Origin: Gracilariopsis chorda
Lineage: Eukaryota; Rhodophyta; Florideophyceae; Gracilariales; Gracilariaceae
Length of the DNA: 64,000 bases
Direction: 5' to 3'
Assembly: GCA_003194525.1 (NCBI GenBank)
Contig: NBIV01000212.1
Coordinates: 1 to 64,000 of the forward strand
Shown here: positions 1 to 64,000 of the stretch, in pieces
How positions within the stretch are numbered: the stretch's first letter is position 1
Layout: each line of letters opens with the position of its first letter
Translations under genes and position numbers: made by a program
Notes under the pieces: generated by a model
Told to the model about the DNA's origin: nothing
The model's input: the letters and a program-made list of their open reading frames with translations, nothing else
Databases searched by the model: none

Positions 1-105
1 GGTTGCGCGTGCGTTCGTAACCTACTGGGTCTTTGCTTACGGACCGCCGGTACATCTACTCTCCGACAACGGACCTCAATTTACCTCGAAGTTCTTTCAG
101 GACGT

Positions 106-771
106 ATGTCGAATCTTGGGAATCAAGAATATGTTTGTTACACCCACCACCCGCAGTGTAACGGACAAGTGGAACGATTCAATCGTACTATGCTCAACGC
201 CCTGCGCGCGTATGTCGCGGATCACCCCATGGAATGGGACTTGTACACGGACGCTATTACGTACGCATATAGCACCCAGGTACACCGGGTCACGACCCTC
301 GCTCCATTTGAGCTGGTCCTGTCTCGGATTCCGCCACCCGTGGCTATTGAAGCGCAACCGAACGTCTCGGGGTACCCTTCACCAAGGTTATATCGAGATT
401 CCTGGAAGGAATGGTTGAAGAACATGGTCCCTACCGCCCGAAAGGCTATGGGAAAAGCCCAGGAGACATACAAACAGAACTTTGACGCGAAGATTCGTAC
501 CCCAATACCCCAGGTCTCGGAAGGGGATTCTGTCTTCCTGCGAAAGGAATATTATAATCCCGAAAAGGAGAAGCGCCACAAGTTGTCACCGATAGTGAAT
601 GGACCCTATCGGGTGGTTTCCGTCGCCGACGACACAGTCGTACTGGACATCGATAACCAGCACGAACGCGTCTCACGCGACCGCCTAACCCACGCGCCTG
701 CGCCCCCTGAGGCCTTATCACCGCTCGTGACAATCCCGGAGGATGGACTTCGTAACTACGCCAACGGATAA
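106..771 (+). CDS. Ty3/Gypsy integrase, C-terminal part
   Basis: Part of the chromovirus at 1-5167. Integrase joins the element's cDNA to host DNA in the nucleus. The reading shows the catalytic-core signature around GQVERFNRTML, which in this family follows the conserved Asn-Gly-Pro segment (seen near 67-85 in another frame). It continues through a C-terminal segment with the GPYRVV motif typical of the SH3-like fold that precedes the chromodomain in Gypsy polyproteins. Its start is arbitrary because the open region is only part of a polyprotein. Confidence 0.85.
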   Translation: MSNLGNQEYVCYTHHPQCNGQVERFNRTMLNALRAYVADHPMEWDLYTDAITYAYSTQVHRVTTLAPFELVLSRIPPPVAIEAQPNVSGYPSPRLYRDSWKEWLKNMVPTARKAMGKAQETYKQNFDAKIRTPIPQVSEGDSVFLRKEYYNPEKEKRHKLSPIVNGPYRVVSVADDTVVLDIDNQHERVSRDRLTHAPAPPEALSPLVTIPEDGLRNYANG

Positions 772-1595
772 TCTGCTTCCGTCCCGCCCACCCGTCTTAC
801 CGCACCCGGAACGGGGACTCTCGGATCTTCCAATTGCCGATCAACCGGTTGAGCGCGCCGCGCGTATCGTTCAACGCACGCTTGACCCCCAACGCCTAAC
901 CGTTACTCCGCCCACGGAGGTCCTTCAGCCTGAACCCACCGCCCTCTCACCTAAGGAGGGGGAGGGACAGGAATCGATCGCGTCATCGTGGAAGGAAGCT
1001 CCGGTGTCGGACAGTGTCCCGTTTCATACGGCTTCGCGAGCGAGTCCCCTCGCGCCGCACTCTGCGCTAACCGAGGCTCTTCAGAGCAAGGGTACCGCCG
1101 TCACGGAACGCGTGGTAAGCCCGGCACGGGAGAAGGTTGGAACAGTGGACGAGCCCGCATCGGGAATACGGCATCGTGGGATGAGCACCCCCAGAGCAGA
1201 GAGGAGTTGAACGCATCGCGAAGCGAGAAGGCCGTCTCCGCGGACCCGGATGCACCCCTGTCGAGCGAGTCGCTGGTTAGCGAAGGAGGAAGTAGTGAAC
1301 CGGACTCGGTGTGGACACTAATGTGGCGAATGATATCTCCGAGCACGGAGCACATACAACCTCGGTCATAACCAGTTTCGTGGTGAGCTGAAAAGCAACC
1401 GCGGACACGGAGAGTGTGGTTCACACTGCGTGCTTTACCGCAGAGCCCCACGAATGGACACTGTGACTGTCGCGCCACTGTCACGCGGAAGAAGCCCGAA
1501 ATTCCAAGTCGTGGAAAGGTGTACACGTACATACCGCCGGCCGGTGTCAGGAGTACATTCAAGCACCCGCGTCGCGGAAAGACCGCGCGCGACAC

Positions 1596-2162
1596 TTGCC
1601 GCCAGCGGCCAGCCAATCACAGTGTGTGATGCATGGCAATCCGCCTCCTGGCGTCGGAACGGTAGTGAACCGCCTCCCTCACCGTGAACGGTCAAACTCA
1701 CCAGAGTTGTACGGGTCGCGTGGGAGAAGAGCTCGCGAGCTGCGAGTCAGTAGGGGAATCTGGTTAGAACGGAGGCCCCCCCCCACAAGGAGAGGATTAG
1801 GAAGCGGAAAGACCGCAATGCGGTATCAAGTCCCAGCACTCGCAGCGTCGAGGAAAACTGACTTTGCCCGCAGGGTCGCGCCAATTTCAGGCAAGTCCCC
1901 TCACAGGGTTCTCCCCTTAAGCCCTGCCATGACGGGTCAGGAGCCGGCTATGTACGACCAGGAGTTTGTCGTTGACCACATCGTGGATCATGTTCTGGAC
2001 TCCAAAGGAGTGTGGTTTTACCAAGTCCGATGGTACGGATACTCCCCGGAAGAGGACACATGGGAGCCCATCCAGCACCTTCCTCGTTCCAAGGTGATAA
2101 CCTACCACCGCCGGACGCGGTTCCCACTCCCATCCACTTTGGACATGGCCCAGGTTGGGTAG
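1596..2162 (+). CDS. Chromodomain-bearing C-terminus of the polyprotein
   Basis: C-terminal segment of the same chromovirus. The final 75 residues form a canonical chromodomain: FVVDHIVDH, then WFYQVRWYGY, then EEDTWEPIQHL, which supplies the aromatic cage and the Trp-Glu-Pro signature. In chromoviruses this domain directs integration toward methylated-histone chromatin. The N-terminal two thirds is low-complexity and may not be translated from this ATG. The call is confident for the chromodomain and weak for the start. Confidence 0.8.
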   Translation: MPPAASQSQCVMHGNPPPGVGTVVNRLPHRERSNSPELYGSRGRRARELRVSRGIWLERRPPPTRRGLGSGKTAMRYQVPALAASRKTDFARRVAPISGKSPHRVLPLSPAMTGQEPAMYDQEFVVDHIVDHVLDSKGVWFYQVRWYGYSPEEDTWEPIQHLPRSKVITYHRRTRFPLPSTLDMAQVG

Positions 2163-2499
2163 GACGATACACTGCACTATGCAGAAGATTCCGAAGACGG
2201 AAGAGAAGTCTCCGAAGAGAGGAGGACACAAGAAGAGATCTGGCTACAGAAGGTTACACGAAGTAATGGACTGGATAGGGAACCCAATGGTCATTGGACG
2301 TCACACCGCCTAGCGGTCCGACCGAAGTAACGGTTTAATGAAGAATACCACCTAGCGTTCCAGCATGAAGATGCTATGAAGAAGAAAAAAGAAGAGTCCG
2401 AACATACGGATATAGAAGAAGGAAATCATTTACCACAAGCTATGGAGCGTTAAGCGCTAACCTATATCAGATGTGTGTGCCACGGTCCAGGATCCTGAC

Positions 2500-3363
2500 T
2501 TAGGATGAGCCGCTCGTTGGCGGTTGGTAGTTCGCAGACGCGAAAGCCAATAATTCACTCACGCTGGTGAGGTTGGAAGGCGCAACCACTCCAATGGACT
2601 GGAGGTGAGCCCTGAGGGCAACGGCCTGAGGGTCCACGGGGACCGGAGATGCGGTAGACGGAGAAGCATCCGCACTGGCGGCCATATTCCAGCCATCTGG
2701 AGCAGCCACATGCTGGCCGGATCCGTCGAGATCGTCGACCATCGCCGCTCCCGGGGCTACGGCCTCCTCCACCTCATCGGGGTCGTCATCCACCATTGGA
2801 TCATCCTCGTAGGAACCGTGCCAGTCATCGGAAAACATAAACCCAACCGGGTGGCCTCGCGGAACGGAGCGTGGTACATCGCGTAACGCTAGCGCGTGAG
2901 CCCGTGAAGTCACGGATACCTCCCAAGGGTCATAGAAGAGGAAGTTGCCAGCGTTTGGATTTCTCCAGCCTGGAGAGCGATCATGCCTGGAAGGCTCACC
3001 GTCAGGGACGTTGGAGACTGGGACTGTATCCCAGTTAACCATATCGATGGTGTTCAGAAGGCACTGAAGCTCATCCACATTGGCTTCGGATCCCAGAGGG
3101 ATATAGAGATCCAATCGGCGGATAACCTGGCGTAGGTGAGGAGGAATGTACCACAGACGGTTCTTGTCGTACACCTCCCAGAGGAGAAACGCGGCAACGC
3201 GAGCAGCCCATTCGGCGAGGAAGAGAGTCCAGTGACCGGAATCCGGATTGTTGATTAATTGTGAACCGATGTAGCTGAGGCACGGAGGCATCTCCATAAA
3301 GCATCCTCTCGGAACTTCGAACCTGCTCCACCAATGGGGAAGAGGTGCATACCGGCCGTGCAT
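2500..3363 (-). CDS. Antisense ORF of chromovirus, unknown function
   Basis: This 287-residue ORF lies between the chromodomain and the 3' LTR and reads against the element. It is rich in Trp and Pro at its N-terminus (HWW, SGHWTLF, WAARVA). Its C-terminal half is acidic and then Ala/Ser/Pro-rich (DDDPDEVEEA). No family is recognised. There is no obvious membrane-spanning or signal segment, so an envelope role is not supported. Some plant and fungal Gypsy elements carry additional or antisense ORFs in this position, so it may be an element-encoded accessory protein. Confidence 0.45.
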   Translation of the reverse strand: MHGRYAPLPHWWSRFEVPRGCFMEMPPCLSYIGSQLINNPDSGHWTLFLAEWAARVAAFLLWEVYDKNRLWYIPPHLRQVIRRLDLYIPLGSEANVDELQCLLNTIDMVNWDTVPVSNVPDGEPSRHDRSPGWRNPNAGNFLFYDPWEVSVTSRAHALALRDVPRSVPRGHPVGFMFSDDWHGSYEDDPMVDDDPDEVEEAVAPGAAMVDDLDGSGQHVAAPDGWNMAASADASPSTASPVPVDPQAVALRAHLQSIGVVAPSNLTSVSELLAFASANYQPPTSGSS

Positions 3364-3971
3364 CGCGGATGGACGGAGCCTCTCGACCTCGAGATTTTGG
3401 TATGGTACCAGGAACCCGAAGCGGGAGTGCGCCTTTGCTCAAACCGGAGTCGGTCGAAAAAGGATCCGCGATGATTCGGACGACGAAGATATCGGAACTC
3501 TGCACGCAGAATTGGGCGCCTCCAGAGGAGCATCCCGGCTTCTATTGGAGTGGACCGGAACGGTGTAGATGGCTGGTAGGCAGCAAGGTTCTTGCAGTAT
3601 GAGACTTCACCGTAGGTACGGTACCGCGAGAGGTCAAGGTTGTATTCCGTTGGTCTCAGCTCCTCTGGATAACTCGCGCGGGCGAGACGGTCGTAGGCGA
3701 CCTTGGCCATCCCGGCACGGGCTTCATTCAGCGTCTCGAAACCATATGTGGTGCGCTTCCGTGCGAGGAACTGTGGCTCTACCGCGATACGCGTCCTCCA
3801 GTCGAAGGAGTCGACCAAATCCCGGCCTAGTCCCCCTGGGAGCTCGCCCTCCTCTACATAGGAGTCGATGAGGTCCGAGTCGGAAACCCATGTGGGGTGG
3901 AACCAGGGCACACGCGAAAAGAGGAGAGCGTCTTCCCGGGGATTGCGGGCCCAAAGTGTCGATGGTGACAC
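3255..3971 (-). CDS. Antisense ORF of chromovirus, upstream part
   Basis: This 238-residue ORF overlaps the previous one in another frame, on the same antisense strand. Its N-terminal portion looks protein-like (PREDALLFSRVPWFHPTW, a DLIDSYVEEGELP segment, YGFETLNEARAGMAKVAYDRLA). The last third is Arg/Ser-rich and is probably not the native frame. A short Pro/Thr/Ala-rich ORF on the same strand (4017-4202) precedes it. No known domain is recognised. It is read here as part of one accessory region of the element. Confidence 0.4.
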   Translation of the reverse strand: MSPSTLWARNPREDALLFSRVPWFHPTWVSDSDLIDSYVEEGELPGGLGRDLVDSFDWRTRIAVEPQFLARKRTTYGFETLNEARAGMAKVAYDRLARASYPEELRPTEYNLDLSRYRTYGEVSYCKNLAAYQPSTPFRSTPIEAGMLLWRRPILRAEFRYLRRPNHRGSFFDRLRFEQRRTPASGSWYHTKISRSRGSVHPRCTAGMHLFPIGGAGSKFREDALWRCLRASATSVHN

Positions 3972-4252
3972 CCAGCCGGCGGCGGTCGCAGTGATCGGTA
4001 CCGCTTGAGCGGAATTCTAGGCGGCGGTACTCGGGGCGCCCGCAGGCGGGTTGTTTGGTGACGGAGTGTTGGTCATAGCAGAGAGGGGTGCAGGGTCTGT
4101 TGAAGAAGGTACTGCGGGCTGATCAGTTGTAACCGTGTTGGTACGGGGGACGGGTATCTCGGCGATTCCCTTGTCGGGACTATTTATACCCTCTCGCCTC
4201 ATCTCCCCACGCCTATACTCACGCTCGTTTTCGGCCCTTCAGGAGGGGGATG

Positions 4253-5167
4253 TGTAGTGCAATACATTCCCGCGTACGGGCGATGGTGAAACTCATATCT
4301 GAGGTGTACTCGGTGCGAGCGATGAAGCGGGATGCATGAATTTTAGGCCCCGTTTACCGGGCTAATTAGCGGTCGGGTTACCCAGGGTGGTTATGGGAAC
4401 ATTCATATTTTGTGGTACTTGCCTGGCAAGGGTGGCGGACACGTGGCTACAGCCCCGGCCAGGGGGGCCCAAAATGGCTACTTATTTTAGTGTAGTTTAG
4501 GGGTTAATTTTACTTAGGCTAGTGCACTACCTACTGTACTGCACTAACCTAGTACTTGAGCGTCGGCCGCACGACGGCGAGCTCACTAAGAAAAGGAAAA
4601 ACCGAGTTCGGCTCTGACTCTATTCGCCATGCGAAGTGTCTAACTCCTCGCGGAGGTACACCTCCTGCCCGGTAGTTTTACCCGACTCGCACCACCGAGG
4701 AGACCGTGCTCGTCATACCCAGTGGGTTGTGACCACTCGTGGTATTCATTGTTGTCGCGTGACCGCCCGTACAGGCCCTATCTCCGCCCCAGTTTTGGGT
4801 ATTGATATTACCGACGTGTGTCGTGAGACCGTGAGACCATCTCTTCCCCTCATATCCCCTAACCGCCGCGCGGTGCGTGTTCGTGCGTGTGTATCGGCAC
4901 CCTCCTCCGGGGTCTGTTCCCGCTTTCCGCACGCCCCCATCGGGTGGTCCCTTTCCCTCTTTTGTTCCCCTGCTCGCATGCTACTTCCGTACCAGCCGTG
5001 GTTCCGACCCGTTCTAACCCCTAAACCTCCGAGGTACATCCAGGCTCCCGACGGAGTTACACCTGTCATACGGGACACGGAGGGCTCTACCCAGCTGGGC
5101 CTAGCTATCCAAGAGAGCAAGGCTTCGAGCTGCCTTGGTGCCTTTCCCACACCGGGATTGCACCACA
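4253..5167 (+). repeat. 3' LTR of the chromovirus (915 bp)
   Basis: It starts TGTAGTGCAA directly after a purine-rich tract and ends TTGCACCACA, giving the TG...CA ends of an LTR. The same 913-bp sequence recurs as a solo LTR at 54801-55713 with a clear 5-bp target duplication, which fixes both ends. Open frames inside it on either strand (for example 4636-5178) are treated as chance. Confidence 0.92.
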
Positions 5168-5752
5168 GCTTCGGTTGAGTTCTCAGACTCCTGGAGCGAA
5201 GCTGATTTTCACGTTGAACAACGATCCTTATGCCCCATGCGAAGAATGGAATTCTTGGGAACTCAAACACTTAGTTTGAGTAATCATAGTCTACTACATG
5301 AAAAATTGATAAGTTGCAATTATCCCTCCTTCTGGCTCCACTTAGTGAAACAAATGATTAGGATACATAAGTGTTCACTCTTGATTGATTCAAACGCGTG
5401 ACTGGCAGGCCCTGAAGTCGAAGGGCGATGCTGCGGCCGTGCCGTGGTGGACTTGTGGACACGTGAACAGGTGTCATGCAGCGATATTGAAATTCCAAAA
5501 GGGCCTGGGGAATCTAGGTTGTGTGGCATATGTACAAGAAACCGCCAATCAGAGCTCGTTAGCCTCAAATAAATGGCCCGTGGAGACCGCCCAAAATCTC
5601 CACGTTTGGGGACGGCCAAAAAAGCCAATAGCAGCCCGTTACCCTAGAAAATACATTGCATAAATCTCTACAAATGAAAAGTCACAGCAAATAAACTGCG
5701 TATTGGCCCATTTTTGATATTAGACATTTCATAGCCATCATGATGTGCATAT
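5168..5752. other. Spacer between two LTR elements
   Basis: 585 bp with no recognisable gene. It holds short chance ORFs only and ends in the CATAT target site of the next element. Confidence 0.6.
5748..5752. repeat. Target site duplication CATAT, left copy
   Basis: The same five bases follow the 3' LTR at 12451-12455. Five-bp duplications are typical of Ty3/Gypsy integration. Confidence 0.8.
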
Positions 5753-6812
5753 TGCTGGTCGCAAAACGTATAAAAAATTCCAGCACTTCTGGAACATACG
5801 TGTCAAGTGTTCCAGCAGCTCTTAGAGCATTCTTTGCTTCGCTCGCCCAGCCGTGCTTCTGTATTTAAGTGACACTGGCGCTAGAAGACAGAGTTTAATT
5901 GGTTAATTTGCAGCTCGAGAGGCTGGTAGAAGCCAGTGAAGTAACCTAGACGCACACATGACTTAGTAGAAAGTAGTTATGCGTTCCTGCGTTGTTACAA
6001 AGGCTTTTAGACACTACAAACGGGAACTTTGAGGCCCGGACTTCGGCCAGGACTCAGCTCAACATCACTCTCATACTCAAACCTTACCCTAGAGCCTTTC
6101 CCACTCCTTCAATCAACCATTCAACTATCATCGGCATCTATTGAGGCGTTTGCCCCTAGGTGCATACTGGTGGTGGGTAACTGCCGTCGCTAAGACCGGT
6201 TGAAGCACTTCAAGCGTGAGCGGGAGACGGAAATTGTGTATCAATGGTACTTCTGCTGTCTGTGAGCCCCACTAGAGCGTTGCTCGGATAACGTTGTCGT
6301 TCAACAGATCTTGTGATTTCCAGACGCAAGGTCTTGACGGGAAGCTGTCCGCAGGCCAAATGCCGTGCAAACGTTCCTGCAAAGGTCCAGATTGGTTACA
6401 AAGTGAACGCATATTCGGCTGTTAGTAGCTGTCCTTTGGAAGCCCTGTAAGGATTATACGTGCCTGTCTCTGGTTAGCGCAGAAGATAATAGGCTGGAGA
6501 AATCGCTACACATTTGGAGTGTCTGAGTGGAACCTGGAAGTCTGAATACTAGTGTCTATTGACATACGTCTTTGGTTGCGTGGCGTTTCAATGAGTTTTG
6601 AAGAAGTTTTCTGGGATCGAGACTCTTGCTCTCCGTTTTGTTTTCATGTTTGCTTAACAGGTTGAATCCTTTCGGTCCCCGCATTTCCATTCTTTCGTGC
6701 TTTCTGTTTATCATTTTCATCTCTACGAGGCTTTCAACTACGAGGACATCCTTTTTAGCCTACTTTATTCCTAAAGTTGGCCCCCTTGCGCCACCGTTTT
6801 GTGATGGCGCCA
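5753..6812 (+). repeat. 5' LTR (about 1060 bp)
   Basis: It begins TGCTGGTCGC and ends near GATGGCGCCA. It aligns along its whole length with 11389-12450. A core promoter is plausible around TATTTAAGTG near 5862-5871, a TATA-like site present in both copies. Confidence 0.85.
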
Positions 6813-7362
6813 AAATTTATTTACTTCTTTTTATGGATCGCCTGTTGACTTTGTGAAGGTTTCTTCTACTTTGAGAATGGTGCTCTAAGAGGAAAGACCG
6901 AAGAAGATATGGAGCTTGAGCTTCTCAGCTTTCGAGAGAAGAAAGCCTTCGAGTTTTATTATGATACTTACGCCAATAATGGTTTACTCTCCAAAGGAGC
7001 AAAAGATTATCGATCCGTGAAGCAAGCTTTTATCAATTGCTTCGGAAAAGTCAAAGAACGTGAAGAGGATATTCGCCTCGCAATATAGGCTAAACTGGAT
7101 TATGGAGATTTGGTTGGTTCCTTGAGTCATATGGACAACCTCTTCCAGAGATCTGGGTTCAATTCTCACGCAAAACTCGGCCTGTTAATAAAAGCGGTGA
7201 TGGAATAAGCTGACTTAGCTCAGTTTATCGTCTTTAATTGTGCAGAAAATTATGAAGAGTTGAAAGTTCAATTGAAAGCCTTCGATGCTGCCAAGAAAGT
7301 GGTGGGTTTGCATTTTTCATTCATAGGCCCAATGAAGCGTATTTTTCAAAAACCACAGGCCA

Positions 7363-7686
7363 TTGGATCATTCTTCCTCCCAGGGTTTGGAGCCCAAGGT
7401 TCATAAATTATCCGAACAGTTTGCAGATCTTATTATCATGGTTAAGAAGTCACAAACAGAACGTCGAGACTACGACAGAACCTGTGCTTATTGCAGAAAA
7501 TCCGGTCATTATGCGTCACAATTTGACGCAAATCCGCATCGCGATACTAGATGTGCTCGTTGTGGAAAGATTGAACAATCCGAGATCACCTGCTGGAGAC
7601 GAATCAGGCCACAGAAGATTAGAAAAGTGTGGCCAACCAAAGAAGAGGAAAAAAAACCTTCTTCCGGTGCTCAGAAAAAGATCTGA
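7363..7686 (+). pseudogene. Gag zinc-knuckle part of Ty3/Gypsy element
   Basis: Part of the element at 5753-12450. It contains a nucleocapsid-like pair of knuckles: CAYCRKSGHYAS, then CARCGKIEQ. The intervening segment NPHRDTRC is nearly the same as NPHRHSRC in the element at 13655-16740 (-), so the two belong to one family. Nucleocapsid knuckles bind the element's RNA. Confidence 0.75.
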
Positions 7687-7782
7687 CCATGTATCGATCG
7701 TGACCAAGAACTTTGAAATACAGAGGTAGTTGCTACGAATAAAAGAAATGCCGAAGGTGAAGTCCTTCTTAGGCAACCCTGT

Positions 7783-8709
7783 TTGCATAGAAGAGCGCAC
7801 ATCCCACTTTTGCTTAACGCATCCCGTCCAGAAAGAAGAATCCGTCAAGCGAAGGTTCATGAGCATATACCACGGACACAAAAACCGAGAAGGGCTAAGG
7901 AAACGAGTATACGAGATCATGCAAGAAAGTACAACGTCCTGGCAGAGCTGGCAAATGATTCATACGGATTGATATTTGGACACCTGAATCACAGAGACGC
8001 TGATGACCCTAACAAGGAGATTCCTAAGCTTATCAATCGCCGAAGTAACGTCCGACGATCATTTGTAGGTCCACTTGGGAATCAGACTAGACGTCTAAAG
8101 CCAGTCTCTGTGGCGATATATGGAACTGAGACCGAAGCCCTACTCGAGTCTGGAGCAGTGCCGAATCTCATTTCTACCACGCTTTGTGAAAATTTGTCAT
8201 TTGAACCGAAGAATACGTCGAAGAAGATAACTGTAGCTAACGGACAGAGCGCCATATGCAAGGGCAGACTTCATGATATGCCTATCACGTTTGGAGACAT
8301 GTCTGTTCCGCTAGACTTTCTCGTTATCTATGGTCATCCGTTTGATGTTATAGTCGGTTTTACCACTCTTGAGACGCTTCAGGCTGATCCTGAGCTCTGC
8401 AATCAGCAAGTGAAGATGAAAATTGCCGGGAAGAGAGTTATACTTGGCTTCGATTACCCTCGCGTTGATTTTCCGGACGAAGAAGAAGTTCACACAGATA
8501 TCGATGACTTTTCATCGGACTCTGATGCTGCTTTCGATGATGAGAGTACCTCTGAAGAAGATGATGAACTGGTTGTCACTCTGACAGACAAAAGTCATGG
8601 TAATGCTGGTGACATGATACCACATTTGTACATATCTGGTGACAGTCAACAAAGAGAGCTGTTGTCCTCTAATCTATCTTATGTTCCTGAAAAAAAGGAA
8701 AGAGATTAG
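7783..8709 (+). pseudogene. Gag-Pol region with retropepsin-like domain
   Basis: Part of the element at 5753-12450. The central portion resembles an aspartic protease: VAIYGTETEALLESGAVPNLIS corresponds to the flap-preceding active-site strand, and VIVGFTTLETL to the downstream hydrophobic-hydrophobic-Gly motif. The C-terminus is strongly acidic (DEEEVHTDIDDFSSDSD and EEDDEL), as in its relative on the minus strand at 14593-16359. Confidence 0.7.
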
Positions 8710-9502
8710 TTCTTGTTTGCAAGAGTCCAGTGTAATGGCTTGGTCTCTGATGGACCTGCGTCCTGTAGAATTGTCTTTATCTCACTCTTTGGAGCTTGCC
8801 GTGGATAAGCCATTATGTTCCAGAGCCAGGAGAATGTATCCTGAGCACAATGAGTTCTTCCGCAAGGAAATTAATGTGTTACTCAAGGCTGGCATTACTA
8901 CCGCTTCCGCTTCTGCATGGTCATTTCCAGTCTTCATTGCTTCCAATAAAGATGGAATTCCAAGGTTCTGCGTCGACTATCGCGAACTCAATAGAGCCAT
9001 GAACGCTGATCGATGGGCACTACCCCGTATGGAAGAAATATTTGACGGCCTTGAAGGATGTTGTGTTTTCACCAATCTTGATCTTTTATTGGGGTATCGG
9101 CAAGTCAAGATGTCTGAAGATTGCAAAGAGATGACCACTTTTGTTTGCAGACACGGGACGTTCATATTTGAAGTCATGCCGTTTGGCCTTATGAATGCTC
9201 CTTCCTCATTTCAGCGTATGATGGACCATGTGCTCCAGGGACTTGCTTCTGTCCACTTATACATTGAAGACGTGATGATATTTTCAACGAGCCTCGAAGA
9301 GTATGTTTCTCATTTGATGCTAGTGTTCAACTGCATAAGGAAGCATCGTCTTAAGCTCAAGTTGTCGAAGTTTTTCTATGCATTGCCGAAGGTATCCCTT
9401 CTTGGACATGTTATTGATGCAAGTGGCGTATCTGTGGACCAGTCAAAGATTGATAAGATTCAAGAAGCTCTCTTGCCTACTACTATGACAGATCTTAAAT
9501 AG
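8639..9502 (+). pseudogene. Reverse transcriptase of Ty3/Gypsy element
   Basis: Part of the element at 5753-12450. The RT blocks are in order: WSFPVFIASNKDG, PRFCVDYRELN, FTNLDLLLGYRQVKM, FEVMPFGLMNAPSSFQRMM, the polymerase active-site strand, then LLGHVIDASGV. This is the fold that copies element RNA into DNA in Ty3/Gypsy. Confidence 0.85.
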
Positions 9503-9596
9503 TTTCTCGGTCTAGCAGGGTACTATTTGTCGATTTATCAGAAACTTTGCTGAGACATCCGCCGTACTTTACAGCGCTACGTCAGGAAAGAAGACT

Positions 9597-10078
9597 TTGA
9601 CATGGTTAGAAGATATGATTGATGCTTTTCATGAATTGAAAAAGAAATTGACGGAGCCCGTGTTGTCATTTCCAGACTTTGAGAAGCCGTTTCTCGTAAA
9701 AATCGATGCCTCTAGCGTTTCTCTGGGTGCACTGTTGTCGCAGAAGAAAGGGGACGGGAGATTTCATCCATTCCAGTTCGCCAGTCATACTATTACCTCA
9801 TATCAAGGAATTACTCCGCATGTGAACGAAAGGCAGTGGCGCTCATCTTCGCACTCAAGACGTTCAGGGTGTACCTTCTTTCTTCAGTTCCATTCAAGTT
9901 TATCACAGATCATATGGCTTTACGCTACGCTTTCCAGAAGCGGGACATACATGGACGTCTAGCCCAATGGCTTGAATTCCCATCCAAGTACGAGTTTGAG
10001 ATTGTGTGTCGTGCAGGCAAGGATAGTGGTACTGCAGACTACCTTTCTAGAATTCACCACGGAGACAAGGTAGAGTAA
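9597..10078 (+). pseudogene. RNase H region of Ty3/Gypsy element
   Basis: Part of the element at 5753-12450. It shows the FPDFEKPFLVKIDASSVSLGALLSQ start of a Gypsy RNase H and a later segment with LKTFRVYLLSSVPF and ITDHMALRYAF. RNase H removes the RNA strand during cDNA synthesis. Confidence 0.75.
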
Positions 10079-10387
10079 CATGAAGATGAAGGAGATCTAG
10101 TTCGCCTTGCAGTTGAAGCTGAGCACGTTTCTGGACTGGAACTATATTCTTAGAATATTGCCCACTACATTTGTGGGTTCCCAATGGATGCAAGTGATAC
10201 ATATATATTCTTCAAGCATTCCGACGTAATGCGAAGTGGTTTCTGGTCTGGAAAGAAAACTGTTCGGGAGGGTGGCAAACAATGAACAAGTTGTTCCGGA
10301 TATCAACTGGCGACTGTAAATCATTAAGTCCTTTCATGAAGAAGTCGGATACTGGGTCGTTGCAGCCACACGAACGTTTATCACTGA

Positions 10388-11041
10388 GTGGTTTTGGTGG
10401 TCGACTATGCATCGAGAAATCGGGGATTCTGTGAAGCGCCTGATGAATGTCAGAAAATGTCACCATTACCTACGTATTACAGGAGCCTTCATACACCTAT
10501 TTCTTCGCTTTTTGACTTATATTCGATCGATTTTGCAGGCCCATATCCTAAAAGCAGGTCGGGATACAGATTTCTTTTGGTTTGCGTGGAGCACTCGAGA
10601 GGTTGGCCAATTAGTGCCCCCACTAAGATCTCTACATCAAAATTGGTCATCGAATTGGTGAAGAAAGGGATCATCTCTCCATTTGGCCTACCCAGGGTTA
10701 TCGTTTCGGACAATGCGACGTTTTTCACATCCAAGTCGCTTATGGCATTCATGAAATAGAATGATATTACGTTGAAAACTGTCATCGCTTATGCTCCGAT
10801 GTCAAATGGCACTGCAGAGAGAGTGATTAGCACTCTGAAAAGAGCTTTAAGAAAAATGGTGCTCCCCAACCACTTGACTTCGGCTGAGCAATTGTCTTCA
10901 GTTCTGTATGCATACTGCTGCCGTAGTCGTGCTAGTGGAATTTCGCCCTTTGAGCTGCTTCACGGTGTGAAATCACGTATGAATTCGAAAGAAAATGGTC
11001 TTGTACCAAGTCATAGAGACTCCCCTCATACATTCAGATAG
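10388..11041 (+). pseudogene. Integrase region of Ty3/Gypsy element
   Basis: Part of the element at 5753-12450. It contains a core-like segment (SIDFAGPYPKSRSGYRFLLVCVE) and further on PRVIVSDNATFFTSKSL followed by a SNGTAERVISTLKRAL block, the DDE-type core order of retroelement integrases. Confidence 0.75.
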
Positions 11042-11388
11042 CTGGAGGTGTTGGCAGCATCCATTACAAGAGCTAAGCGATCTCAGATCTAACGTCATCA
11101 ACACAGTTCGATGAAGAAGATAACGAAGTTTGCAGTCAGTGATCTGGCCCTTGTTGCTCAAGGAAAGCTTCTAAATACCTCAGTCATGTGGCCTGCGTTT
11201 TCCTCCAAGAACTTTGAGCCATATCGAGTTGTGACAGCTACGCATCCCAGGTACACTTTGGTATCCCCGCACAACCGCTATTATCCCAATGGAATTCATG
11301 CCCGTCGTTTGAACAGGTTCTTTGCACGCCCATCGAGAACTTAGAACTGGAGGTTGCCATGGCATACCAACCGTTTAGGTGGGGGCTT

Positions 11389-12450
11389 TGTTGGTCACGA
11401 AACGTGTAGAATGTTCCGGCACTGCTGGAATACACATTTGGAGTGTTCCAGCAGCTCTTAGAGCATTCTTTGCTTCGCTCGCCCAGCCGTGCTACTGTAT
11501 TTAAGTGACACTGGCGCTAGAAGACAGAGTTTAATTGGTTAATTTGCAGCTCGAGAGGCTGGTAGAAGCCAGTGAAGTAACCTAGACGCACACATGACTT
11601 AGTAGAAAGTAGTTATGCGTTCCTGCGTTGTTACAAAGGCTTTTAGACACTATAAACGGGAACTTTAAGGCCCGGACTTCGGTCAGGACTCAGCTCAACA
11701 TCACTCTCATACTCAAACCTTACCCTAGAGCTTTTTCCACTCCTTCAATCAACCATTCAACTATCATCGGCATCTATTGAGGCGTTTGCCCCTAGGTGCG
11801 TACTGGTGGTGGGTAACTGCCGTCGCTAAGACCGGTTGAAGCGCTTCAAGCGTGAACGGGAGACGGAAATTGTGTACCAATGGTACTTCTGCTGTCTGTG
11901 AGCCCCACTAGAGCTTTGCTCGGATAACGTTGTCGTTCAACAGATCTTGTGATTTCCAGACGGAAGGTCTTGAGGGGAAGCTGTCCGCAGGCCAAATGCC
12001 GTGCAAACTTTCATGCAAAGGTCCAGATTGGTTACAAAGTGAACGCATATTCGGCTGTTAGTAGCTATCCTTTGGAATCACTGTAAGGATTATATGTGCC
12101 TGTCTCTGGTTAGCGCAGAAGATAATAGGATGGAGAAATCGATACAAATTTGGAATGTCTGACCGGAACCCGGAACTCTAAATCGTAGTGGCTATTGACT
12201 TAAGTCTTCGGTTGCGTGCCATTTCAAGAAGTTTTGAAGAATTTTTCTGGGATTGGGACTCTTGCTCTCCCTTTTTTTTCATATTTGCTTAGCAGGTTGA
12301 GTTCTTTTGGTCCCTGCATTTCCATTCTTTCGTGCTTTCTATTTATCATTTTCATCTCTAAAGAGCTTTGAGCTACGATGACACTCTCTTTAGCTTACTT
12401 TATTGCCATGTTTGGCGCCCCTGCGTCACTGTTTTGTGACAGTGCTCGCA
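11389..12450 (+). repeat. 3' LTR (about 1062 bp)
   Basis: It begins TGTTGGTCAC after a purine tract and ends GTGCTCGCA, followed at once by CATAT. It aligns with the LTR at 5753-6812. Confidence 0.85.
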
Positions 12451-12499
12451 CATATCTAAAAAAAAGACGCCAAGTTCAAAACCAGACACCGTGCTCGTG

Positions 12500-12775
12500 A
12501 TTTACACTTGCATTGGACAGCCCAAAGACCTGCTATTTGCCTCTCATGTTCATCACCTACAACAACTACTCGCCATAGCCAGCCCAAGACACCCACATAC
12601 TTGCTACCAGCCTTCTACGCCGATCACCTACAACATGCACTCGCTGAAGGGGGCCCACGATATTTACGGACGTCTGCCACCAACCTTTCACTTCAATCAT
12701 CTACAACAACTATCGGCCTGTGATTTACTTGCAATACCCACACAAAATAGCAGCTTAATCTTCTCCAACCCCAAT
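12500..12775 (+). repeat. Three imperfect ~77-bp tandem units
   Basis: The core CATCACCTACAACA recurs near 12552, 12625 and 12700, each time preceded by a C/T-rich stretch with CTTC or CTC. The spacing is about 73-77 bp. The units are strongly diverged. No gene is supported here even though short frames are open on the plus strand. Confidence 0.45.
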
Positions 12776-13249
12776 CATGGACTGATAACGTGTATCCATA
12801 GTATACACACCACAGCATCCCTCAAACCATCGGAATTCTCCTTGACTGTACTGCACTGGGGCGCAGGATAATGACGCTGCATACTGCAATAATGTTTATG
12901 TTGTAAGCCCCGTACAAATATTTAGTTTTATATGACGAAAGTGACGGAAAGTACTGCAAATATGGCAAAGCAAAAGAAGAAGAGCTAGAAAGCAGGCCAC
13001 AGCACTTCGTCAGTCTGGACTGCATCGCCTTATACTCTGTCACCTACAGCAACGCAGTACGCTGCATTTCAGAATTTGAAATATCTAAAGGCCTGTACTG
13101 GCTGATTTTTCTACACTAAATGACGGTATCGAAGCCCTTGATTTGTTAAAGTTGGACATTGAGAATGAAGACTATTACAGACGAAGTAAAGCAGATGTAT
13201 CGTCGCGAACGCGTGAATTGCGGACAGAATTCAACGGTTTTATGAATAT

Positions 13250-13654
13250 GTGAACAGCTACACCAGTGTACAGCTGAACCCTTCAGTTTCAGAGGTTTGG
13301 AAGAAAAGAGGAATTTTAACTTTTCATTTCTGCATGATCTGCCGCGGGGAAGGGAAGGACGATAGAGTCAAATGGTATATATCTTATGTAAAAGTGCGTG
13401 AGAAGTGTTGGAACGGGCTACTTGGGGCAGGGTCAATGATACTACAGCCTGCTGCCGGTGATATAATTTGCATCCCAAATGTAGGCTTGCCATTTTTTCG
13501 TATGGCCGCGATGAGAAAGAATAGGAAAGTCATAGTTCCGACCGTTGATCAGGTGAAAAGTCTTACTGCATTGCTTATGAATACTTTATATGACTCTGAC
13601 TGTGCAATTCGTCGAATCTTTCTGCACATAGATATAGATGAATGCGTACTGTAA
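13250..13654 (+). CDS. Unrecognised ORF beside truncated retroelement
   Basis: This 134-residue open frame ends just before the minus-strand retroelement. Upstream sequence in the same frame family reads RIQRFYEYV, so the ORF may be the tail of a longer fragment. The composition looks protein-like (EVWKKRGILTFHFCMICRGEG, AGDIICIPNVGLPFFRMAAMRKN, LLMNTLYDSDCAIRRIFL), with two Cys near residue 30 that could be half of a zinc site. No family is recognised. It could be a captured host gene piece or part of an older element. The start codon is uncertain. Confidence 0.35.
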   Translation: MNSYTSVQLNPSVSEVWKKRGILTFHFCMICRGEGKDDRVKWYISYVKVREKCWNGLLGAGSMILQPAAGDIICIPNVGLPFFRMAAMRKNRKVIVPTVDQVKSLTALLMNTLYDSDCAIRRIFLHIDIDECVL

Positions 13655-14032
13655 TGCCTGATGATCAGTGATTAATGTGAAGGGCATTGATGACAAGAGA
13701 TACACCCTAAACTTCTTAAGAGCAAAGACTACTGGTAGAGCTTCTATTTCACATGCGGAGTACCGTCATTCAGCCTTGTTCATAGTGTGGCTAGCATACT
13801 GAACAGGGTGGATCTCCCTAACTCCTTTCTTTTATGATAGTACGATGCCTAGTGATATCGATGAGGCATCGGTCTCTACAATGAAAGGTTGACTGAAGTC
13901 TGGGAATGTAAGCACAGGAGGTGAGGTCATTTTGTTCTTAAGATGGTTAAATGCATCTTGCATCTCCGGGGTCCAACTCCGCTGCCTTTTTGACGATGTG
14001 CCTTCATGAAGAATTGCTGACAATTCCCCAAA

Positions 14033-14359
14033 TTATGGGATGAATCTTCTGTAGTACCCCGCTAGGCCAAGAAAGCTTCGAAGTTCCGTTGTCGACGAGG
14101 GGCTTGGGGCCCTCTGTATGGCTGCGATTTTCTCTGGGTCTACATGAACTCCAGTCTTGTCCACAATATGTCCTAATAACTTGACTTTAGACTGGGCGAA
14201 ACTACACTTTGCCACTTTCAATCTCAAACCATTGTTTTGGATGCGAGCGAACACACTTTGACAATGTGTCAGATGGTCGTCTATACATCTCCAATATATC
14301 ACGACATCATCTAAGTATACCCGATCATACTTCAATCTTCTAAGGACAACATCCATCAT
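14033..14359 (-). pseudogene. RT C-terminal part of Ty3/Gypsy fragment
   Basis: Part of the fragment at 13655-16740. It shows the polymerase active-site strand region (VYLDDVVIY), then LLGHIVDKTGVHVDPEKI and LRSFLGLAGYYRRFI, the thumb and connection hallmarks of Ty3/Gypsy RT. Confidence 0.85.
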
Positions 14360-14592
14360 CCGCTGAATGTAGCTGGCGCGTTCATAAGCTCGAATGGCAT
14401 TACTTCGAACTTTTACGTCCCAAATCTACAAACAAATGTGGTGGCGTCCTTACAGCCCTCCGATACCCGGACCTGCCAATATCCAGAAAAAAGGTCTGGT
14501 GTGGTGAAGATGTTGGCTCCCACCAGGTCGTCAAATATCTCTTCAATTTTCGGAAGAGGCCATCTATCAGCTTTTATCCTGGCATTGAGCGT

Positions 14593-16359
14593 TCAATAGT
14601 CCACAAAGAATCGTGGTTTGCCATCTTTCTTAGTGGCTATGACGATCGAGAAGGACCATGCTGAGGTAGCGGGCGTAATGATATCTGTCTTCAACATATT
14701 ATCAATTTCTGCTTTCACGAGGTCGTTATGGCATGGTGAGAGGCCTCTTGCAGGGTGGTGGATTGGGTTACTATCTTTGAGCTCAAAATAGTGCTTCACT
14801 GGCACGTCCGAAGGACGTAGATCATTCAGGGACCAGGCCACGAGATCCTCATCTCTTAACATCTCCATGAATTCCCTTTGAACCTTTGTCGGTAAATGTC
14901 TCAATTTTGCTGTGAGGAGTAGGGATTTCTCATCATCATCATCGTGGTCTTGCATAGCTATGATCACCTTGTCGTGACCGTATTCCTCTTCTTCTGAATC
15001 TTCTTTGATGAGATCTGGAAGTTCTTCAACTTCTTCTGCAGTTGAGAGATCCGGCTCAAACGGTTCGACGTCTCTCACGGACAATACCAGGTCATCTTTC
15101 CCTTCTTCTGAGCTCGATAAAAACGGAACAAGGTCCGATTCAGAAGTGAAATCTTCACTATCAGTCTCGGACTCTAATAACTCAGAGATTCTCTGATCAT
15201 ACTCTAGTTCTAACATACATGTTACCCCGTCGATAGTAACAGAAACGGTTTGATTCCCAAGACCGATGCAAGCCATTATTTCCTCTAACACTGGGCAACC
15301 AACTATGACATCAATAGGGGGTTCATCTACAACGAGAAAATTCAATGAGACTTTATAATCTCCAAAGACAAGAGGGACATCGCAAAGGACCCCTCGAACT
15401 GTGGAAGAAGTCCCATCTGCAAACTTAATCTTCCTTACACTAGGTTTTGGAGAGAGGGTCAGCTGTTTGCATAGTTTTGTGGATAAAAGGTTGGGTACGG
15501 CTCCAGAGTCGAGCAGTGCACGTACGGTCGTTCCGTATAGCTTCATGGCTACTACCTTAAGTCTCTTCGGGCTGGTCCCGGATTCCACCGCTACTACCTT
15601 TCGTGGGGTGGTTCCCTTTACGAACAACTTCCTCATTTCGCGTCTGGCCTCCTTGGCGTCTCCACGTAGTAACTGGCCGAATTTAAGTCCACAAGAGGCA
15701 TTTGCGAGGTGGATTAGAACATTGTACCTTCCAACATGTTCTGGAATTGATTGTTTAGCTCGTGTAACAGTCTTCCTTTTCGCTCTTTTCTTTGGCGCAG
15801 TTGGCTTTCTACGTTTTCTGTATACCGGTGGCCCAGTTAGGTATATTATACCTTTGGACTTTGTAGATGGAGGTTGGTCTTTTGGGCTTAGCAGTGAACC
15901 AATATCAACCCTTGAGGTTCTTGGTTGCTTTGGAAGTGCTTGGCCTTCTGGGCCACGTTTCGTTGTCACCACAGAATCCACTTCTTGTTCTTCGGTGACT
16001 ACGGTGACCTGTGCGGCAGTGACCTCTGCATCCTGTAAAGGAATCCTCTTTCTTAGAGGTACCTCTGTCTTAGATTCGGCGTTTGCTTCTGCAAGTCGAA
16101 CGTGTTTCTCTTTCTCAATAGGTGACCGGGACCGACACGTAGCCTCAAAATGTCCAAGCATATGACAGCGCCCACATCTTGAGTGCCGGTGTGGGTTTGA
16201 GGGGCACCTGCTGGCGCCATGTCCATGCTTCTGGCAGAAAGAATAAGTTCTCACATTTTCGTCACCAGTTTGGTCACTCTGCTTCTTTTGTACCAGTAGT
16301 GTGAGATGTGCAAGCTTGTTCGTCAAGTCTTCCACTTTGGACTCCAGGTTCTGCCCCAT
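14593..16359 (-). pseudogene. Gag-protease-RT N-terminal region of Ty3/Gypsy fragment
   Basis: Part of the fragment at 13655-16740. The 588-residue frame contains two knuckles (CQKHGHGASRC and CGRCHMLGHFEATC), a Lys/Arg-rich segment (RKRRKPTAPKKRAKRKT), a retropepsin motif (LLDSGAVPNLLS) with the flap-side IDVIVGCPVLEE, a long acidic region, and the first RT blocks (WSFSIVIATKKDGKPRF). Gag, PR and RT in one frame is normal for many Ty3/Gypsy elements. Confidence 0.85.
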
Positions 16360-16740
16360 CTGCTTTGCTTAGCGAAGAATCTGCCTTCTGTCAGATCTTT
16401 ACGTACCAATTGGCGTTCTGGTATTGTAGGAAGAGATTAGAGTCTCTCAGCAAGCGACAAAGTCTCTGATTGTTTCCTTCAGAGAGTTGTAGTCAGTAAC
16501 ACCACAGAGAAGAACGAACTGTGTCATTTCCATATGTTCGGTCACTGCATTTCTTAGCAGTCCGAACTTGGCTTCCATATTGAATCCAGCTTTGTTGAAG
16601 CAGGTATCCATCTCTTGAAGAGATGCCAATGTATCAACAGGGCGTAATCTGCAATAAAGTTTGCTATAAAGGCCTTAAGATGATGGAGTTCTCCAAAGCG
16701 GATACATTACAAAACCTTACCACCCAGTTTCCACCATAGT

Positions 16741-18589
16741 CGTGATCAGTGTTACATTTGCTAGAATCTGCTTTTCATCATTTCTCGTCCAGATCGTCCA
16801 GTCCTACCACGATCATAATGGCTCTCGCTTACGAAACCCACTCCATAACTCGGCTCAAGGCGCAGACAGCCAGCTTAGTGTCCTGTACGGAAGAGCAGTC
16901 TCTTGACAACGGCTCCACAAACCAACAGCCACCAGGTGCTTTGTCATCACTAGATGGGCCTACCCCCAAACTGAAACCGACGGAACCAGTAGCTACTTCT
17001 CTCTCCCATTTTCTGGAACCACAGCAGACTCTTTTCAAAAATCTGCTTCACATATGCACCAGCAGGCTACACTGCATGCTCTGGCCACTGAATTAAACTG
17101 AGTGAATCAACGTGCTGCCTCTGCTACATCTCCAGCCTGAACAATACCAACACCTAAAATATCCAACGCCCTTCCGGAGGCCAATCTGATGCAAAAAACA
17201 GTCACGACAAATGTTTGGACAACAAACTTCTCTCCAAAGCATCTTCAAATGCTCTAACTGTTCCATTTTCCAAAGCAATGAATCTGAACGCACTTCTGTC
17301 AAAGTTCGCTTCTTTATTTCAAGTATCCAGAAGAAGACAAATTTGTGTCCAAACATTTCGGAGATTTAAGAAGGTTAGGAAAGGAGGGGCAATGGTTGAA
17401 AATGGTTGGAAATCGATGGTGAAGATCCAAGTTCAAGTTCAGAGAATTCATGGGGGTTTAAATAGAGTGTCTGGCCTAGTTTTTTCGGGGCCACAAGTCA
17501 ATGATAAATCGTCTGTGCTTAACGTCATTATGCTCGGTCTTCTCGTTGGACTCCATATGTGGGTCGTTTACCAGGTTCAATGCCAGATATAGCCATTTGA
17601 TGACTTGGCAAATTCCCTAGCTCATGAACTGTTCTATGACTTGGCAATGATCAGCATTACACAGGGTCTTGGTAGTCTGGCATACCTCCAAAGTGCTCAT
17701 GATGACATGGCACAGATCTCTGGGGAAACTTCTATGCCCTTTTGATCAATGATGTGCCATGTGGTGTGTTCCAACGTTGTTAGTAGTACGCAGCGTGTAT
17801 TTTGGAGCCAACTTTGTTGACGTGGTCGGTCGGGGTTTTACTGACATAAATATGTTATCCTGTCATATTCACAGTATGTCACAAAAGAGGTCTACTGGCA
17901 TTTGAGGCCCGGTACACATGTCAAATAGTTAACCGATCTCTTCAGGAGATCGAGTAGAATAAACATAAAATAATTAGACACGTTAGAACTGATGCTGGAG
18001 CCAACTATACTCAAAGAAAGATAAAATAGTAACTAAATTTAACATCACTCTCCCCTAAAAGTAAAGTCGATTCGACTAGTAAGTAGTCATAACGAAGAAG
18101 TCTCTTATAGTTGCACAAACCCAGATTGCAGTGGAGTTGGGAACAGTTCTCATTGGCAGTCACGTTCCAAGGGGAATTGGACTTGATTATCATCGTCCAA
18201 GAGGTTTAAGATTCCACTAATTTCCTCATTAAAACTTCTTCACCAAGGAGGTGTACATAACTTGCGACCATGTAGTAGAAAATATGCATTTCAAATGTAT
18301 CGTTTACGATCGTCCGAATTCTGCCCTTGTAGTTGAAGAAAAGTCGGTGCTGAAGTATGTCGTTTTCGTCTGTATAGAAGGGACCATTATTTTGGGCAAA
18401 TGAAAAGAATATATGGCAGGCTGCCCAGCAAAGGCAGAGCCTAATTGAATCGATGATAGTGATTTCACCTATCCAGTTACATAGTGATCTTTTACCGAGG
18501 TTGATATTGTTGTACGACTCTCTTGCGCTTTGGATATCGGTGTTCTGATTCATCCTGAGGGTTGGTTAATACTGAATGCTTAGTTTCTT
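16741..18589. other. Region without a supported gene
   Basis: Open frames at 16749-17096 (+), 17215-17592 (+) and 18206-18553 (-) have no recognised domain. The first is Ser/Thr/Pro-rich and could be the N-terminal Gag part of a lost element. The short string TGGAGCCAAC occurs twice (near 17800 and 17995). Most of the stretch is AT-rich and looks like decayed repeat DNA. Confidence 0.5.
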
Positions 18590-18658
18590 CTCGGTAGGAT
18601 TACGTTGGTCTTTTTATACTGATGGAGAAGTGCTTTGCAGTTCGTGAGCTCCTTTTCT

Positions 18659-18859
18659 TCATCCAAGTGTTCTCATGACTTGGATATCTGAGCCATTTGG
18701 CAAGAAATTCAAATAGTCTGGCCTTTTTTTGTGGTTGACAATACATTCCACTACATACTCTTCTGTCCCATCCTTCAATGTGACTGGGGTTGGATGAGCT
18801 GGCTCTTGGCGAATTGGCTTGTCTCCTCGGTACAGTTTGACAACGCCCGCGTAGAACAC
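18659..18859 (-). pseudogene. Chromodomain-like tail of decayed chromovirus
   Basis: Part of the fragment at 18590-21490. The sequence EEYVVECIVNHKKRPDYLNF resembles the first strands of a chromodomain. The aromatic Trp-Glu-Pro segment is not clear, so the assignment leans on its position after the integrase. Confidence 0.5.
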
Positions 18860-19328
18860 ATCATGAATCTTTGACTTCAGTGTATGGCTTAAGTCTAGAC
18901 GAAATGTTACTGGGCCAAGTTTTTCTATGATCTTGAATGGCCCACAGTATTGGATTTGTAGCTTGGAAGTCTTCCCCTTATGGTCTGTATTGAGGTTTCA
19001 TGTGGAGAACATGACTTTTTGCAGAACTTTCAATGAGCAAGGGTATCGATTCTTGTCGCTGTATGACTTGAAGTAACGATTCTGTCTTTCAATCTCTGTC
19101 CTTGATTCTCTTAATACTTGCTTCATGCTTTCTACGAACCTGAGAGATGCAGCACTCTCTAAGATGGGATTATCGACCAGCAGTACTCTTGGGTGGTCAC
19201 TATGCGTTAGAAAGAATGGTTTAAACCTCTTAGTTGAGTTCTCTGACTAGTTTTACACGACTTCAAACTCTATGAGGTGCTCATCCTAACTTTATTGCTT
19301 CAGATTGACGTATGCTCTAATCATTTCT

Positions 19329-19874
19329 TCAATTTTCTTGTTCATTACTTCGATTTGACCAACTTCTTGTGGATGGTATGCTGTTGAAAGTCCTTATCTT
19401 AGTGCCCATGAGATGGAATAGTTCTTTCCAAAAGTTGCCCATAAAACTCTTGTCCCTGTCAGAGAAAATAACTCCGGAAAATCCATGTTGTCTTGATATG
19501 TGTTTAAAATATATTTTTGCAGTCTGCACGGCAGTGACATCCGATTTAGTGGAAATTATTCTGATCAACTCGGATAGGTGGTCTACTACTACGTACAATG
19601 CACTCTTTCCATATTTTGTTTTAGAGCGCGGTGTGATGAAGTCGATTGTAGTTTGTGCACACTTCCTTTTCGGCGGAGGTAGTGATTGTAGCTGACCCAG
19701 TGGATGTTTAGTTCTTGATTTCGTTTTTTGACATTTCAGACATGAATACACGTATTTTTTAATCGTTTGGCGTAACGATTTCCAGTGGTATAGCCTCCGA
19801 ATATTTTCGTTTGTCTTTTCGAATGCTAGATGTCCTGACACAGGTTGATGGCGGTGGTCTTGTAGTATCTTCAA
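19329..19874 (-). pseudogene. Integrase of decayed chromovirus
   Basis: Part of the fragment at 18590-21490. It contains the His/Cys zinc region (HLAFEKTNENIRRLYHW with LKCQKTK) and a DDE-type core (CAQTTIDFITPRSKTKYGKSALYVVVDHLSELI, then VIFSDRDKSFMGNFWKELFHLMG). Confidence 0.8.
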
Positions 19875-20503
19875 TCCTACTTATCCTTTCGTTACGCAGA
19901 GTTGTCTTTCTTTATATAAGAATCCGTTCCATTTGTGAAATGCCCATTGTGAAAACTGTATAAATTTTTGAACTCTTTGTCGTTTGAATAGCCGTTGATG
20001 AATGCGCCGGTGTCTTTTATGGATATTTCACCAAGTTGGGATACCCCATTTACTTTGGAAGTTCTGAAAACTGCTTCCTGGAGTAAAGAATGGTTCATCA
20101 CTTCAGAATTTTCGGCATTTTGTGGGTATCTTGAAAGCACATCTGCGACACCGTTGGATTTCTCCTTGATCGGTTGAAAAGAAAAGTCAAATTTCATGAT
20201 TTTTTCCAGCCAGCGTATCTGTCTTTGAGATAGGTTGGGTTATCATTCACGATACTTCAGAGGATAGTGTTCTGTACATACTGTGAACCCTTGGCCATGA
20301 ACTTACACTGTCCATACTCTTAGCGTGTCTATGATTCCTAAAAGCTCGGTCTCATGGGTGGGATAATGTTGTTCTGCTTCGACTAATGTTCTTGCCTAAA
20401 ATTCTTCAGGTCACTTAACATTATTTTCAAACTGTTTCATGACAGCTCACATGGCGTATTGAGAAGCGTCGGTAGTAACGATAATGGGCACTTTTGGGTC
20501 AAA

Positions 20504-20851
20504 TTATCTGAGTACTGGGGTTCTCGTTATAGCTTTTTTCAGAGATTCAAAACTCTCAATTTGTTTTTGATTCCATCCAAACTCGGATTTACCGCATAGT
20601 TTGGTCAAAAATTTTGATATTGCTGAACAGTTCTTATTAAATCTTTGATAGTACTTTACTAACCCCAGAAATGCCTGAACGTCGGTTTTAGATTTCGGTG
20701 TACTCCAATTGAAGATTGCATCATCGTTTTGTGCCTCGGCGGATTTCCCCTCTGCACTCACAATGTGTCCTAGGTACTCGACTTTCTTTTTCATGAACCT
20801 GCATTTTGAAATAATCCCATGAAGATTGTGCTCACGCAGTTCGTCATCCAC
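20504..20851 (-). pseudogene. RT thumb region of decayed chromovirus
   Basis: Part of the fragment at 18590-21490. It shows KKKVEYLGHIVSAEGKSAE and VQAFLGLVKYYQRF, the connection between RT and RNase H in Ty3/Gypsy polyproteins. Nearer 21200 the same strand carries the [12 protein letters not shown] block. Confidence 0.8.
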
Positions 20852-21490
20852 ACATCGGAGATGCTTGAGGTGTTTCTCTGTTTTTGTACTATAAATAAGA
20901 GTATCATCTAGATATACTAGGACGAACGTATCTAAATACTATCGTAATAAGCTATTCATCAGGCTCATGAACGAAGCTGGTGCGTTGGTAAGACTGTAGG
21001 GAAAAAAAGGTACTGAAAGTGACCAGATCTTGTACAGAAGGCTGTTCTAGGAACCGAATGTTCGGAAAGCCGTATTTGATGATAACCTGAACGGAGATCT
21101 ATTTTCGAGAGTATTCTCGCACCACTTAACTAATCTAGTATATCATCAATCCTGGCTATAGGATAGCTGTTCTTTACTGTTAGTTTGTTCAAGCCTCGGT
21201 AGTCTACGCATAGCCGTAATGAACCTTCTTTCTTCGCGACGAATAGTACGGGTGCACCCTAAGGACTTGATATCGGTTGGATGAAACTCTGGTGAAGTAG
21301 ATCGTCAAGTTACTTACGAAGTTCGGTGAGCTCTTTCTCCGACATTCGATATACTCCTTTCCTTAGTGTTGTATAATCGGGCAGTAGGCCAATATTAAAG
21401 TCTTGTACTCGTTTCGGCGGTAGTTCTTTTGGGAGTTTATCGGGAACATATCCTCCTAATGTCTTAACAACGACTTTAGGTTGGGGCTTT

Positions 21491-23880
21491 GTAATTTTGT
21501 TTCTTCTGGTTTGTAGTGCAATGCCTGGAAGCTGGAGTGCACCGAAAGATGTTCAGGATCCTTCCTCGTTGGAGATGGGCCCAGTTGTGTAAAGCCCTCC
21601 CAAAAGTGGCACAACTATGTCGGATTGTAAGGCCGAGGCCACCCGTCATGACTTGCGCACCGAGGTTGAAACAAGAACTGGGTATCCGCAAAAGCGGTGT
21701 GTGGTGGTGGTCTTCCTCTAAAGAGGTGAGGTTGCAAAGTTAGTAATACGCACGAACATGATTCATGGGGAGAGAGAAAGATATCCTGTAAAGGTAATGG
21801 AAAGGAGCAGCTAAGCCACGAGTTTCGTGACGAAGACTAACGGCAGTGCCGGTAAATAAACATTATACAAGACGAACAACAAGACAGTTGGAATAACAAT
21901 CCGAGTACCAGGGTCCATTAGACTGGCAAGGGGGTCAGACTTTCCATATGCTACAGTGCTTTCCTCCAAGAAGTAGTAGAGAACATGCGACGACGGTCAG
22001 GTCTAGAGCCAAATCATAAGGTTGGGTTCCCTTCTTGGGGATGGTTTATTGGTGCGACGGCAACTCGCCGGCGCACTAAGTACAGTAACTATCCCACTTT
22101 AATAAATATATAAATAAATATATAGACAGCATAATCCTATCCACTACAGTGCACATCCGCGTAGAACGTGCAGAGTCCGTTGGCACAGTGCTTCAGCCCA
22201 AGCTGTGCCACAGCATTGTAGATGAGCCAAACAATCGGAAAATTAATAAGTGATCTATATCTACCCTCAGAGAGCGTGCACTACAAATTCCCCTTCTCAG
22301 ACAGGAAGGTGGCCTTGACAGGGAAGACAGTGCAGTCGGGAATGCGCGAGAACTGTGCATGGCCACATCTGGTTTACCGGGATTTACCTCCATGGGGAAC
22401 CGGTCCATTTCCGATTCATCGGTTTGATCGTCAAGAGAGAGGGACGCCCACTGCGATCACGATACGCCCTGGTAGTCGCAATTATAATCATCAGCAAGAG
22501 GAAATCCCACAGAGCAAGTTTCATCAACCTGACTGGTCGGATTCCCCAGATACGAGTACTGTAGTCCGCCATCACGGTCGCCCGGTAACAATGAAGCTCG
22601 GATTGCGCAGTTACTGACTCCATGAGGTGTCTCTGTGAGCCCAATAGACGCACTATCTTCCCCCGAGGCCGTTCTAATTATCCACGGGAGCCGAGACGAT
22701 CACTGATTCATCGGACCATCCCCCACGGGGGTTAAACTGTGCACCTTCCGCGAATATGGCAAGTGCCTTGCATCGATAATTTCGATTCCCAGCGTCCTTT
22801 TCGTGTGCTCAGCTAAAGTTCCAGATGGGTTACGGTGGAATCAAGCGCCAGATATTTGCGAACGAGTGGTTTTGCCACCGGTCCACCGGAAGAGTACGGA
22901 CTTCAAAGCGCTCCACAATGCGTAACGTGGAACACTTGTAAACTAGCATTGCTGAGACTTATCCGACTCGTCGGCGTACATCTGAGACTTACATCTATGT
23001 ATTAAGCTGATTTGAGAGCAGATTAAACGCACGAACGTGGGGGACGCAAGACTCGCTTGGTAGATCTTGGTCAGAACCAGTCAAACTGGAAAAGTGCCAT
23101 AACTTTGGGACAAGTCAAGGTAATCACAATCTGTCTTCACCAAGCTATATGAATGGGTCTAGAAAATCATTGCAACATGCACCATTGATAGAGGAAATCG
23201 GAGGACCTAGTTAGCCGATTTTCGGAAAAGGTCGGTGATACGGTAATGTAAAGGAAACATTCCCAATGTCGGGGAAGTGCGACCGTAGCGAAACGGAAAG
23301 AGCCAGGTTCCCACCGTACTGTAAGGGTTGTGTGCCCGGCAGCAATGGTAGAGAACCGTTCCATTCCGGATCGACATCCATTTCAGATGGTCCGTAGAGT
23401 AGATAGAAAAACTCAATACTTAAAAAAGGTTGTGTGCACAAAAACAGCACACCATCGTCTTTGGGAAAAACGGTGCAAACGGAGTTCCTGCGCAGCAAAC
23501 CAGCTTGCTCGATGAAAAAACATCGGAGGTTAGTTTCCGAAAAATGATTGCTTCGGCATCAGCCGACTGCGTCGGTGTAACCTAAATGAGCGCGACTGCT
23601 GCTTCTATTTTGAAAGCTCATGGTGAGGTTTGCAGCAGGCACATCGGTGTCATGGCCAAAGAGCGCACGAGATATTGAATGCACTTGTTTCAAAGGGCGT
23701 TTCCAAACAGCCAAAAAGATACACTTCATTTATTTTGAAAAATGTTTAAAACAAGACCTTTTTGGAAGTTGAGCCTGCAATGTGGTTGACGTAAGACGTT
23801 TTTCCTGTTTTTTTTTAAGAAGAATGGGAGTGGTGCAATCTAATCTTTCCATTATATAGATTTACAAGCGTATGAGGTCA
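21491..23880. other. 2.4 kb without recognisable gene
   Basis: The stretch has no domain that I recognise. The longest frame (22222-22617, +, 131 residues) has no family and contains no convincing conserved blocks. It includes an AT-rich run of TAAATA-type repeats near 22100-22125 and a T/A-rich stretch near 23700-23830. It is best described as decayed intergenic or repeat DNA. Confidence 0.5.
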
Positions 23881-23883
23881 TAC

Positions 23884-24090
23884 ATGTTCATTGAATGGAG
23901 GCGTTGCGCCAATGAACACGCGCGCACGGGCCCGTACGTGCGTGCAAAGACCTCTCTTGGCTCAACGCCTCCCTTCCATTCAAAAAGTTTAACAGCAGCA
24001 GCAAAGCCCAGTGGCTGCTGCTGCATGCTGCTGCATCTTGATTGCTTCTGATGCTGAGTGGCTGGCAATACAATAAATGAATGCAGTGCT
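23884..24090 (+). repeat. Helitron 5' end with two hairpins (unit A)
   Basis: The outer hairpin pairs GAATGGAGGCGTTGCGCC with its near inverse GGCTCAACGCCTCC. A second imperfect inverted repeat (GGCTGGCAATAC with its near inverse near 24090) follows a CAGCAGCAG run. The same two-hairpin layout occurs at 30491, 62528, 62987 and 63559. Confidence 0.7.
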
Positions 24091-24856
24091 AGCTACTCAG
24101 CAGCAACAGTTGGCTTGTGTGACACGTGGCGGGCATGTTGCACTGCGCCAGTGAAGAACAATTCGCAGACCATATATACTGCACTGGGGCAGTGCCAAAA
24201 GCTTCTCTCTTGCCGACCCTAATAAATATTTTGCATCCCATTCAGGCTCTGCCAATAGCGCAGTGTCGTAACCTTTTGCTGCTCTGGGCACCGTTGCTGG
24301 CCTGAAACCTAGGCAAGGTGGAGCACGTGTGCAGGTCGCCACAAGAGTAACCCACTGATTACCACGGATCTGGGAAAGGCCAGGTGCTCCTTTGTGGTAC
24401 ACTGGTCTTTGACGGTGGTGAATACGTCTGAGGGTTTCCCGGACCTAATACCAGCTTGCTGTGCAGGGTCCAGGGTGGCTGCCGTGTCGTACCTCTTGGG
24501 GCTGGAAAGCACACTTCGGTGTTTGGGTAAAGGCAGACTAATCCTTTGAAGCGGATGCAGGTTAAACATCAAATGGCTTCAAAACTGGCTGGGCACACTC
24601 CGCCCGTCATAATCCAACAGGAGTGTGTCGAGAGTCCCTGTGCTACGCACGACTGCATCGGGTAAATATAAGTGTTGCAGCAGTCTTTTTCAATTCCTTG
24701 CGCAGATAGTCCCAGTGTGTGCAAAGCAATAAACTGCAACCAGTTTTTCACTTTCAACTCTGTTATATTTTGGAAACATATTCTGGAAGTCTGGCAAATC
24801 TATTAGGGGTTTAGAAAAATTGTACTCTCTTTCATTATTGTAAATTTTTATGGCGC

Positions 24857-25030
24857 GAGGAGGTCCACTCCCGAATTCTGGGGGGACACCCCCAACTCCA
24901 AAGGTGCCAGAGCGAATTCTGGAGGTGCCAGGGCGCATTCTGGAGGTGCCCGAGCGAATTCTAGAGATGCTAGCATGACTTCTAGAAGTGCCAGGGCAAA
25001 GTCTGGAGGCACCAGATCAAAGTTGGGAGG
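24857..25030 (+). repeat. 21-bp tandem repeat, about 7-8 units
   Basis: The consensus is GAGGTGCCAGAGCGAATTCTG. Five units between about 24905 and 25010 are clear and spaced exactly 21 bp. Flanking units are more diverged. Because 21 is a multiple of three, a minus-strand frame (24848-25393) reads as Ala-Pro-Pro-Glu-Phe-type repeats, which may be incidental. Confidence 0.8.
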
Positions 25031-25109
25031 GGCCTGGCTTATCTTAGGCAGTGCAAAGCCAGAAGCTAGATGACCTTGACGTTTACCAGTTCCTCCCACT
25101 CCAGATGAG

Positions 25110-25547
25110 ATGCCGGTAAATGAGAGTGGAGTGCACGTGCAAAAACCCATTTTTCTCGCCATGGAAGAGGATGAAATTATTCCTGCACCTACGTGCGTTG
25201 CTGGGGAAAGTGGTTCCAGGCCCATATCACAACCAAGCTCCTCTCTTGTTCTTCCATCTCTCCCAGCAATTACCCCGCCTGCTGTCGTTGATGAGGGCGA
25301 CACAGCCATGGAGACAGAGGCACTTCCGCTGCCGCAAGTGGAAAAAGAAGAAAAGATGCCCGTTCCGATGGAAGTGCAAAAGAGCGAGATCAATCGTGCT
25401 CCCTCACAGCCACCGCAGCAGCCTTCTTTGCCTCAAGTTAAAGAAGAACAACAGGTGCCCTTCCGAGGGAAGTGGAAGAGGATGAGATCACTCCTGCCCC
25501 CTCACAGCTACCACAGGAACATGCTATGCTACAAGCCGAAGAACTAG
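25110..25547 (+). CDS. Acidic Pro/Gln-rich repeat protein of the Helitron
   Basis: This 145-residue ORF lies between the leader and the Rep region. It carries imperfect repeats of a roughly 30-residue unit: E-E-D-E-I-x-P-A-P-S followed by Gln/Pro/Leu-rich spacers such as PQQPSLPQVKEEQQVP. The unit continues in a second frame at 25472-25732, where MEEDEITPAPSQLPQ recurs. No known domain is present, and the composition suggests a disordered linker or activation-like region. Helitrons in several protists and animals carry an extra ORF upstream of Rep, but homology to any of them is not claimed. Confidence 0.45.
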   Translation: MPVNESGVHVQKPIFLAMEEDEIIPAPTCVAGESGSRPISQPSSSLVLPSLPAITPPAVVDEGDTAMETEALPLPQVEKEEKMPVPMEVQKSEINRAPSQPPQQPSLPQVKEEQQVPFRGKWKRMRSLLPPHSYHRNMLCYKPKN

Positions 25548-25732
25548 AAGAGCAGATGCCACTTCCCATAGAGTTTGAAGAGGATGAAATCACTACTCCC
25601 CCTTACACACGCCACAGCAGCAGCCACAGCCGCCACAGCAGGCCACAGCAGCCGCAGCACCCACAGCAGCAGCTTGATATGACTATTATGCAATATGCTG
25701 GACGTCCAGATCAAGGATTGTGTCGCGTGTAA
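25472..25732 (+). CDS. Continuation of the Helitron acidic repeat region
   Basis: 86 residues with two further copies of the E-E-D-E-I-T repeat (EEDEITPAPSQLPQ and EEDEITTPPYTRH) and then a Ser/His/Gln-rich tail from a CAG/CAC-rich stretch. It overlaps the preceding ORF by 76 bases in another frame. That overlap suggests a frameshift in this Helitron copy or two alternative frames of a repeat-derived coding region. Confidence 0.4.
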   Translation: MEEDEITPAPSQLPQEHAMLQAEELEEQMPLPIEFEEDEITTPPYTRHSSSHSRHSRPQQPQHPQQQLDMTIMQYAGRPDQGLCRV

Positions 25733-25747
25733 TACGCGTGGGATCCC

Positions 25748-25963
25748 GTGGCAGCTCAGGTGCGGAATAATCCCGCCATCCTTGCAAGAGTTCCAGAGTT
25801 TGAGACGCTTTGCACTGCGGGTCAAAGGCGATACAAAAGATGCGGCGAGCACACACACACGCTCTCCTCCTGCTCGTACCCAGACTCGACATTGAGACTT
25901 CATAGCTGCAAGTACTGCGGATGCGTTTTTTTTTGGCAAAGGCATCATTGGAGTGTGTTGTAG
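25748..25963 (+). pseudogene. Cys/His-rich Helitron segment
   Basis: 71 residues containing YKRCGEHTHTLSSC and LHSCKYCGCVFF, arranged like one or two zinc-binding knuckles. Zinc motifs N-terminal to Rep are a regular feature of Helitron RepHel proteins. It follows the acidic repeat region and precedes the FLWGNGPPSLDPY segment, which fits this role. It is too short to assign with confidence. Confidence 0.4.
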
Positions 25964-26177
25964 AATGAAAATAATGTAAGGATGGGGCGCCATGTTCCGC
26001 AGAAAGCATAGAATCAAGTTGGTTCGCAGTCTTTATAGCCTGTTAGCGTTTCAAAGCAATTTTCTCGACTTCAATACACCCTTTGCGACGACGCCGGCGT
26101 TCATGGACATTTCGTATGTGAAGGAAGGCCTTCGTTTCTTTTTGGGACTTTAGGGCAACGCAGCTCACGCTCTGCCC

Positions 26178-26885
26178 ATGCGGAACCAGGACAACACGCC
26201 CTATAGATTTCTGTGGGGTAATGGTCCGCCTTCCTTGGATCCATATCACTATATGCGTGGCAATCTGAGTGCGTTCATTCGAGAAATCAACCTACGAGAC
26301 ATCGTCCCCAAGCTGTACGATGCGATCGAGCCGAGGGCAGACTTGGTTGGCGAGCAGGACCGATCCATGCTTAGCACTCAACAATAACAACAAAATGCAG
26401 AGACCGCCATGAATATGAGCGTGCAAGCAGTGGAACAAGGAAACGTCGTACGTGGATACGAAGGAACCCGAAGTGCTACAGCCAGTGCTTCTCATGAAGG
26501 GGCTGGATTTCTCCCTGAAGATGTTCCTGCTGGGGGAACAACCATGACGAGAACGCTCGTGATTGATCAGACTGGCCTCTACCGAGTGGAGTCTCAAGTG
26601 CCACACTTGGTAGAAGGAAAAGTAACAGAAGAGCAAGCTGCAGTGACGACTGCTGCAGCTGCAGTATCAGGGGCAACTGCAAATGCAGCAAACAATGGGC
26701 AAGTGCGGTACCGACTTCTAAAACCGGCATCCAAACTTGCAGAGAAGGCCAATTTCCCTGTTCTCTACCCGTACGGTGATCAGCATGAACCGTTTGACAT
26801 CAGCCTGTTTCTGGATGCAAGAAACTCCACAGAGCAAAGCTCAGAACTCAGTGTGAACACCTGGAGGCTCCGAGAGCTCACCTGA
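26178..26885 (+). pseudogene. N-terminal Helitron RepHel region
   Basis: Two adjacent frames (26178-26387 and 26409-26885). The second ends with KLAEKANFPVLYPYGDQHEPF, which corresponds to the FP-x-LFP-x-G block found just before the Rep domain in Helitron proteins. The middle (EEQAAVTTAAAAVSGATANAANN) is low-complexity. The two frames are separated by stop codons. This portion is thought to lie upstream of the catalytic Rep domain; its own role is unknown. Confidence 0.55.
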
Positions 26886-26957
26886 GCTGAAAACGCGAAG
26901 CGACGTCTGTACGCAGACAACATCCTCCTAAACAGTGCACCGTTGATGCAGATGTAG

Positions 26958-27833
26958 ATGCTCCGCACTCTCACAAAGACTGAGGACATGCGACCACGAG
27001 AACAACAGGAACATATTGAACAAGAGCGAGAGATCCAGCAAACACAACAGCGAACAGCTCATGTGTCACCATCACAGTTTGCAAAAATAGGACGCATATT
27101 TCTGCCCGATCACTTGGTCAACTCAGCAGCGTACTTCAAGAATGAGCGCATGGATTTACAGGCCATCAAAATGCAGAGAGGACCGTCTTCTCTGTTCATT
27201 ACAATCACCATGAAAATCTGGCGAAAGGACATCCATCGCCTTGGTATCGACACCAGCAATCGAAGCGCATTTACATCATAGAATACCCGCTCTCGACCGT
27301 TTGACCGACCGGACTTGATTGCAAAGGTGTACAACCAGTACAAAAACGTCTTCATGAAGGACTTGGAGACGAACTCGGAGCACATGTTTGGAATGAAAGC
27401 CCAGGAGCTTGCATCAAAGCTCGAGTTTCAATAATGCAATGTGCCTCATCACCACATGATCGTGTGGCTCGAAGAAGGTGTGATTGAAGACGTTGATGTA
27501 ATCGAAGACCTGTTTCCTGCAGAACGTCTCCATCCAGGAGAAGACGACGCATTTCGTGGCCTCATTCATTCCATAGAAATACACTGCCACTCCTCGTATT
27601 GTCGGAATCGCGCTGGGGAGTGAAAATTTGGATACTACAGCAGCATGATTTTGTCGGAGACGTACATTGAAGAAGGCATGAATCGAGTGTTGTACCGCAG
27701 AAGAAGGCAAAAAGACCTCAAGATTGTGCCGTACAACCCAACTCTGACCAAGACGTACCGCTCTCATATCAATGTAGAACGCACGCAAGGAGGGGACCCA
27801 GTGGCTTATATGATGACGTACGCGTTTAAGTAG
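26958..27833 (+). pseudogene. Helitron Rep domain (HUH endonuclease), interrupted
   Basis: The Helitron-like N-terminal/Rep region spans several frames. It reads FLPDHLVNSAAYFKNERMD and GPSSLFITITMKIWRKD (Pfam Helitron_like_N type blocks), RPDLIAKVYNQYKNVF, the metal-binding HUH motif as VPHHHMIVWLEEG (about 27438-27480), and downstream HINVERTQGGDPVAYMMTYAFK, which matches the catalytic Tyr region (Y-x-x-x-Y-x-x-K) of Rep. Rep nicks and rejoins single strands during rolling-circle transposition. In-frame stops split the domain in this copy. Confidence 0.75.
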
Positions 27834-27848
27834 CCCATATATCAGCAG

Positions 27849-28592
27849 GTGGTGCTCAATATGATTGGCGCTAATGAGAAAGACACACAGAACGAGCAGC
27901 AAAAAGAGCCGCAGGCGCAGAACAACATTCTTGCATACATGCGAGCGCGTGTGGTGGGTGCAGTCAACGGAGCTTGGAGAATTTTCGGGTTTCGACATGT
28001 TCACATCTTACCAAACGTAGAGCGACTGGTTATCAACTTGGAAGGAGAGTAAACTTTTCTGCTCAGAGGTCCATATCAAAACCATTCCGCATCGTCACCG
28101 TCTACGTTGGAGAGATAGTTTACAAGGCCGGAAGCACATGTGAATGCCGACTACCTTTCGTACTTTGAAAACGTTCGATTTTATCGCAAGCTTCAAGCCC
28201 GCGTGCGTAACCAATACGACGGAGACAGCACTCAGATGCCTACAGACGATTACGATCCGCCCATTTAAATGATAGAGCGCACGGAAGACAAGCAGTGCGT
28301 CATAGGGATCAGAGGTGTTTCACCGTCGAACATTGAGCTCTTTGCTATGTGCTTGCTGATCATGAATCACGGCTCGAGCTTTTATAAAAACGCAAATACT
28401 TGCAATGGACAGCAGTATGGAACGTATCGTGAAACTGCGATTGTAAGCGGACTGCTCTCGGACGGATCCGAGTTTGATATCGCATTTCAAGAAGTATTGC
28501 AGATCTATAGCACGCCCTCCGAGGTGCAACGTCTGGTTGTCATATTATACCAACAAGACACAGACCCAGAGAAAATTGCCATCAAAAACTGA
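27849..28592 (+). pseudogene. Helitron region between Rep and helicase
   Basis: Interrupted frames. The last (28269-28592, 107 residues) has the pattern seen between Rep and helicase in Helitrons: E-L-F-x-M-x-L-L-x-x-x-x-G-S-S-F, then GQQYGTYRETAIVSGLLSDGSEFDIAFQEV and QRLVVILYQQ. Its function is structural or unknown. In-frame stops separate it from both neighbours. Confidence 0.6.
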
Positions 28593-28610
28593 GAGGCGCT
28601 ATGTAGCGAC

Positions 28611-29138
28611 ATGCATACAGGAGATGAGCAGCAACAAAAGCAAGAAATGCATGGAATTGTGGTGGAGGTCTCAGACAGGCACGGTGGGCGACTGCCTCGA
28701 GGTCACAGCTTCTTTTCCCAACAACTACAGCAGGATAATGCCGCATTGACTGAGGCAAGTCGAGCTACAACAACTCTAGACGCGCAAGTGGTGCGAAACT
28801 CGTCAACTTTGCAATCAAGGTACGCCACTTTAGAAACTCGCCAAAGACAAGTTATTGACACCCCTATTGCTGCAATAAAACAACGACAGGCGCTGCAGGA
28901 ACAAACAAGCACTTCTGGAAACGTGTTCTTTGTGCAAGGCTCCGCAGGAACCAGGAAGACATACGTGCTCAATCTCCTTCGCAATATCTCTCAGTCAGGA
29001 GGAATGCTCGCCAAAATGACTGCTACAACCATTGCAGCATCGTTGCATGAAGGTGGCCGCACGTTACATACAAGCAGCACTACAGCCACTTTGTCCAAGT
29101 ACGCTCCCCGATCTCAACCTGCAGAACTGCTACGCTAA
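28611..29138 (+). pseudogene. Helitron Pif1-like helicase, N-terminal part
   Basis: SF1 helicase start. The Walker A segment reads FFVQGSAGTRKTYVLNLL (about 28931-28984), where the usual Gly before Lys is Arg, so this copy is probably unable to bind ATP normally. It is followed by an AxTxxAA segment (TATTIAASLHEGGRTLHTS), the Pif1/RecD motif Ia region. The Walker B segment (LLVLDEASML) follows at about 29146-29175 after a stop. The helicase would unwind the donor strand during rolling-circle transposition. Confidence 0.75.
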
Positions 29139-29168
29139 ATACAACTCCTCGTCTTAGATGAGGCGTCC

Positions 29169-29924
29169 ATGCTCCCAGAAAAGCTCTTTGGACCCATAAA
29201 CGCGTTGCTCAAAGAGGCTGGCTGCAGTAGAATCAAAAACCCGCTCCTGTTTCCGTGTTTGACTAGCGTTCTATCCGTCGGCTACTCCCAGCTGCTTCCA
29301 ATGGTGCCACAGGTGTACACGGAGGCCGAGCCAAGTGGTAATTTGAGAACAGTGTACTCAAAAAATCTCAATGAGTTGCCATGGAAGAGTGATTTGTGGA
29401 CGTTATGCTCGGTTCAAGTGGTGTACCTCACTGAACAAGTACGCCAAGCCGATTATCCGGTATTTGCGTCACTGTTACTTTCCATTGCAGGGAAAAAAAT
29501 ATCCAACAACGCTCCACAACCACTCAGATCTACCAGTAGCATACAAACCACTTATCAATTCCTGTGGACATGGCTCACAACACGACGCATGGAGGATGTG
29601 GATCTCAGCAAAATCCTCATTGCCTCCCGAAACCAGTTGGTCGACGAACATAGTGCGGCAGTGCTAGATCTGTTTCTTGGTGCGCGCTTCACTCTTCCGT
29701 CAGTGACAACCGTTCAACCTGATCTTGGACAGAACCCACAGTCTGACATTGCCAAGACTATCGTTCCCGAGTTTTCATATCAATACGCGCCTTGTAGAGT
29801 ACCGCCTCATAACTTGCACTTGAAGATCGTTGTGCCAGTTATGGTGGTTCGGAACGTGCCACATCCCACATTGGGCAATGGAAAGCTGTTTGTAGTCCTG
29901 CATGTCAATCAGTTCGTTATGTAA
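29169..29924 (+). pseudogene. Helitron Pif1-like helicase, middle part
   Basis: 251 residues starting inside the Walker B region (SMLPEKLFGPINALLKE). They continue through GYSQLLPMVPQV, which corresponds to the GDFRQ-type motif III with substitutions, VYLTEQVRQAD (motif IV area), and PPHNLHLKIVVPVMVVRNV (the LxLKxGxPVMLLRNL block of Pif1-like helicases). A stop separates it from the C-terminal helicase motifs at 30081-30272. The 3' part (from about 29630) is closely matched in the deleted copy at 61670-62330. Confidence 0.75.
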
Positions 29925-30080
29925 ATGGCTCGATTAGACGAAAACGGACAGATGCTGGAACGACAGCTCCTAGATCGTATCGACGTCGAGTTTTCTTCCG
30001 CAGACATTCGAATGACTGGAAGGCAGTTCCCAATTCGTCTCGTGTTTGCAGCTACAGTTCACAAATGACAGAGAATTACC

Positions 30081-30272
30081 TTGGATTGCCTGGTTTTGGA
30101 TGTGCGATACAACTTCTTCTGTATCGGTCAGTTGTATGTCGCATTGTCACGTGTTCGAAGGAACGACCATGTGCTGCTTCTGCATGAATCGCAGCTTTCA
30201 TCCGGGAATGCACACACGATTCATCCCTTGTCTGTGGGCATCGCCAACCCAGTGCTGCCCGAAACCACTTAG
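30081..30272 (+). pseudogene. Helitron helicase, C-terminal motif VI region
   Basis: 63 residues ending in QLYVALSRVRRNDHVLLLHESQL, the motif VI (Q-x-Y-V-A-x-S-R-x-x) shared by Pif1/RecD-type helicases. The homologous region in the other copy (61796-62332) is open through both motif V and VI, which supports the reading. A final FCIFPQP-like tail and stop follow. Confidence 0.75.
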
Positions 30273-30401
30273 TTCTGCATCTTTCCACAACCGTAATCAT
30301 ATTTCTTGCCTTCTTCACTCAATCAATTAAACTACTTGCATTTCTGATTTTGCGTTCTCCCCCAGTTTTTTCTTCTTACCGCTGTTTATCACTTTTTCAC
30401 T

Positions 30402-30435
30402 GCGGCGTGCAGCGCCGCCCGCGGCCGAAAGCCGC
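30402..30435. repeat. Helitron 3' end, two GC hairpins
   Basis: GCGGCG-TGCAG-CGCCGC is a perfect 6-bp stem. GCGGC-CGAAA-GCCGC, a 5-bp stem, follows at once. Shorter, less perfect counterparts lie at about 62433-62470 (AGCG-TGCAG-CGCT and CGCC-GAAA-GGCG). A 3' hairpin is a defining feature of Helitrons; the exact terminus is not fixed here. Confidence 0.65.
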
Positions 30436-31375
30436 TTCCTCTTGTCTCAAAACCTCTCACTCTTAATGAGTTGTTCATGTAAAAGGGGGGTATTGTTGAC
30501 TGATGGGAAGCGTTGCGACACAAAAGTGCTTTGCACGCCACCGTACACAAATGCAAAACGCCCATTTAGCGCAACGCATCCCTACCACTTAAATAATGAG
30601 AAGCAGCAGCAGCGAAGCGTACAGTGCACTCGCTGTTGCTGCATGTTGATTGCCTGCTTCCTGCTCAGTGGCTGGCACTACAGTAATTATTGGAGTGCCA
30701 GTCACTCAGCAGTAGCTGCGTTGAGCGACACGTGGCTGGCTCTTTTGCACTGCGCCGTGCAGCACAATGTATAGAGCATATATATTACACTGCTGCTGTC
30801 CAAAACGAGTCTTCCTTGATGAACCTAACCACTATTTTTAATCCCATCTCAGTCTTGGCCAATGGTGCAGTGTCTTAACCTTTTGCTACTTTGGGCACTG
30901 CGTCAGTGTTCTCGGAATGCTAGATAGAGGTGCTAGATGGCACGTTTCTTAGGCAAAAGCTCAAAAATTTTACGAAAATGATAGATTCTGCTAGTTTCTG
31001 GCGCTTGCCAAATAAAATTTTTTTTTTTGGAATTCACACTTCCATATCTTACAGAGTCTTGCCTAACCTGCACTGCGCATCGCTAGTTTCAATTTTGGAG
31101 CAAGTTCATTCTCCAATAAAAGCTAGATACAGATATCAAAATGGCGCTGGCCATGCAGCGGCCATCGCCATTTCGAGCACCCAACCAAAACTAACATTTT
31201 TATTTCCATCTGTTGAATTTCAAACTTCATACTGCCCTAGTTTGACTTCCAACTCATTCTCAGGAACTCATCTGGGCAGCTCTCTCCGTTCTCACACACC
31301 CGACGCACCGCGCATCAGATTCTAATACCACCCATTCCGTCGTCCTAACAGCCTCAACGACACTCCTAAACATCA

Positions 31376-31873
31376 CTAGCCTTCTTCTCCCTCTTCCCTC
31401 TTTCCCTGCCTCCTCTTCAACCGACTCTTAACCTCCAATCCTTCTTTGTCCTTCTCCTCCAACCTCCTTTTCATGCCCCCTCTACCTCCAGGAGTAACCG
31501 GAGACCCACTCCCGACAGCACCTCCCACCCCACCTTCCCCTCCACCTCCATTCATCTTGTTCTGCATATTCTCGACTAGATGCACAGCCCTGTCCACCAG
31601 TAAAAACCGCTTCTCCAACTCGAAAATCCGTCCTTGCAACTCCTCATTCTCCTTCCACAGCCTCCCCAGCTCGTCTCCCACATACGCCACAACCCCAACG
31701 ACGTGCTGCTCTGCCCACACCCCAGCCTCCCTCACCCTCCGGCGCAACTCAGCCACAGCACCCATGGGCACTCCTTCCTCCGACGCACTCAGAACCATCC
31801 CTCCCAACTCCACGACAACCTCCTCAATACACTCATCCAAACGCTCCTTAAGACCTCCCCCAGCGCTCCTCAA
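31376..31873 (-). CDS. Coiled-coil protein, unknown
   Basis: 165 residues. Residues about 55-105 form a likely coiled coil with heptad Leu/Val/Ile spacing (VGDELGRLWKENEELQGRIFELEKRFLLVDRAVHLVENM). Then come a Gly-rich hinge and a basic tail (MKRRLEEKDKEGLEVKSRLKRRQGKREE). The pattern resembles a dimerising nuclear protein, but the basic stretch lies after the coil, so it is not a standard bZIP. It is the outermost gene of the left arm. Only its last residues survive in the right arm (near 60775-60860). No family is recognised. Confidence 0.5.
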   Translation of the reverse strand: MRSAGGGLKERLDECIEEVVVELGGMVLSASEEGVPMGAVAELRRRVREAGVWAEQHVVGVVAYVGDELGRLWKENEELQGRIFELEKRFLLVDRAVHLVENMQNKMNGGGGEGGVGGAVGSGSPVTPGGRGGMKRRLEEKDKEGLEVKSRLKRRQGKREEGEEG

Positions 31874-32507
31874 TAGTCATGAATGAATTTTCAAAAGTCG
31901 ATAATGAATGTCCCACCTCTTCACTTCAACCAACTTCGTCACTGCTTAAATGCACAGCTTATCATCTTGTCATTTGTTCACCTATTGTCCTTTCCAATAC
32001 ACAAAACAATATTTTGAACCTCTACACGATAATGCCTTCACCCTCTTTACTCTTCTTCATACATCAAGCACGCCACAATGCATTCATGTATGAAAAGAAC
32101 CAGTACTTTCTATATCAACAGAATGGACAATCGCGGTATTTGGCTATAGCAACGGGATCCTTCACACCCGTACAATCACTTTCAATTCTCATACATAATC
32201 CCATACTCAATTTTACATCCATTCTTGTTTCATATGAGCTGCCCCTTCATTCTCCCCACACTACACCCATCCCAAGTTTCTTCTCATACTTGTAGACCTT
32301 TCTTTATGGAATATAACAAAGCGAAATGTTTGCAGACATCAGCCCTTCATTATTACACATCATTCGAATGAAGCCGCATAAAAAGTAATCCCCATCGTAG
32401 TAAACCTCTCCCATTCACTATAAACATTCACTATAAACATTCATTATAAAGATCAAAAAGCAATCATCAGACTTAACAAACGTATATAATTTGTTTACTT
32501 ATCATTA
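31874..32507. other. Spacer between coiled-coil and cupin-like genes
   Basis: This AT-richer stretch holds a 138-residue plus-strand frame (31879-32295) without recognised domain and a repeated TTCACTATAAACA motif near 32414-32440. It probably contains the terminator of the cupin-like gene and regulatory DNA. It is absent from the right arm. Confidence 0.4.
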
Positions 32508-33188
32508 TCAATCTCTTTCATCGTCCTCACCTATCAGACCCTCTGCTCCTTTAGGAATCATTTCACCCTCATCGTCATCCTCCTCTTCATAATCTTCATC
32601 AGTGTTCATTTCCGCTGGTTTCAGTTTTTTCTCATCCTCCCCCTCATCAGACGGGTTCTCATCTTCGGCTTCTTGCATAACTAAATCTCTATCTTCAGCT
32701 TCATCTCCCCGCTCCTCTTCCCCTCCTCCCATCTCACATAAATCGCCACGGTCCTCATCATCATTAAAAAAGGGAGGGCGGAAACCACTTTGCCTATGCA
32801 CCACATCCGGGAGATTGTATCCCTCAAGTACAAAGTACATATGGTATCGCATGCAATAGCCTTTCGCTATTGCATCATTGTACCCAGCCCCAGCATGAAA
32901 TACATCCCTTCTTCCAATGAACACAGAAAACGGTGGAACTCTGAACTTCCGAACCATCATAGAAGCCGAAAGCTCTTTCAAGCTACCCTGTGTCATTGTT
33001 AGAGTATGTGGCCGTTCACAAACCCAAATCATGAACGCATCCGGTCCGGATGCAATTGCAAAATACCCCGGGTTCACATTTCTCATCCTGTCATTCTCCG
33101 TCAAACCTCTGAAATCCGTGTCTAGCACCTGCCTCGGACAATCCTCTCCAGTACAAAGGATACGGCCACCCGTGTGAGGGGCATACAT
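32508..33188 (-). CDS. Cupin/double-stranded beta-helix-like protein
   Basis: 226 residues. The central part has F-I-G-R-R-D-V-F-H-A-G-A-G-Y followed about 15 residues later by MRYHMYFV. This matches the 'G-D-x-x-H-A-G ... R-x-H-x-Y' pattern of cupin-like and PhyH-like folds, where the His residues bind metal. A clear HxD/E pair for a 2-oxoglutarate oxygenase is not obvious, so catalysis is unproven. The C-terminal third is strongly acidic (EDRDLVMQEAEDENPSDEGEDEKK, EEDDDEGE), suggesting a chromatin or nuclear setting. It abuts the next ORF with only a 3-bp gap. It is missing from the right arm. Confidence 0.5.
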   Translation of the reverse strand: MYAPHTGGRILCTGEDCPRQVLDTDFRGLTENDRMRNVNPGYFAIASGPDAFMIWVCERPHTLTMTQGSLKELSASMMVRKFRVPPFSVFIGRRDVFHAGAGYNDAIAKGYCMRYHMYFVLEGYNLPDVVHRQSGFRPPFFNDDEDRGDLCEMGGGEEERGDEAEDRDLVMQEAEDENPSDEGEDEKKLKPAEMNTDEDYEEEDDDEGEMIPKGAEGLIGEDDERD

Positions 33189-33191
33189 CGT

Positions 33192-34469
33192 TCAACCTTC
33201 AGACAACCCGAGAGCCGCTGCAATCTGACCGAGCCTTGCATCCAACATGGCTCTCTTTCGAGCAAGAACCGCACCGTTTTCAAGCTCCTCAATTCTGTTC
33301 GCAATCCCTCGTTTGGTTGTGATGAAACGCCCCACCGCCTTGATACCATTCTTAACATCCTTTACCCCTCCTTCATTGATGATCATATTCCAGAAAACAC
33401 GATTCGCTTTGTTCGTGAGATCCGGTTGCGAAACAAAGTCGCGTTCGAAGAAGTCCATCAGTTCTCCTATCACGTATTCGTCCATTTGCAGTCCCCTCTT
33501 CGAATCCTCACTCGCCATGCCTTCATCCGTCCCGAAATTCTCCAGCACACAAAACCCTCTCTCCGACCGCTCCACTCTCTTCTTCGCATAGTAAACACGA
33601 GCCAAGTCCTCTCTCTCAAAAGCGGCCATCCATAACGCTTCCTCTTCATTCGATGCCGTTCCTGATGACGGCATCTTCATGCCCAGCACTGCACGTGTCG
33701 TAGTACCCATCTCTTTGTGCATGTTGCGCGATGCACGCCAGTACACAGCATTACGAACCATTCGGAAGTCATCTGGTGATAGGCACTCCGCCCGATGGTG
33801 CTTCCTCAGATTTATCCTCTGCATCCATGGATAGGAATGCTTCACTGCATTTCCGCTTGCAGGCCACTCACTGGGCAACGAGTATTCCAGGTCCACCCAA
33901 GACATGTCCGCTCCCATAGCCAGCTCTCCTGGCGTACGTAAGCCAGCTGGAAGCTTGTCAGGATTCTTATCGTCAAAGCTGCCTGCGGTTTGCTGCTCCT
34001 TTGCCTCGTCTTCCTCATCATCCACAAAGTCCTCCTGAGCTTCATCCTCGCTTGACTCGAGCACGATGATCTCCTGTGCTGTCAAACACGTCTTCAAATC
34101 TCTCCTTGCCATACTACGCAGCACCTCCACCACCTCCTGCGAGATACCAAAGCCAAGTCGCTTCACACCACGTGCAGTCGGCTTACGATTCGATCGTCTC
34201 TGTTTCTTCACCAGTGGCTCAAAATCAACTGACTCTTCATCTTCATCTTCGTCCAGGACCTCCACTTTACGCTTCTTTGATATTCGCTTACTTCTTCGAG
34301 CCTCCTGGTCAGGATTTGGAGGTTCCTGAGCAGCTTGCTCATTCGGACCAAGCAACTCGATCACGTCCACATCGGCCGCATAGAGAGCAGCAGCAGTAGC
34401 ATCCTGTCCCTGCATGCCCGACAATGCGCTGGACAACGTCCTACGAACCTCTTTCACCTTATTACTCAC
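33192..34469 (-). CDS. Large acidic/basic protein next to ParB-like gene
   Basis: 425 residues with no recognised family. The N-terminal part is nuclear-looking: a cluster RRSKRISKKRKVEV that could be a nuclear localisation signal, then acidic runs (DEDEDEESVDFE, SSEDEAQEDFVDDEEDEAKE). The C-terminal 230 residues look globular (MSWVDLEYSLPSEWPASGNAV, YPWMQRINLRKHHRAECLSPDDFRMVRNAVYWRASRNMH, VIGELMDFFERDF, ANRVFWNMIINEGGVKDVKNGIKAVGRFI). It lies directly downstream of the ParB-like ORF on the same strand. The right-arm version (60017-60778) keeps only the first 60 percent. It may be the C-terminal portion of the same protein as the ParB-like ORF, since the reading begins in sequence that is also open in that neighbour. 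Confidence 0.55.
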   Translation of the reverse strand: MSNKVKEVRRTLSSALSGMQGQDATAAALYAADVDVIELLGPNEQAAQEPPNPDQEARRSKRISKKRKVEVLDEDEDEESVDFEPLVKKQRRSNRKPTARGVKRLGFGISQEVVEVLRSMARRDLKTCLTAQEIIVLESSEDEAQEDFVDDEEDEAKEQQTAGSFDDKNPDKLPAGLRTPGELAMGADMSWVDLEYSLPSEWPASGNAVKHSYPWMQRINLRKHHRAECLSPDDFRMVRNAVYWRASRNMHKEMGTTTRAVLGMKMPSSGTASNEEEALWMAAFEREDLARVYYAKKRVERSERGFCVLENFGTDEGMASEDSKRGLQMDEYVIGELMDFFERDFVSQPDLTNKANRVFWNMIINEGGVKDVKNGIKAVGRFITTKRGIANRIEELENGAVLARKRAMLDARLGQIAAALGLSEG

Positions 34470-34535
34470 TCTGCACTCCAGTGAACTGCATTTATGTTTC
34501 GTATACCACTTCCCCAGACGAGGTATGATATACTT

Positions 34536-35687
34536 TTACACAGTCTGGTCAGAATCGCCGATGGTACCCGTGGTATTCATCACTTCCTGTCCTTTTTTTT
34601 TCTCCTTCATGGAACTCCCCAGCTCACTGCAAATGTCATACGTTCTAGAAGCGCAGTCGAAGAGGTACTTTAGGAAATCCTCAAACGGTCCCATCTTTAC
34701 AGTGGCCGCTGACTTCACTCGAACATGCACCTGTAGACATTGGATAGTAAAACCAAACTTATCTCCTGATATTCCATGCAGAATATCACTAGACACATGA
34801 GTGATTCCAATTTGAGGTGTCTCCTGCCACACCACATCAAAGAACTCTAACAGACCGGGATTACGCGCAAACTTCAGAGCAAGACCAGAATGGCGATTGA
34901 AATGACGTATCTTCCCTTCTTTCCCCTTCATCTCACTGCTACACAACACCCCCGTGATTTGGCTTGGTTTAAGCTTCGACAACTCATACCCATCCTGCTC
35001 TACACCATTACAAATAAACGAAACAGCAGTGTGAATCTTATCTGCGAAGGATATCACCAGAACATTGGAGCTCAAATCATTCAATGTCTTCGCCAGCCAC
35101 AAAACCTCATTCAATGTCATTCTCTGGCTGTCGTTCCGTTCCCAAAGCGTGACGTTCAAACCAGCAGTAATCCGTGCCCATCTCGCACCACCCTGCTCGA
35201 GGTCCAGTAGAACAATCACTCGATGGAAGCCGTCCACCAAAACCAAAGAAACAATCAAACACCCACTCGCATCAATAGCGTCACGAACCGGCACATCCTC
35301 CAACAGGGCCACCACAATAGACCTAAGAGAAGGGAGCCATCCAAATTTCCTCAGTTTGTTCGAAGTATCTCGAAGATGTTTGTCATTCTTCGAACGAACC
35401 ATGTTCTTCGGAAATCGAATGTTGCGGATGTCGATAACGCAATTTTGCTGGTCATAATCATGTCGATTGATGTCTAGGACCCCCAAACTGTTATCCACCT
35501 CTTCCGAAAGAACAGCATCACCTTCATCATATAAAACCCTCTCCTCGGGATCAAGATAGTTCCTGGAGAGTACGTGCACCTCTATGACGTCATCGTAGTA
35601 GCTTGCTCCGACTTCAGGGCCTCCTCGGTTTCCAGAGCCGCCCGCGAGAGCACCTGATGTTCCTCCACCGCTCTGACGGATGTTCAC
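34536..35687 (-). CDS. ParB-like domain protein, left-arm copy
   Basis: 383 residues. The region IDIRNIRFPKNMVRSKNDKH, then LRKFGWLPSLRSIVVALLE, and LVLVDGFHRVIVLLDLEQ followed by ARITAGLNVTLWERND fits the ParB/Srx-like fold: an initial 'I-x-x-I-R-P-N-x-R' strand, a 'pI-x-V' strand, and the hallmark D-G-x-H-R. In bacteria such domains bind centromere DNA or act as nucleases; in eukaryotic mobile elements ParB-like modules accompany DNA methylases. The remainder (NDLSSNVLVISFADKIHTAVSFICNGV and onward) is a helical region without a name. The more complete copy is at 58044-60080. Confidence 0.55.
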   Translation of the reverse strand: MNIRQSGGGTSGALAGGSGNRGGPEVGASYYDDVIEVHVLSRNYLDPEERVLYDEGDAVLSEEVDNSLGVLDINRHDYDQQNCVIDIRNIRFPKNMVRSKNDKHLRDTSNKLRKFGWLPSLRSIVVALLEDVPVRDAIDASGCLIVSLVLVDGFHRVIVLLDLEQGGARWARITAGLNVTLWERNDSQRMTLNEVLWLAKTLNDLSSNVLVISFADKIHTAVSFICNGVEQDGYELSKLKPSQITGVLCSSEMKGKEGKIRHFNRHSGLALKFARNPGLLEFFDVVWQETPQIGITHVSSDILHGISGDKFGFTIQCLQVHVRVKSAATVKMGPFEDFLKYLFDCASRTYDICSELGSSMKEKKKGQEVMNTTGTIGDSDQTV

Positions 35688-35693
35688 CGGAGT

Positions 35694-36296
35694 CTATCCA
35701 CTGCTCTCAAGGCTCTTCACCGGCGCTTTGGTCACCAAAATGCTTGATGGTGTACCAGCAACAGCGGGAAGGCGCTTGACTTGTCTTGCAGTGGTCCTGG
35801 AAGCTGTACTTCTGTGGAAAGTCTTCACATTTGCTCCTAACTGCGGTGAAACCGACTCATTCCCCTCTACGCCTTCATTTTTGACACTCATCATGGCAGC
35901 GTCCCATGCATATAACCCCGCTGAAACCATCTCCTTCAAAGTTGCGGACGGTTCCTCGGAACACCCAAAAACATAAGGGTACTTCTCATCTTGGTGTGAC
36001 GAAATATTTGTCTTAAAGATAACCACGAAGTCCCCTCCAGGTCTCTGCGTAGAGGACAGGGGATGGTTGTGTAGAGAACAACAGAGTCTCGTCCCCGGCC
36101 CCCCAGCAACCCCCACACCGCGCAATTTCGCCTCTCCTACATTCACCTTCGCATCACTACTCCCAACTCGTACGAACAGATTGACCTCCGCATCGCCCTT
36201 AAGCACCTGACCCGTACTGCCCCCAATTGATGGCTTAGGGTGGCTGGCAGTTCGGGTGGCGCCCCGGCTCTTCGCTTTGCCTCGCGTGGTCGGCAT
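35694..36296 (-). CDS. N-terminal region of ParB-like protein, left arm
   Basis: 200 residues starting MPTTRGKAKSRGATRTASH, with a basic, disordered N-terminus. Then comes a compact stretch VNLFVRVGSSDAKVNVGEAKLRGVGV with KYPYVFGCSEEPSATLKEMVSAGLYAWDAAMMSV. In the right arm the same sequence is continuous with the ParB-like domain in one 678-residue frame, so this is the upstream part of the same gene. An earlier in-frame start is possible in the right arm but not in this copy. No separate function is assigned. Confidence 0.55.
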   Translation of the reverse strand: MPTTRGKAKSRGATRTASHPKPSIGGSTGQVLKGDAEVNLFVRVGSSDAKVNVGEAKLRGVGVAGGPGTRLCCSLHNHPLSSTQRPGGDFVVIFKTNISSHQDEKYPYVFGCSEEPSATLKEMVSAGLYAWDAAMMSVKNEGVEGNESVSPQLGANVKTFHRSTASRTTARQVKRLPAVAGTPSSILVTKAPVKSLESSG

Positions 36297-36777
36297 GTCG
36301 ATAACACGTCAGTTCAGCGAAACAGGCTTCCTGGGATTCCGTTTCCGTGATGGCGCGTTTATCTTGTTCCAAGTGGAATACATGGCTGAGTACTTCAACG
36401 GTCGCGCTTGCGTTTTCTTGGCACACGCTGACGTTGAATGATCCCGTGATCACGTATGCTTGGTTCCAAAGAGATAAACGTAAGCACTATATATCGTTTT
36501 CATGACATCCATTGTCGTCAACGTAGCATCCCTGCAATTCCTCTCCCAATTAGTTGCATTGCAAAAAGAATTTGATAATTTTGTGGTCGAGGACCATGGT
36601 CCGAGGTGTCGTGGTGCTCCATCGCGAACGCGATGCAGCGCCAGGACGCGAAAGTTTAATTAAAATTCATGCCTGGCACTCCATCGTGTTCGCAATGGAT
36701 CACCATGACACCTCGGACCATGGTCATCCACTCAAAACTAAGAGAAACATAATCCGAAGAAAACGGGTTCATTCAAG
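36297..36777. promoter_or_regulatory. Divergent intergenic region with hairpin repeat, left arm
   Basis: The region lies between head-to-head genes (ParB-like to the left, methyltransferase cluster to the right). It includes a TATA-like site (CTATATATCG, near 36487-36496). It also holds a long imperfect inverted repeat (about 36590-36725) whose ends read CATGGTCCGAGGTGTC and GACACCTCGGACCATG around a TTTAATTAAAATT centre. Homologous sequence in the right arm is duplicated (57130-57990). A bidirectional promoter is inferred from position, not shown. Confidence 0.55.
36590..36725. repeat. MITE-like inverted repeat
   Basis: The outer 16-bp termini CATGGTCCGAGGTGTC / GACACCTCGGACCATG are perfectly inverted. 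Inner pairs around GCTCCATCG are imperfect. The centre is TTAATTAA. Related copies lie at about 57185-57310 and 57650-57850. Confidence 0.75.
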
Positions 36778-37458
36778 ATGCACGGAACCGGAGAAGAGCT
36801 TATTGATGCTTATCTTGCAGTTCGTGATGACTACGCAGCGACGAGGCAAAATGTGGATGAGACGAGAAGTTTGAAGCACACCGACTTTGTAGAGTTCGCG
36901 GTACAAAGTCGCAACGTTCATGACTCTGCCAAGAAAATGTTTCTAACTCTCATTGGACCGGATTACATCTCGTATTCGGACTCCGAGCTCCGTAAAATGT
37001 CTCTCAGAGGCCCTCCACGTCAACTCTATCTTATGGCAAGGGTGGTGGACGTAAAGGACAGTGAAGAAGACTGGCGTGTAAGGGACTTTTGGAAGGTTTA
37101 TTGTAAAAGGGAAGGGCTTAAAGGAGTTCTCCGTAACGTGTTGTTGTCTGTCTTTTGCAAGTCCCGTGTTCTGGGAGCAACCAACAAATCTTCCGCTTTC
37201 CACACGGATCCTTGCACCGACTTTGAAATGGTCATTGGGTTGTCTATGGTGCAACAGAATGCCGTGGATAGGAAAGGAAGTGGTAGGAAGAGGAAAAGGG
37301 GCATGGCAGCTAAGAAGTTCTCGAAAGTGAGTTTTTCGGACATGACCCAGAGTCAGAGAGTCGGGTATGGTGTGCAGCTGGTGACCAGGGCTTGGGATTG
37401 TTTCGCCCAATTCCTCGGGTTTCCCAACGTTGAGGTTATGATCTTGCCTTACATTTGA
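36778..37458 (+). CDS. First ORF of the methyltransferase cluster, unknown
   Basis: 226 residues starting MHGTGEELIDAYLAVRDD. No family is recognised. Mid-protein it has a globular block (LRGPPRQLYLMARVVDV, VRDFWKVYCKREGLKGVLRNVLLSVFCKSR, AFHTDPCTDFEMVIGLSMVQQNAV), a basic patch RKGSGRKRKRGMAAKKFSK, and a second block (SQRVGYGVQLVTRAWDCFAQFLGF). It is directly upstream of, and on the same strand as, the methyltransferase. A small frame at 37540-37809 (VVVQEKLFEISAPSKLDALKRFI) continues the coding region, and the pieces may form one long protein. The right-arm counterparts are 56938-57126 and 56446-56907. Confidence 0.5.
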   Translation: MHGTGEELIDAYLAVRDDYAATRQNVDETRSLKHTDFVEFAVQSRNVHDSAKKMFLTLIGPDYISYSDSELRKMSLRGPPRQLYLMARVVDVKDSEEDWRVRDFWKVYCKREGLKGVLRNVLLSVFCKSRVLGATNKSSAFHTDPCTDFEMVIGLSMVQQNAVDRKGSGRKRKRGMAAKKFSKVSFSDMTQSQRVGYGVQLVTRAWDCFAQFLGFPNVEVMILPYI

Positions 37459-37754
37459 CTGGACTATATCAATGTAGTCTTCACCGATATCGCACAACGC
37501 TCCATGGGCGTCTAACACAAAGAATGTTCCAAACAGTTTGTGGAGGAGAAGAACGTCACCACCGTAGAAGAAAACGTTACCAAATGGGCATGGAATCTGC
37601 CGGACCCAATGGATACAGCGCTTCGCCTTTGTGCCAAAGAATACCTTGGTGACCTTTCTAATGTGGTGGTACAAGAGAAACTGTTCGAAATCTCTGCTCC
37701 GAGCAAATTGGATGCCCTCAAAAGGTTCATCATCACGAAAAAGAAACTTTTCCC

Positions 37755-38753
37755 TTGCGGTTTGAGAACTTTAGTGGATCTCTTGTCACTACGGTTCAAG
37801 AGACCATAACGCCTCTAACGCTCATTGCATTGCATGGAAGCAATGTCAAAGTACATCAAGCTGTGAAACCAGAGCGCGCAGAAGACGTTGAAATCAGTAT
37901 GGAGCCGGCAGAAACTGGTATGGCTGATGGTGGGAACGAACGTGCTGAGCGTGTGGAAGGTGGTGATCAGGGTGAGTTGGAAGAAGTGGAAGAGATTGAG
38001 ATGGTAGAGGATGCGGAACGTGGTACTGCGGAACGTGGTACTGCACCAAAGGCAACTGAAGGACTGCAGACAACAGCTTTGTTGCAGAACTTATCGTATA
38101 ATGTCGAAGGCACGGGGATTCGTGCACCACCGTACCCTATGAATTTGGATGATGTGATAGCTTACAAGTATTGTGAGAAGGAGATGTCCCGCAATTTCCG
38201 TCTGTACAACTGCAAGTTCGAAAATCTCATCGAACTTGACGACAACAAGTCTGGCGAAAGCGAGGTATCTATTGAAGGAAGGGTACAGTTCTTGCTTTCC
38301 GATCCGCCATATGGGACTCGTTCTGAGCGTCGTTTGGAGAACAGCCAACACGATATTCTGACAGAGAAGGGCATGAACAGGTCAGCGAGGAGGTCATCAA
38401 AGCTTCTACGTCCTGGTGGACATATTATACAGTTCTGCTCATGGGATCAGGTACCGTTGTGGCAGGATGTGCTACGGAAAGTTACCTACATGGATGAATC
38501 TGATACGATGCGTTACTTTTTTTTCGTCGACGAACAGCCCATCCATTTCGTACGGTCTTTAGGTAATACGACCGGTAACGTTGGGAGAAAAAGTTGCCAG
38601 TTGCACCAGACGAAAGAATACGCTGTACATGCTGTTCGTTCTGGAGTTACTTATGCACGACAGCACCGGATGGTCAACTATGAGAACTTCAATTATGTTG
38701 CTTCACGATACCCAGAGTATCATGCAGTCATGGATCAGGTGCCACCGATGTAA
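37755..38753 (+). CDS. DNA/RNA amino-methyltransferase, DPPY motif part (left arm)
   Basis: 332 residues. After an acidic low-complexity N-terminus (EGGDQGELEEVEEIEMVEDAE), the frame contains LLSDPPYGTRSE (DPPYG at 38301-38315), the catalytic motif IV of N6-adenine and N4-cytosine methyltransferases. It is followed by LLRPGGHIIQFCSWDQVPLWQDVL, the strand-helix that normally follows. The SAM-binding motif I comes after it in the next ORF (38778 onward), so the motif order IV-then-I corresponds to the beta class. The enzyme would transfer methyl from SAM to exocyclic amino groups of DNA. The left copy is divided between frames; the right copy (53851-54810) has both motifs in one frame. Confidence 0.75.
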   Translation: MRFENFSGSLVTTVQETITPLTLIALHGSNVKVHQAVKPERAEDVEISMEPAETGMADGGNERAERVEGGDQGELEEVEEIEMVEDAERGTAERGTAPKATEGLQTTALLQNLSYNVEGTGIRAPPYPMNLDDVIAYKYCEKEMSRNFRLYNCKFENLIELDDNKSGESEVSIEGRVQFLLSDPPYGTRSERRLENSQHDILTEKGMNRSARRSSKLLRPGGHIIQFCSWDQVPLWQDVLRKVTYMDESDTMRYFFFVDEQPIHFVRSLGNTTGNVGRKSCQLHQTKEYAVHAVRSGVTYARQHRMVNYENFNYVASRYPEYHAVMDQVPPM

Positions 38754-38777
38754 AATAGTGAAATGCTCATGTGATCT

Positions 38778-39545
38778 GTGAAAAACCCGGATGGAAAGTA
38801 TACGAGGAAGAGGGTGCGACTGGAACAGAAGTGTAGGGCACTGTTGAAAGAGCTGATTTGCAGGTTCAGTCAGCCAGGAGACCTCGTGGTCGACATGTTT
38901 GCTGGAACGTTCTCGACAGCGATGGCGTGCATGGAACTGCCCAAGCATCGGAAGTTTGTGGGGTGTGAACCGGACAAAGCTTGCTTTGAACACGCCAGAC
39001 ATGCCGCTATTGTTCGCTTCGCTTCCATAATACGGGAAGGACACACGGATATTGAGAAGAGCCAGGAGCTTCGAAAGATGGCCCATTGTGTTTCCTCTGC
39101 ATTCCCAATGAGAAGAAGCAGGCACACCATGTTATGCAGGGCTGTCGACGGATTTCCACCGTACCAAATTCTTCCCCCACACCTTGTGGACTTTCTCTCC
39201 ACTTTGTGGCAAAGTGAAATTCTAGGGAAGTTGGGAAGGAAGAAAGCTATGGATGGAGGGCCTAGGGAGCTGCAGGGAAGAATGAATCTGGAGAACATGA
39301 AGTCTCTATTGGCAATGGAGGTTGTGCAATATGGGTTGCGAGTGAGCAAGTCTAATATTCGTCACGAAAAGGCTGGTGTTGGATTGTTTGCAACTCGTCA
39401 AATTGCTGCAGGCGAGGTAGTGTGCTATTTCTATGGGTTGTTGGTTTATCATGACCTTTCCAATGGGAAAGAAGTGCACAAGACCTACGGGGAGGGAGTC
39501 ATGGGTGTGACGAAGGATCACTTCCGGAGTATGCGGTGGAGATAG
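38778..39545 (+). CDS. Methyltransferase motif I plus start of SET domain (left arm)
   Basis: 255 residues. The N-terminal half shows LICRFSQPGDLVVDMFAGTFSTAMACMELP and FVGCEPDKACFE, the motif I / motif II region that binds SAM in beta-class amino-methyltransferases. The C-terminal part begins a SET domain: GVGLFATRQIAAGEVVCYFYG, the 'G-x-G-x-F-A-x-x-x-I-x-x-G-E-x-x-x-x-Y-x-G' motif. The two enzymes are therefore in line on one strand, and in this frame motif I and the SET start are in one ORF. That suggests a fused DNA-plus-protein methyltransferase. Confidence 0.7.
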   Translation: MKNPDGKYTRKRVRLEQKCRALLKELICRFSQPGDLVVDMFAGTFSTAMACMELPKHRKFVGCEPDKACFEHARHAAIVRFASIIREGHTDIEKSQELRKMAHCVSSAFPMRRSRHTMLCRAVDGFPPYQILPPHLVDFLSTLWQSEILGKLGRKKAMDGGPRELQGRMNLENMKSLLAMEVVQYGLRVSKSNIRHEKAGVGLFATRQIAAGEVVCYFYGLLVYHDLSNGKEVHKTYGEGVMGVTKDHFRSMRWR

Positions 39546-39928
39546 AAGTCTACGGTCAACAGTTCCAATCAATTCCACATCGAGAAAAGCTGACTAATTG
39601 GCATGGAAAACAAGCAAACCCCATTTTATGGGTGGTTCCTGCCTCTTTTTGTATTGCGGGGTATATAAACGATCCAAAGTACGTGGAAGGGGATAAACAG
39701 TTATTTCTCATAGTTTATGGCCTCGTGAAAAAGAGGGAGGCTAATGTGCGAATGAAACGGACACCGGGAGTGGGACGAACACCAGGGGGAATAACGGACT
39801 ACAAACTTATTAAGATGGATGCGACAGCCAACATAGAGCAAGGAGAGGAACTCTTCGCCAGATACGGTAATGTTTATGACTGGCAAACCCATTTGAATGT
39901 GGAGGATGGAATGATAGTCATTGATTAG
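39536..39928 (+). CDS. SET domain, C-terminal part (left arm)
   Basis: 130 residues continuing the SET fold. A short insert is followed by FCIAGYINDPKY (position of the Asn-His-Ser motif; here Asn-Asp-Pro), EANVRMKR (the following Asn-containing strand) and ATANIEQGEELFARYG, which corresponds to the 'G-E-E-L-x-x-x-Y' catalytic Tyr motif. SET enzymes methylate lysines on histones or other proteins using SAM. The His of the pseudoknot Asn-His is not seen, so activity is uncertain. It overlaps the preceding ORF by ten bases. Confidence 0.65.
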   Translation: MEIEVYGQQFQSIPHREKLTNWHGKQANPILWVVPASFCIAGYINDPKYVEGDKQLFLIVYGLVKKREANVRMKRTPGVGRTPGGITDYKLIKMDATANIEQGEELFARYGNVYDWQTHLNVEDGMIVID

Positions 39929-40141
39929 TTTGTTGTTATAAAACTTTGTCCACAGCTTGGCTAAAGGGTGAAGTTTATTATTTGAACGGATGTGTACTCC
40001 TAACTTAGGAGAACATCACTTTTCAATAAGGATATAGGATACAAAGCGATATAGATGTGATACAGAAACGCCCATTTTCGGTACCACGGAGGATCGTATT
40101 CTCAAAATTTCACAAAAACCAAAGATTTTTGTGAGCATTAG
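39929..40141. other. Short spacer after SET ORF
   Basis: 213 bp, AT-rich, with no gene. It probably holds the terminator of the methyltransferase cluster and the promoter of the basic protein. The homologous spacer is at 52895-53059. Confidence 0.4.
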
Positions 40142-40975
40142 ATGGTGAGATTTTCCGGGACAACGCACGGCGTGTGCCATCCCAGAGCGTCACTAGCCAC
40201 TTGCGCAAGAGTTTTGATTCCAAGAATCGCGCAGAAGGGAAAGAAACGAGGCCCAGGAAGGGGTGGTGCGGCAAGTGCGCCTAAGACGTGGCGAAAGGCT
40301 ATTGAGGAGCGAACCGCGAGTGGAACGAAATTAAAATCATGTGTTCTCAGGAGCAGATTATCGGGGAGGAGGTCAGGAGGAGGTACTTCGAAGAGAGGGG
40401 GACAAGGTGGGGCAAAGAACGTCGGATCCGAACGCAAAACGAGTGAGCGCAGGACAAGTGAGCGCAGGACGAGTGAAAATTTGAAGGCTGATGCCTATGC
40501 GCATGTAGCACGCAGGAGAGCTTTGGTTCGGGGACAGCGATCTATGCCTGGGGCTGGTGGTGCGGTGGAGAGCAAGAAACGGTCGGTTGCTAGGAGAAGA
40601 GACGATGTACCACCTCAGGGAGGGTTGAAAGCAAATGCTTGGGTCGAAGACCGAGAAAAAGATGAAGAATTGCCGGAAAGGAAACAAATGGAAGAGGCAG
40701 TTGCGCTGAAGAGAGGTGGATCCCCAAGGGGAAATCAATATGGAGGAGAGGTAAATTTCCCTTTGGTAGAGAGTGATGGGGACGAAGAGGATCACATTGT
40801 GAAGAGGAGATGGAAGAGAGAGAGAATAAAAGAAGGAGTGGGACGCCGCTCTGATTTAAAGGAAACGCGAGAAGTGGAAGAAGTGCTCAGAGCGACGGAT
40901 GGAATACAGGAAGCATCGAAAAGTGGAGCACGTACGAGCACCCCGGTACCGGCGCGAAAGGTGCAAATAGCTTAA
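40142..40975 (+). CDS. Basic Arg/Ser-rich protein (left arm)
   Basis: 277 residues, strongly basic and probably disordered. The N-terminal part has KGKKRGPGRG, reminiscent of AT-hook or nuclear-localisation sequences. It is followed by repeated SERRTSERRTSE and Gly/Arg-rich segments, and a C-terminal stretch GRRSDLKETREVEEVLRATDGIQEAS. No enzyme fold is recognised. The right-arm copy (51863-52894) is longer by about 60 residues and continues into a MRERKRSVHRSPSEPAQERR segment. It may be a DNA-binding or packaging-type protein, but that is only a guess from charge. Confidence 0.5.
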   Translation: MVRFSGTTHGVCHPRASLATCARVLIPRIAQKGKKRGPGRGGAASAPKTWRKAIEERTASGTKLKSCVLRSRLSGRRSGGGTSKRGGQGGAKNVGSERKTSERRTSERRTSENLKADAYAHVARRRALVRGQRSMPGAGGAVESKKRSVARRRDDVPPQGGLKANAWVEDREKDEELPERKQMEEAVALKRGGSPRGNQYGGEVNFPLVESDGDEEDHIVKRRWKRERIKEGVGRRSDLKETREVEEVLRATDGIQEASKSGARTSTPVPARKVQIA

Positions 40976-41150
40976 GACCTGGAAAGTGATAAAAGAAGCA
41001 TAACGCCACGGACTCCGGAAGGGATGCGAGAGAGGAAACAAAGTGTTCATCGGTTGCCAAGTGAGCCTGCTCAGGAGCGACGGCTGCCTGTCAATATTTT
41101 GGGAGATGCAGGCAATGAGGACATCGGTGTGATTTTTTTATCTTCGTTAG

Positions 41151-41894
41151 TTGAGAGGGTCAATATATTTGAAGGCAGAACTCGGACAGATCAAAGGGGA
41201 CCACTGCAGCCTAAAGATGTCGCTAAAGCTGACGCAAGAGGAACTGAAGAGGATGAGAGAAGAGATGAGCGAAAAGAATTTGCTGATAGATAGCTTACGG
41301 GAAGGGATGAAGGTGAGAAGAGGGGAGAGAAAGGGATCTAAAGGTGAAAAGGAATTGCGAGGGCGTAGGAAGTATGTGGTTGATGTGCAAGAGGGTTTTT
41401 ATGGGTTTGCCAGGGTAGTATATGATAGGTTGTTGTACTATGCGAAAGTGGGGTTATCGGAGCTTTGTTTTACTTCGGAGGGTGTGGAAAGGAACTGGAA
41501 GAATCGATGCCAAGTATTGGGGAAGGGAAAAGAGGGAAGTGTGTTTGTTTTGGGAGGAGAGGAGATTGTAACTCGATGTCCGTTTGAGATTGCGTCTGAG
41601 ATGAGGTCGTACACGCCTTCGTCGCGAGGAGGAAGTCATGAACTATTGAAGTACTTGGTTGGCGTTGAGATTAAGGGGGAGAGATGGGAGTCGATTCGTG
41701 AAGCGGGTAGCATGGATCAATGCGTGTGGGAGGTTGTTGCGGACAGGAGTTTGAGGCAACTTATGAAGCAGAATTTGAGAGATGTGATTGGGATTCGGAA
41801 GCGTGCGGCATCGGACAAAATGCTTTCGTTGCTTGGATATGACTTGATTGCCAGACGTGTGAGACCGCGAGAGGGGACGGGGCTAGACATTTAG
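41151..41894 (+). CDS. Coiled-coil and globular hypothetical protein (left arm)
   Basis: 247 residues. The N-terminal 60 residues are a likely coiled coil (KMSLKLTQEELKRMREEMSEKNLLIDSLREGM). The rest is globular without recognised family (YVVDVQEGFYGFARVVYDRLLYYAKVGLSELCFTSEGVERNWKNRC, SHELLKYLVGVEI). The right-arm copy (51109-51852) is the same length with only scattered substitutions, so the frame has been kept open since the duplication or is under constraint. Confidence 0.6.
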   Translation: MRGSIYLKAELGQIKGDHCSLKMSLKLTQEELKRMREEMSEKNLLIDSLREGMKVRRGERKGSKGEKELRGRRKYVVDVQEGFYGFARVVYDRLLYYAKVGLSELCFTSEGVERNWKNRCQVLGKGKEGSVFVLGGEEIVTRCPFEIASEMRSYTPSSRGGSHELLKYLVGVEIKGERWESIREAGSMDQCVWEVVADRSLRQLMKQNLRDVIGIRKRAASDKMLSLLGYDLIARRVRPREGTGLDI

Positions 41895-41974
41895 TTTAAG
41901 AAGCAGTTAGAGGAAGCAAAGACGAAGTTCCAGGGGATGGGGAGACGAAGAGCGGTAGTTTATGTTCTTGGAGG

Positions 41975-42456
41975 ATGAGAACAATCGAGGATTTTACGTA
42001 TTCTGGATTTCAGGTTGCTGGTCGGCTAAGGGAGTTTAGTGAAGAGGACATGTACTTCAAGAACGGGGCTGCGGTGGAAGTGTTGGAAGAATTCATGGGA
42101 TATGAGGTGGGGACGGAAAGGGAGGGAAAGATGGAGTACGTTGATGGGACAGTGATGCATTTGGCTTGTTTGGATGCGTGGATCGGATTTGTTTTGACAG
42201 CATTGGATATAGATATGGGGCGGGGAGGAAGAAGGCAGTTGTTATTTTCTACTTTTACGGGGAGTATCTTCGGCTTGCGGTGGAGAAAATACTTGGGGTG
42301 GCGTGGGAAAGGGTGAGAGAACTACATCATGAAGAATTGGAGAATGAAGGTTGCGATGACGGTGACCCGCGTTTTTTAGCTAGGAATGGGAGTAGAGAAG
42401 CGAGGGTAGCGCTGTGGATACCTTCGAAACGGAAGATTGCGGGGATGGCGCGCTGA
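41975..42456 (+). CDS. Hypothetical protein in two overlapping frames (left arm)
   Basis: The first frame (41975-42316) starts MRTIEDFTYSGFQVAGRLREFSEEDMYFKNGAAVEVLEEF. A second (42166-42456) continues as KKAVVIFYFYGEYLRLAVEKILGVAWERVRELHHEELENEG. The same first frame is open in the right arm (50686-51027), but the shift between frames lies at a GGGGCGGGGAGG-type purine run shared by both arms. That could mean a true frame change inherited from the ancestor, or an intron. No family is recognised. It runs tail to tail with the transposase-like ORF, 70 bp away. Confidence 0.45.
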
Positions 42457-42527
42457 ATGGGGGCAATTCTTGTTTCGCATGGGATGTTGGAGGACGAATG
42501 TGGGATGGAGTATCCATCGCTGGGGGA

Positions 42528-43772
42528 CTAGGAGGGGGAGAAGAAAGTTGGGAGGTATCCGAGTAGGGTGAGGTTTTGGGAGACACAATTTCGGTGAAAT
42601 GCGTCGGAGAGGTTGAGAAGGGTGGTGTAAAGGGGGTACGAAATGATGGAGGAGCCTTTGAGTGAGGTTACAGACGTATCGGAGTATAAATGGACGAGAC
42701 CGACGAATGATTCCATACCGGTGGTTTCGGGGGTGTGCCAGACGATATCATTGATGTGGCACTGCGTGATGGCCTGTTTAAAGACAGGAACGACTTTGTT
42801 TCCGAAGGCTGCGGCCATAGAATGGGCGAAGGCGGGGGTTGAAGAAGAGTAAGGTGAAGATTGGGACACGCGTTGTAAGAAGATGTTGTTGAAGTGTGCG
42901 AGAGCGAGTTGTTGCTTCAGGACGTCTATGGCACCTTTTTGGAAGAGAGTTGCGGAGAAAGAGTTGTGCTCGTGGTAGATTGTTAGAGGGAGAAAACTGA
43001 TGGAGTTGATACGTCCCTTGACAAGGTGTTCTTGGAGTGCAAGGCACGTCTTTGTGGAGGAGATGGATTTCTGGAAGGATGACTTGGAGAAGTCTGGGTG
43101 TTTGAGAAGGGAGATGAGTTCGTCGGCTTTGCGTGTGCTGAAGGAGGAAGCGATGGAGGAGATGCAGAGGACGAGTTGGTCGAGATGGGGGAGGTTGAGG
43201 AGAGGGGAGGAGGATTGGGACGAGTTATGGGGAGGTGGGTTTGAGGAGGAGACTGAACAGAGGGCGTGACTTGCCATGTGTTGTGCGTCTTGTGTTTGGA
43301 GGGAAAGGGAGGCCTGTTGGATGTAATAGGGTTCATCTTTGTCGAGGTGGACGTTGTCGAAGGGGCGATGTGAGGGAGTGGGAGGAGGAATTGTGGAGTG
43401 GTTTGGAACGGATCTTCGTCGCTTGGTCCTTGGAGGGACCTGGACGGGAGCGTTGGCGGAGGAAGAAGGGCGTTTGTCGGGGGTGAGTCGATGAGGGCAC
43501 CTGCGTTGGTGACTCTGGAGAGAGAACGTGGTGCGGCCATAGAAGGTACAACGGAGATGGCAACAGGGTATCATGGCGGGGGAAGGAGAAGGGAGAAAGG
43601 GATGCTTGGAAAGAGAGAAGGGAGGGTGGTGGCGGAGTGGGATATCGGGGAGCGTAATATTATGACGCACGTAGATGAGGTGGTGCACGTGATGCAGAGC
43701 GTCTTTTCGTAGGGCGTCGGGTAGAGCATGCGATGCAGGGAGCAGGTCGGGCAACGGGTGATAGAAAGCCAA
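42528..43772 (-). CDS. Plavaka/KDZ-like transposase, N-terminal half (left arm)
   Basis: 414 residues. An N-terminal Cys/His motif (C-x3-C-x12-H-x3-C, residues about 90-112) resembles the zinc finger of Plavaka proteins. Further on, FQKGAIDVLKQQLALAHFNNIFL matches the conserved 'R-D-I-L-D-V-I-K-x-L-L-x-N-P-x-F' block. LVHLYSDTSVTSLKGSSIISYPLY, with LLNLSDAFHRNCVS and LLGYLPTFF, matches the 'S-D-K-T-x-L-T ... Y-P-V-Y-L-T-I-G-N-I ... L-x-G-Y-L-P' block that carries the first catalytic Asp. The ORF stops right after this block, so the second Asp and the Glu region are not present. The right-arm copy (49230-50474) differs at only about 11 of 414 residues. Confidence 0.6.
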   Translation of the reverse strand: MAFYHPLPDLLPASHALPDALRKDALHHVHHLIYVRHNITLPDIPLRHHPPFSLSKHPFLPSPSPAMIPCCHLRCTFYGRTTFSLQSHQRRCPHRLTPDKRPSSSANAPVQVPPRTKRRRSVPNHSTIPPPTPSHRPFDNVHLDKDEPYYIQQASLSLQTQDAQHMASHALCSVSSSNPPPHNSSQSSSPLLNLPHLDQLVLCISSIASSFSTRKADELISLLKHPDFSKSSFQKSISSTKTCLALQEHLVKGRINSISFLPLTIYHEHNSFSATLFQKGAIDVLKQQLALAHFNNIFLQRVSQSSPYSSSTPAFAHSMAAAFGNKVVPVFKQAITQCHINDIVWHTPETTGMESFVGLVHLYSDTSVTSLKGSSIISYPLYTTLLNLSDAFHRNCVSQNLTLLGYLPTFFSPS

Positions 43773-44872
43773 AGCTATTTGGTTATGTAAACGCTATGTA
43801 TCTATTCTATCTATTCTATTTTGCTATTTGAAGGGGCACTCGCTCAGGACCAGTAAGATTTGGATTCCACGTGCACCTGAGAGTGTAGGTATTAGTGAAG
43901 TCTGGCGCTAGTTTTACCTCCAAAGAAACTGGGAAATGTCTAGTATACTGCTAGTCTTTTGTCCCAAACAAACTAGCTCTGTGCTATGTATGGAAGTATT
44001 TTGAGAAATTTGATTCATTCAAAATTGGGTTTGAAGAGTCGTTATTCGTTCATTTTAGTTCTTGGCCTTTTGAATGCCAAAATAGCATCTCGAAAACACC
44101 AACGCCGTATGGAGCCCAACAGGGGTGGAAATGTGAACGATGTCTTCTCCGCTATCCATGGATCCTCTGAATGTGTTCTGAGCACCGCAATAGAACGTGC
44201 GTGCTGGGAGATATGACGGCTGGGCGTCGGCAAGTTACATAGGATACAGACGTACATGGTCAACCCATGGCCACGTGTCAAATCCTTACTGAAAGTGAGC
44301 TTCCGTAGTGTGAACGCCTCGGTAATGTTAACTTTCCAGGTCGCCAAGATGCGCCACCTTTTGGTTCATATTATCGAGACTTTACTCTTTGCTATTCTGT
44401 GGGGAGTCAAATGATAGTATTCCATTCTTGAAAGAGACATTGTTCTTGTGATCACTAGGCCAATGCCCATACTTTCGGCGGGTTCTAAATTTCGATTTAG
44501 ACTTGAGGTCTGTCAACTGCTAAGAATTCAAACGAGACTTGAAGTTTGGCAGCTGCTTGAGTTTTGAAGATCGGGAACTAGTGGTAAAAACCGATTTTGC
44601 AGAACGAGAAAGCAAACTGACAGTTGGCGTCGTCTTCTCGTACTGCCCTAGAACCGATGTAATCGAACTGTACGTAAAGTAAGTCATTTGTTGTAGATAT
44701 AACATCAAAACTGTAGTACCGTCACTGTACGCGCGGTACCATTGGCGTAGATATTTTCTACGCCGCCGCCCAACAGTGGACAACCTCTCGAGAGAGGCCG
44801 TTGGCGTTTAATCTCCGCCGCGTGCCAGTTTGCTTCAGGCTTTAGTTTTATACCTCGAGCGCCGGCCCCTCG
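43773..44872. other. 1.1 kb between transposase-like ORF and retroelement (left arm)
   Basis: It holds no gene that I recognise. It has an (A/T)CTATTCTATCTATT microsatellite near 43800-43820, a short inverted repeat GGCGTAGATATTTTCTACGCC near 44744-44764, and open frames (43986-44216) that are treated as chance. Part of it is probably an LTR or leader of the retroelement that begins at 44873, but ends could not be fixed. The inverted counterpart is 48119-49229. Confidence 0.4.
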
Positions 44873-45457
44873 ATGCCTCCCGTCCCCCGGGGCATCGAAC
44901 TCACCCGATCACCCACAACAGGCCGACTCACCGAGCCTTTCGTAAATTTCACACAACCACCGCCGTTTTCCTTTCTTCTCGCTGAGCCCGAAGTCCAAAC
45001 GCGCACCCGTCCAACCCTGGGCGACTACAGTGATCACTACTCCCCACAAGAGCGGTTGAAACAAGCAAGACCTGTAAGGACATTCGAAACCGTCGGAGCC
45101 CTCAAAGGTCACAATAGAAAGCACGTAGTCATCCTCCACATCGATACGCACAAGCCGAGGCATCACCGGAACGGCCAAAGTGGACCAATTCAGCATGGCT
45201 ACACCGCAGCCCTTCCTTGCCCCTCTCGAAGCTGAGTCTATCCGCATATTCTTGCGTGCATATGATGCGTACTATGGCGAGCTCAAGTCGCGTGCAGCAC
45301 TGGTGGTTCAAGAAGCCTCCCTGAGTCTTGAGCCAATCCGCCCCGTGGGTCTCGTCTACTGTGTAGACGCCAAGCAACTCGAGTCCGCCGTGGACCTCGG
45401 GATGATCGACGACGGCGTGGATGTCAAAGACCATTCAGACAACAAGCTACGCGCCTT
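44873..45457 (+). mobile_element. 5' part of axis retroelement (left-arm copy)
   Basis: Fossil element fragment. It carries the leader and Gag N-terminal region only, in plus orientation, and ends at the palindrome axis. It matches 47534-48118 in inverse orientation. Its reading MATPQPFLAPLEAESIRIFLRAYDAYYGELKS parallels the right copy. The rest of the element is found only on the minus strand of the loop. Confidence 0.8.
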
Positions 45458-46116
45458 GGGTGCAGTTTGAGGTTGTACTCCACGCAGAGGGCGAAGAACG
45501 ACTCGATAGACTTGAGAAGTTCGTCGACTGTCGGCGCATGTAGGAGTATGTCATCGAGCCAAAACAGAATGTATGGCTCTAAGTCTTCGGGGATGATGCC
45601 AGCGATTGATGACTGCAGGTGGGTGACGGCGTTCGTCGTTCCGTGTAGGACACGCGTCGGAGTGAAGATCCCATCCGGCGTTATGAACGACTGACTCTCT
45701 TGAGACTCTTTGGACGTTTCCAGCTGCCAGTAGCTGTGTGAGAAGTCGAAGTTTGCGAAGTACTTCGACCGGCCCACTTTGGTCAGCTCGTGTTCCAGGT
45801 TCGGCATCGGGTAATGGTGCTTGATTTTGTATAAATTCACCTGCCGAATATTGGACGTGAACCTGAACTGTGGGCCCGGTTTGGGCATGAGAAGGGGTGC
45901 GCAAGCCCACTTGGATGTCGGTTTCGGGTACGCAAGGCCGTGACGGACGAGATCCTTGACGAACCTGGCTAGGAAGTCTCGTTGCTCCTTGGAGTACTTC
46001 CGAAGACGGACCGTAATGGGCTTGGCTTCGGGGGTGAGCTCAATCTTAAGCGGCGGGAGGCGCGCGGGCGGTCCCGATGAGAATGAAATGCGGAAGATGT
46101 CCACATGGCCTGCCAA
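45424..46116 (-). pseudogene. Reverse transcriptase of the axis retroelement
   Basis: Part of the element at 45458-48118. The RT blocks are PLLMPKPGPQFRFTSNIRQVN, ANFDFSHSYWQLE, FTPTRVLHGTTNAVTHLQSSI and the active-site strand FWLDDILLHAPTVDELL. Its end coincides with the palindrome axis. Confidence 0.8.
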
Positions 46117-47533
46117 CAGTTTGGCAAGGCGCGGACGCTTGTCCTCCGCAAGGCTATTTTCGAAGGTGGCTTTTTATAAGTCGCCCACGGCGGCCTTGAT
46201 GTCCTCATGCTGGTCCGAGTCGATGGGATACAGGAGGGATGGGTCCGGTAACGGTCCTCCTCCGCGCGTGCGCAGAAGTAGTTGACCTTCGGGCGGCCTG
46301 GGTTGACCGCGAGCGGGCTGTCCTCTTGGTCGTTGCTGACTCCGTTGAGTCGTGCGACCATAATGCGGCTGACGTTTGCACCCTTGATCGCTGGGAGAGA
46401 TTCGGGGCTGCAGTCAGTCCCGTCGAGTGTCGCCACGCAGTCCTCGAGCAGGGTGCGTGTGTCCACACGGAGGTGGAGCAAGACCGGACGGCCGATCAGC
46501 AAGTCCTCACAGGCCACTGCGTCGACCGTGACAAGAAAGCGTATATTCTTGAGCGCGAGGCGACCAGAGTTGAGGTGCAGGACCGTCGCGGGCATGCACC
46601 ACGCTCGTGAGAACGTGTACAGTCTCGGCTGCTTGTCCATCTTGGTCAAGGCGACTTCGAAGCTGACAGTGTCGATCACCTCGATCTTCCCGATGCCTTT
46701 GAGGACCACCCGTTCGGCCAAGGTTGTTCGACGCAATGTTCTCGTCGCTGCCGTCGTCGCAACGGCCGATTACGTCGAGGCTGACCTTGGTGTCCGATAC
46801 GGTCATGATGTACAGTGTGATTCGTCGCCCATGTCGATCTTTGCCTTGTATTAGAGAGGGTGACCGACGCTCTGGGATGCGGATGAGGCTTCGTTACCGC
46901 CCGAGGAGACTTGACTTCTTGTCGACCGTGCTGGACCATCGCGTGCCCTGGATGTGGCCAGTTTGTCTTTGAAGTCTTTCTTCTCTTGTGCAGATGCATG
47001 CTCGCAGTCATCAAACCAATGCATTCGGTTCTTGCCCTCACAGGCCTTCGTCGGACAAGGAGATGGCAGAGGCCTCTTGTTGCCGTGGTCCTTTGAGGTC
47101 TTTGATGCGGGTTTGTTCTCCGGCTTTGTCTTTGAGCCGGTGTTTTTTCTGCTGCCACCCGATTCGGACTGACGGCCACGGGAATTCCCGTTGTCGAGTT
47201 TCTCGAAGGCCTCTGACAGGTCCAGGACATGCTTGAGGAAAGCCTTTAAGTCCTCCTTCAGATGCCTCTTCGATAACGAGATGTCTTGCTCAAGTCTGTT
47301 CTTGAGTTGTGCCGGCTTGAAGACTGACAGGACATGACGCACGGCTGCCTTTTGGTTATTTTCGGCAACCCACGCCATTCCGTGTTGACGCACACTTGTA
47401 GTCAAGGAAGAGCAACTTCATTCGACCGGTAGCGGACTTGACACTCATATCCATGCGCACATGTTTGAGAACCACGGCGCTTAGGTCCGACTCGGTCACG
47501 ACAGTTGCCGAGTCGACGGCCCCCTTGTCGAGG
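45458..47533. other. Palindrome loop (2.08 kb, single copy)
   Basis: This is the only part of 30896-61354 with no inverted counterpart. It holds the Gag C-terminal, protease and RT parts of the axis retroelement, on the minus strand. Its ends are GCGCCTT (left arm, 45451-45457) and AAGGCGC (right arm, 47534-47540). Confidence 0.9.
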
Positions 47534-47811
47534 AAGGCGCGTAGCTTGTTGTCCGAATGGTCTTTGACTTCCAAACCATCGTGGATCATCTCGAGGTCCA
47601 CGGCGGACTCGAGTTGCTCGGCGTCTACAGAGTAGACGAGACCCACGGGGCGGATGGGCCCAAGACTCATGGAGGCTTCTTGAACAAACAGTGCTGCAGC
47701 CGACTTGAGCTCGCCATAGTACGCATCATATGCACGCAAGAATATGCGGATAGACTCAGCTTCGAGAAGGGCGAGGAAGGGCTGCGGTGTAGCCATGCTG
47801 ACTTTGTCCAC
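47356..47811 (-). pseudogene. Gag N-terminal region of the axis retroelement
   Basis: Part of the element at 45458-48118. The frame starts MDKVSMATPQPFLALLEAES and continues with IRIFLRAYDAYYGELKSAAALFV and further helical segments, similar to the matrix-capsid start of many Ty3/Gypsy Gags in protists. Its first 270 bp are shared with the left arm (45180-45457). Confidence 0.7.
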
Positions 47812-48118
47812 TTTGGCCGTTCCGGTGATGCTTCGGCTTTTGCGTATCGATGTGGAGGATGACTACGTGCTTTCTATTGTGACCTTTGAGGGCTCCGACG
47901 GTTTCGAATGTCCTTACAGGTCTTGCTTGTTTCAACCGCTCTTGTGGGGAGTAGTGATCACTGTAGTCGCCCAGGGTTGGACGGGTGCGCGTTTGGACTT
48001 CGGGCTCAGCGAGAAGAAAGGAAAACGGCGGTGGTTGTGTGAAATTTACGAAAGGCTCGGTGAGACGGCCTGTTGTGGGTGATCGGGTGAGTTCGATGCC
48101 CCGGGGGACGGGAGGCAT

Positions 48119-49229
48119 CGAGGGGCCGGCGCTCGAGGTATAAAACTAAAGCCTGAAGCAGACGGGCACGCGGCGGAGATTAAACGCCAACGGTCTCTCT
48201 CTCGAGAGGTTATCCACTGTTGGGCGGCGGCGTAGAAAATATCTACGCCGATGGTACCGCACGTACAGTGAAGGTACCACAGTTTTGATGCTATATCTAC
48301 AACAAATGACTTACTTTACGGACAGTTCGATTACATCGGTTCTAGGGCAGTACGAGAAGACGACGCCAACTGTCAGTTCGCTTTCTCGTTCTGCAAAATC
48401 GGTTTTTACCACTAGTTCCCGATCTTCAAAACTCAAGCAGCTGCCAAACTCCAAGCCTCGTTTGAATTCTTAGCAGTTGACAGACCTCAAGTCTAAATCG
48501 AAATTTAGAACCCGCCAAAAGTATGGGCATTGGCCTAGTGATCACAAGAACAATGTCTCTTTCAAGAATGGAATACTATCATTTGACTCCCCACAGAATA
48601 GCAAAGAGTAAAGTCTCGATAATATGAACCAAAAGGTGGCGCATCTTGGCGACCTGGAAAGTTAACATTACCGAGGCGTTCACACTACGGAAGCTCACTT
48701 TCAGTAAGGATTTGACACGTGGCCATGGGTTGACCATGTACGTCTGTATCCTATGCAACTTTCCGACGCCTAGCCGTCATATCTCCCAGCACGCACGTTC
48801 TATTGCGGTGCTCAGAACACATTCAGAGGATCCATGGATAGCGGAGAAGACATCGTTCACATTTCCACCCCTGTTGGGCTCCGTACGGCGTTGGTGTTTT
48901 CGGGATGCTATTTTGGCATTCAAAAGGCCAAGAATTAAAATGAACGAATAACGACTCTTCAAACCCAATTTTGAATGAATCAAATTTCTCAAAATACTTC
49001 CATACATAGCACAGAGCTAGTTTGTTTGGGACGAAAGACTAGCAGTATACTAGACATTTCCCAGTTTCTTTGGAGGTAAAACTAGCGCCAGACTTCACTA
49101 ATACCTACACTCTCAGGTGCACGTGGAATCCAAATCTTACTGGTTCTGAGCGAGTGCCCCTTCAAATAGCAAAATAGAATAGATAGAATGGATAGAATAG
49201 ATACATAGCGTTTACATAACCAAATAGCT
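48119..49229. other. 1.1 kb between retroelement and transposase-like ORF (right arm)
   Basis: Inverted counterpart of 43773-44872. It contains the GGCGTAGAAAATATCTACGCC hairpin (near 48230-48250) and an ATAGATAGAATGGATAGAA microsatellite near 49175-49200. No gene is supported; frames at 48646-48951 (+) are treated as chance. Confidence 0.4.
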
Positions 49230-50474
49230 TTGGCTTTCTATCACCCGTTGCCCGACCTGCTCCCTGCATCGCATGCTCTACCCGACGCCCTACGAAAAGA
49301 CGCTCTGCATCACGTGCACCACCCTATCTACGTGCGTCATAATATTACGCTCCCCGATATCCCACTCCGCCACCACCCTCCCTTCTCTCTTTCCAAGCAT
49401 CCCTTTCTCCCTTCTCCTTCCCCCGCCATGATACCCTGTTGCCATCTCCGTTGTACCTTCTATGGCCCCACCGCGTTCTCTCTCCAGAGTCACCAACGCA
49501 GGTGCCCTCATCGACTCTCCCCCGACAAACGCCCTTCTTCCTCCGCCAACGCTCCCGTCCAGTTCTCTCCCAGGACCAAGCGACGAAGATCCGTTCCAAA
49601 CCACTCCACAATTCCTCCTCCCACTCCCTCACATCGCCCCTTCGACAACGTCCACCTCGACAAAGATGAACCCTATTACATTCAACAGGCCTCCCTTTCC
49701 CTCCAAACACAAGACGCACAACACATGGCAAGTCACGCCCTCTGTTCAGTCTCCTCCTCAAACCCACCTCCCCATAACTCGTCCCAATCCTCCTCCCCTC
49801 TCCTCAACCTCCCCCATCTCGACCAACTCGTCCTCTGCATCTCCTCCATCGCTTCCTCCTTCAGCACACGCAAAGCAGACGAACTCATCTCCCTTCTCAA
49901 ACACCCAGACTTCTCCAAGTCATCCTTCCAGAAATCCATCTACTCTACAAAGACGTGCCTTGCACTCCAAGAACACCTCGTCAAGGGACGTATCAACTCC
50001 ATCAGTTTTCTCCCTCTAACCATCTCCCACGAGCACAACTCCTTCTCCGCAACTCTCTTCCAAAAAGGTGCCATAGACGTCCTGAAGCAACAACTCGCTC
50101 TCGCACACTTCAACAACATCTTCTTACAACGCGTGTCCCAATCTTCACCTTACTCTTCTTCAACCCCCGCCTTCGCCCATCCTATGGCCGCAGCCTTCGG
50201 AAACAAAGTCGTTCCTGTCTTTAAACAGGCCATCACGCAGTGCCACATCAATGATATCGTCTGGCACACCCCCGAAACCACCGGTATGGAATCATTCGTC
50301 GGTCTCGTCTATTTATACTCTGATACGTCTGTAACCTCACTCAAAGGCTCCTCCATCACCTCGTACCCCCTTTACACCACCCTTCTCAACCTCTCCGACG
50401 CATTTCACCGAAATTGTGTCTCCCAAAACCTCACCCTACTCGGATACCTCCCAACTTTCTTCTCCCCCTCCTAG
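49230..50474 (+). CDS. Plavaka/KDZ-like transposase, N-terminal half (right arm)
   Basis: 414 residues, same length and boundaries as the left copy (42528-43772, -). It has the same zinc-finger-like C-x3-C...H-x3-C motif, the FQKGAIDVLKQQLALAHFNN block and the LYSDTSVTSLKG / GYLPTFF block with the first catalytic Asp. Both copies end right after LPTFFSPS with TAG. The full reading frame maintained in both copies, in a region where other genes are broken, suggests either constraint or that the truncated form is the real product. DNA-binding use without cleavage is possible. Confidence 0.6.
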   Translation: MAFYHPLPDLLPASHALPDALRKDALHHVHHPIYVRHNITLPDIPLRHHPPFSLSKHPFLPSPSPAMIPCCHLRCTFYGPTAFSLQSHQRRCPHRLSPDKRPSSSANAPVQFSPRTKRRRSVPNHSTIPPPTPSHRPFDNVHLDKDEPYYIQQASLSLQTQDAQHMASHALCSVSSSNPPPHNSSQSSSPLLNLPHLDQLVLCISSIASSFSTRKADELISLLKHPDFSKSSFQKSIYSTKTCLALQEHLVKGRINSISFLPLTISHEHNSFSATLFQKGAIDVLKQQLALAHFNNIFLQRVSQSSPYSSSTPAFAHPMAAAFGNKVVPVFKQAITQCHINDIVWHTPETTGMESFVGLVYLYSDTSVTSLKGSSITSYPLYTTLLNLSDAFHRNCVSQNLTLLGYLPTFFSPS

Positions 50475-50685
50475 TCCCCCAGCGATGGATACTCCATCCC
50501 ACATTCGTCCTCCAACATCCCACGCGAAACAAGAATTGCCCCCATTCAGCGCGCCATCCCCGCAATCTTCCGTTTCGAAGGTATCCACAGCGCTACCCTC
50601 GCTTCTCTACTCCCATTCCTAGCTAAAAAACGCGGGTCACCGTCATCGCAACCTTCATTCTCCAATTCTGCATGATGTAGTTCTC

Positions 50686-51027
50686 TCACCCTCTCCAACG
50701 CCACCCCAAGTATTTTCTCCACCGCAAGCCGAAGAGAATCCCCGTAAAACTAGAAAATAACAACTGCCTTCTTCCTCCACGCCCCATATCTATATCCAAT
50801 GCTGTCAAAACACATCTGATCCACGCATCCAAACGAGCCAAATGCATCACTGTCCCATCAACGTACTCCATCTTTCCCTCCCTTTCCGTCTCCACCTCAT
50901 ATCCCATTAAATCTTCCAACACTTCCACCGCAGCCCCGTTCTTGAAGTACATGTCCTCTTCACTAAACTCCCTCAGCCGACCAGCAACCTGAAATCCAGG
51001 ATACGTAAAATCCTTGATTGTTCTCAT
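50686..51027 (-). CDS. Hypothetical protein (right-arm copy)
   Basis: 113 residues. It is the counterpart of 41975-42316 (+) and starts MRTIKDFTYPGFQVAGRLREFSEED. The same frame change follows the MGRGG segment as in the left arm, so it is ancestral to the duplication. It runs tail to tail with the transposase-like ORF. No family is recognised. Confidence 0.45.
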   Translation of the reverse strand: MRTIKDFTYPGFQVAGRLREFSEEDMYFKNGAAVEVLEDLMGYEVETEREGKMEYVDGTVMHLARLDAWIRCVLTALDIDMGRGGRRQLLFSSFTGILFGLRWRKYLGWRWRG

Positions 51028-51108
51028 CCTCCAAGAAGATAAACTACCGCTCTTCGTCTCCCCATCCCCTTTGAACTTCGTCTTTGCTTCCTCTAACTGC
51101 TTCTTAAA

Positions 51109-51852
51109 CTAAATGTCTAGCCCCGTCCCCTCTCGCGGTCTCACACGTCTGGCAATCAAGTCATATCCAAGCAACGAAAGCATTTTGTCCGATGCCGCAC
51201 GCTTCCGAATCCCAATCACATCTCTCAAATTCTGCTTCATACGTTGTCTCAAACTCCTGTCCGCAGCAACCTCCCGCACGCATTGATCCTTGCTACCCGC
51301 TTCACTAATCGACTCCCATCTCTCCCCCTTAATCTCAACGCCAACCAAGTACTTCAATAGTTCATGACTTCCTCCTCGCGACGAAGGCGTGTACGACCTC
51401 ATCTCAGACGCAATCTCAAACGGACATCGAGTTACAATCTCCTCTCCTCCCAAAACAAACACACTTCCCTCTTTTCCCTTCCCCAATACTTGGCATCGAT
51501 TCTTCCAGTTCCTTTCCACACCCTCCGAAGTAAAACAAAGCTCCGATAACCCCACTTTCGCATAGTACAACAACCTATCATATACTACCCTGGCAAACCC
51601 ATAAAAACCCTCTTGCACATCAACCACATACTTCCTACGCCCTCGCAATTCCTTTTCACCTTCAGATCCCTTTCTCTTCCCTTGTCTCACCTTCATCCCT
51701 TCCCGTAAGCTATCTATCAGCAAATTCTTCTCGCTCATCTCTTCGCTCATCCTCTTCAGTTCCTCTTGCGTCAGCTTTAGCGACATCTTTAGGCTGCAGT
51801 GGTCCCCTTTGATCTGTCCGAGTTCTGCCTTCAAATATATTGACCATCTCAA
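51109..51852 (-). CDS. Coiled-coil and globular hypothetical protein (right-arm copy)
   Basis: 247 residues, equal in length to the left copy (41151-41894) with scattered substitutions (for example GAGSMDQCVWEVV in the left against EAGSKDQCVREVA here). It has a coiled coil near residues 20-60 and then a globular part with VVDVQEGFYGFARVVYDRLLYYAKVGLSELCF. It follows the basic protein on the same strand with an 11-bp gap and may belong to the same transcription unit. Function unknown. Confidence 0.6.
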   Translation of the reverse strand: MRWSIYLKAELGQIKGDHCSLKMSLKLTQEELKRMSEEMSEKNLLIDSLREGMKVRQGKRKGSEGEKELRGRRKYVVDVQEGFYGFARVVYDRLLYYAKVGLSELCFTSEGVERNWKNRCQVLGKGKEGSVFVLGGEEIVTRCPFEIASEMRSYTPSSRGGSHELLKYLVGVEIKGERWESISEAGSKDQCVREVAADRSLRQRMKQNLRDVIGIRKRAASDKMLSLLGYDLIARRVRPREGTGLDI

Positions 51853-51862
51853 CTAACGAAGA

Positions 51863-52894
51863 TCAAGAAATCACACCGATGTCCTCATTCCCTGCATCTC
51901 CCAAAATATTGACAGGCAGCCGTCGCTCCTGAGCAGGCTCACTTGGCGACCGATGAACACTTCGTTTCCTCTCTCGCATCCCTCCCAGACTCTGCGGCGT
52001 TCTGCTTCCTCTATCACTTTCCAAGTTTTCAGCCATTTGCACCTTTCGCGTCCACACGAGTGTGCTTGTACGGTCTCCGCTTTTCGATGCTTCCTGTATT
52101 CCATACGTCGCTCTGACCACTTCTTCCACTTCTCGCGTTTCGTTTAAATTAGAGCGGCGTCCCACTCCTTTGTTTATCATATCTCTCGTCCATCTGTCCT
52201 TCACAATGTGATCATCTTCGTCCCCATCACTGTGTTCCGAAGACACATTTACCTCTCCTACATCTCGGTTTTCACTTGGGGCCCCACGTCTCTTCAGCGC
52301 ACCTGCCTCTTCTATTTGTTTCCTTCCGGGCATATCTTCATCCTTATTTCGGTCTTCGACCGTCGCATTTCCTTTCAACCCTCCCTGATCTGTTACCTCT
52401 TTCGTTCTCCGAACAACCAACCCTTTTTTACCCTCCACTCTACCACCCGACATAGGCATAGATCGCTGTCGCCGAACCGAATCTCTCCCGCCTGCTATAT
52501 GCGCATGGGCATCAGCCTTCAAATTCTTACTCGTCGTGCCCTCACTCGTCGTGCGCTCGGATCCGACGTTCTTTGCCCCACCTCTTCCCCCTCTCTTCGA
52601 AGCACCTTCTCCTGACCTCCTCCCCGATAATCCGCTCTTGTGAACAGATGATTTCGCTTTCCTTCCACTCGCGGTTCGCTCCTCAATAGCCTTTCGCCGC
52701 GTCTTAGCTGCACTCGCCGCACTACCTCTTCCTGGGCCTCGCTTCTTTCCCTTCTGCGCGACTCTTGGAGTCAAAGCTCTTGCGCATGTGGATGGTGACG
52801 CTCTGGGTGGGCGCACGCCGTGTGTTTTCCGGGAAAATCTCGCCACCCGATGCGCACAAAAATCTTTGCTTTTTGTGAAATCTTGAAAATACAA
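51863..52894 (-). CDS. Basic Arg/Ser-rich protein (right-arm copy)
   Basis: 343 residues and more complete than the left copy (40142-40975). The N-terminus MYFQDFTKSKDFCAHRVARFSRK precedes KGKKRGPGRGSAASAAKTRRKAIEE, then long disordered basic and acidic stretches, a RSNLNETREVEEVVRATYGIQEAS segment, and a C-terminus RERKRSVHRSPSEPAQERRLPVNILGDAGNEDIG. No fold is recognised. The KRGPGRG segment resembles an AT-hook core only loosely. Confidence 0.5.
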   Translation of the reverse strand: MYFQDFTKSKDFCAHRVARFSRKTHGVRPPRASPSTCARALTPRVAQKGKKRGPGRGSAASAAKTRRKAIEERTASGRKAKSSVHKSGLSGRRSGEGASKRGGRGGAKNVGSERTTSEGTTSKNLKADAHAHIAGGRDSVRRQRSMPMSGGRVEGKKGLVVRRTKEVTDQGGLKGNATVEDRNKDEDMPGRKQIEEAGALKRRGAPSENRDVGEVNVSSEHSDGDEDDHIVKDRWTRDMINKGVGRRSNLNETREVEEVVRATYGIQEASKSGDRTSTLVWTRKVQMAENLESDRGSRTPQSLGGMRERKRSVHRSPSEPAQERRLPVNILGDAGNEDIGVIS

Positions 52895-53059
52895 TCCTCG
52901 GTGGTACCGAAAATGGACGTTTCTGTGTCACATCTATATCGCTTTGTATCCTCTATCCCTACTGAAAATTAATACTGTCCTAAGTTAGGACTAGACATCC
53001 GTTCACATAATAAACGACATCCTTTAGCCACGCTGTGGAGAAAGGTTTATAACAACAAA

Positions 53060-53389
53060 CTAATCAATGACTGTCGTTCCATCCTCCACATTCAAATGGG
53101 TTTGCCAGTCGTAAACATCACCGTATCTGACGAAGAATTCTTCTCCTTGCTCTATGTCGGCTGTCGCCTCCATCTTAATAAGTTTGTAGTCCGTTATTCC
53201 CCCTGGTGTTCGTCCCACTCCCGGTGTCCGTTTCATTCGCACATTAGCTTCCCTCTTTTTCACGAGGCCATCCACCATGGCATCTAACTGTTTATCCCCT
53301 TCGACGTACTTTGGATCATTGATATACCCCGCAATACAAAAAGTGAAGGAACCACCCATAAAAGGGGGTTTGCTTGTTTTCCATGCCAA
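53060..53389 (-). CDS. SET domain, C-terminal part (right arm)
   Basis: 109 residues with FCIAGYINDPKY (Asn motif position), EANVRMKR and ATADIEQGEEFFVRYG (Gly-Glu-Glu ... Tyr motif). It is the counterpart of 39536-39928. It overlaps the upstream SET frame (53284-53784) in another frame, so the gene is split here as in the left arm, although at different points of the overlap. The catalytic Tyr region is intact. Catalysis is not certain because the His of the Asn-His motif is not seen. Confidence 0.6.
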   Translation of the reverse strand: MAWKTSKPPFMGGSFTFCIAGYINDPKYVEGDKQLDAMVDGLVKKREANVRMKRTPGVGRTPGGITDYKLIKMEATADIEQGEEFFVRYGDVYDWQTHLNVEDGTTVID

Positions 53390-53784
53390 TTCGTCAGCTG
53401 TTTTCGATGGGGAAGTGATTGGAACTGTTGACCGTAGACTTCTATCTCCACCGCATACTTCCGGAAGCGATCCTTCGTCACACCCATGACTCCCTCCCCG
53501 TAGGTCTTGTGCACTTCTTTCCCATTGGAAAGGTCATGATAAACCAACAACCCGTAGAAATAGCACACTACCTCGCCTGCAGCAATTCGACGAGTTGCAA
53601 ACACTCCAACACTAGCCTTTTCGTGACGAATACTAGACTTGCCCACTCGCAACCCATATTGCACAGCCTTTATTGCCAGTAGAGACTTCATGTTCTCCAG
53701 ATTCATTCTTCCCTGCAGCTCCCTCGGCCATCCATCCATAGCTTTCTTCCTTCCCAACTTCCCTAGAATTTCACTTTGCCACAA
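53284..53784 (-). CDS. SET domain, N-terminal part (right arm)
   Basis: 166 residues. VGVFATRRIAAGEVVCYFYG is the SET N-terminal motif. It is preceded by a helical segment that leads out of the methyltransferase (SEILGKLGRKKAMDG, NLENMKSLLAIKAVQYGLRV) and followed by LLVYHDLSNGKEVHKTYGEGVMGVTKD. The position right after the motif-I part of the methyltransferase repeats the left-arm order, so the linkage of the two enzymes predates the duplication. Confidence 0.65.
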   Translation of the reverse strand: MWQSEILGKLGRKKAMDGWPRELQGRMNLENMKSLLAIKAVQYGLRVGKSSIRHEKASVGVFATRRIAAGEVVCYFYGLLVYHDLSNGKEVHKTYGEGVMGVTKDRFRKYAVEIEVYGQQFQSLPHRKQLTNWHGKQANPLLWVVPSLFVLRGISMIQSTSKGINS

Positions 53785-53850
53785 AGTGGAGAGAAAGTCG
53801 ACGAGGTGTGGGGGAAGAATTTGGTACGGTGTAAATCCGGCGACAGCCCT

Positions 53851-54810
53851 TCATAACACGGTGTGCCTGCTTCTTCTCATTGGGAATGCAGAGGAAACAC
53901 AATGGGCCATCTTTCGAAGCTCCTGGCTCTTCTCAATATCCGTGTGTCCTTCCCGTATTATGGAAGCGAAGCGAACAATAGCGGCATGTCTGGCGTGTTC
54001 AAAGCAAGCTTTGTCCGGTTCACACCCCACAAACTTCCGATGCTTGGGCAGTTCCATGCACGCCATCGCTGTCGAGAACGTTCCAGCAAACATGTCGACC
54101 ACGAGGTCTCCTGGCTGACTGAACCTACAAATCAGCTCTTTCGACAGCGCCCTACAATTCTGTTCCGGTCGCACCCTCTTCCTCGTATACTTCCCATCCG
54201 GGTTTTTCACAGACCACATGAGCATCTCACTATTTGACATCGGCGGCACCTGATAAATGATTGCATGATACGCGGGGTATCGCGAAGCAACATAATTGAA
54301 GTTCTCATAGTTGACCATCCAGTGCTGTTGTGCATAAGTAACTCCAGAACGAACAGCATATACAGCGTATTCTGTCGTCTGGTGCAACCGGCAACTTCTT
54401 CTCCCAACGTTACTCGTCGTATTACCTAAAGACCGTACGAAATGGAGGGGCTGTTCGTAGACGACAAAGGAGTAACGCATCGTATCAGAGTCATCCATGT
54501 AGGTAACTTTCCGTAGCACATCCCGCCACAACGGTACCTGATCCCATGAGCAGAACTGTATAATATGTCCACCAGGACGTAGAAGCTTTGAAGACCTTCT
54601 CGCTGACCTGCTCATGCCCTTCTCTGTCAGAATATCGTGTTCGCTGTTCTCCAAACGACGCTCAGAACGAGTCCCGTATGGCGGATCGGAAAGCAGGAAC
54701 TGTAACCTTCCTTCAATAGATAACTCGCTTTCGCCAGACTTGTTTTCGTCAACTTCGATGAGATTTTCGAACTTGCAGTTGTGAAGACGGAAGTTGCGGG
54801 TGTAGTGCAA
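53851..54810 (-). CDS. Amino-methyltransferase with motifs IV and I in one frame (right arm)
   Basis: 319 residues on the minus strand. LLSDPPYGTRSE (motif IV, DNA 54662-54687) comes first, then GGHIIQFCSWDQVPLWRDVL, then about 120 residues later SQPGDLVVDMFAGTFSTAMACMELP with FVGCEPDKACFEHARHA (motif I, SAM pocket). The IV-then-I order is the beta class of DNA N6A/N4C methyltransferases. Its original N-terminus continues upstream but has been cut off by the solo LTR (54801-55713); the frame's apparent start lies in LTR sequence. This is the best single copy for testing the methyltransferase assignment. Confidence 0.8.
   Translation of the reverse strand: MHYTRNFRLHNCKFENLIEVDENKSGESELSIEGRLQFLLSDPPYGTRSERRLENSEHDILTEKGMSRSARRSSKLLRPGGHIIQFCSWDQVPLWRDVLRKVTYMDDSDTMRYSFVVYEQPLHFVRSLGNTTSNVGRRSCRLHQTTEYAVYAVRSGVTYAQQHWMVNYENFNYVASRYPAYHAIIYQVPPMSNSEMLMWSVKNPDGKYTRKRVRPEQNCRALSKELICRFSQPGDLVVDMFAGTFSTAMACMELPKHRKFVGCEPDKACFEHARHAAIVRFASIIREGHTDIEKSQELRKMAHCVSSAFPMRRSRHTVL
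54796..54800. repeat. Target site duplication GCGGG, left copy
   Basis: The same five bases recur at 55714-55718 directly after the solo LTR. Confidence 0.9.
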
Positions 54811-55713
54811 TACATTCCCGCGTACGGGCGATGGTGAAACTCATATCTGAGGTGTACTCGGTGCGAGCGATGAAGCGGGATGCATGAATTTTAGCCCCCG
54901 TTTACCGGGCTAATTAGCGGTCGGGTTACCCAGGGTGGTTATGGGAACATTCATATTTTGTGGTACTTGCCTGGCAAGGGTGGTGGACACGTGGCTACAG
55001 CCCCGGCCAGGAGGCCCAAAACGGCTACTTATTTTAGTATAGTTTAGGGGTTAATTTTACTTAGGCTAGTGCACTACCTACTGTACTGCACTGAGCTAGT
55101 ACTTGAGCGTCGGCCGCACGGCGGCGAGCTCACCAAGAAAAGTAACAAGAGTTCGGCTCTGACTCTATTCGCCATGCGAAGTGTCTAACTCCTCGCGGAG
55201 GTACACCGCTTGCCCGATAGTTTCACCCGACTCGCACCACCGAGGAGACCGTGCTCGTCGTACCCAGTGGGTTGTGACCACTCGTGGTATTCGTTGTTGT
55301 CGTGTGACCGCCCGTACAGGCCCTATCTCCGCCCCAGTTTTGGGTATTGATATTACCGACGTGTGTCGTGAGACCGTGAGACCATCCCTTCCCCTCATAT
55401 CCCCTAACCGCCGCGCGGTGCGTGTTCGTGTGTGTGTATCGGCACCCCCCTCCGGGGTCTGTTCCCGCTTTCTGCACGCCCCCGTCGGGTGGTCCCTTTC
55501 CCTCTTTTGTTCCACTGTTCGCAGGCTACTTCCGGACCAGCCGTGGTTCCGACCCGTTCTAACCCCTAAACCTCCGAGGTACATCCAGGCTCCCGACGGA
55601 GTTACACCCGTCATACGGGACACGGAGGGCTCTACCCAGCTGGGCCTACCTCTCCAAGAGAGCAAGGCTTCGAGCTGCCTTGGGTGCCTTTCCCACACCG
55701 GGATTGCACCACA
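54801..55713 (+). mobile_element. Solo LTR of the 1-5167 chromovirus family
   Basis: 913 bp, TGTAGTGCAA to TTGCACCACA, flanked by GCGGG (54796-54800 and 55714-55718). It is closely similar to the LTR at 4253-5167. The homologous site in the left arm (near 38190) is empty and carries a single copy of the target. It is inserted in the methyltransferase gene. A solo LTR arises by recombination between the two LTRs of a full insertion. Confidence 0.95.
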
Positions 55714-55718
55714 GCGGG

Positions 55719-56076
55719 ACATCTCCTTCTCACAATACTTGTAAGCTATCACATCATCCAAAGTCATAGGGTACGGTGGTGCACGAATCCCCGTGCCTTC
55801 GACATCATACGATAAGTTCTGCGACAAAGCTGTTGTCTGCAGTCCTTCAGTGGCCTTTGGTGCAGTACCACGTTCCGCAGTACCATTTTCCGCATCCTTT
55901 ACCATCTCTATCTCTTCCACTTCTTCGAAATCACCCTGATCACCACCTTCCACACGCTCAGCACGTTCGTTCCCACCACCATCCATACCAGTTTCTACCG
56001 GCTCCATACTGATTTCAACGTCTTCTGCGGGCTCTGGTTTCACAGCTTGATGTACTTTGACATTGCTTCCATGCAA
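55719..56076 (-). pseudogene. N-terminal region of the methyltransferase gene (right arm), cut off by LTR
   Basis: Counterpart of about 37830-38190. It includes an acidic low-complexity region (EGGDQGDFEEVEEIEMVKDAE) and GTGIRAPPYPMTLDDVIAYKYCEKEMSRC. The frame runs on into the solo LTR, so the 303-residue ORF that spans 55165-56076 is a chimera. The sequence upstream of the motif IV region is thus separated by 0.9 kb of LTR from its catalytic part. Confidence 0.7.
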
Positions 56077-56445
56077 TGCAATGAGCTTTAGAGGCTTTAT
56101 GGTGTCTTGAACCGTAGTGACAAGAGATTCACTAAAGTTATCAAACCGCAGAGGGAAAAGTCTCGTTTTCGTGATGATGAACCTTTTGAGGGCATCTCAT
56201 TTGTTTGGAGCAGAGATGTCGAACAGTTTCTCTTGTACCACCACATTAGAAAGGTCACCAAGATATTCTTTGGCACAAAGGCGAAGCGCTGTATCCACTG
56301 GGTCCGGCAGATTCCATGCCCATTTGGTAACGTTTTCTTCTACGGTGGTGACGTTCTTCTCCTTCACAAACTGTTTGGAACAATCTTTGTGTTAGAAGCC
56401 CATGGAGCGTTGTGCGATGGTGAAGACTACACTGATATAGTCGAG

Positions 56446-56907
56446 TCAAATGTAAGACAAGATCATAACCACAACGTTGGGAAACCCGAGGAATTGGGCG
56501 AAACAATCCCAAGCCCTGGTCACCAGCTGCACACCATACCCGACTCTCTGACTCTGGGTCATGTCTGAAAAACTCACTTTCGAGAACTTCTTAGCTGCCA
56601 TGCCCCTTTTCCTCTTCCTACCACTTCCTTTCTTATCCACGGCATTCTGTTGCACCATAGACAACCCAATGACCATTTCACAGTCAGTGCAAGGATCCGT
56701 GTGGAAAGCGGAAGATTTCTTGGTTGCTCCCAGAACACGGGACTTGCAAAAGACAGATAGCAACACGTTACGGGGAACTCCTTTAAGCCCTTCCCTTTTA
56801 CAATAAACCTCCCAAAAGTCCCTTACACGCCGGTCTTCTTCACTTTCCTTTACGTCCACCACTCTTTCCATAAGATAGAGTTGACGTGGAGGGCCTCTGA
56901 GGGACAT
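56446..56907 (-). CDS. First methyltransferase-cluster protein, C-terminal part (right arm)
   Basis: 153 residues, the counterpart of about 36998-37458. It holds the globular block LRGPPRQLYLMERVVDV, FWEVYCKREGLKGVPRNVLLSVFCKSR, AFHTDPCTDCEMVIGLSMVQQNAV, the basic patch KKGSGRKRKRGMAAKKFSKV and SQRVGYGVQLVTRAWDCFAQFLGF. The N-terminal part is in the ORF at 56938-57126. No family is recognised. Sequence to about 56107, antisense to the frame at 56107-56568, corresponds to the short left-arm frame at 37540-37809. Confidence 0.5.
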   Translation of the reverse strand: MSLRGPPRQLYLMERVVDVKESEEDRRVRDFWEVYCKREGLKGVPRNVLLSVFCKSRVLGATKKSSAFHTDPCTDCEMVIGLSMVQQNAVDKKGSGRKRKRGMAAKKFSKVSFSDMTQSQRVGYGVQLVTRAWDCFAQFLGFPNVVVMILSYI

Positions 56908-56937
56908 GTTACGGAGCTCGGAGTCTGAATACGAGAT

Positions 56938-57126
56938 TTAATCCGGTCCAATGAGAGCAACAAACATTTTCTTGGCAGAGTCATGAACGTTGCGACTTTG
57001 TCCCGCGAACTCCACAAAGTCGGTGTGCTTCAAACTTCTCGTCTCATCCACATTTTGCCTCGTCGCTGCGTAGTCATCACGAACTGCAAGATAAGCATCA
57101 ATAAGCTCTTCTCCGGTTCCGTGCAT
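56938..57126 (-). CDS. First methyltransferase-cluster protein, N-terminal part (right arm)
   Basis: 62 residues starting MHGTGEELIDAYLAVRDDYAATRQ, the same start as the left copy (36778). The start is preceded by the divergent promoter region and is shared by both arms, which makes this ATG a likely true start. It ends at an early stop that the left copy does not have; the rest lies in 56446-56907. Confidence 0.5.
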   Translation of the reverse strand: MHGTGEELIDAYLAVRDDYAATRQNVDETRSLKHTDFVEFAGQSRNVHDSAKKMFVALIGPD

Positions 57127-57129
57127 CTT

Positions 57130-57990
57130 GAATGAACCCGTTTCCTTCGGATTATGTTTCTCTTCGTTTTGGGTCGAGGAACATGGTCCAAGGTGTCATG
57201 GTGATCCATCGTGAGCACGACCGAGCGCCAGGCATGAATTTTAATTAAAATTTCGCGTCCTGGCGCTCCATCGTGTTCGCGATGGAGCACCACGACACCT
57301 TGGACCATGGTCCTCGACCAAAAAATTATCAAATTCTTTTTGCAATGCAATTAATTGGGAGGGGAATTGCAGGGATGCTACGTTGACGACAATGGATGTC
57401 ATGAAAACGATATATAGTGCTTACGTCCATCCCTTTGGAACCTAGCAGGCGTGATCACGGGAGCTTCAAAAGAAAGGGGTAAAACTGTTGGAGACGACCA
57501 CTCCGGAGCTTTATTTAACAAGAAATAGTTGTTCTTCGGGTTCAATAGAAGTTTTCAATCGCCCAAACTGACGCAACGAATGCGGTTGCGAAGAATGCGC
57601 AAGACGCTTTTGACTTGGTTGCCACGGATAATATTTCTCTTCGTTTTGGGTCGAGGTCCGTGGTCCGAGGTGTCATGGTGCTCCATCGCGATAACGATGG
57701 AGCGCCAGGCATGAATTTTAATTAAAATTTCGCGTCCTGGCGCTCCATTGTAATTGCGATGGAGCGCCAGGCATGAATTTTAATTAACATTTCGCGTCCT
57801 GGCGCTCCATCGTAATCGCGATGGAGCACCACGACACCCCGGACCACAGACCTCAACCAAAAAATTAACAAATTCTTTTGCATTGCAAGTAGTTGGGAGG
57901 GGAATTGCAGGGATGCTACGTTGACGACAATGGATGTCATGAAAACGATATATAGTGCTTACGTTTATCTCTTGGGAACCAAGCGTACGT
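57130..57990. promoter_or_regulatory. Duplicated divergent promoter region, right arm
   Basis: It contains two copies of the left-arm intergenic segment. Each has the MITE-like inverted repeat (about 57185-57310 and 57650-57850), an AAAAAATTA(A/T)CAAATTCTTT stretch, and a TATA-like site (CGATATATAGTG near 57408 and near 57948). The second hairpin is enlarged by tandem TTAATTAA/CGCGTCCTGGCGCTCCAT pieces. A 160-bp filler (57470-57630) separates the copies. The left arm has one copy (36297-36777). Confidence 0.6.
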
Positions 57991-58043
57991 GATCACAGGA
58001 GCATTGGACGTCAGCGGGTGCCGAGAAAACGCAAGCGCGACCT

Positions 58044-60080
58044 TTGACGTACTCAGCCATATATCCCACTGGGAATAAGATAAACGCGCCATCACGGAAA
58101 CGGGCTCCGAGAAACCCTGTTTCGCCAAAGAGACGTGTTATTGACATACCGACCACGCGAGGCAAAGCGAAGAGCCGGGGCGCCACCCGAACTGCCAGCC
58201 ACACTGAGCCATCAATTGGGGGCAATACGGGTCAGGTTCGTAAGGGCGATGCGGAGGTCAATCTGTTCGTACGAGTTGGGAGTAGTGATGCGAAGGTGAA
58301 GATAGGAGAGGCGAAATTGCGCGGTGTGGGTGTTGCTGGGGGGCCGGGGACGAGACTCTGTCGTTCTCTACACAACCATCCCCTGTCCTCTACGCAGAGA
58401 CCTGGAGAGGACTTGGTGGGTATGTTTAAGACAAATATTTCGTCACACCAAGATGAGAAGTACCCTTATGCTTTTGGAGGTCCCAAGGAACCGCCCGCAA
58501 CTTTGAAGGAGATGGTTTCAGCGGGTTTATATGCATGGGACAGTGCGATGATGAGTGTCACAAATGAAGGCAAAGAGGGGAATGAGTCGGTTCCACCGCA
58601 TTCAGGAGCAAATGTGAAGACTGTCCACAGATGTGAAGCTTCCAGGACCACTGCAAGACAAGTCAAGCGCCTTTCCGCTGTTGCTGGTACACCATCAAGC
58701 ATTTTGGTAACCAAAGCGCCGGTGAAGAGCCTTGAACGCGGTGGAGAGGCTCCGGTGAAAACCCGTCAGAGCGGTGGAGGAACATCAGGTGCTCTCGCGG
58801 GCGGCTCTGGAAACCGAGGAGGCCCTGAAGTCGGAGCAAGCTTCGATGATGACGTCATAGAGGTGCACGTACTCTCCAGGAACGATCTTGATCCCGAGGA
58901 GAGGGTTTTATATGATGAATGTGATGCTGTTCCTTCGGAAGAGGTGGATAACAGTTTGGGTGTCTTAGACATTAATCGAGATGATTATGACCAGCACAAT
59001 TGCATAATCGATATCCACAACATTCGATTTCCGAAGAACATGGTTCGTTCGAAGAATGAAAAACATTCTCGAGATACTTCGATCAAACTGAGGAACTTGG
59101 GATGGCTCCCTTCTCTTGGGTCGATTGCAGTGTCCCTGTTGGAGGATGTGTCGGTTCGTGATGCTATTGATGCGAGTGGGCGCTTGATTGTTCCTGTGGT
59201 TATGGTGGATGGCTTCCATCGAGTGATTGTTCTACTGGACCTCGAGCAGGATGGTGCGAAATGGGCACGGATTACTGCTGGTTTGAACGTCACGCTTTGG
59301 GAACGGAACGACGGCCGGAGAATGGCATTGAATGAGCTGTTGTGGTTGTGGAAGACGTTGAATGATTTGAGCTCCAATGTTCTGGTGATGTCCTTTGCAG
59401 ATAAGATTCCCACTGCTGTTTCGTTTATTCGTAATGGCGTAGAGCAGGATGGGTATGAGTTGTCGAAGCTTAAACCAAGCCAAATCACGGGGGTGTTGTG
59501 GAGCAGTGAGATGAAGGGGAAAGAAGGGAAGATACGTCATTTCAATCGCCATTCTGGTCTTGCTCTGAAGTTTGCGCGTAATCCCGGTCTGTTAGAGTTC
59601 TTCGATGTGGTGTGGCAGGAGACACCTCAAATTGGAATCACTCATGTGTCTAGTGATATTCTGCTTGGAATATCAGGAGATAAGTTTTGTTTTACTATCC
59701 AATGTCTACAGGTGCATGTTCGAGTGAAGTCAGCGGCCACTGTAAAGATGGGACCGTTCGAGGATTTCCGAAAGTACTTCTTCGACTGCGCTTCTAGAAC
59801 GTATTACATTTGCAGTGAGCTGGGGAGTTCCATGAAGGAGAAAAAAAAAGGACAGGAAGTGATGAATACCACGGTTACCATCGGCGATTCTGACCAGACT
59901 GTGTCAAAGTATATCATATCTCGTCTGGGGAAGTGGTATACGAAACGTAAATGCAGTTCACTGGAGTCCAGAGTGAGTAATAAGGTGAAAGAGGTTCGTA
60001 GGACGTTGTACAGCGCTTGTCGGGCATGCAGAGACAAAATGCTACTGCTGCTGCTCCCTCTGCGGCCGATTTGGACGTGA
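58044..60080 (+). CDS. ParB-like domain protein, right-arm copy
   Basis: 678 residues, the longest intact frame of the element. Order: a basic disordered N-terminus (TTRGKAKSRGATRTAS), a compact domain VNLFVRVGSSDAKVKIGEAKLRG with KYPYAFGGPKEPPATLKEM, a Gly-rich linker, then the ParB-like fold with IHNIRFPKNMVRSKN (about 59017-59058), LGWLPSLGSIAVSLLEDV, VVMVDGFHRVIVLLDLEQ (DGFHR at about 59208-59222) and ARITAGLNVTLWERND, and a helical C-terminal region. The D-G-x-H-R motif is the hallmark of ParB/Srx-like domains. Functions in this superfamily include DNA binding and nuclease activity. The left arm has the same regions in two frames (34536-35687 and 35694-36296). Confidence 0.6.
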   Translation: MTYSAIYPTGNKINAPSRKRAPRNPVSPKRRVIDIPTTRGKAKSRGATRTASHTEPSIGGNTGQVRKGDAEVNLFVRVGSSDAKVKIGEAKLRGVGVAGGPGTRLCRSLHNHPLSSTQRPGEDLVGMFKTNISSHQDEKYPYAFGGPKEPPATLKEMVSAGLYAWDSAMMSVTNEGKEGNESVPPHSGANVKTVHRCEASRTTARQVKRLSAVAGTPSSILVTKAPVKSLERGGEAPVKTRQSGGGTSGALAGGSGNRGGPEVGASFDDDVIEVHVLSRNDLDPEERVLYDECDAVPSEEVDNSLGVLDINRDDYDQHNCIIDIHNIRFPKNMVRSKNEKHSRDTSIKLRNLGWLPSLGSIAVSLLEDVSVRDAIDASGRLIVPVVMVDGFHRVIVLLDLEQDGAKWARITAGLNVTLWERNDGRRMALNELLWLWKTLNDLSSNVLVMSFADKIPTAVSFIRNGVEQDGYELSKLKPSQITGVLWSSEMKGKEGKIRHFNRHSGLALKFARNPGLLEFFDVVWQETPQIGITHVSSDILLGISGDKFCFTIQCLQVHVRVKSAATVKMGPFEDFRKYFFDCASRTYYICSELGSSMKEKKKGQEVMNTTVTIGDSDQTVSKYIISRLGKWYTKRKCSSLESRVSNKVKEVRRTLYSACRACRDKMLLLLLPLRPIWT

Positions 60081-60778
60081 TCGAGTTGCTTGTTCTGAAT
60101 GAGGAAGCTGATCAGGAGCCTCTGAACGCTGACCCGGAGCCTCGAAGAAGTAAGCGAATCTCAAAGAAGCGTAAAGTGGAGGTCCTGGACGAAGATGAAG
60201 ATGAAGAGTCAGTTGATTTCGAGCCACCAGTGAAGAGGCAGAGACCATCGAATCGTAAACCGACTGCACCTGATGTAAAGCGACTTGGCTTTGGTATCTC
60301 GCAGGAGGTGGTGGAGGTGCTGCGTAGTATGGAAAGGAGAGATTTGAAGAGGTGGTTGACAGCACAGGAGATCATTGTGCTCGAGTCAAGCGAGGATGAA
60401 GCTCAAGAGGACTTTGTGGATGATGAGGAAGACGAGGCAGAGGAGCAGCAAACCGCAGGCAGCTTTGACGATAAGAATCCTGACAAGCTTCCAGCTGGCT
60501 TAAGTACGCCAGGAGAGCTGGCTATGGGAATGGACATGTCTTGGGTGGACCTGATACACTCGTTGCCGAGTGAGTGGCCTGCAAGTGGAAATGCAGTGAA
60601 GTATTCCCATCCATGGATGCAGAGGATAAATCTGAGGAAGCACCATCGGGCGGAGTGCCTATCACCTCATGACTTCCGAATGGTTCATCATGCTGTGTAC
60701 TGGCGTGCGTCACGCAACATGCACAAAGAGATGGGTACTACGACACGTGCAGTGCTGGGCGTGAAGATGGGTTCGTGA
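60017..60778 (+). CDS. Acidic/basic protein (right arm, truncated copy)
   Basis: 253 residues. It is the counterpart of the first 60 percent of 33192-34469: RRSKRISKKRKVEV, DEDEDEESVDFE, QEVVEVLRSMERRDLKRWLTA, SEDEAQEDFVDDEEDEAEE, MSWVDLIHSLPSEWPASGNAV, YPWMQRI-type block, ending at VLGVKMGS. The frame stops where the 2.2-kb right-arm deletion begins, so the C-terminal globular part and the cupin-like gene are gone. It overlaps the end of the ParB-like ORF in another frame. Confidence 0.5.
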   Translation: MSGMQRQNATAAAPSAADLDVIELLVLNEEADQEPLNADPEPRRSKRISKKRKVEVLDEDEDEESVDFEPPVKRQRPSNRKPTAPDVKRLGFGISQEVVEVLRSMERRDLKRWLTAQEIIVLESSEDEAQEDFVDDEEDEAEEQQTAGSFDDKNPDKLPAGLSTPGELAMGMDMSWVDLIHSLPSEWPASGNAVKYSHPWMQRINLRKHHRAECLSPHDFRMVHHAVYWRASRNMHKEMGTTTRAVLGVKMGS

Positions 60779-61354
60779 AAAGGAGGTTGGAGGAGAAGGA
60801 CGAAGAAAGATTGGAGGTTAAAAGTCGATTAAAGAGGAGGCATGGAAAGAGGTAAGAGGGAGAAGAAGGCTAGTGATGTTTAGGAGTGTCGTTGAGGCTG
60901 TTAGGACGACGGAATGGGTGGTATTGGAATCTGATGCGCGGTGCGTCGGGTGTGTGAGAACGGAGAGAGCTGCCCAGATGAGTTCCTGAGGATGAGTTGG
61001 AAGTCAAACTAGGGCAGTATGAAGTTTGAAATGCAAAAGATGGAAATAAAAATGTTAGTTTTGGTTGGGTGCTCGAAATGGCGCTGGCCGCTGCGAGGCC
61101 AGCGCCATTTCGAGATCTGTATCTAGCTTTTAGTGGAGAATGAACTTGCTCCAAACTTGAAACTAGCGATGCACAGTGCAGGCTAGGCAAGGCTCTGTAA
61201 GATATGGAAGTGTGAATTCCAAAAAATTTCTTTTTTAATTGGCAAGCGCCAGAAACTAGCAGAATCTATCATTTTCGTAAAATTTTTGAGCTTTTGCCTA
61301 AGAAACTTGCGATCTAGCACCTCTATCTAGCATTCCGATAACACCGACGCATGG
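60779..61354. other. Outer end of right arm
   Basis: No gene. It contains the remnant of the coiled-coil gene tail (60779-60870) and a noncoding terminal part. A perfect-looking short inverted repeat TGGCGCTGGCC...GGCCAGCGCCA lies at about 61079-61107. The outermost sequence GCGTCGGTGTTATCGGAATGC (as reverse complement) pairs with the left end. Confidence 0.5.
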
Positions 61355-61795
61355 ATCTGGGAAACGTCAGGTTCTCCTCTGTGGTATACTGCTCGTTTGA
61401 CGGCTATCCAGGACATCTGAGGGTTTTCCAGACCTAATATAAGCTTGCAGTGCAGGGTTCGGGGCGGCCGCCATACCGTACCTCTTGGGGCCATAAAGCA
61501 CACTTCGGTGTGTGAGTAGAGGCAGACCAGTCCTTATAAACGGCCGTGGGTTAAAAATCAAACGGCTTGAAACGCGGCTGGGACCACTTCGCCCGTCATA
61601 ATCCAACTGGATTGTGTTGGGACTCCCTGTCCTGTGCACGACTGCATCGTGCTCATTGCTTTCACAAATCAGTTGTTCGACGAACATAATGCAGCACCCC
61701 TCGATCTCTTTCTTGGTAAGCGCTTCAATTTTCCTTCAGCGACGACTGTGCAACCTGATAATGGATAGAACCCGCAGTCTGACATCGCCAGTACT

Positions 61796-62332
61796 ATGGT
61801 TTCCGAGTTTGCATATCAGTGTGCGCCTAATGGAGTACCGCCCCATAACTTAGACCTGAAGATCTGTGTGCAAGGTATGGTACCTTGGAACGTGCTGCAT
61901 CCTACTGTGGTCGACGGAAAGCTGTTGGTAGTCGTACATGTTGGTCAGTTCACGATGCAGGTGGCTCAACTCCACGAAAACGGAGAGGTGCTGGAACAAC
62001 AGCTCCTACATCGTATCGACGTGGAGTTTCCTTCCGCAGGCATTTGCATGATTCGAATGCAGTTCCCAATTCGTCTCGCGTTTGCAGCTATCGTTTACAA
62101 AGGACAGAGAAAGACCTTGGACGGCCTGGTTGTGGATGTGCGATCCAACTTCTTCTGCGTCGGTCCGTTGTATGTCGCATTGTCGCGCGTTCGAAGGGAT
62201 GACCATGTGCTGCTCCTGCATGACTCGCAGCTTATATCCACGAATGTGCACACAATTCATCCCATGTCTGTGGCCATCGCCAACCCAGTGCTGCCTGAAG
62301 CCATTCAGTTCTGCATCTTTCCACAACCGTAA
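61796..62332 (+). CDS. Helitron helicase C-terminus in the deleted copy
   Basis: 178 residues. Reading: PPHNLDLKICVQGMVPWNVL, then GKLLVVVHVGQF, RIDVEFPSAGICMIRMQFPIRLAFAAIVYKGQRKTLDGLVVDVRSNFFCVGPLYVALSRVRRDDHVLLL. These are the last helicase blocks of Helitron proteins (QFPIRLAFA-x-T-I-x-K-x-Q-x-Q-T-L and LYVALSR). The upstream Rep and helicase N-terminus are deleted, so this is a remnant rather than a working gene. It is nevertheless a longer open frame here than in the fuller first copy, which has stops in the same region. Confidence 0.75.
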   Translation: MVSEFAYQCAPNGVPPHNLDLKICVQGMVPWNVLHPTVVDGKLLVVVHVGQFTMQVAQLHENGEVLEQQLLHRIDVEFPSAGICMIRMQFPIRLAFAAIVYKGQRKTLDGLVVDVRSNFFCVGPLYVALSRVRRDDHVLLLHDSQLISTNVHTIHPMSVAIANPVLPEAIQFCIFPQP

Positions 62333-62432
62333 TCATATTTCTTTCGTTCTTCACTCATTGAATTGAACTACTTGCTTTTCTGATTTTGCGCTTTCCACCT
62401 CTCTTTTCTTCCCACCGCTGCTTATCAATCCT

Positions 62433-62470
62433 TTACCGTAGCGTGCAGCGCTGCCCACCGCCGAAAGGCG
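62433..62470. repeat. 3' end hairpins of second Helitron copy
   Basis: AGCG-TGCAG-CGCT followed by CGCC-GAAA-GGCG, in the same order and context as 30402-30435. Confidence 0.55.
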
Positions 62471-62527
62471 CTCTTTCTTATAACAAAAACCCAGTTTTAA
62501 GCATTTACATGCGTATTAGGGGGGTGT

Positions 62528-64000
62528 TCGTGATTGAATGGAGGCGGTGCGCCGATAAACCACCCTGTATGCCCCTCTAAGCACACGAAAAACTGCCATT
62601 TGGCGCAAAGACTCCTTACCATTAAAAAACTTCAGCAGCAGCAGCAGCAAAGCTGGTTGCTTAGTGGCTGGCACTCCCATAATGACTGCAGTACCAGCCA
62701 GTTACAGAAAGCCATGTGTCGCGCTTTGTCCTCATTGGCTGGAACTGCAGTCAATTTAAGCACCTACACACAAACCCCTACGGCTCCAGCAACTCTAGGC
62801 TCCGCGGCGCCCAAGGTTCTATGAGCGCTATTGCGAGCGTAGGCGAGCGAAGTGCTCGGAAAGCCTCCAAAGGCTAGTAAATCAACAAAACTACAAAAAC
62901 ATGACGCGGCGCGCAGTGCCACCCGGGGCCGAAGGCTGTTTCTACTTGTCTCTGCACTTTATAGATTTGGAAGTGGATGATGCCGTAGTTATTGACTGAA
63001 CGGAGGCATTGCCCCAATAAGCACGCGTGCACGCCCCTTTCAGCGCCTGCAAAAACCTCTCTTTTTGCAGCTCCTCCCTTCCATTCAAAACATTCACCAC
63101 CACCACCAGCAACGGCAACGGCATCAGCAGCAGCAAATCTCAAAGCTTATTGGCTGCCGGTGTACGTTGACTGCTGCTGCTTTACGTTGACTGCTGCTGC
63201 TGCTCAGTGGCTGGCACTACAGCAGTGCCAGCCATTCCGCTGTGCTCTGGCTGGCACTGTAGTCATTATGGCAGTGCCAGCCAATTACAGTCCACTATAC
63301 CGTACACAGAATAATGCATTGCTAGCCAATAACCAACGCGCGGGCGCTCAATTGCAACTCCATTCCATATTATCTCTTAGCGCTGCAGAACTCATTGGTT
63401 TGCAGGCCGTTTGCGAGCAATAGCGAGCAGAAACGCCCTCCAGATTACTTGAAGCCACCCTCATTCAGCGGTGCGCAGCATCTTCCGTATCTGAAGGCCG
63501 CTTCCTTTTGTCTCACCACCCCTCAAACTTTAATGATTTGCTGGAAGCTGAGGGGCGTGTTGTTGATTTACGGAAGGCGTTGCGCCAAAAGATCCCCTTG
63601 CACGCGCCATTCAGTGCATGCAATTTCCACTTTGGCGCAACGCCTCCTTGCCAATGAAAAAATTAATCAGCAGCAGTGGAAGCAAAGCTCGAAGCTTATT
63701 GGCTGCCTGGCTGCTGCTACATGTTGACTGCTGCTGCTGCTCACTGGCTTGCAATACAGTGAATGACTGCAGTGTCATCCAATCGCAATCAAGTGCACTT
63801 AGATCGCCACGTTTCTGTCTAAAGCAACTCAAATTTAAGGTTGTGCTTATACTACATCTTCGGGTCCAAAAACCAATGTTTGGATCTGGCGCAGCATGCA
63901 GAACTTTCACTGCTGTGGAAAGCCAAAGAGGGATCCGAAGGCATATCTCAACATTTCTCGTACTATAATGATTTGCTTCTCAACTGAGAGGGCGTTGTTG
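62528..64000 (+). repeat. Tandem array of Helitron-derived units (HINE-like)
   Basis: Units start near 62528, 62987 and 63559, with a further start at the window edge (about 63980-64000). Each start reads TTGATT/TTGACT/TTGATTTA followed by GGAGGCGNTGCGCC and pairs with a near-inverse copy about 70 bp downstream. A CAGCAGCAGC run follows, then a second hairpin around GGCTGGCACTACAGCAGTGCCAGCC. Before each start a GCGGCG...GCAG-type and GGCCGAAGGC-type 3' hairpin remnant and an AATGATTTG-type segment are seen. Unit length is 460-570 bp. Helitron ends in tandem without coding DNA match the description of Helentron-associated interspersed elements. Confidence 0.65.

Follow-up and report, generated by a model that had tools for sequence, protein, structure and literature searches.

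The 30-kb palindrome in the 64,000-nucleotide stretch of DNA analysed here (the window), part of contig C212 (137,735 bp) of the Gracilariopsis chorda genome (91.3 Mb, 1,081 contigs), is probably a secondary mosaic. It would have formed from two independent inverted insertions of one transposon family, when a break was filled from one template and end-joined within a gypsy element. The arms were real. Their reading as a giant palindromic mobile element was not supported. The transposon family, with its fused epigenetic cargo, is more interesting than the palindrome.

A self-comparison of the window recovered the two inverted arms and the loop where the initial annotation had placed them: arm A at 30899-45457, the loop at 45458-47533 and arm B at 47534-61351. 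The inverted matches, with 93–95% identity, paired 30899-31473 with 61351-60776, 33672-36709 with 60769-57734, 36434-38192 with 57469-55714, and 38188-45457 with 54800-47534. Arm B had no counterpart of 31473-33672 of arm A. It carried a 0.9-kb insert (54800-55715), with TG..CA ends and the target duplication (TSD) GCGGG, which we read as a solo LTR; another copy of it lay at 4252-5169. Each arm also had private indels. The identity between A and B, in 500-bp bins, was uneven along the arms: 92–97% at 33.4-39.9 kb, 84–88% at 39.9-40.9 kb, 93% at 40.9-41.4 kb, 96–99% at 41.4-45.4 kb and 89% over the last 62 bp. The arm was a composite, formed by a transposon unit up to ~44104-44108, a repeat X (44109-44711), and a gypsy LTR with gag (44712-45457).

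Unit A (30899-44108, forward strand) had the outer end CGTCAGTGTTCTCGG.. and the inner end ..AACACCAACG. Unit B (48885-61351, reverse strand) was its inverted counterpart, delimited by the self-comparison and by the stops of other copies at the outer end. The junction searches were scored for the best 40 of 154 (inner), 600 (A outer) and 533 (B outer) candidates, so rarer copies may escape. The lists of other rows for the two outer ends each included the opposite arm and both units of C314. At the outer start of unit A (~30899-30901), 39/39 other rows matched only from 30895-30906 on, and at the outer end of unit B all 39 other rows stopped at 61349-61360. All 34 unit-only rows stopped at 44098-44114, around the inner end (~44104-44108). 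Elsewhere in the genome, tens of further insertions had the same unit ends. Single-arm copies, regarded by the initial annotation as the possible basic unit, were indeed found elsewhere: C42 and C167 were single units, without X and without gypsy.

Both outer ends abutted a helicase-like repeat, its likeness judged by eye from the ORF 29139-29924. The left part (29616-30895, forward strand; from self-comparison) ended at unit A, and beyond unit B this type of repeat carried on (61352-62653, forward strand). In a relative at 23957-24660 the two flank parts were contiguous except for ~66–72 bp, with the empty site (24291-24363, forward strand) holding the 66–72 bp missing at the palindrome. This stretch was intact in 39/39 other scored copies (of 453 candidates). 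Judged from the flanks, the outer unit ends were ~70 bp apart within the repeat. Because the flanks were just 73% and 80% identical to the empty-site relative, we only infer that they were once one repeat copy. The palindrome had been suggested to move as such. Against this speak the missing target stretch, the lack of a target duplication at the outer ends (flanks CACTG to the left, CATGG to the right), and the lack of a second copy of the whole palindrome among the best 40 rows of each junction search.

Beyond the inner unit ends, the two arms shared a common flank. X lay beside unit A at 44109-44711 (forward strand) and beside unit B at 48282-48884 (reverse strand), the copies being 98.3% identical. 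The unit-X junction represents an insertion in X, because X was unbroken past this point in all four copies fetched (C5, C125, C317 and C21). Just the two arms held the junction among the best 40 of 154 candidates, and a unit-helicase-repeat join at another locus was likewise not found among the best 40 rows per search. Next to X, arm A had the gypsy LTR (318 bp) and the start of gag (44712-45457, forward strand), an inverted copy ending at the joint. The remaining gag, through the reverse transcriptase (RVT_1, E 7.6e-10), was on one side only and formed the loop (45458-47533, reverse strand). The joint of inverted gag to reverse transcriptase (45457-45458) had no evident microhomology.

Between the inner tracts of A and B there were 91 substitutions and 3 gap openings, with an identity of 97.2% in the LTR and 94.9% in gag. 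The gag divergence was in excess (22 of 428, against the inner unit's 50 of 2709; p 0.00016). Overall, this gag was nearest to B; its last 120 bp fit another gypsy copy better (95.0% vs 92.5% for B), so a late template change close to the joint may have occurred. Neither the inner-junction search (best 40 of 154) nor the gypsy/X comparison revealed a donor carrying the unit in X along with gypsy.

The arms were mosaics, with a switch of lineage at 41000-41400 in A (~51600-52010 in B). Just outside this zone A and B belonged to different lineages, and inside it they were sisters. In the outer 250 bp, seen from B, the best relatives had 95% identity and arm A had 93%, as row 39 of the best 40 (533 candidates). 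Seen from A, arm B was row 5 of the best 40, with 93% vs 91–94% for the rest (600 candidates). At 33.7-36.6 kb, unit A was nearest to C230 (0.938) and C112 (0.937), then to B (0.936), and unit B was nearest to C7 and C230 (both 0.940; A 0.936). The tree of this segment (21 rows) was star-like with A and B as non-sisters, yet their sisterhood was not rejected (p 0.178). A mild exception to the pattern was 36.76-38.3 kb, where A and B were mutually closest, slightly (0.957 vs 0.944). At 38.3-40.0 kb they had no special closeness, compared with the two C314 units and C34.

The contrast was sharpest around the switch. At 40.0-41.15 kb the identity was 0.862 between A and B, 0.919 between A and C7, and 0.920 between B and C332b. 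In the tree (9 rows), B grouped with C332b (100/100) and the grouping of A with B was rejected (p 2.3e-84), which speaks against the earlier reading as a head-to-head duplication of one element. At 41.4-44.1 kb the identity of A and B rose to 0.982, the next being 0.920, and the tree of 41.35-44.1 kb (6 rows) had them as sisters (100/100). The site patterns agreed: bins 40201-41000 had 43 sites for B+C332b, 3 for A+B and 1 for A+C332b, and bins 41401-44104 had 4, 75 and 1, respectively. Immediately outward of the switch B resembled C332b, which on the inner side was the next of kin to both arms. With A changing sides, the source of A's inner tract was seemingly B, or else the template of B.

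In this scenario, a single helicase-like repeat would have received two independent insertions of the same transposon family, facing each other at a distance of ~70 bp. A double-strand break may then have occurred between the two units. Since the broken ends would be inverted homologs, both could copy the inner part of the unit and continue into the same flank (X, gypsy LTR and gag). Copying would have halted in gag on side A and continued into the reverse transcriptase on side B, and end joining would have closed the gap at 45457/45458. The chimeric units, the unequal X-gypsy flanks, the joint without evident microhomology, the target gap and the missing TSD make break, copying and joining the simplest account. 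From these traits we infer that there was a break, in which order the copying went, and what served as template (B, or a third locus since lost). Two ordinary insertions followed by break repair can produce a convincing 30-kb “palindromic element”, and segment-wise trees against other copies of the family are the test that tells such a product from a real one.

Alternatively, the palindrome might have originated at an X-gypsy locus and then been carried whole into the helicase-like repeat, by composite or hybrid-element transposition via its two like 5' ends. Such a movement would fit the outer boundaries, which both lie at unit ends, and the flanks, which are neighbouring parts of a single kind of repeat. 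We still consider it unlikely: it should have left a target duplication rather than a loss of ~66–72 bp, and the arms should begin identical, yet their common origin was rejected at 40.0-41.15 kb, which would require a later replacement of the outer part in at least one arm. The switch at ~41.2 kb also opposes a single inverted duplication in which one arm was simply folded back at the gypsy element, unless the outer part of one arm was replaced later. A fold-back would account for the flanking DNA in the inner arms and for the one-sided loop. It would also be prone to overrun the unit end, copying part of the right flank, and would leave the divergence evenly spread along the arm; neither was seen, and this origin is highly improbable. 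Such repeats pose difficulties for assembly, and misjoined copies or a palindromic chimeric read might mimic such a structure. A missed-adapter read would have near-identical arms, as opposed to the 91 substitutions and 3 gap openings of the inner tract; with private indels in each arm, and with outer flanks that are complementary parts of one repeat kind, an assembly artefact has only a small chance of being the cause. A Galileo-type inversion by crossing-over was rejected by reasoning, as its expected flanks do not fit X at both inner ends.

For a break repaired between two inverted insertions there are partial precedents. Galileo of Drosophila also has chimeric inverted copies, and chimerism is what separates recombination from hybrid-element insertion there (PMC2775673). 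As described in that source, Galileo produced inversions with exchanged target duplications, whereas here the inner tract and the flank outside the unit were duplicated on both sides. Breaks after transposon excision in rice are likewise repaired by copying of foreign segments, with deletion of flanking DNA; the filler DNA reported there is 1–123 bp (PMC4423477), unlike the several kb between inverted homologs in our case.

Young, intact relatives elsewhere in the genome point to a Plavaka-type transposon with a DNA-methyltransferase-SET writer. The units in the window are non-autonomous relics, with a transposase cut to its N-terminal third and a broken methyltransferase gene. The transposase remnant of arm A (42528-43793, reverse strand) corresponded to aa 1-339 of 1083 of P0032, and arm B had the same third (49209-50474, forward strand). 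With P0032 as tblastn query, neither arm had a match beyond aa 339. The initial annotation was right about a Plavaka-related transposase fragment, the homology running through P0032 (PF18759); the window fragment itself matched PF18759 below the cut-off (E 9.3e-5, 22.2 vs 26.3 bits). Full-length ORFs of the genome matched P0032 over aa 3-1077. A 659-aa ORF of C34 had no Pfam match, but seven of its eight homologs had PF18759. Stop-free Plavaka frames of 1138–1160 aa were found in C259, C31, C550, C386 and C53 (42 of 275 candidates scored). Two of these contigs, C31 and C550, held the methyltransferase-SET gene and an unclassified gene as well, in the same order.

The unit termini, CGTCGGTGTT.., were neither those of PlavakaA (TGT..ACA) nor those of PlavakaB (CATCA..TGATG), as given for fungi (Kojima 2025, PMC12730594). 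For TSDs, we found TAT with an empty site at the right unit of C314, TC in C34 and AA in C42 from the flanks only, and none in C167 and at the window ends. In the same source, fungal Plavaka have target duplications of 2–3 bp and some carry an epigenetic enzyme gene (TET/JBP). The red algal family resembles them in transposase relatives with PF18759, in epigenetic cargo and perhaps in short TSDs, and differs in its host, its termini (CGTCGGTG) and its cargo, a DNA-methyltransferase-SET fusion plus an unclassified protein. Other DNA transposons also carry a chromatin- or DNA-methylating gene, such as the SET-bearing HarbingerS and MuDR in oomycetes (PMC12730594) and the Mariners of large viruses with a methyltransferase (PMC3627910). 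For these, the relevant parts of both sources do not describe a fusion of SET and DNA methyltransferase. Among the matches listed, the open-licence literature had no recognised transposon-borne methyltransferase-SET fusion, or Plavaka in red algae.

The methyltransferase-SET gene of arm A (36925-39925, forward strand) had an N-terminal part, PF01555 and SET, with stops and a frameshift. The arm B copy (53063-56979, reverse strand) was split by the insert and frameshifted. The relatives P0002 and P0003 aligned along one gene, from the N-terminal part (window 36925-37728) over PF01555 to SET. The “cupin-like” protein of the initial annotation, if it is the ORF 36742-37458, which overlaps this stretch, is the N-terminal part of the fusion gene itself. 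The beta-class DNA methyltransferase that it also proposed was recovered with PF01555 in P0002 (E 3.5e-17), P0003 (1.6e-17) and C34 (1.6e-16), and in arm A on the second exon piece (2.2e-10). The profile was nearest to structures of DpnA, and also of CcrM. In beta-class DNA N4/N6 methyltransferases the DPPY motif precedes the FxGxx motif. Our alignment had this order, with DPRY in C34 itself. The predicted SET domain (PF00856) was present in the homologs P0002 (E 2.1e-6), P0003 (2.6e-6) and P0007 (7.6e-8), and below the cut-off in C34 (0.0054) and the window (0.019). We collected 31 homologous proteins, including P0001 and P0004 from G. chorda and P0029 from Porphyra umbilicalis; BWQ96 proteins of G. 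chorda ranked highest among the named ones. A viral origin was rejected: there were five pattern matches, but no relative in viral contigs.

The methyltransferase-SET exon had at least 148 matches in the genome (148 of 246 candidates scored). The surroundings of 141 methyltransferase loci were compared for matches on the opposite strand: Plavaka lay within 12 kb downstream at 80 of them (same-strand control 5), the unclassified protein within 10 kb upstream at 50 (same-strand control 0), and both at 35. The dN/dS of the methyltransferase-SET gene was 0.18–0.21 between subfamilies (young copy C34 vs three old copies), and the three old copies compared with one another gave 0.58–0.70. Purifying selection on the active lineage, relaxed once a copy has inserted, would give such values. 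The cargo probably modifies the chromatin of its own transposon. With a dN/dS of the fusion near 0.2 between subfamilies, transposon-encoded dual DNA and histone writers become a testable question.

The unclassified gene was at 34416-36449 in arm A (reverse strand; three in-frame stops) and at 57993-60080 in arm B (forward strand; 695-aa open frame). The basis for its label “ParB-like” is a DGFHR motif recognised by eye, and no library supports this name; Pfam, NCBIfam, PHROGs and PDB gave no match to a ParB/sulfiredoxin domain. The protein search gave no homologs among the best 7999 candidates scored, and the predicted fold was unusable (pLDDT 27). The genome had at least 79 matches (64 of 332 candidates scored), and the gene was within a 1,417-aa stop-free frame in C550 and C204, with one TAG in C31. 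Its dN/dS was 0.52–0.99 among six old copies. Between the two divergent genes of arm A there was a hairpin (36579-36740; DNA fold z = -10.9), with expanded imperfect copies in arm B (57148-57863; self-comparison). A link between hairpin and unclassified protein is speculation.

Inverted neighbours were also found outside the window. On C314, a pair of units lay in inverted orientation (inner ends 32473 and 35973), and the right unit had an empty site of its own. The inner 5.5 kb of the pair were 98.8% alike and the outer 489 bp 91.8%, so inner homogenisation is not unique to the window. Inside 40.0 kb the identity of the pair was 0.990–0.996, falling to 0.976 at 38.3-40.0 kb and 0.960 at 36.8-38.3 kb, a gentler outward drop than in the palindrome. 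C332 was an inverted pair without homogenisation, rejected as a further palindrome as its units were 74–76% alike and hence independent insertions. Four of the six adjacent pairs with a gap <20 kb were convergent (p 0.038; weak and post hoc), and two of these four (C332 and C37) joined different subfamilies. We entertain, as a rather doubtful wider picture, an active large red-algal DNA transposon writing its own epigenetic state. One protein would methylate both DNA (N6A or N4C) and histone, its divergently encoded partner would bind the hairpin, and inverted neighbours would repeatedly break and be copied into mosaic palindromes. On C112, two methyltransferase copies lay ~28 kb apart in a diverging arrangement.

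The repeat flanking the palindrome, termed helicase-like from inspection of its open reading frame by eye, was located within the window at 29139-30895 and 61352-62653, with a related copy at 23957-24660. C121, another contig of the same genome, carried five copies, spaced mostly ~2 kb apart, which perhaps form a subtelomeric array.

Arm A of the palindrome lacked ~1.8 kb present in contigs C42 and C167, the joint lying at 31870-31877, with an 8-bp overlap. At the corresponding place, the left of the two inverted units on contig C314 had 0.2 kb. Between the divergent ‘ParB-like’ and methyltransferase-SET genes of arm A there was a strong hairpin (36579-36740; z -10.9, DNA fold). Self-comparison of the window revealed several imperfect hairpin copies in arm B (57148-57863), and at the corresponding position in contig C34 an 86-bp stretch was its own reverse complement. 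The inner part of the units had a very strong GC skew, of +0.4 to +0.5 at 40000-44000, mirrored by -0.49 at 50000-52000.

Contig C34 also had 826-bp inverted repeats, 92% alike (60775-61600, L043, and 72350-73165, L044), enclosing a nested young copy of the transposon family. These repeats belong to an outer element having long inverted ends.

Elsewhere in the window, the repeat at 21510-22096 recurred near family insertions on C167, C314 and C34, and 7563-10793 was a copy of the repeat into which the right unit of C314 had inserted. Self-comparison also gave a 1.05-kb direct repeat (5752-6804 and 11388-12439, 92% alike).
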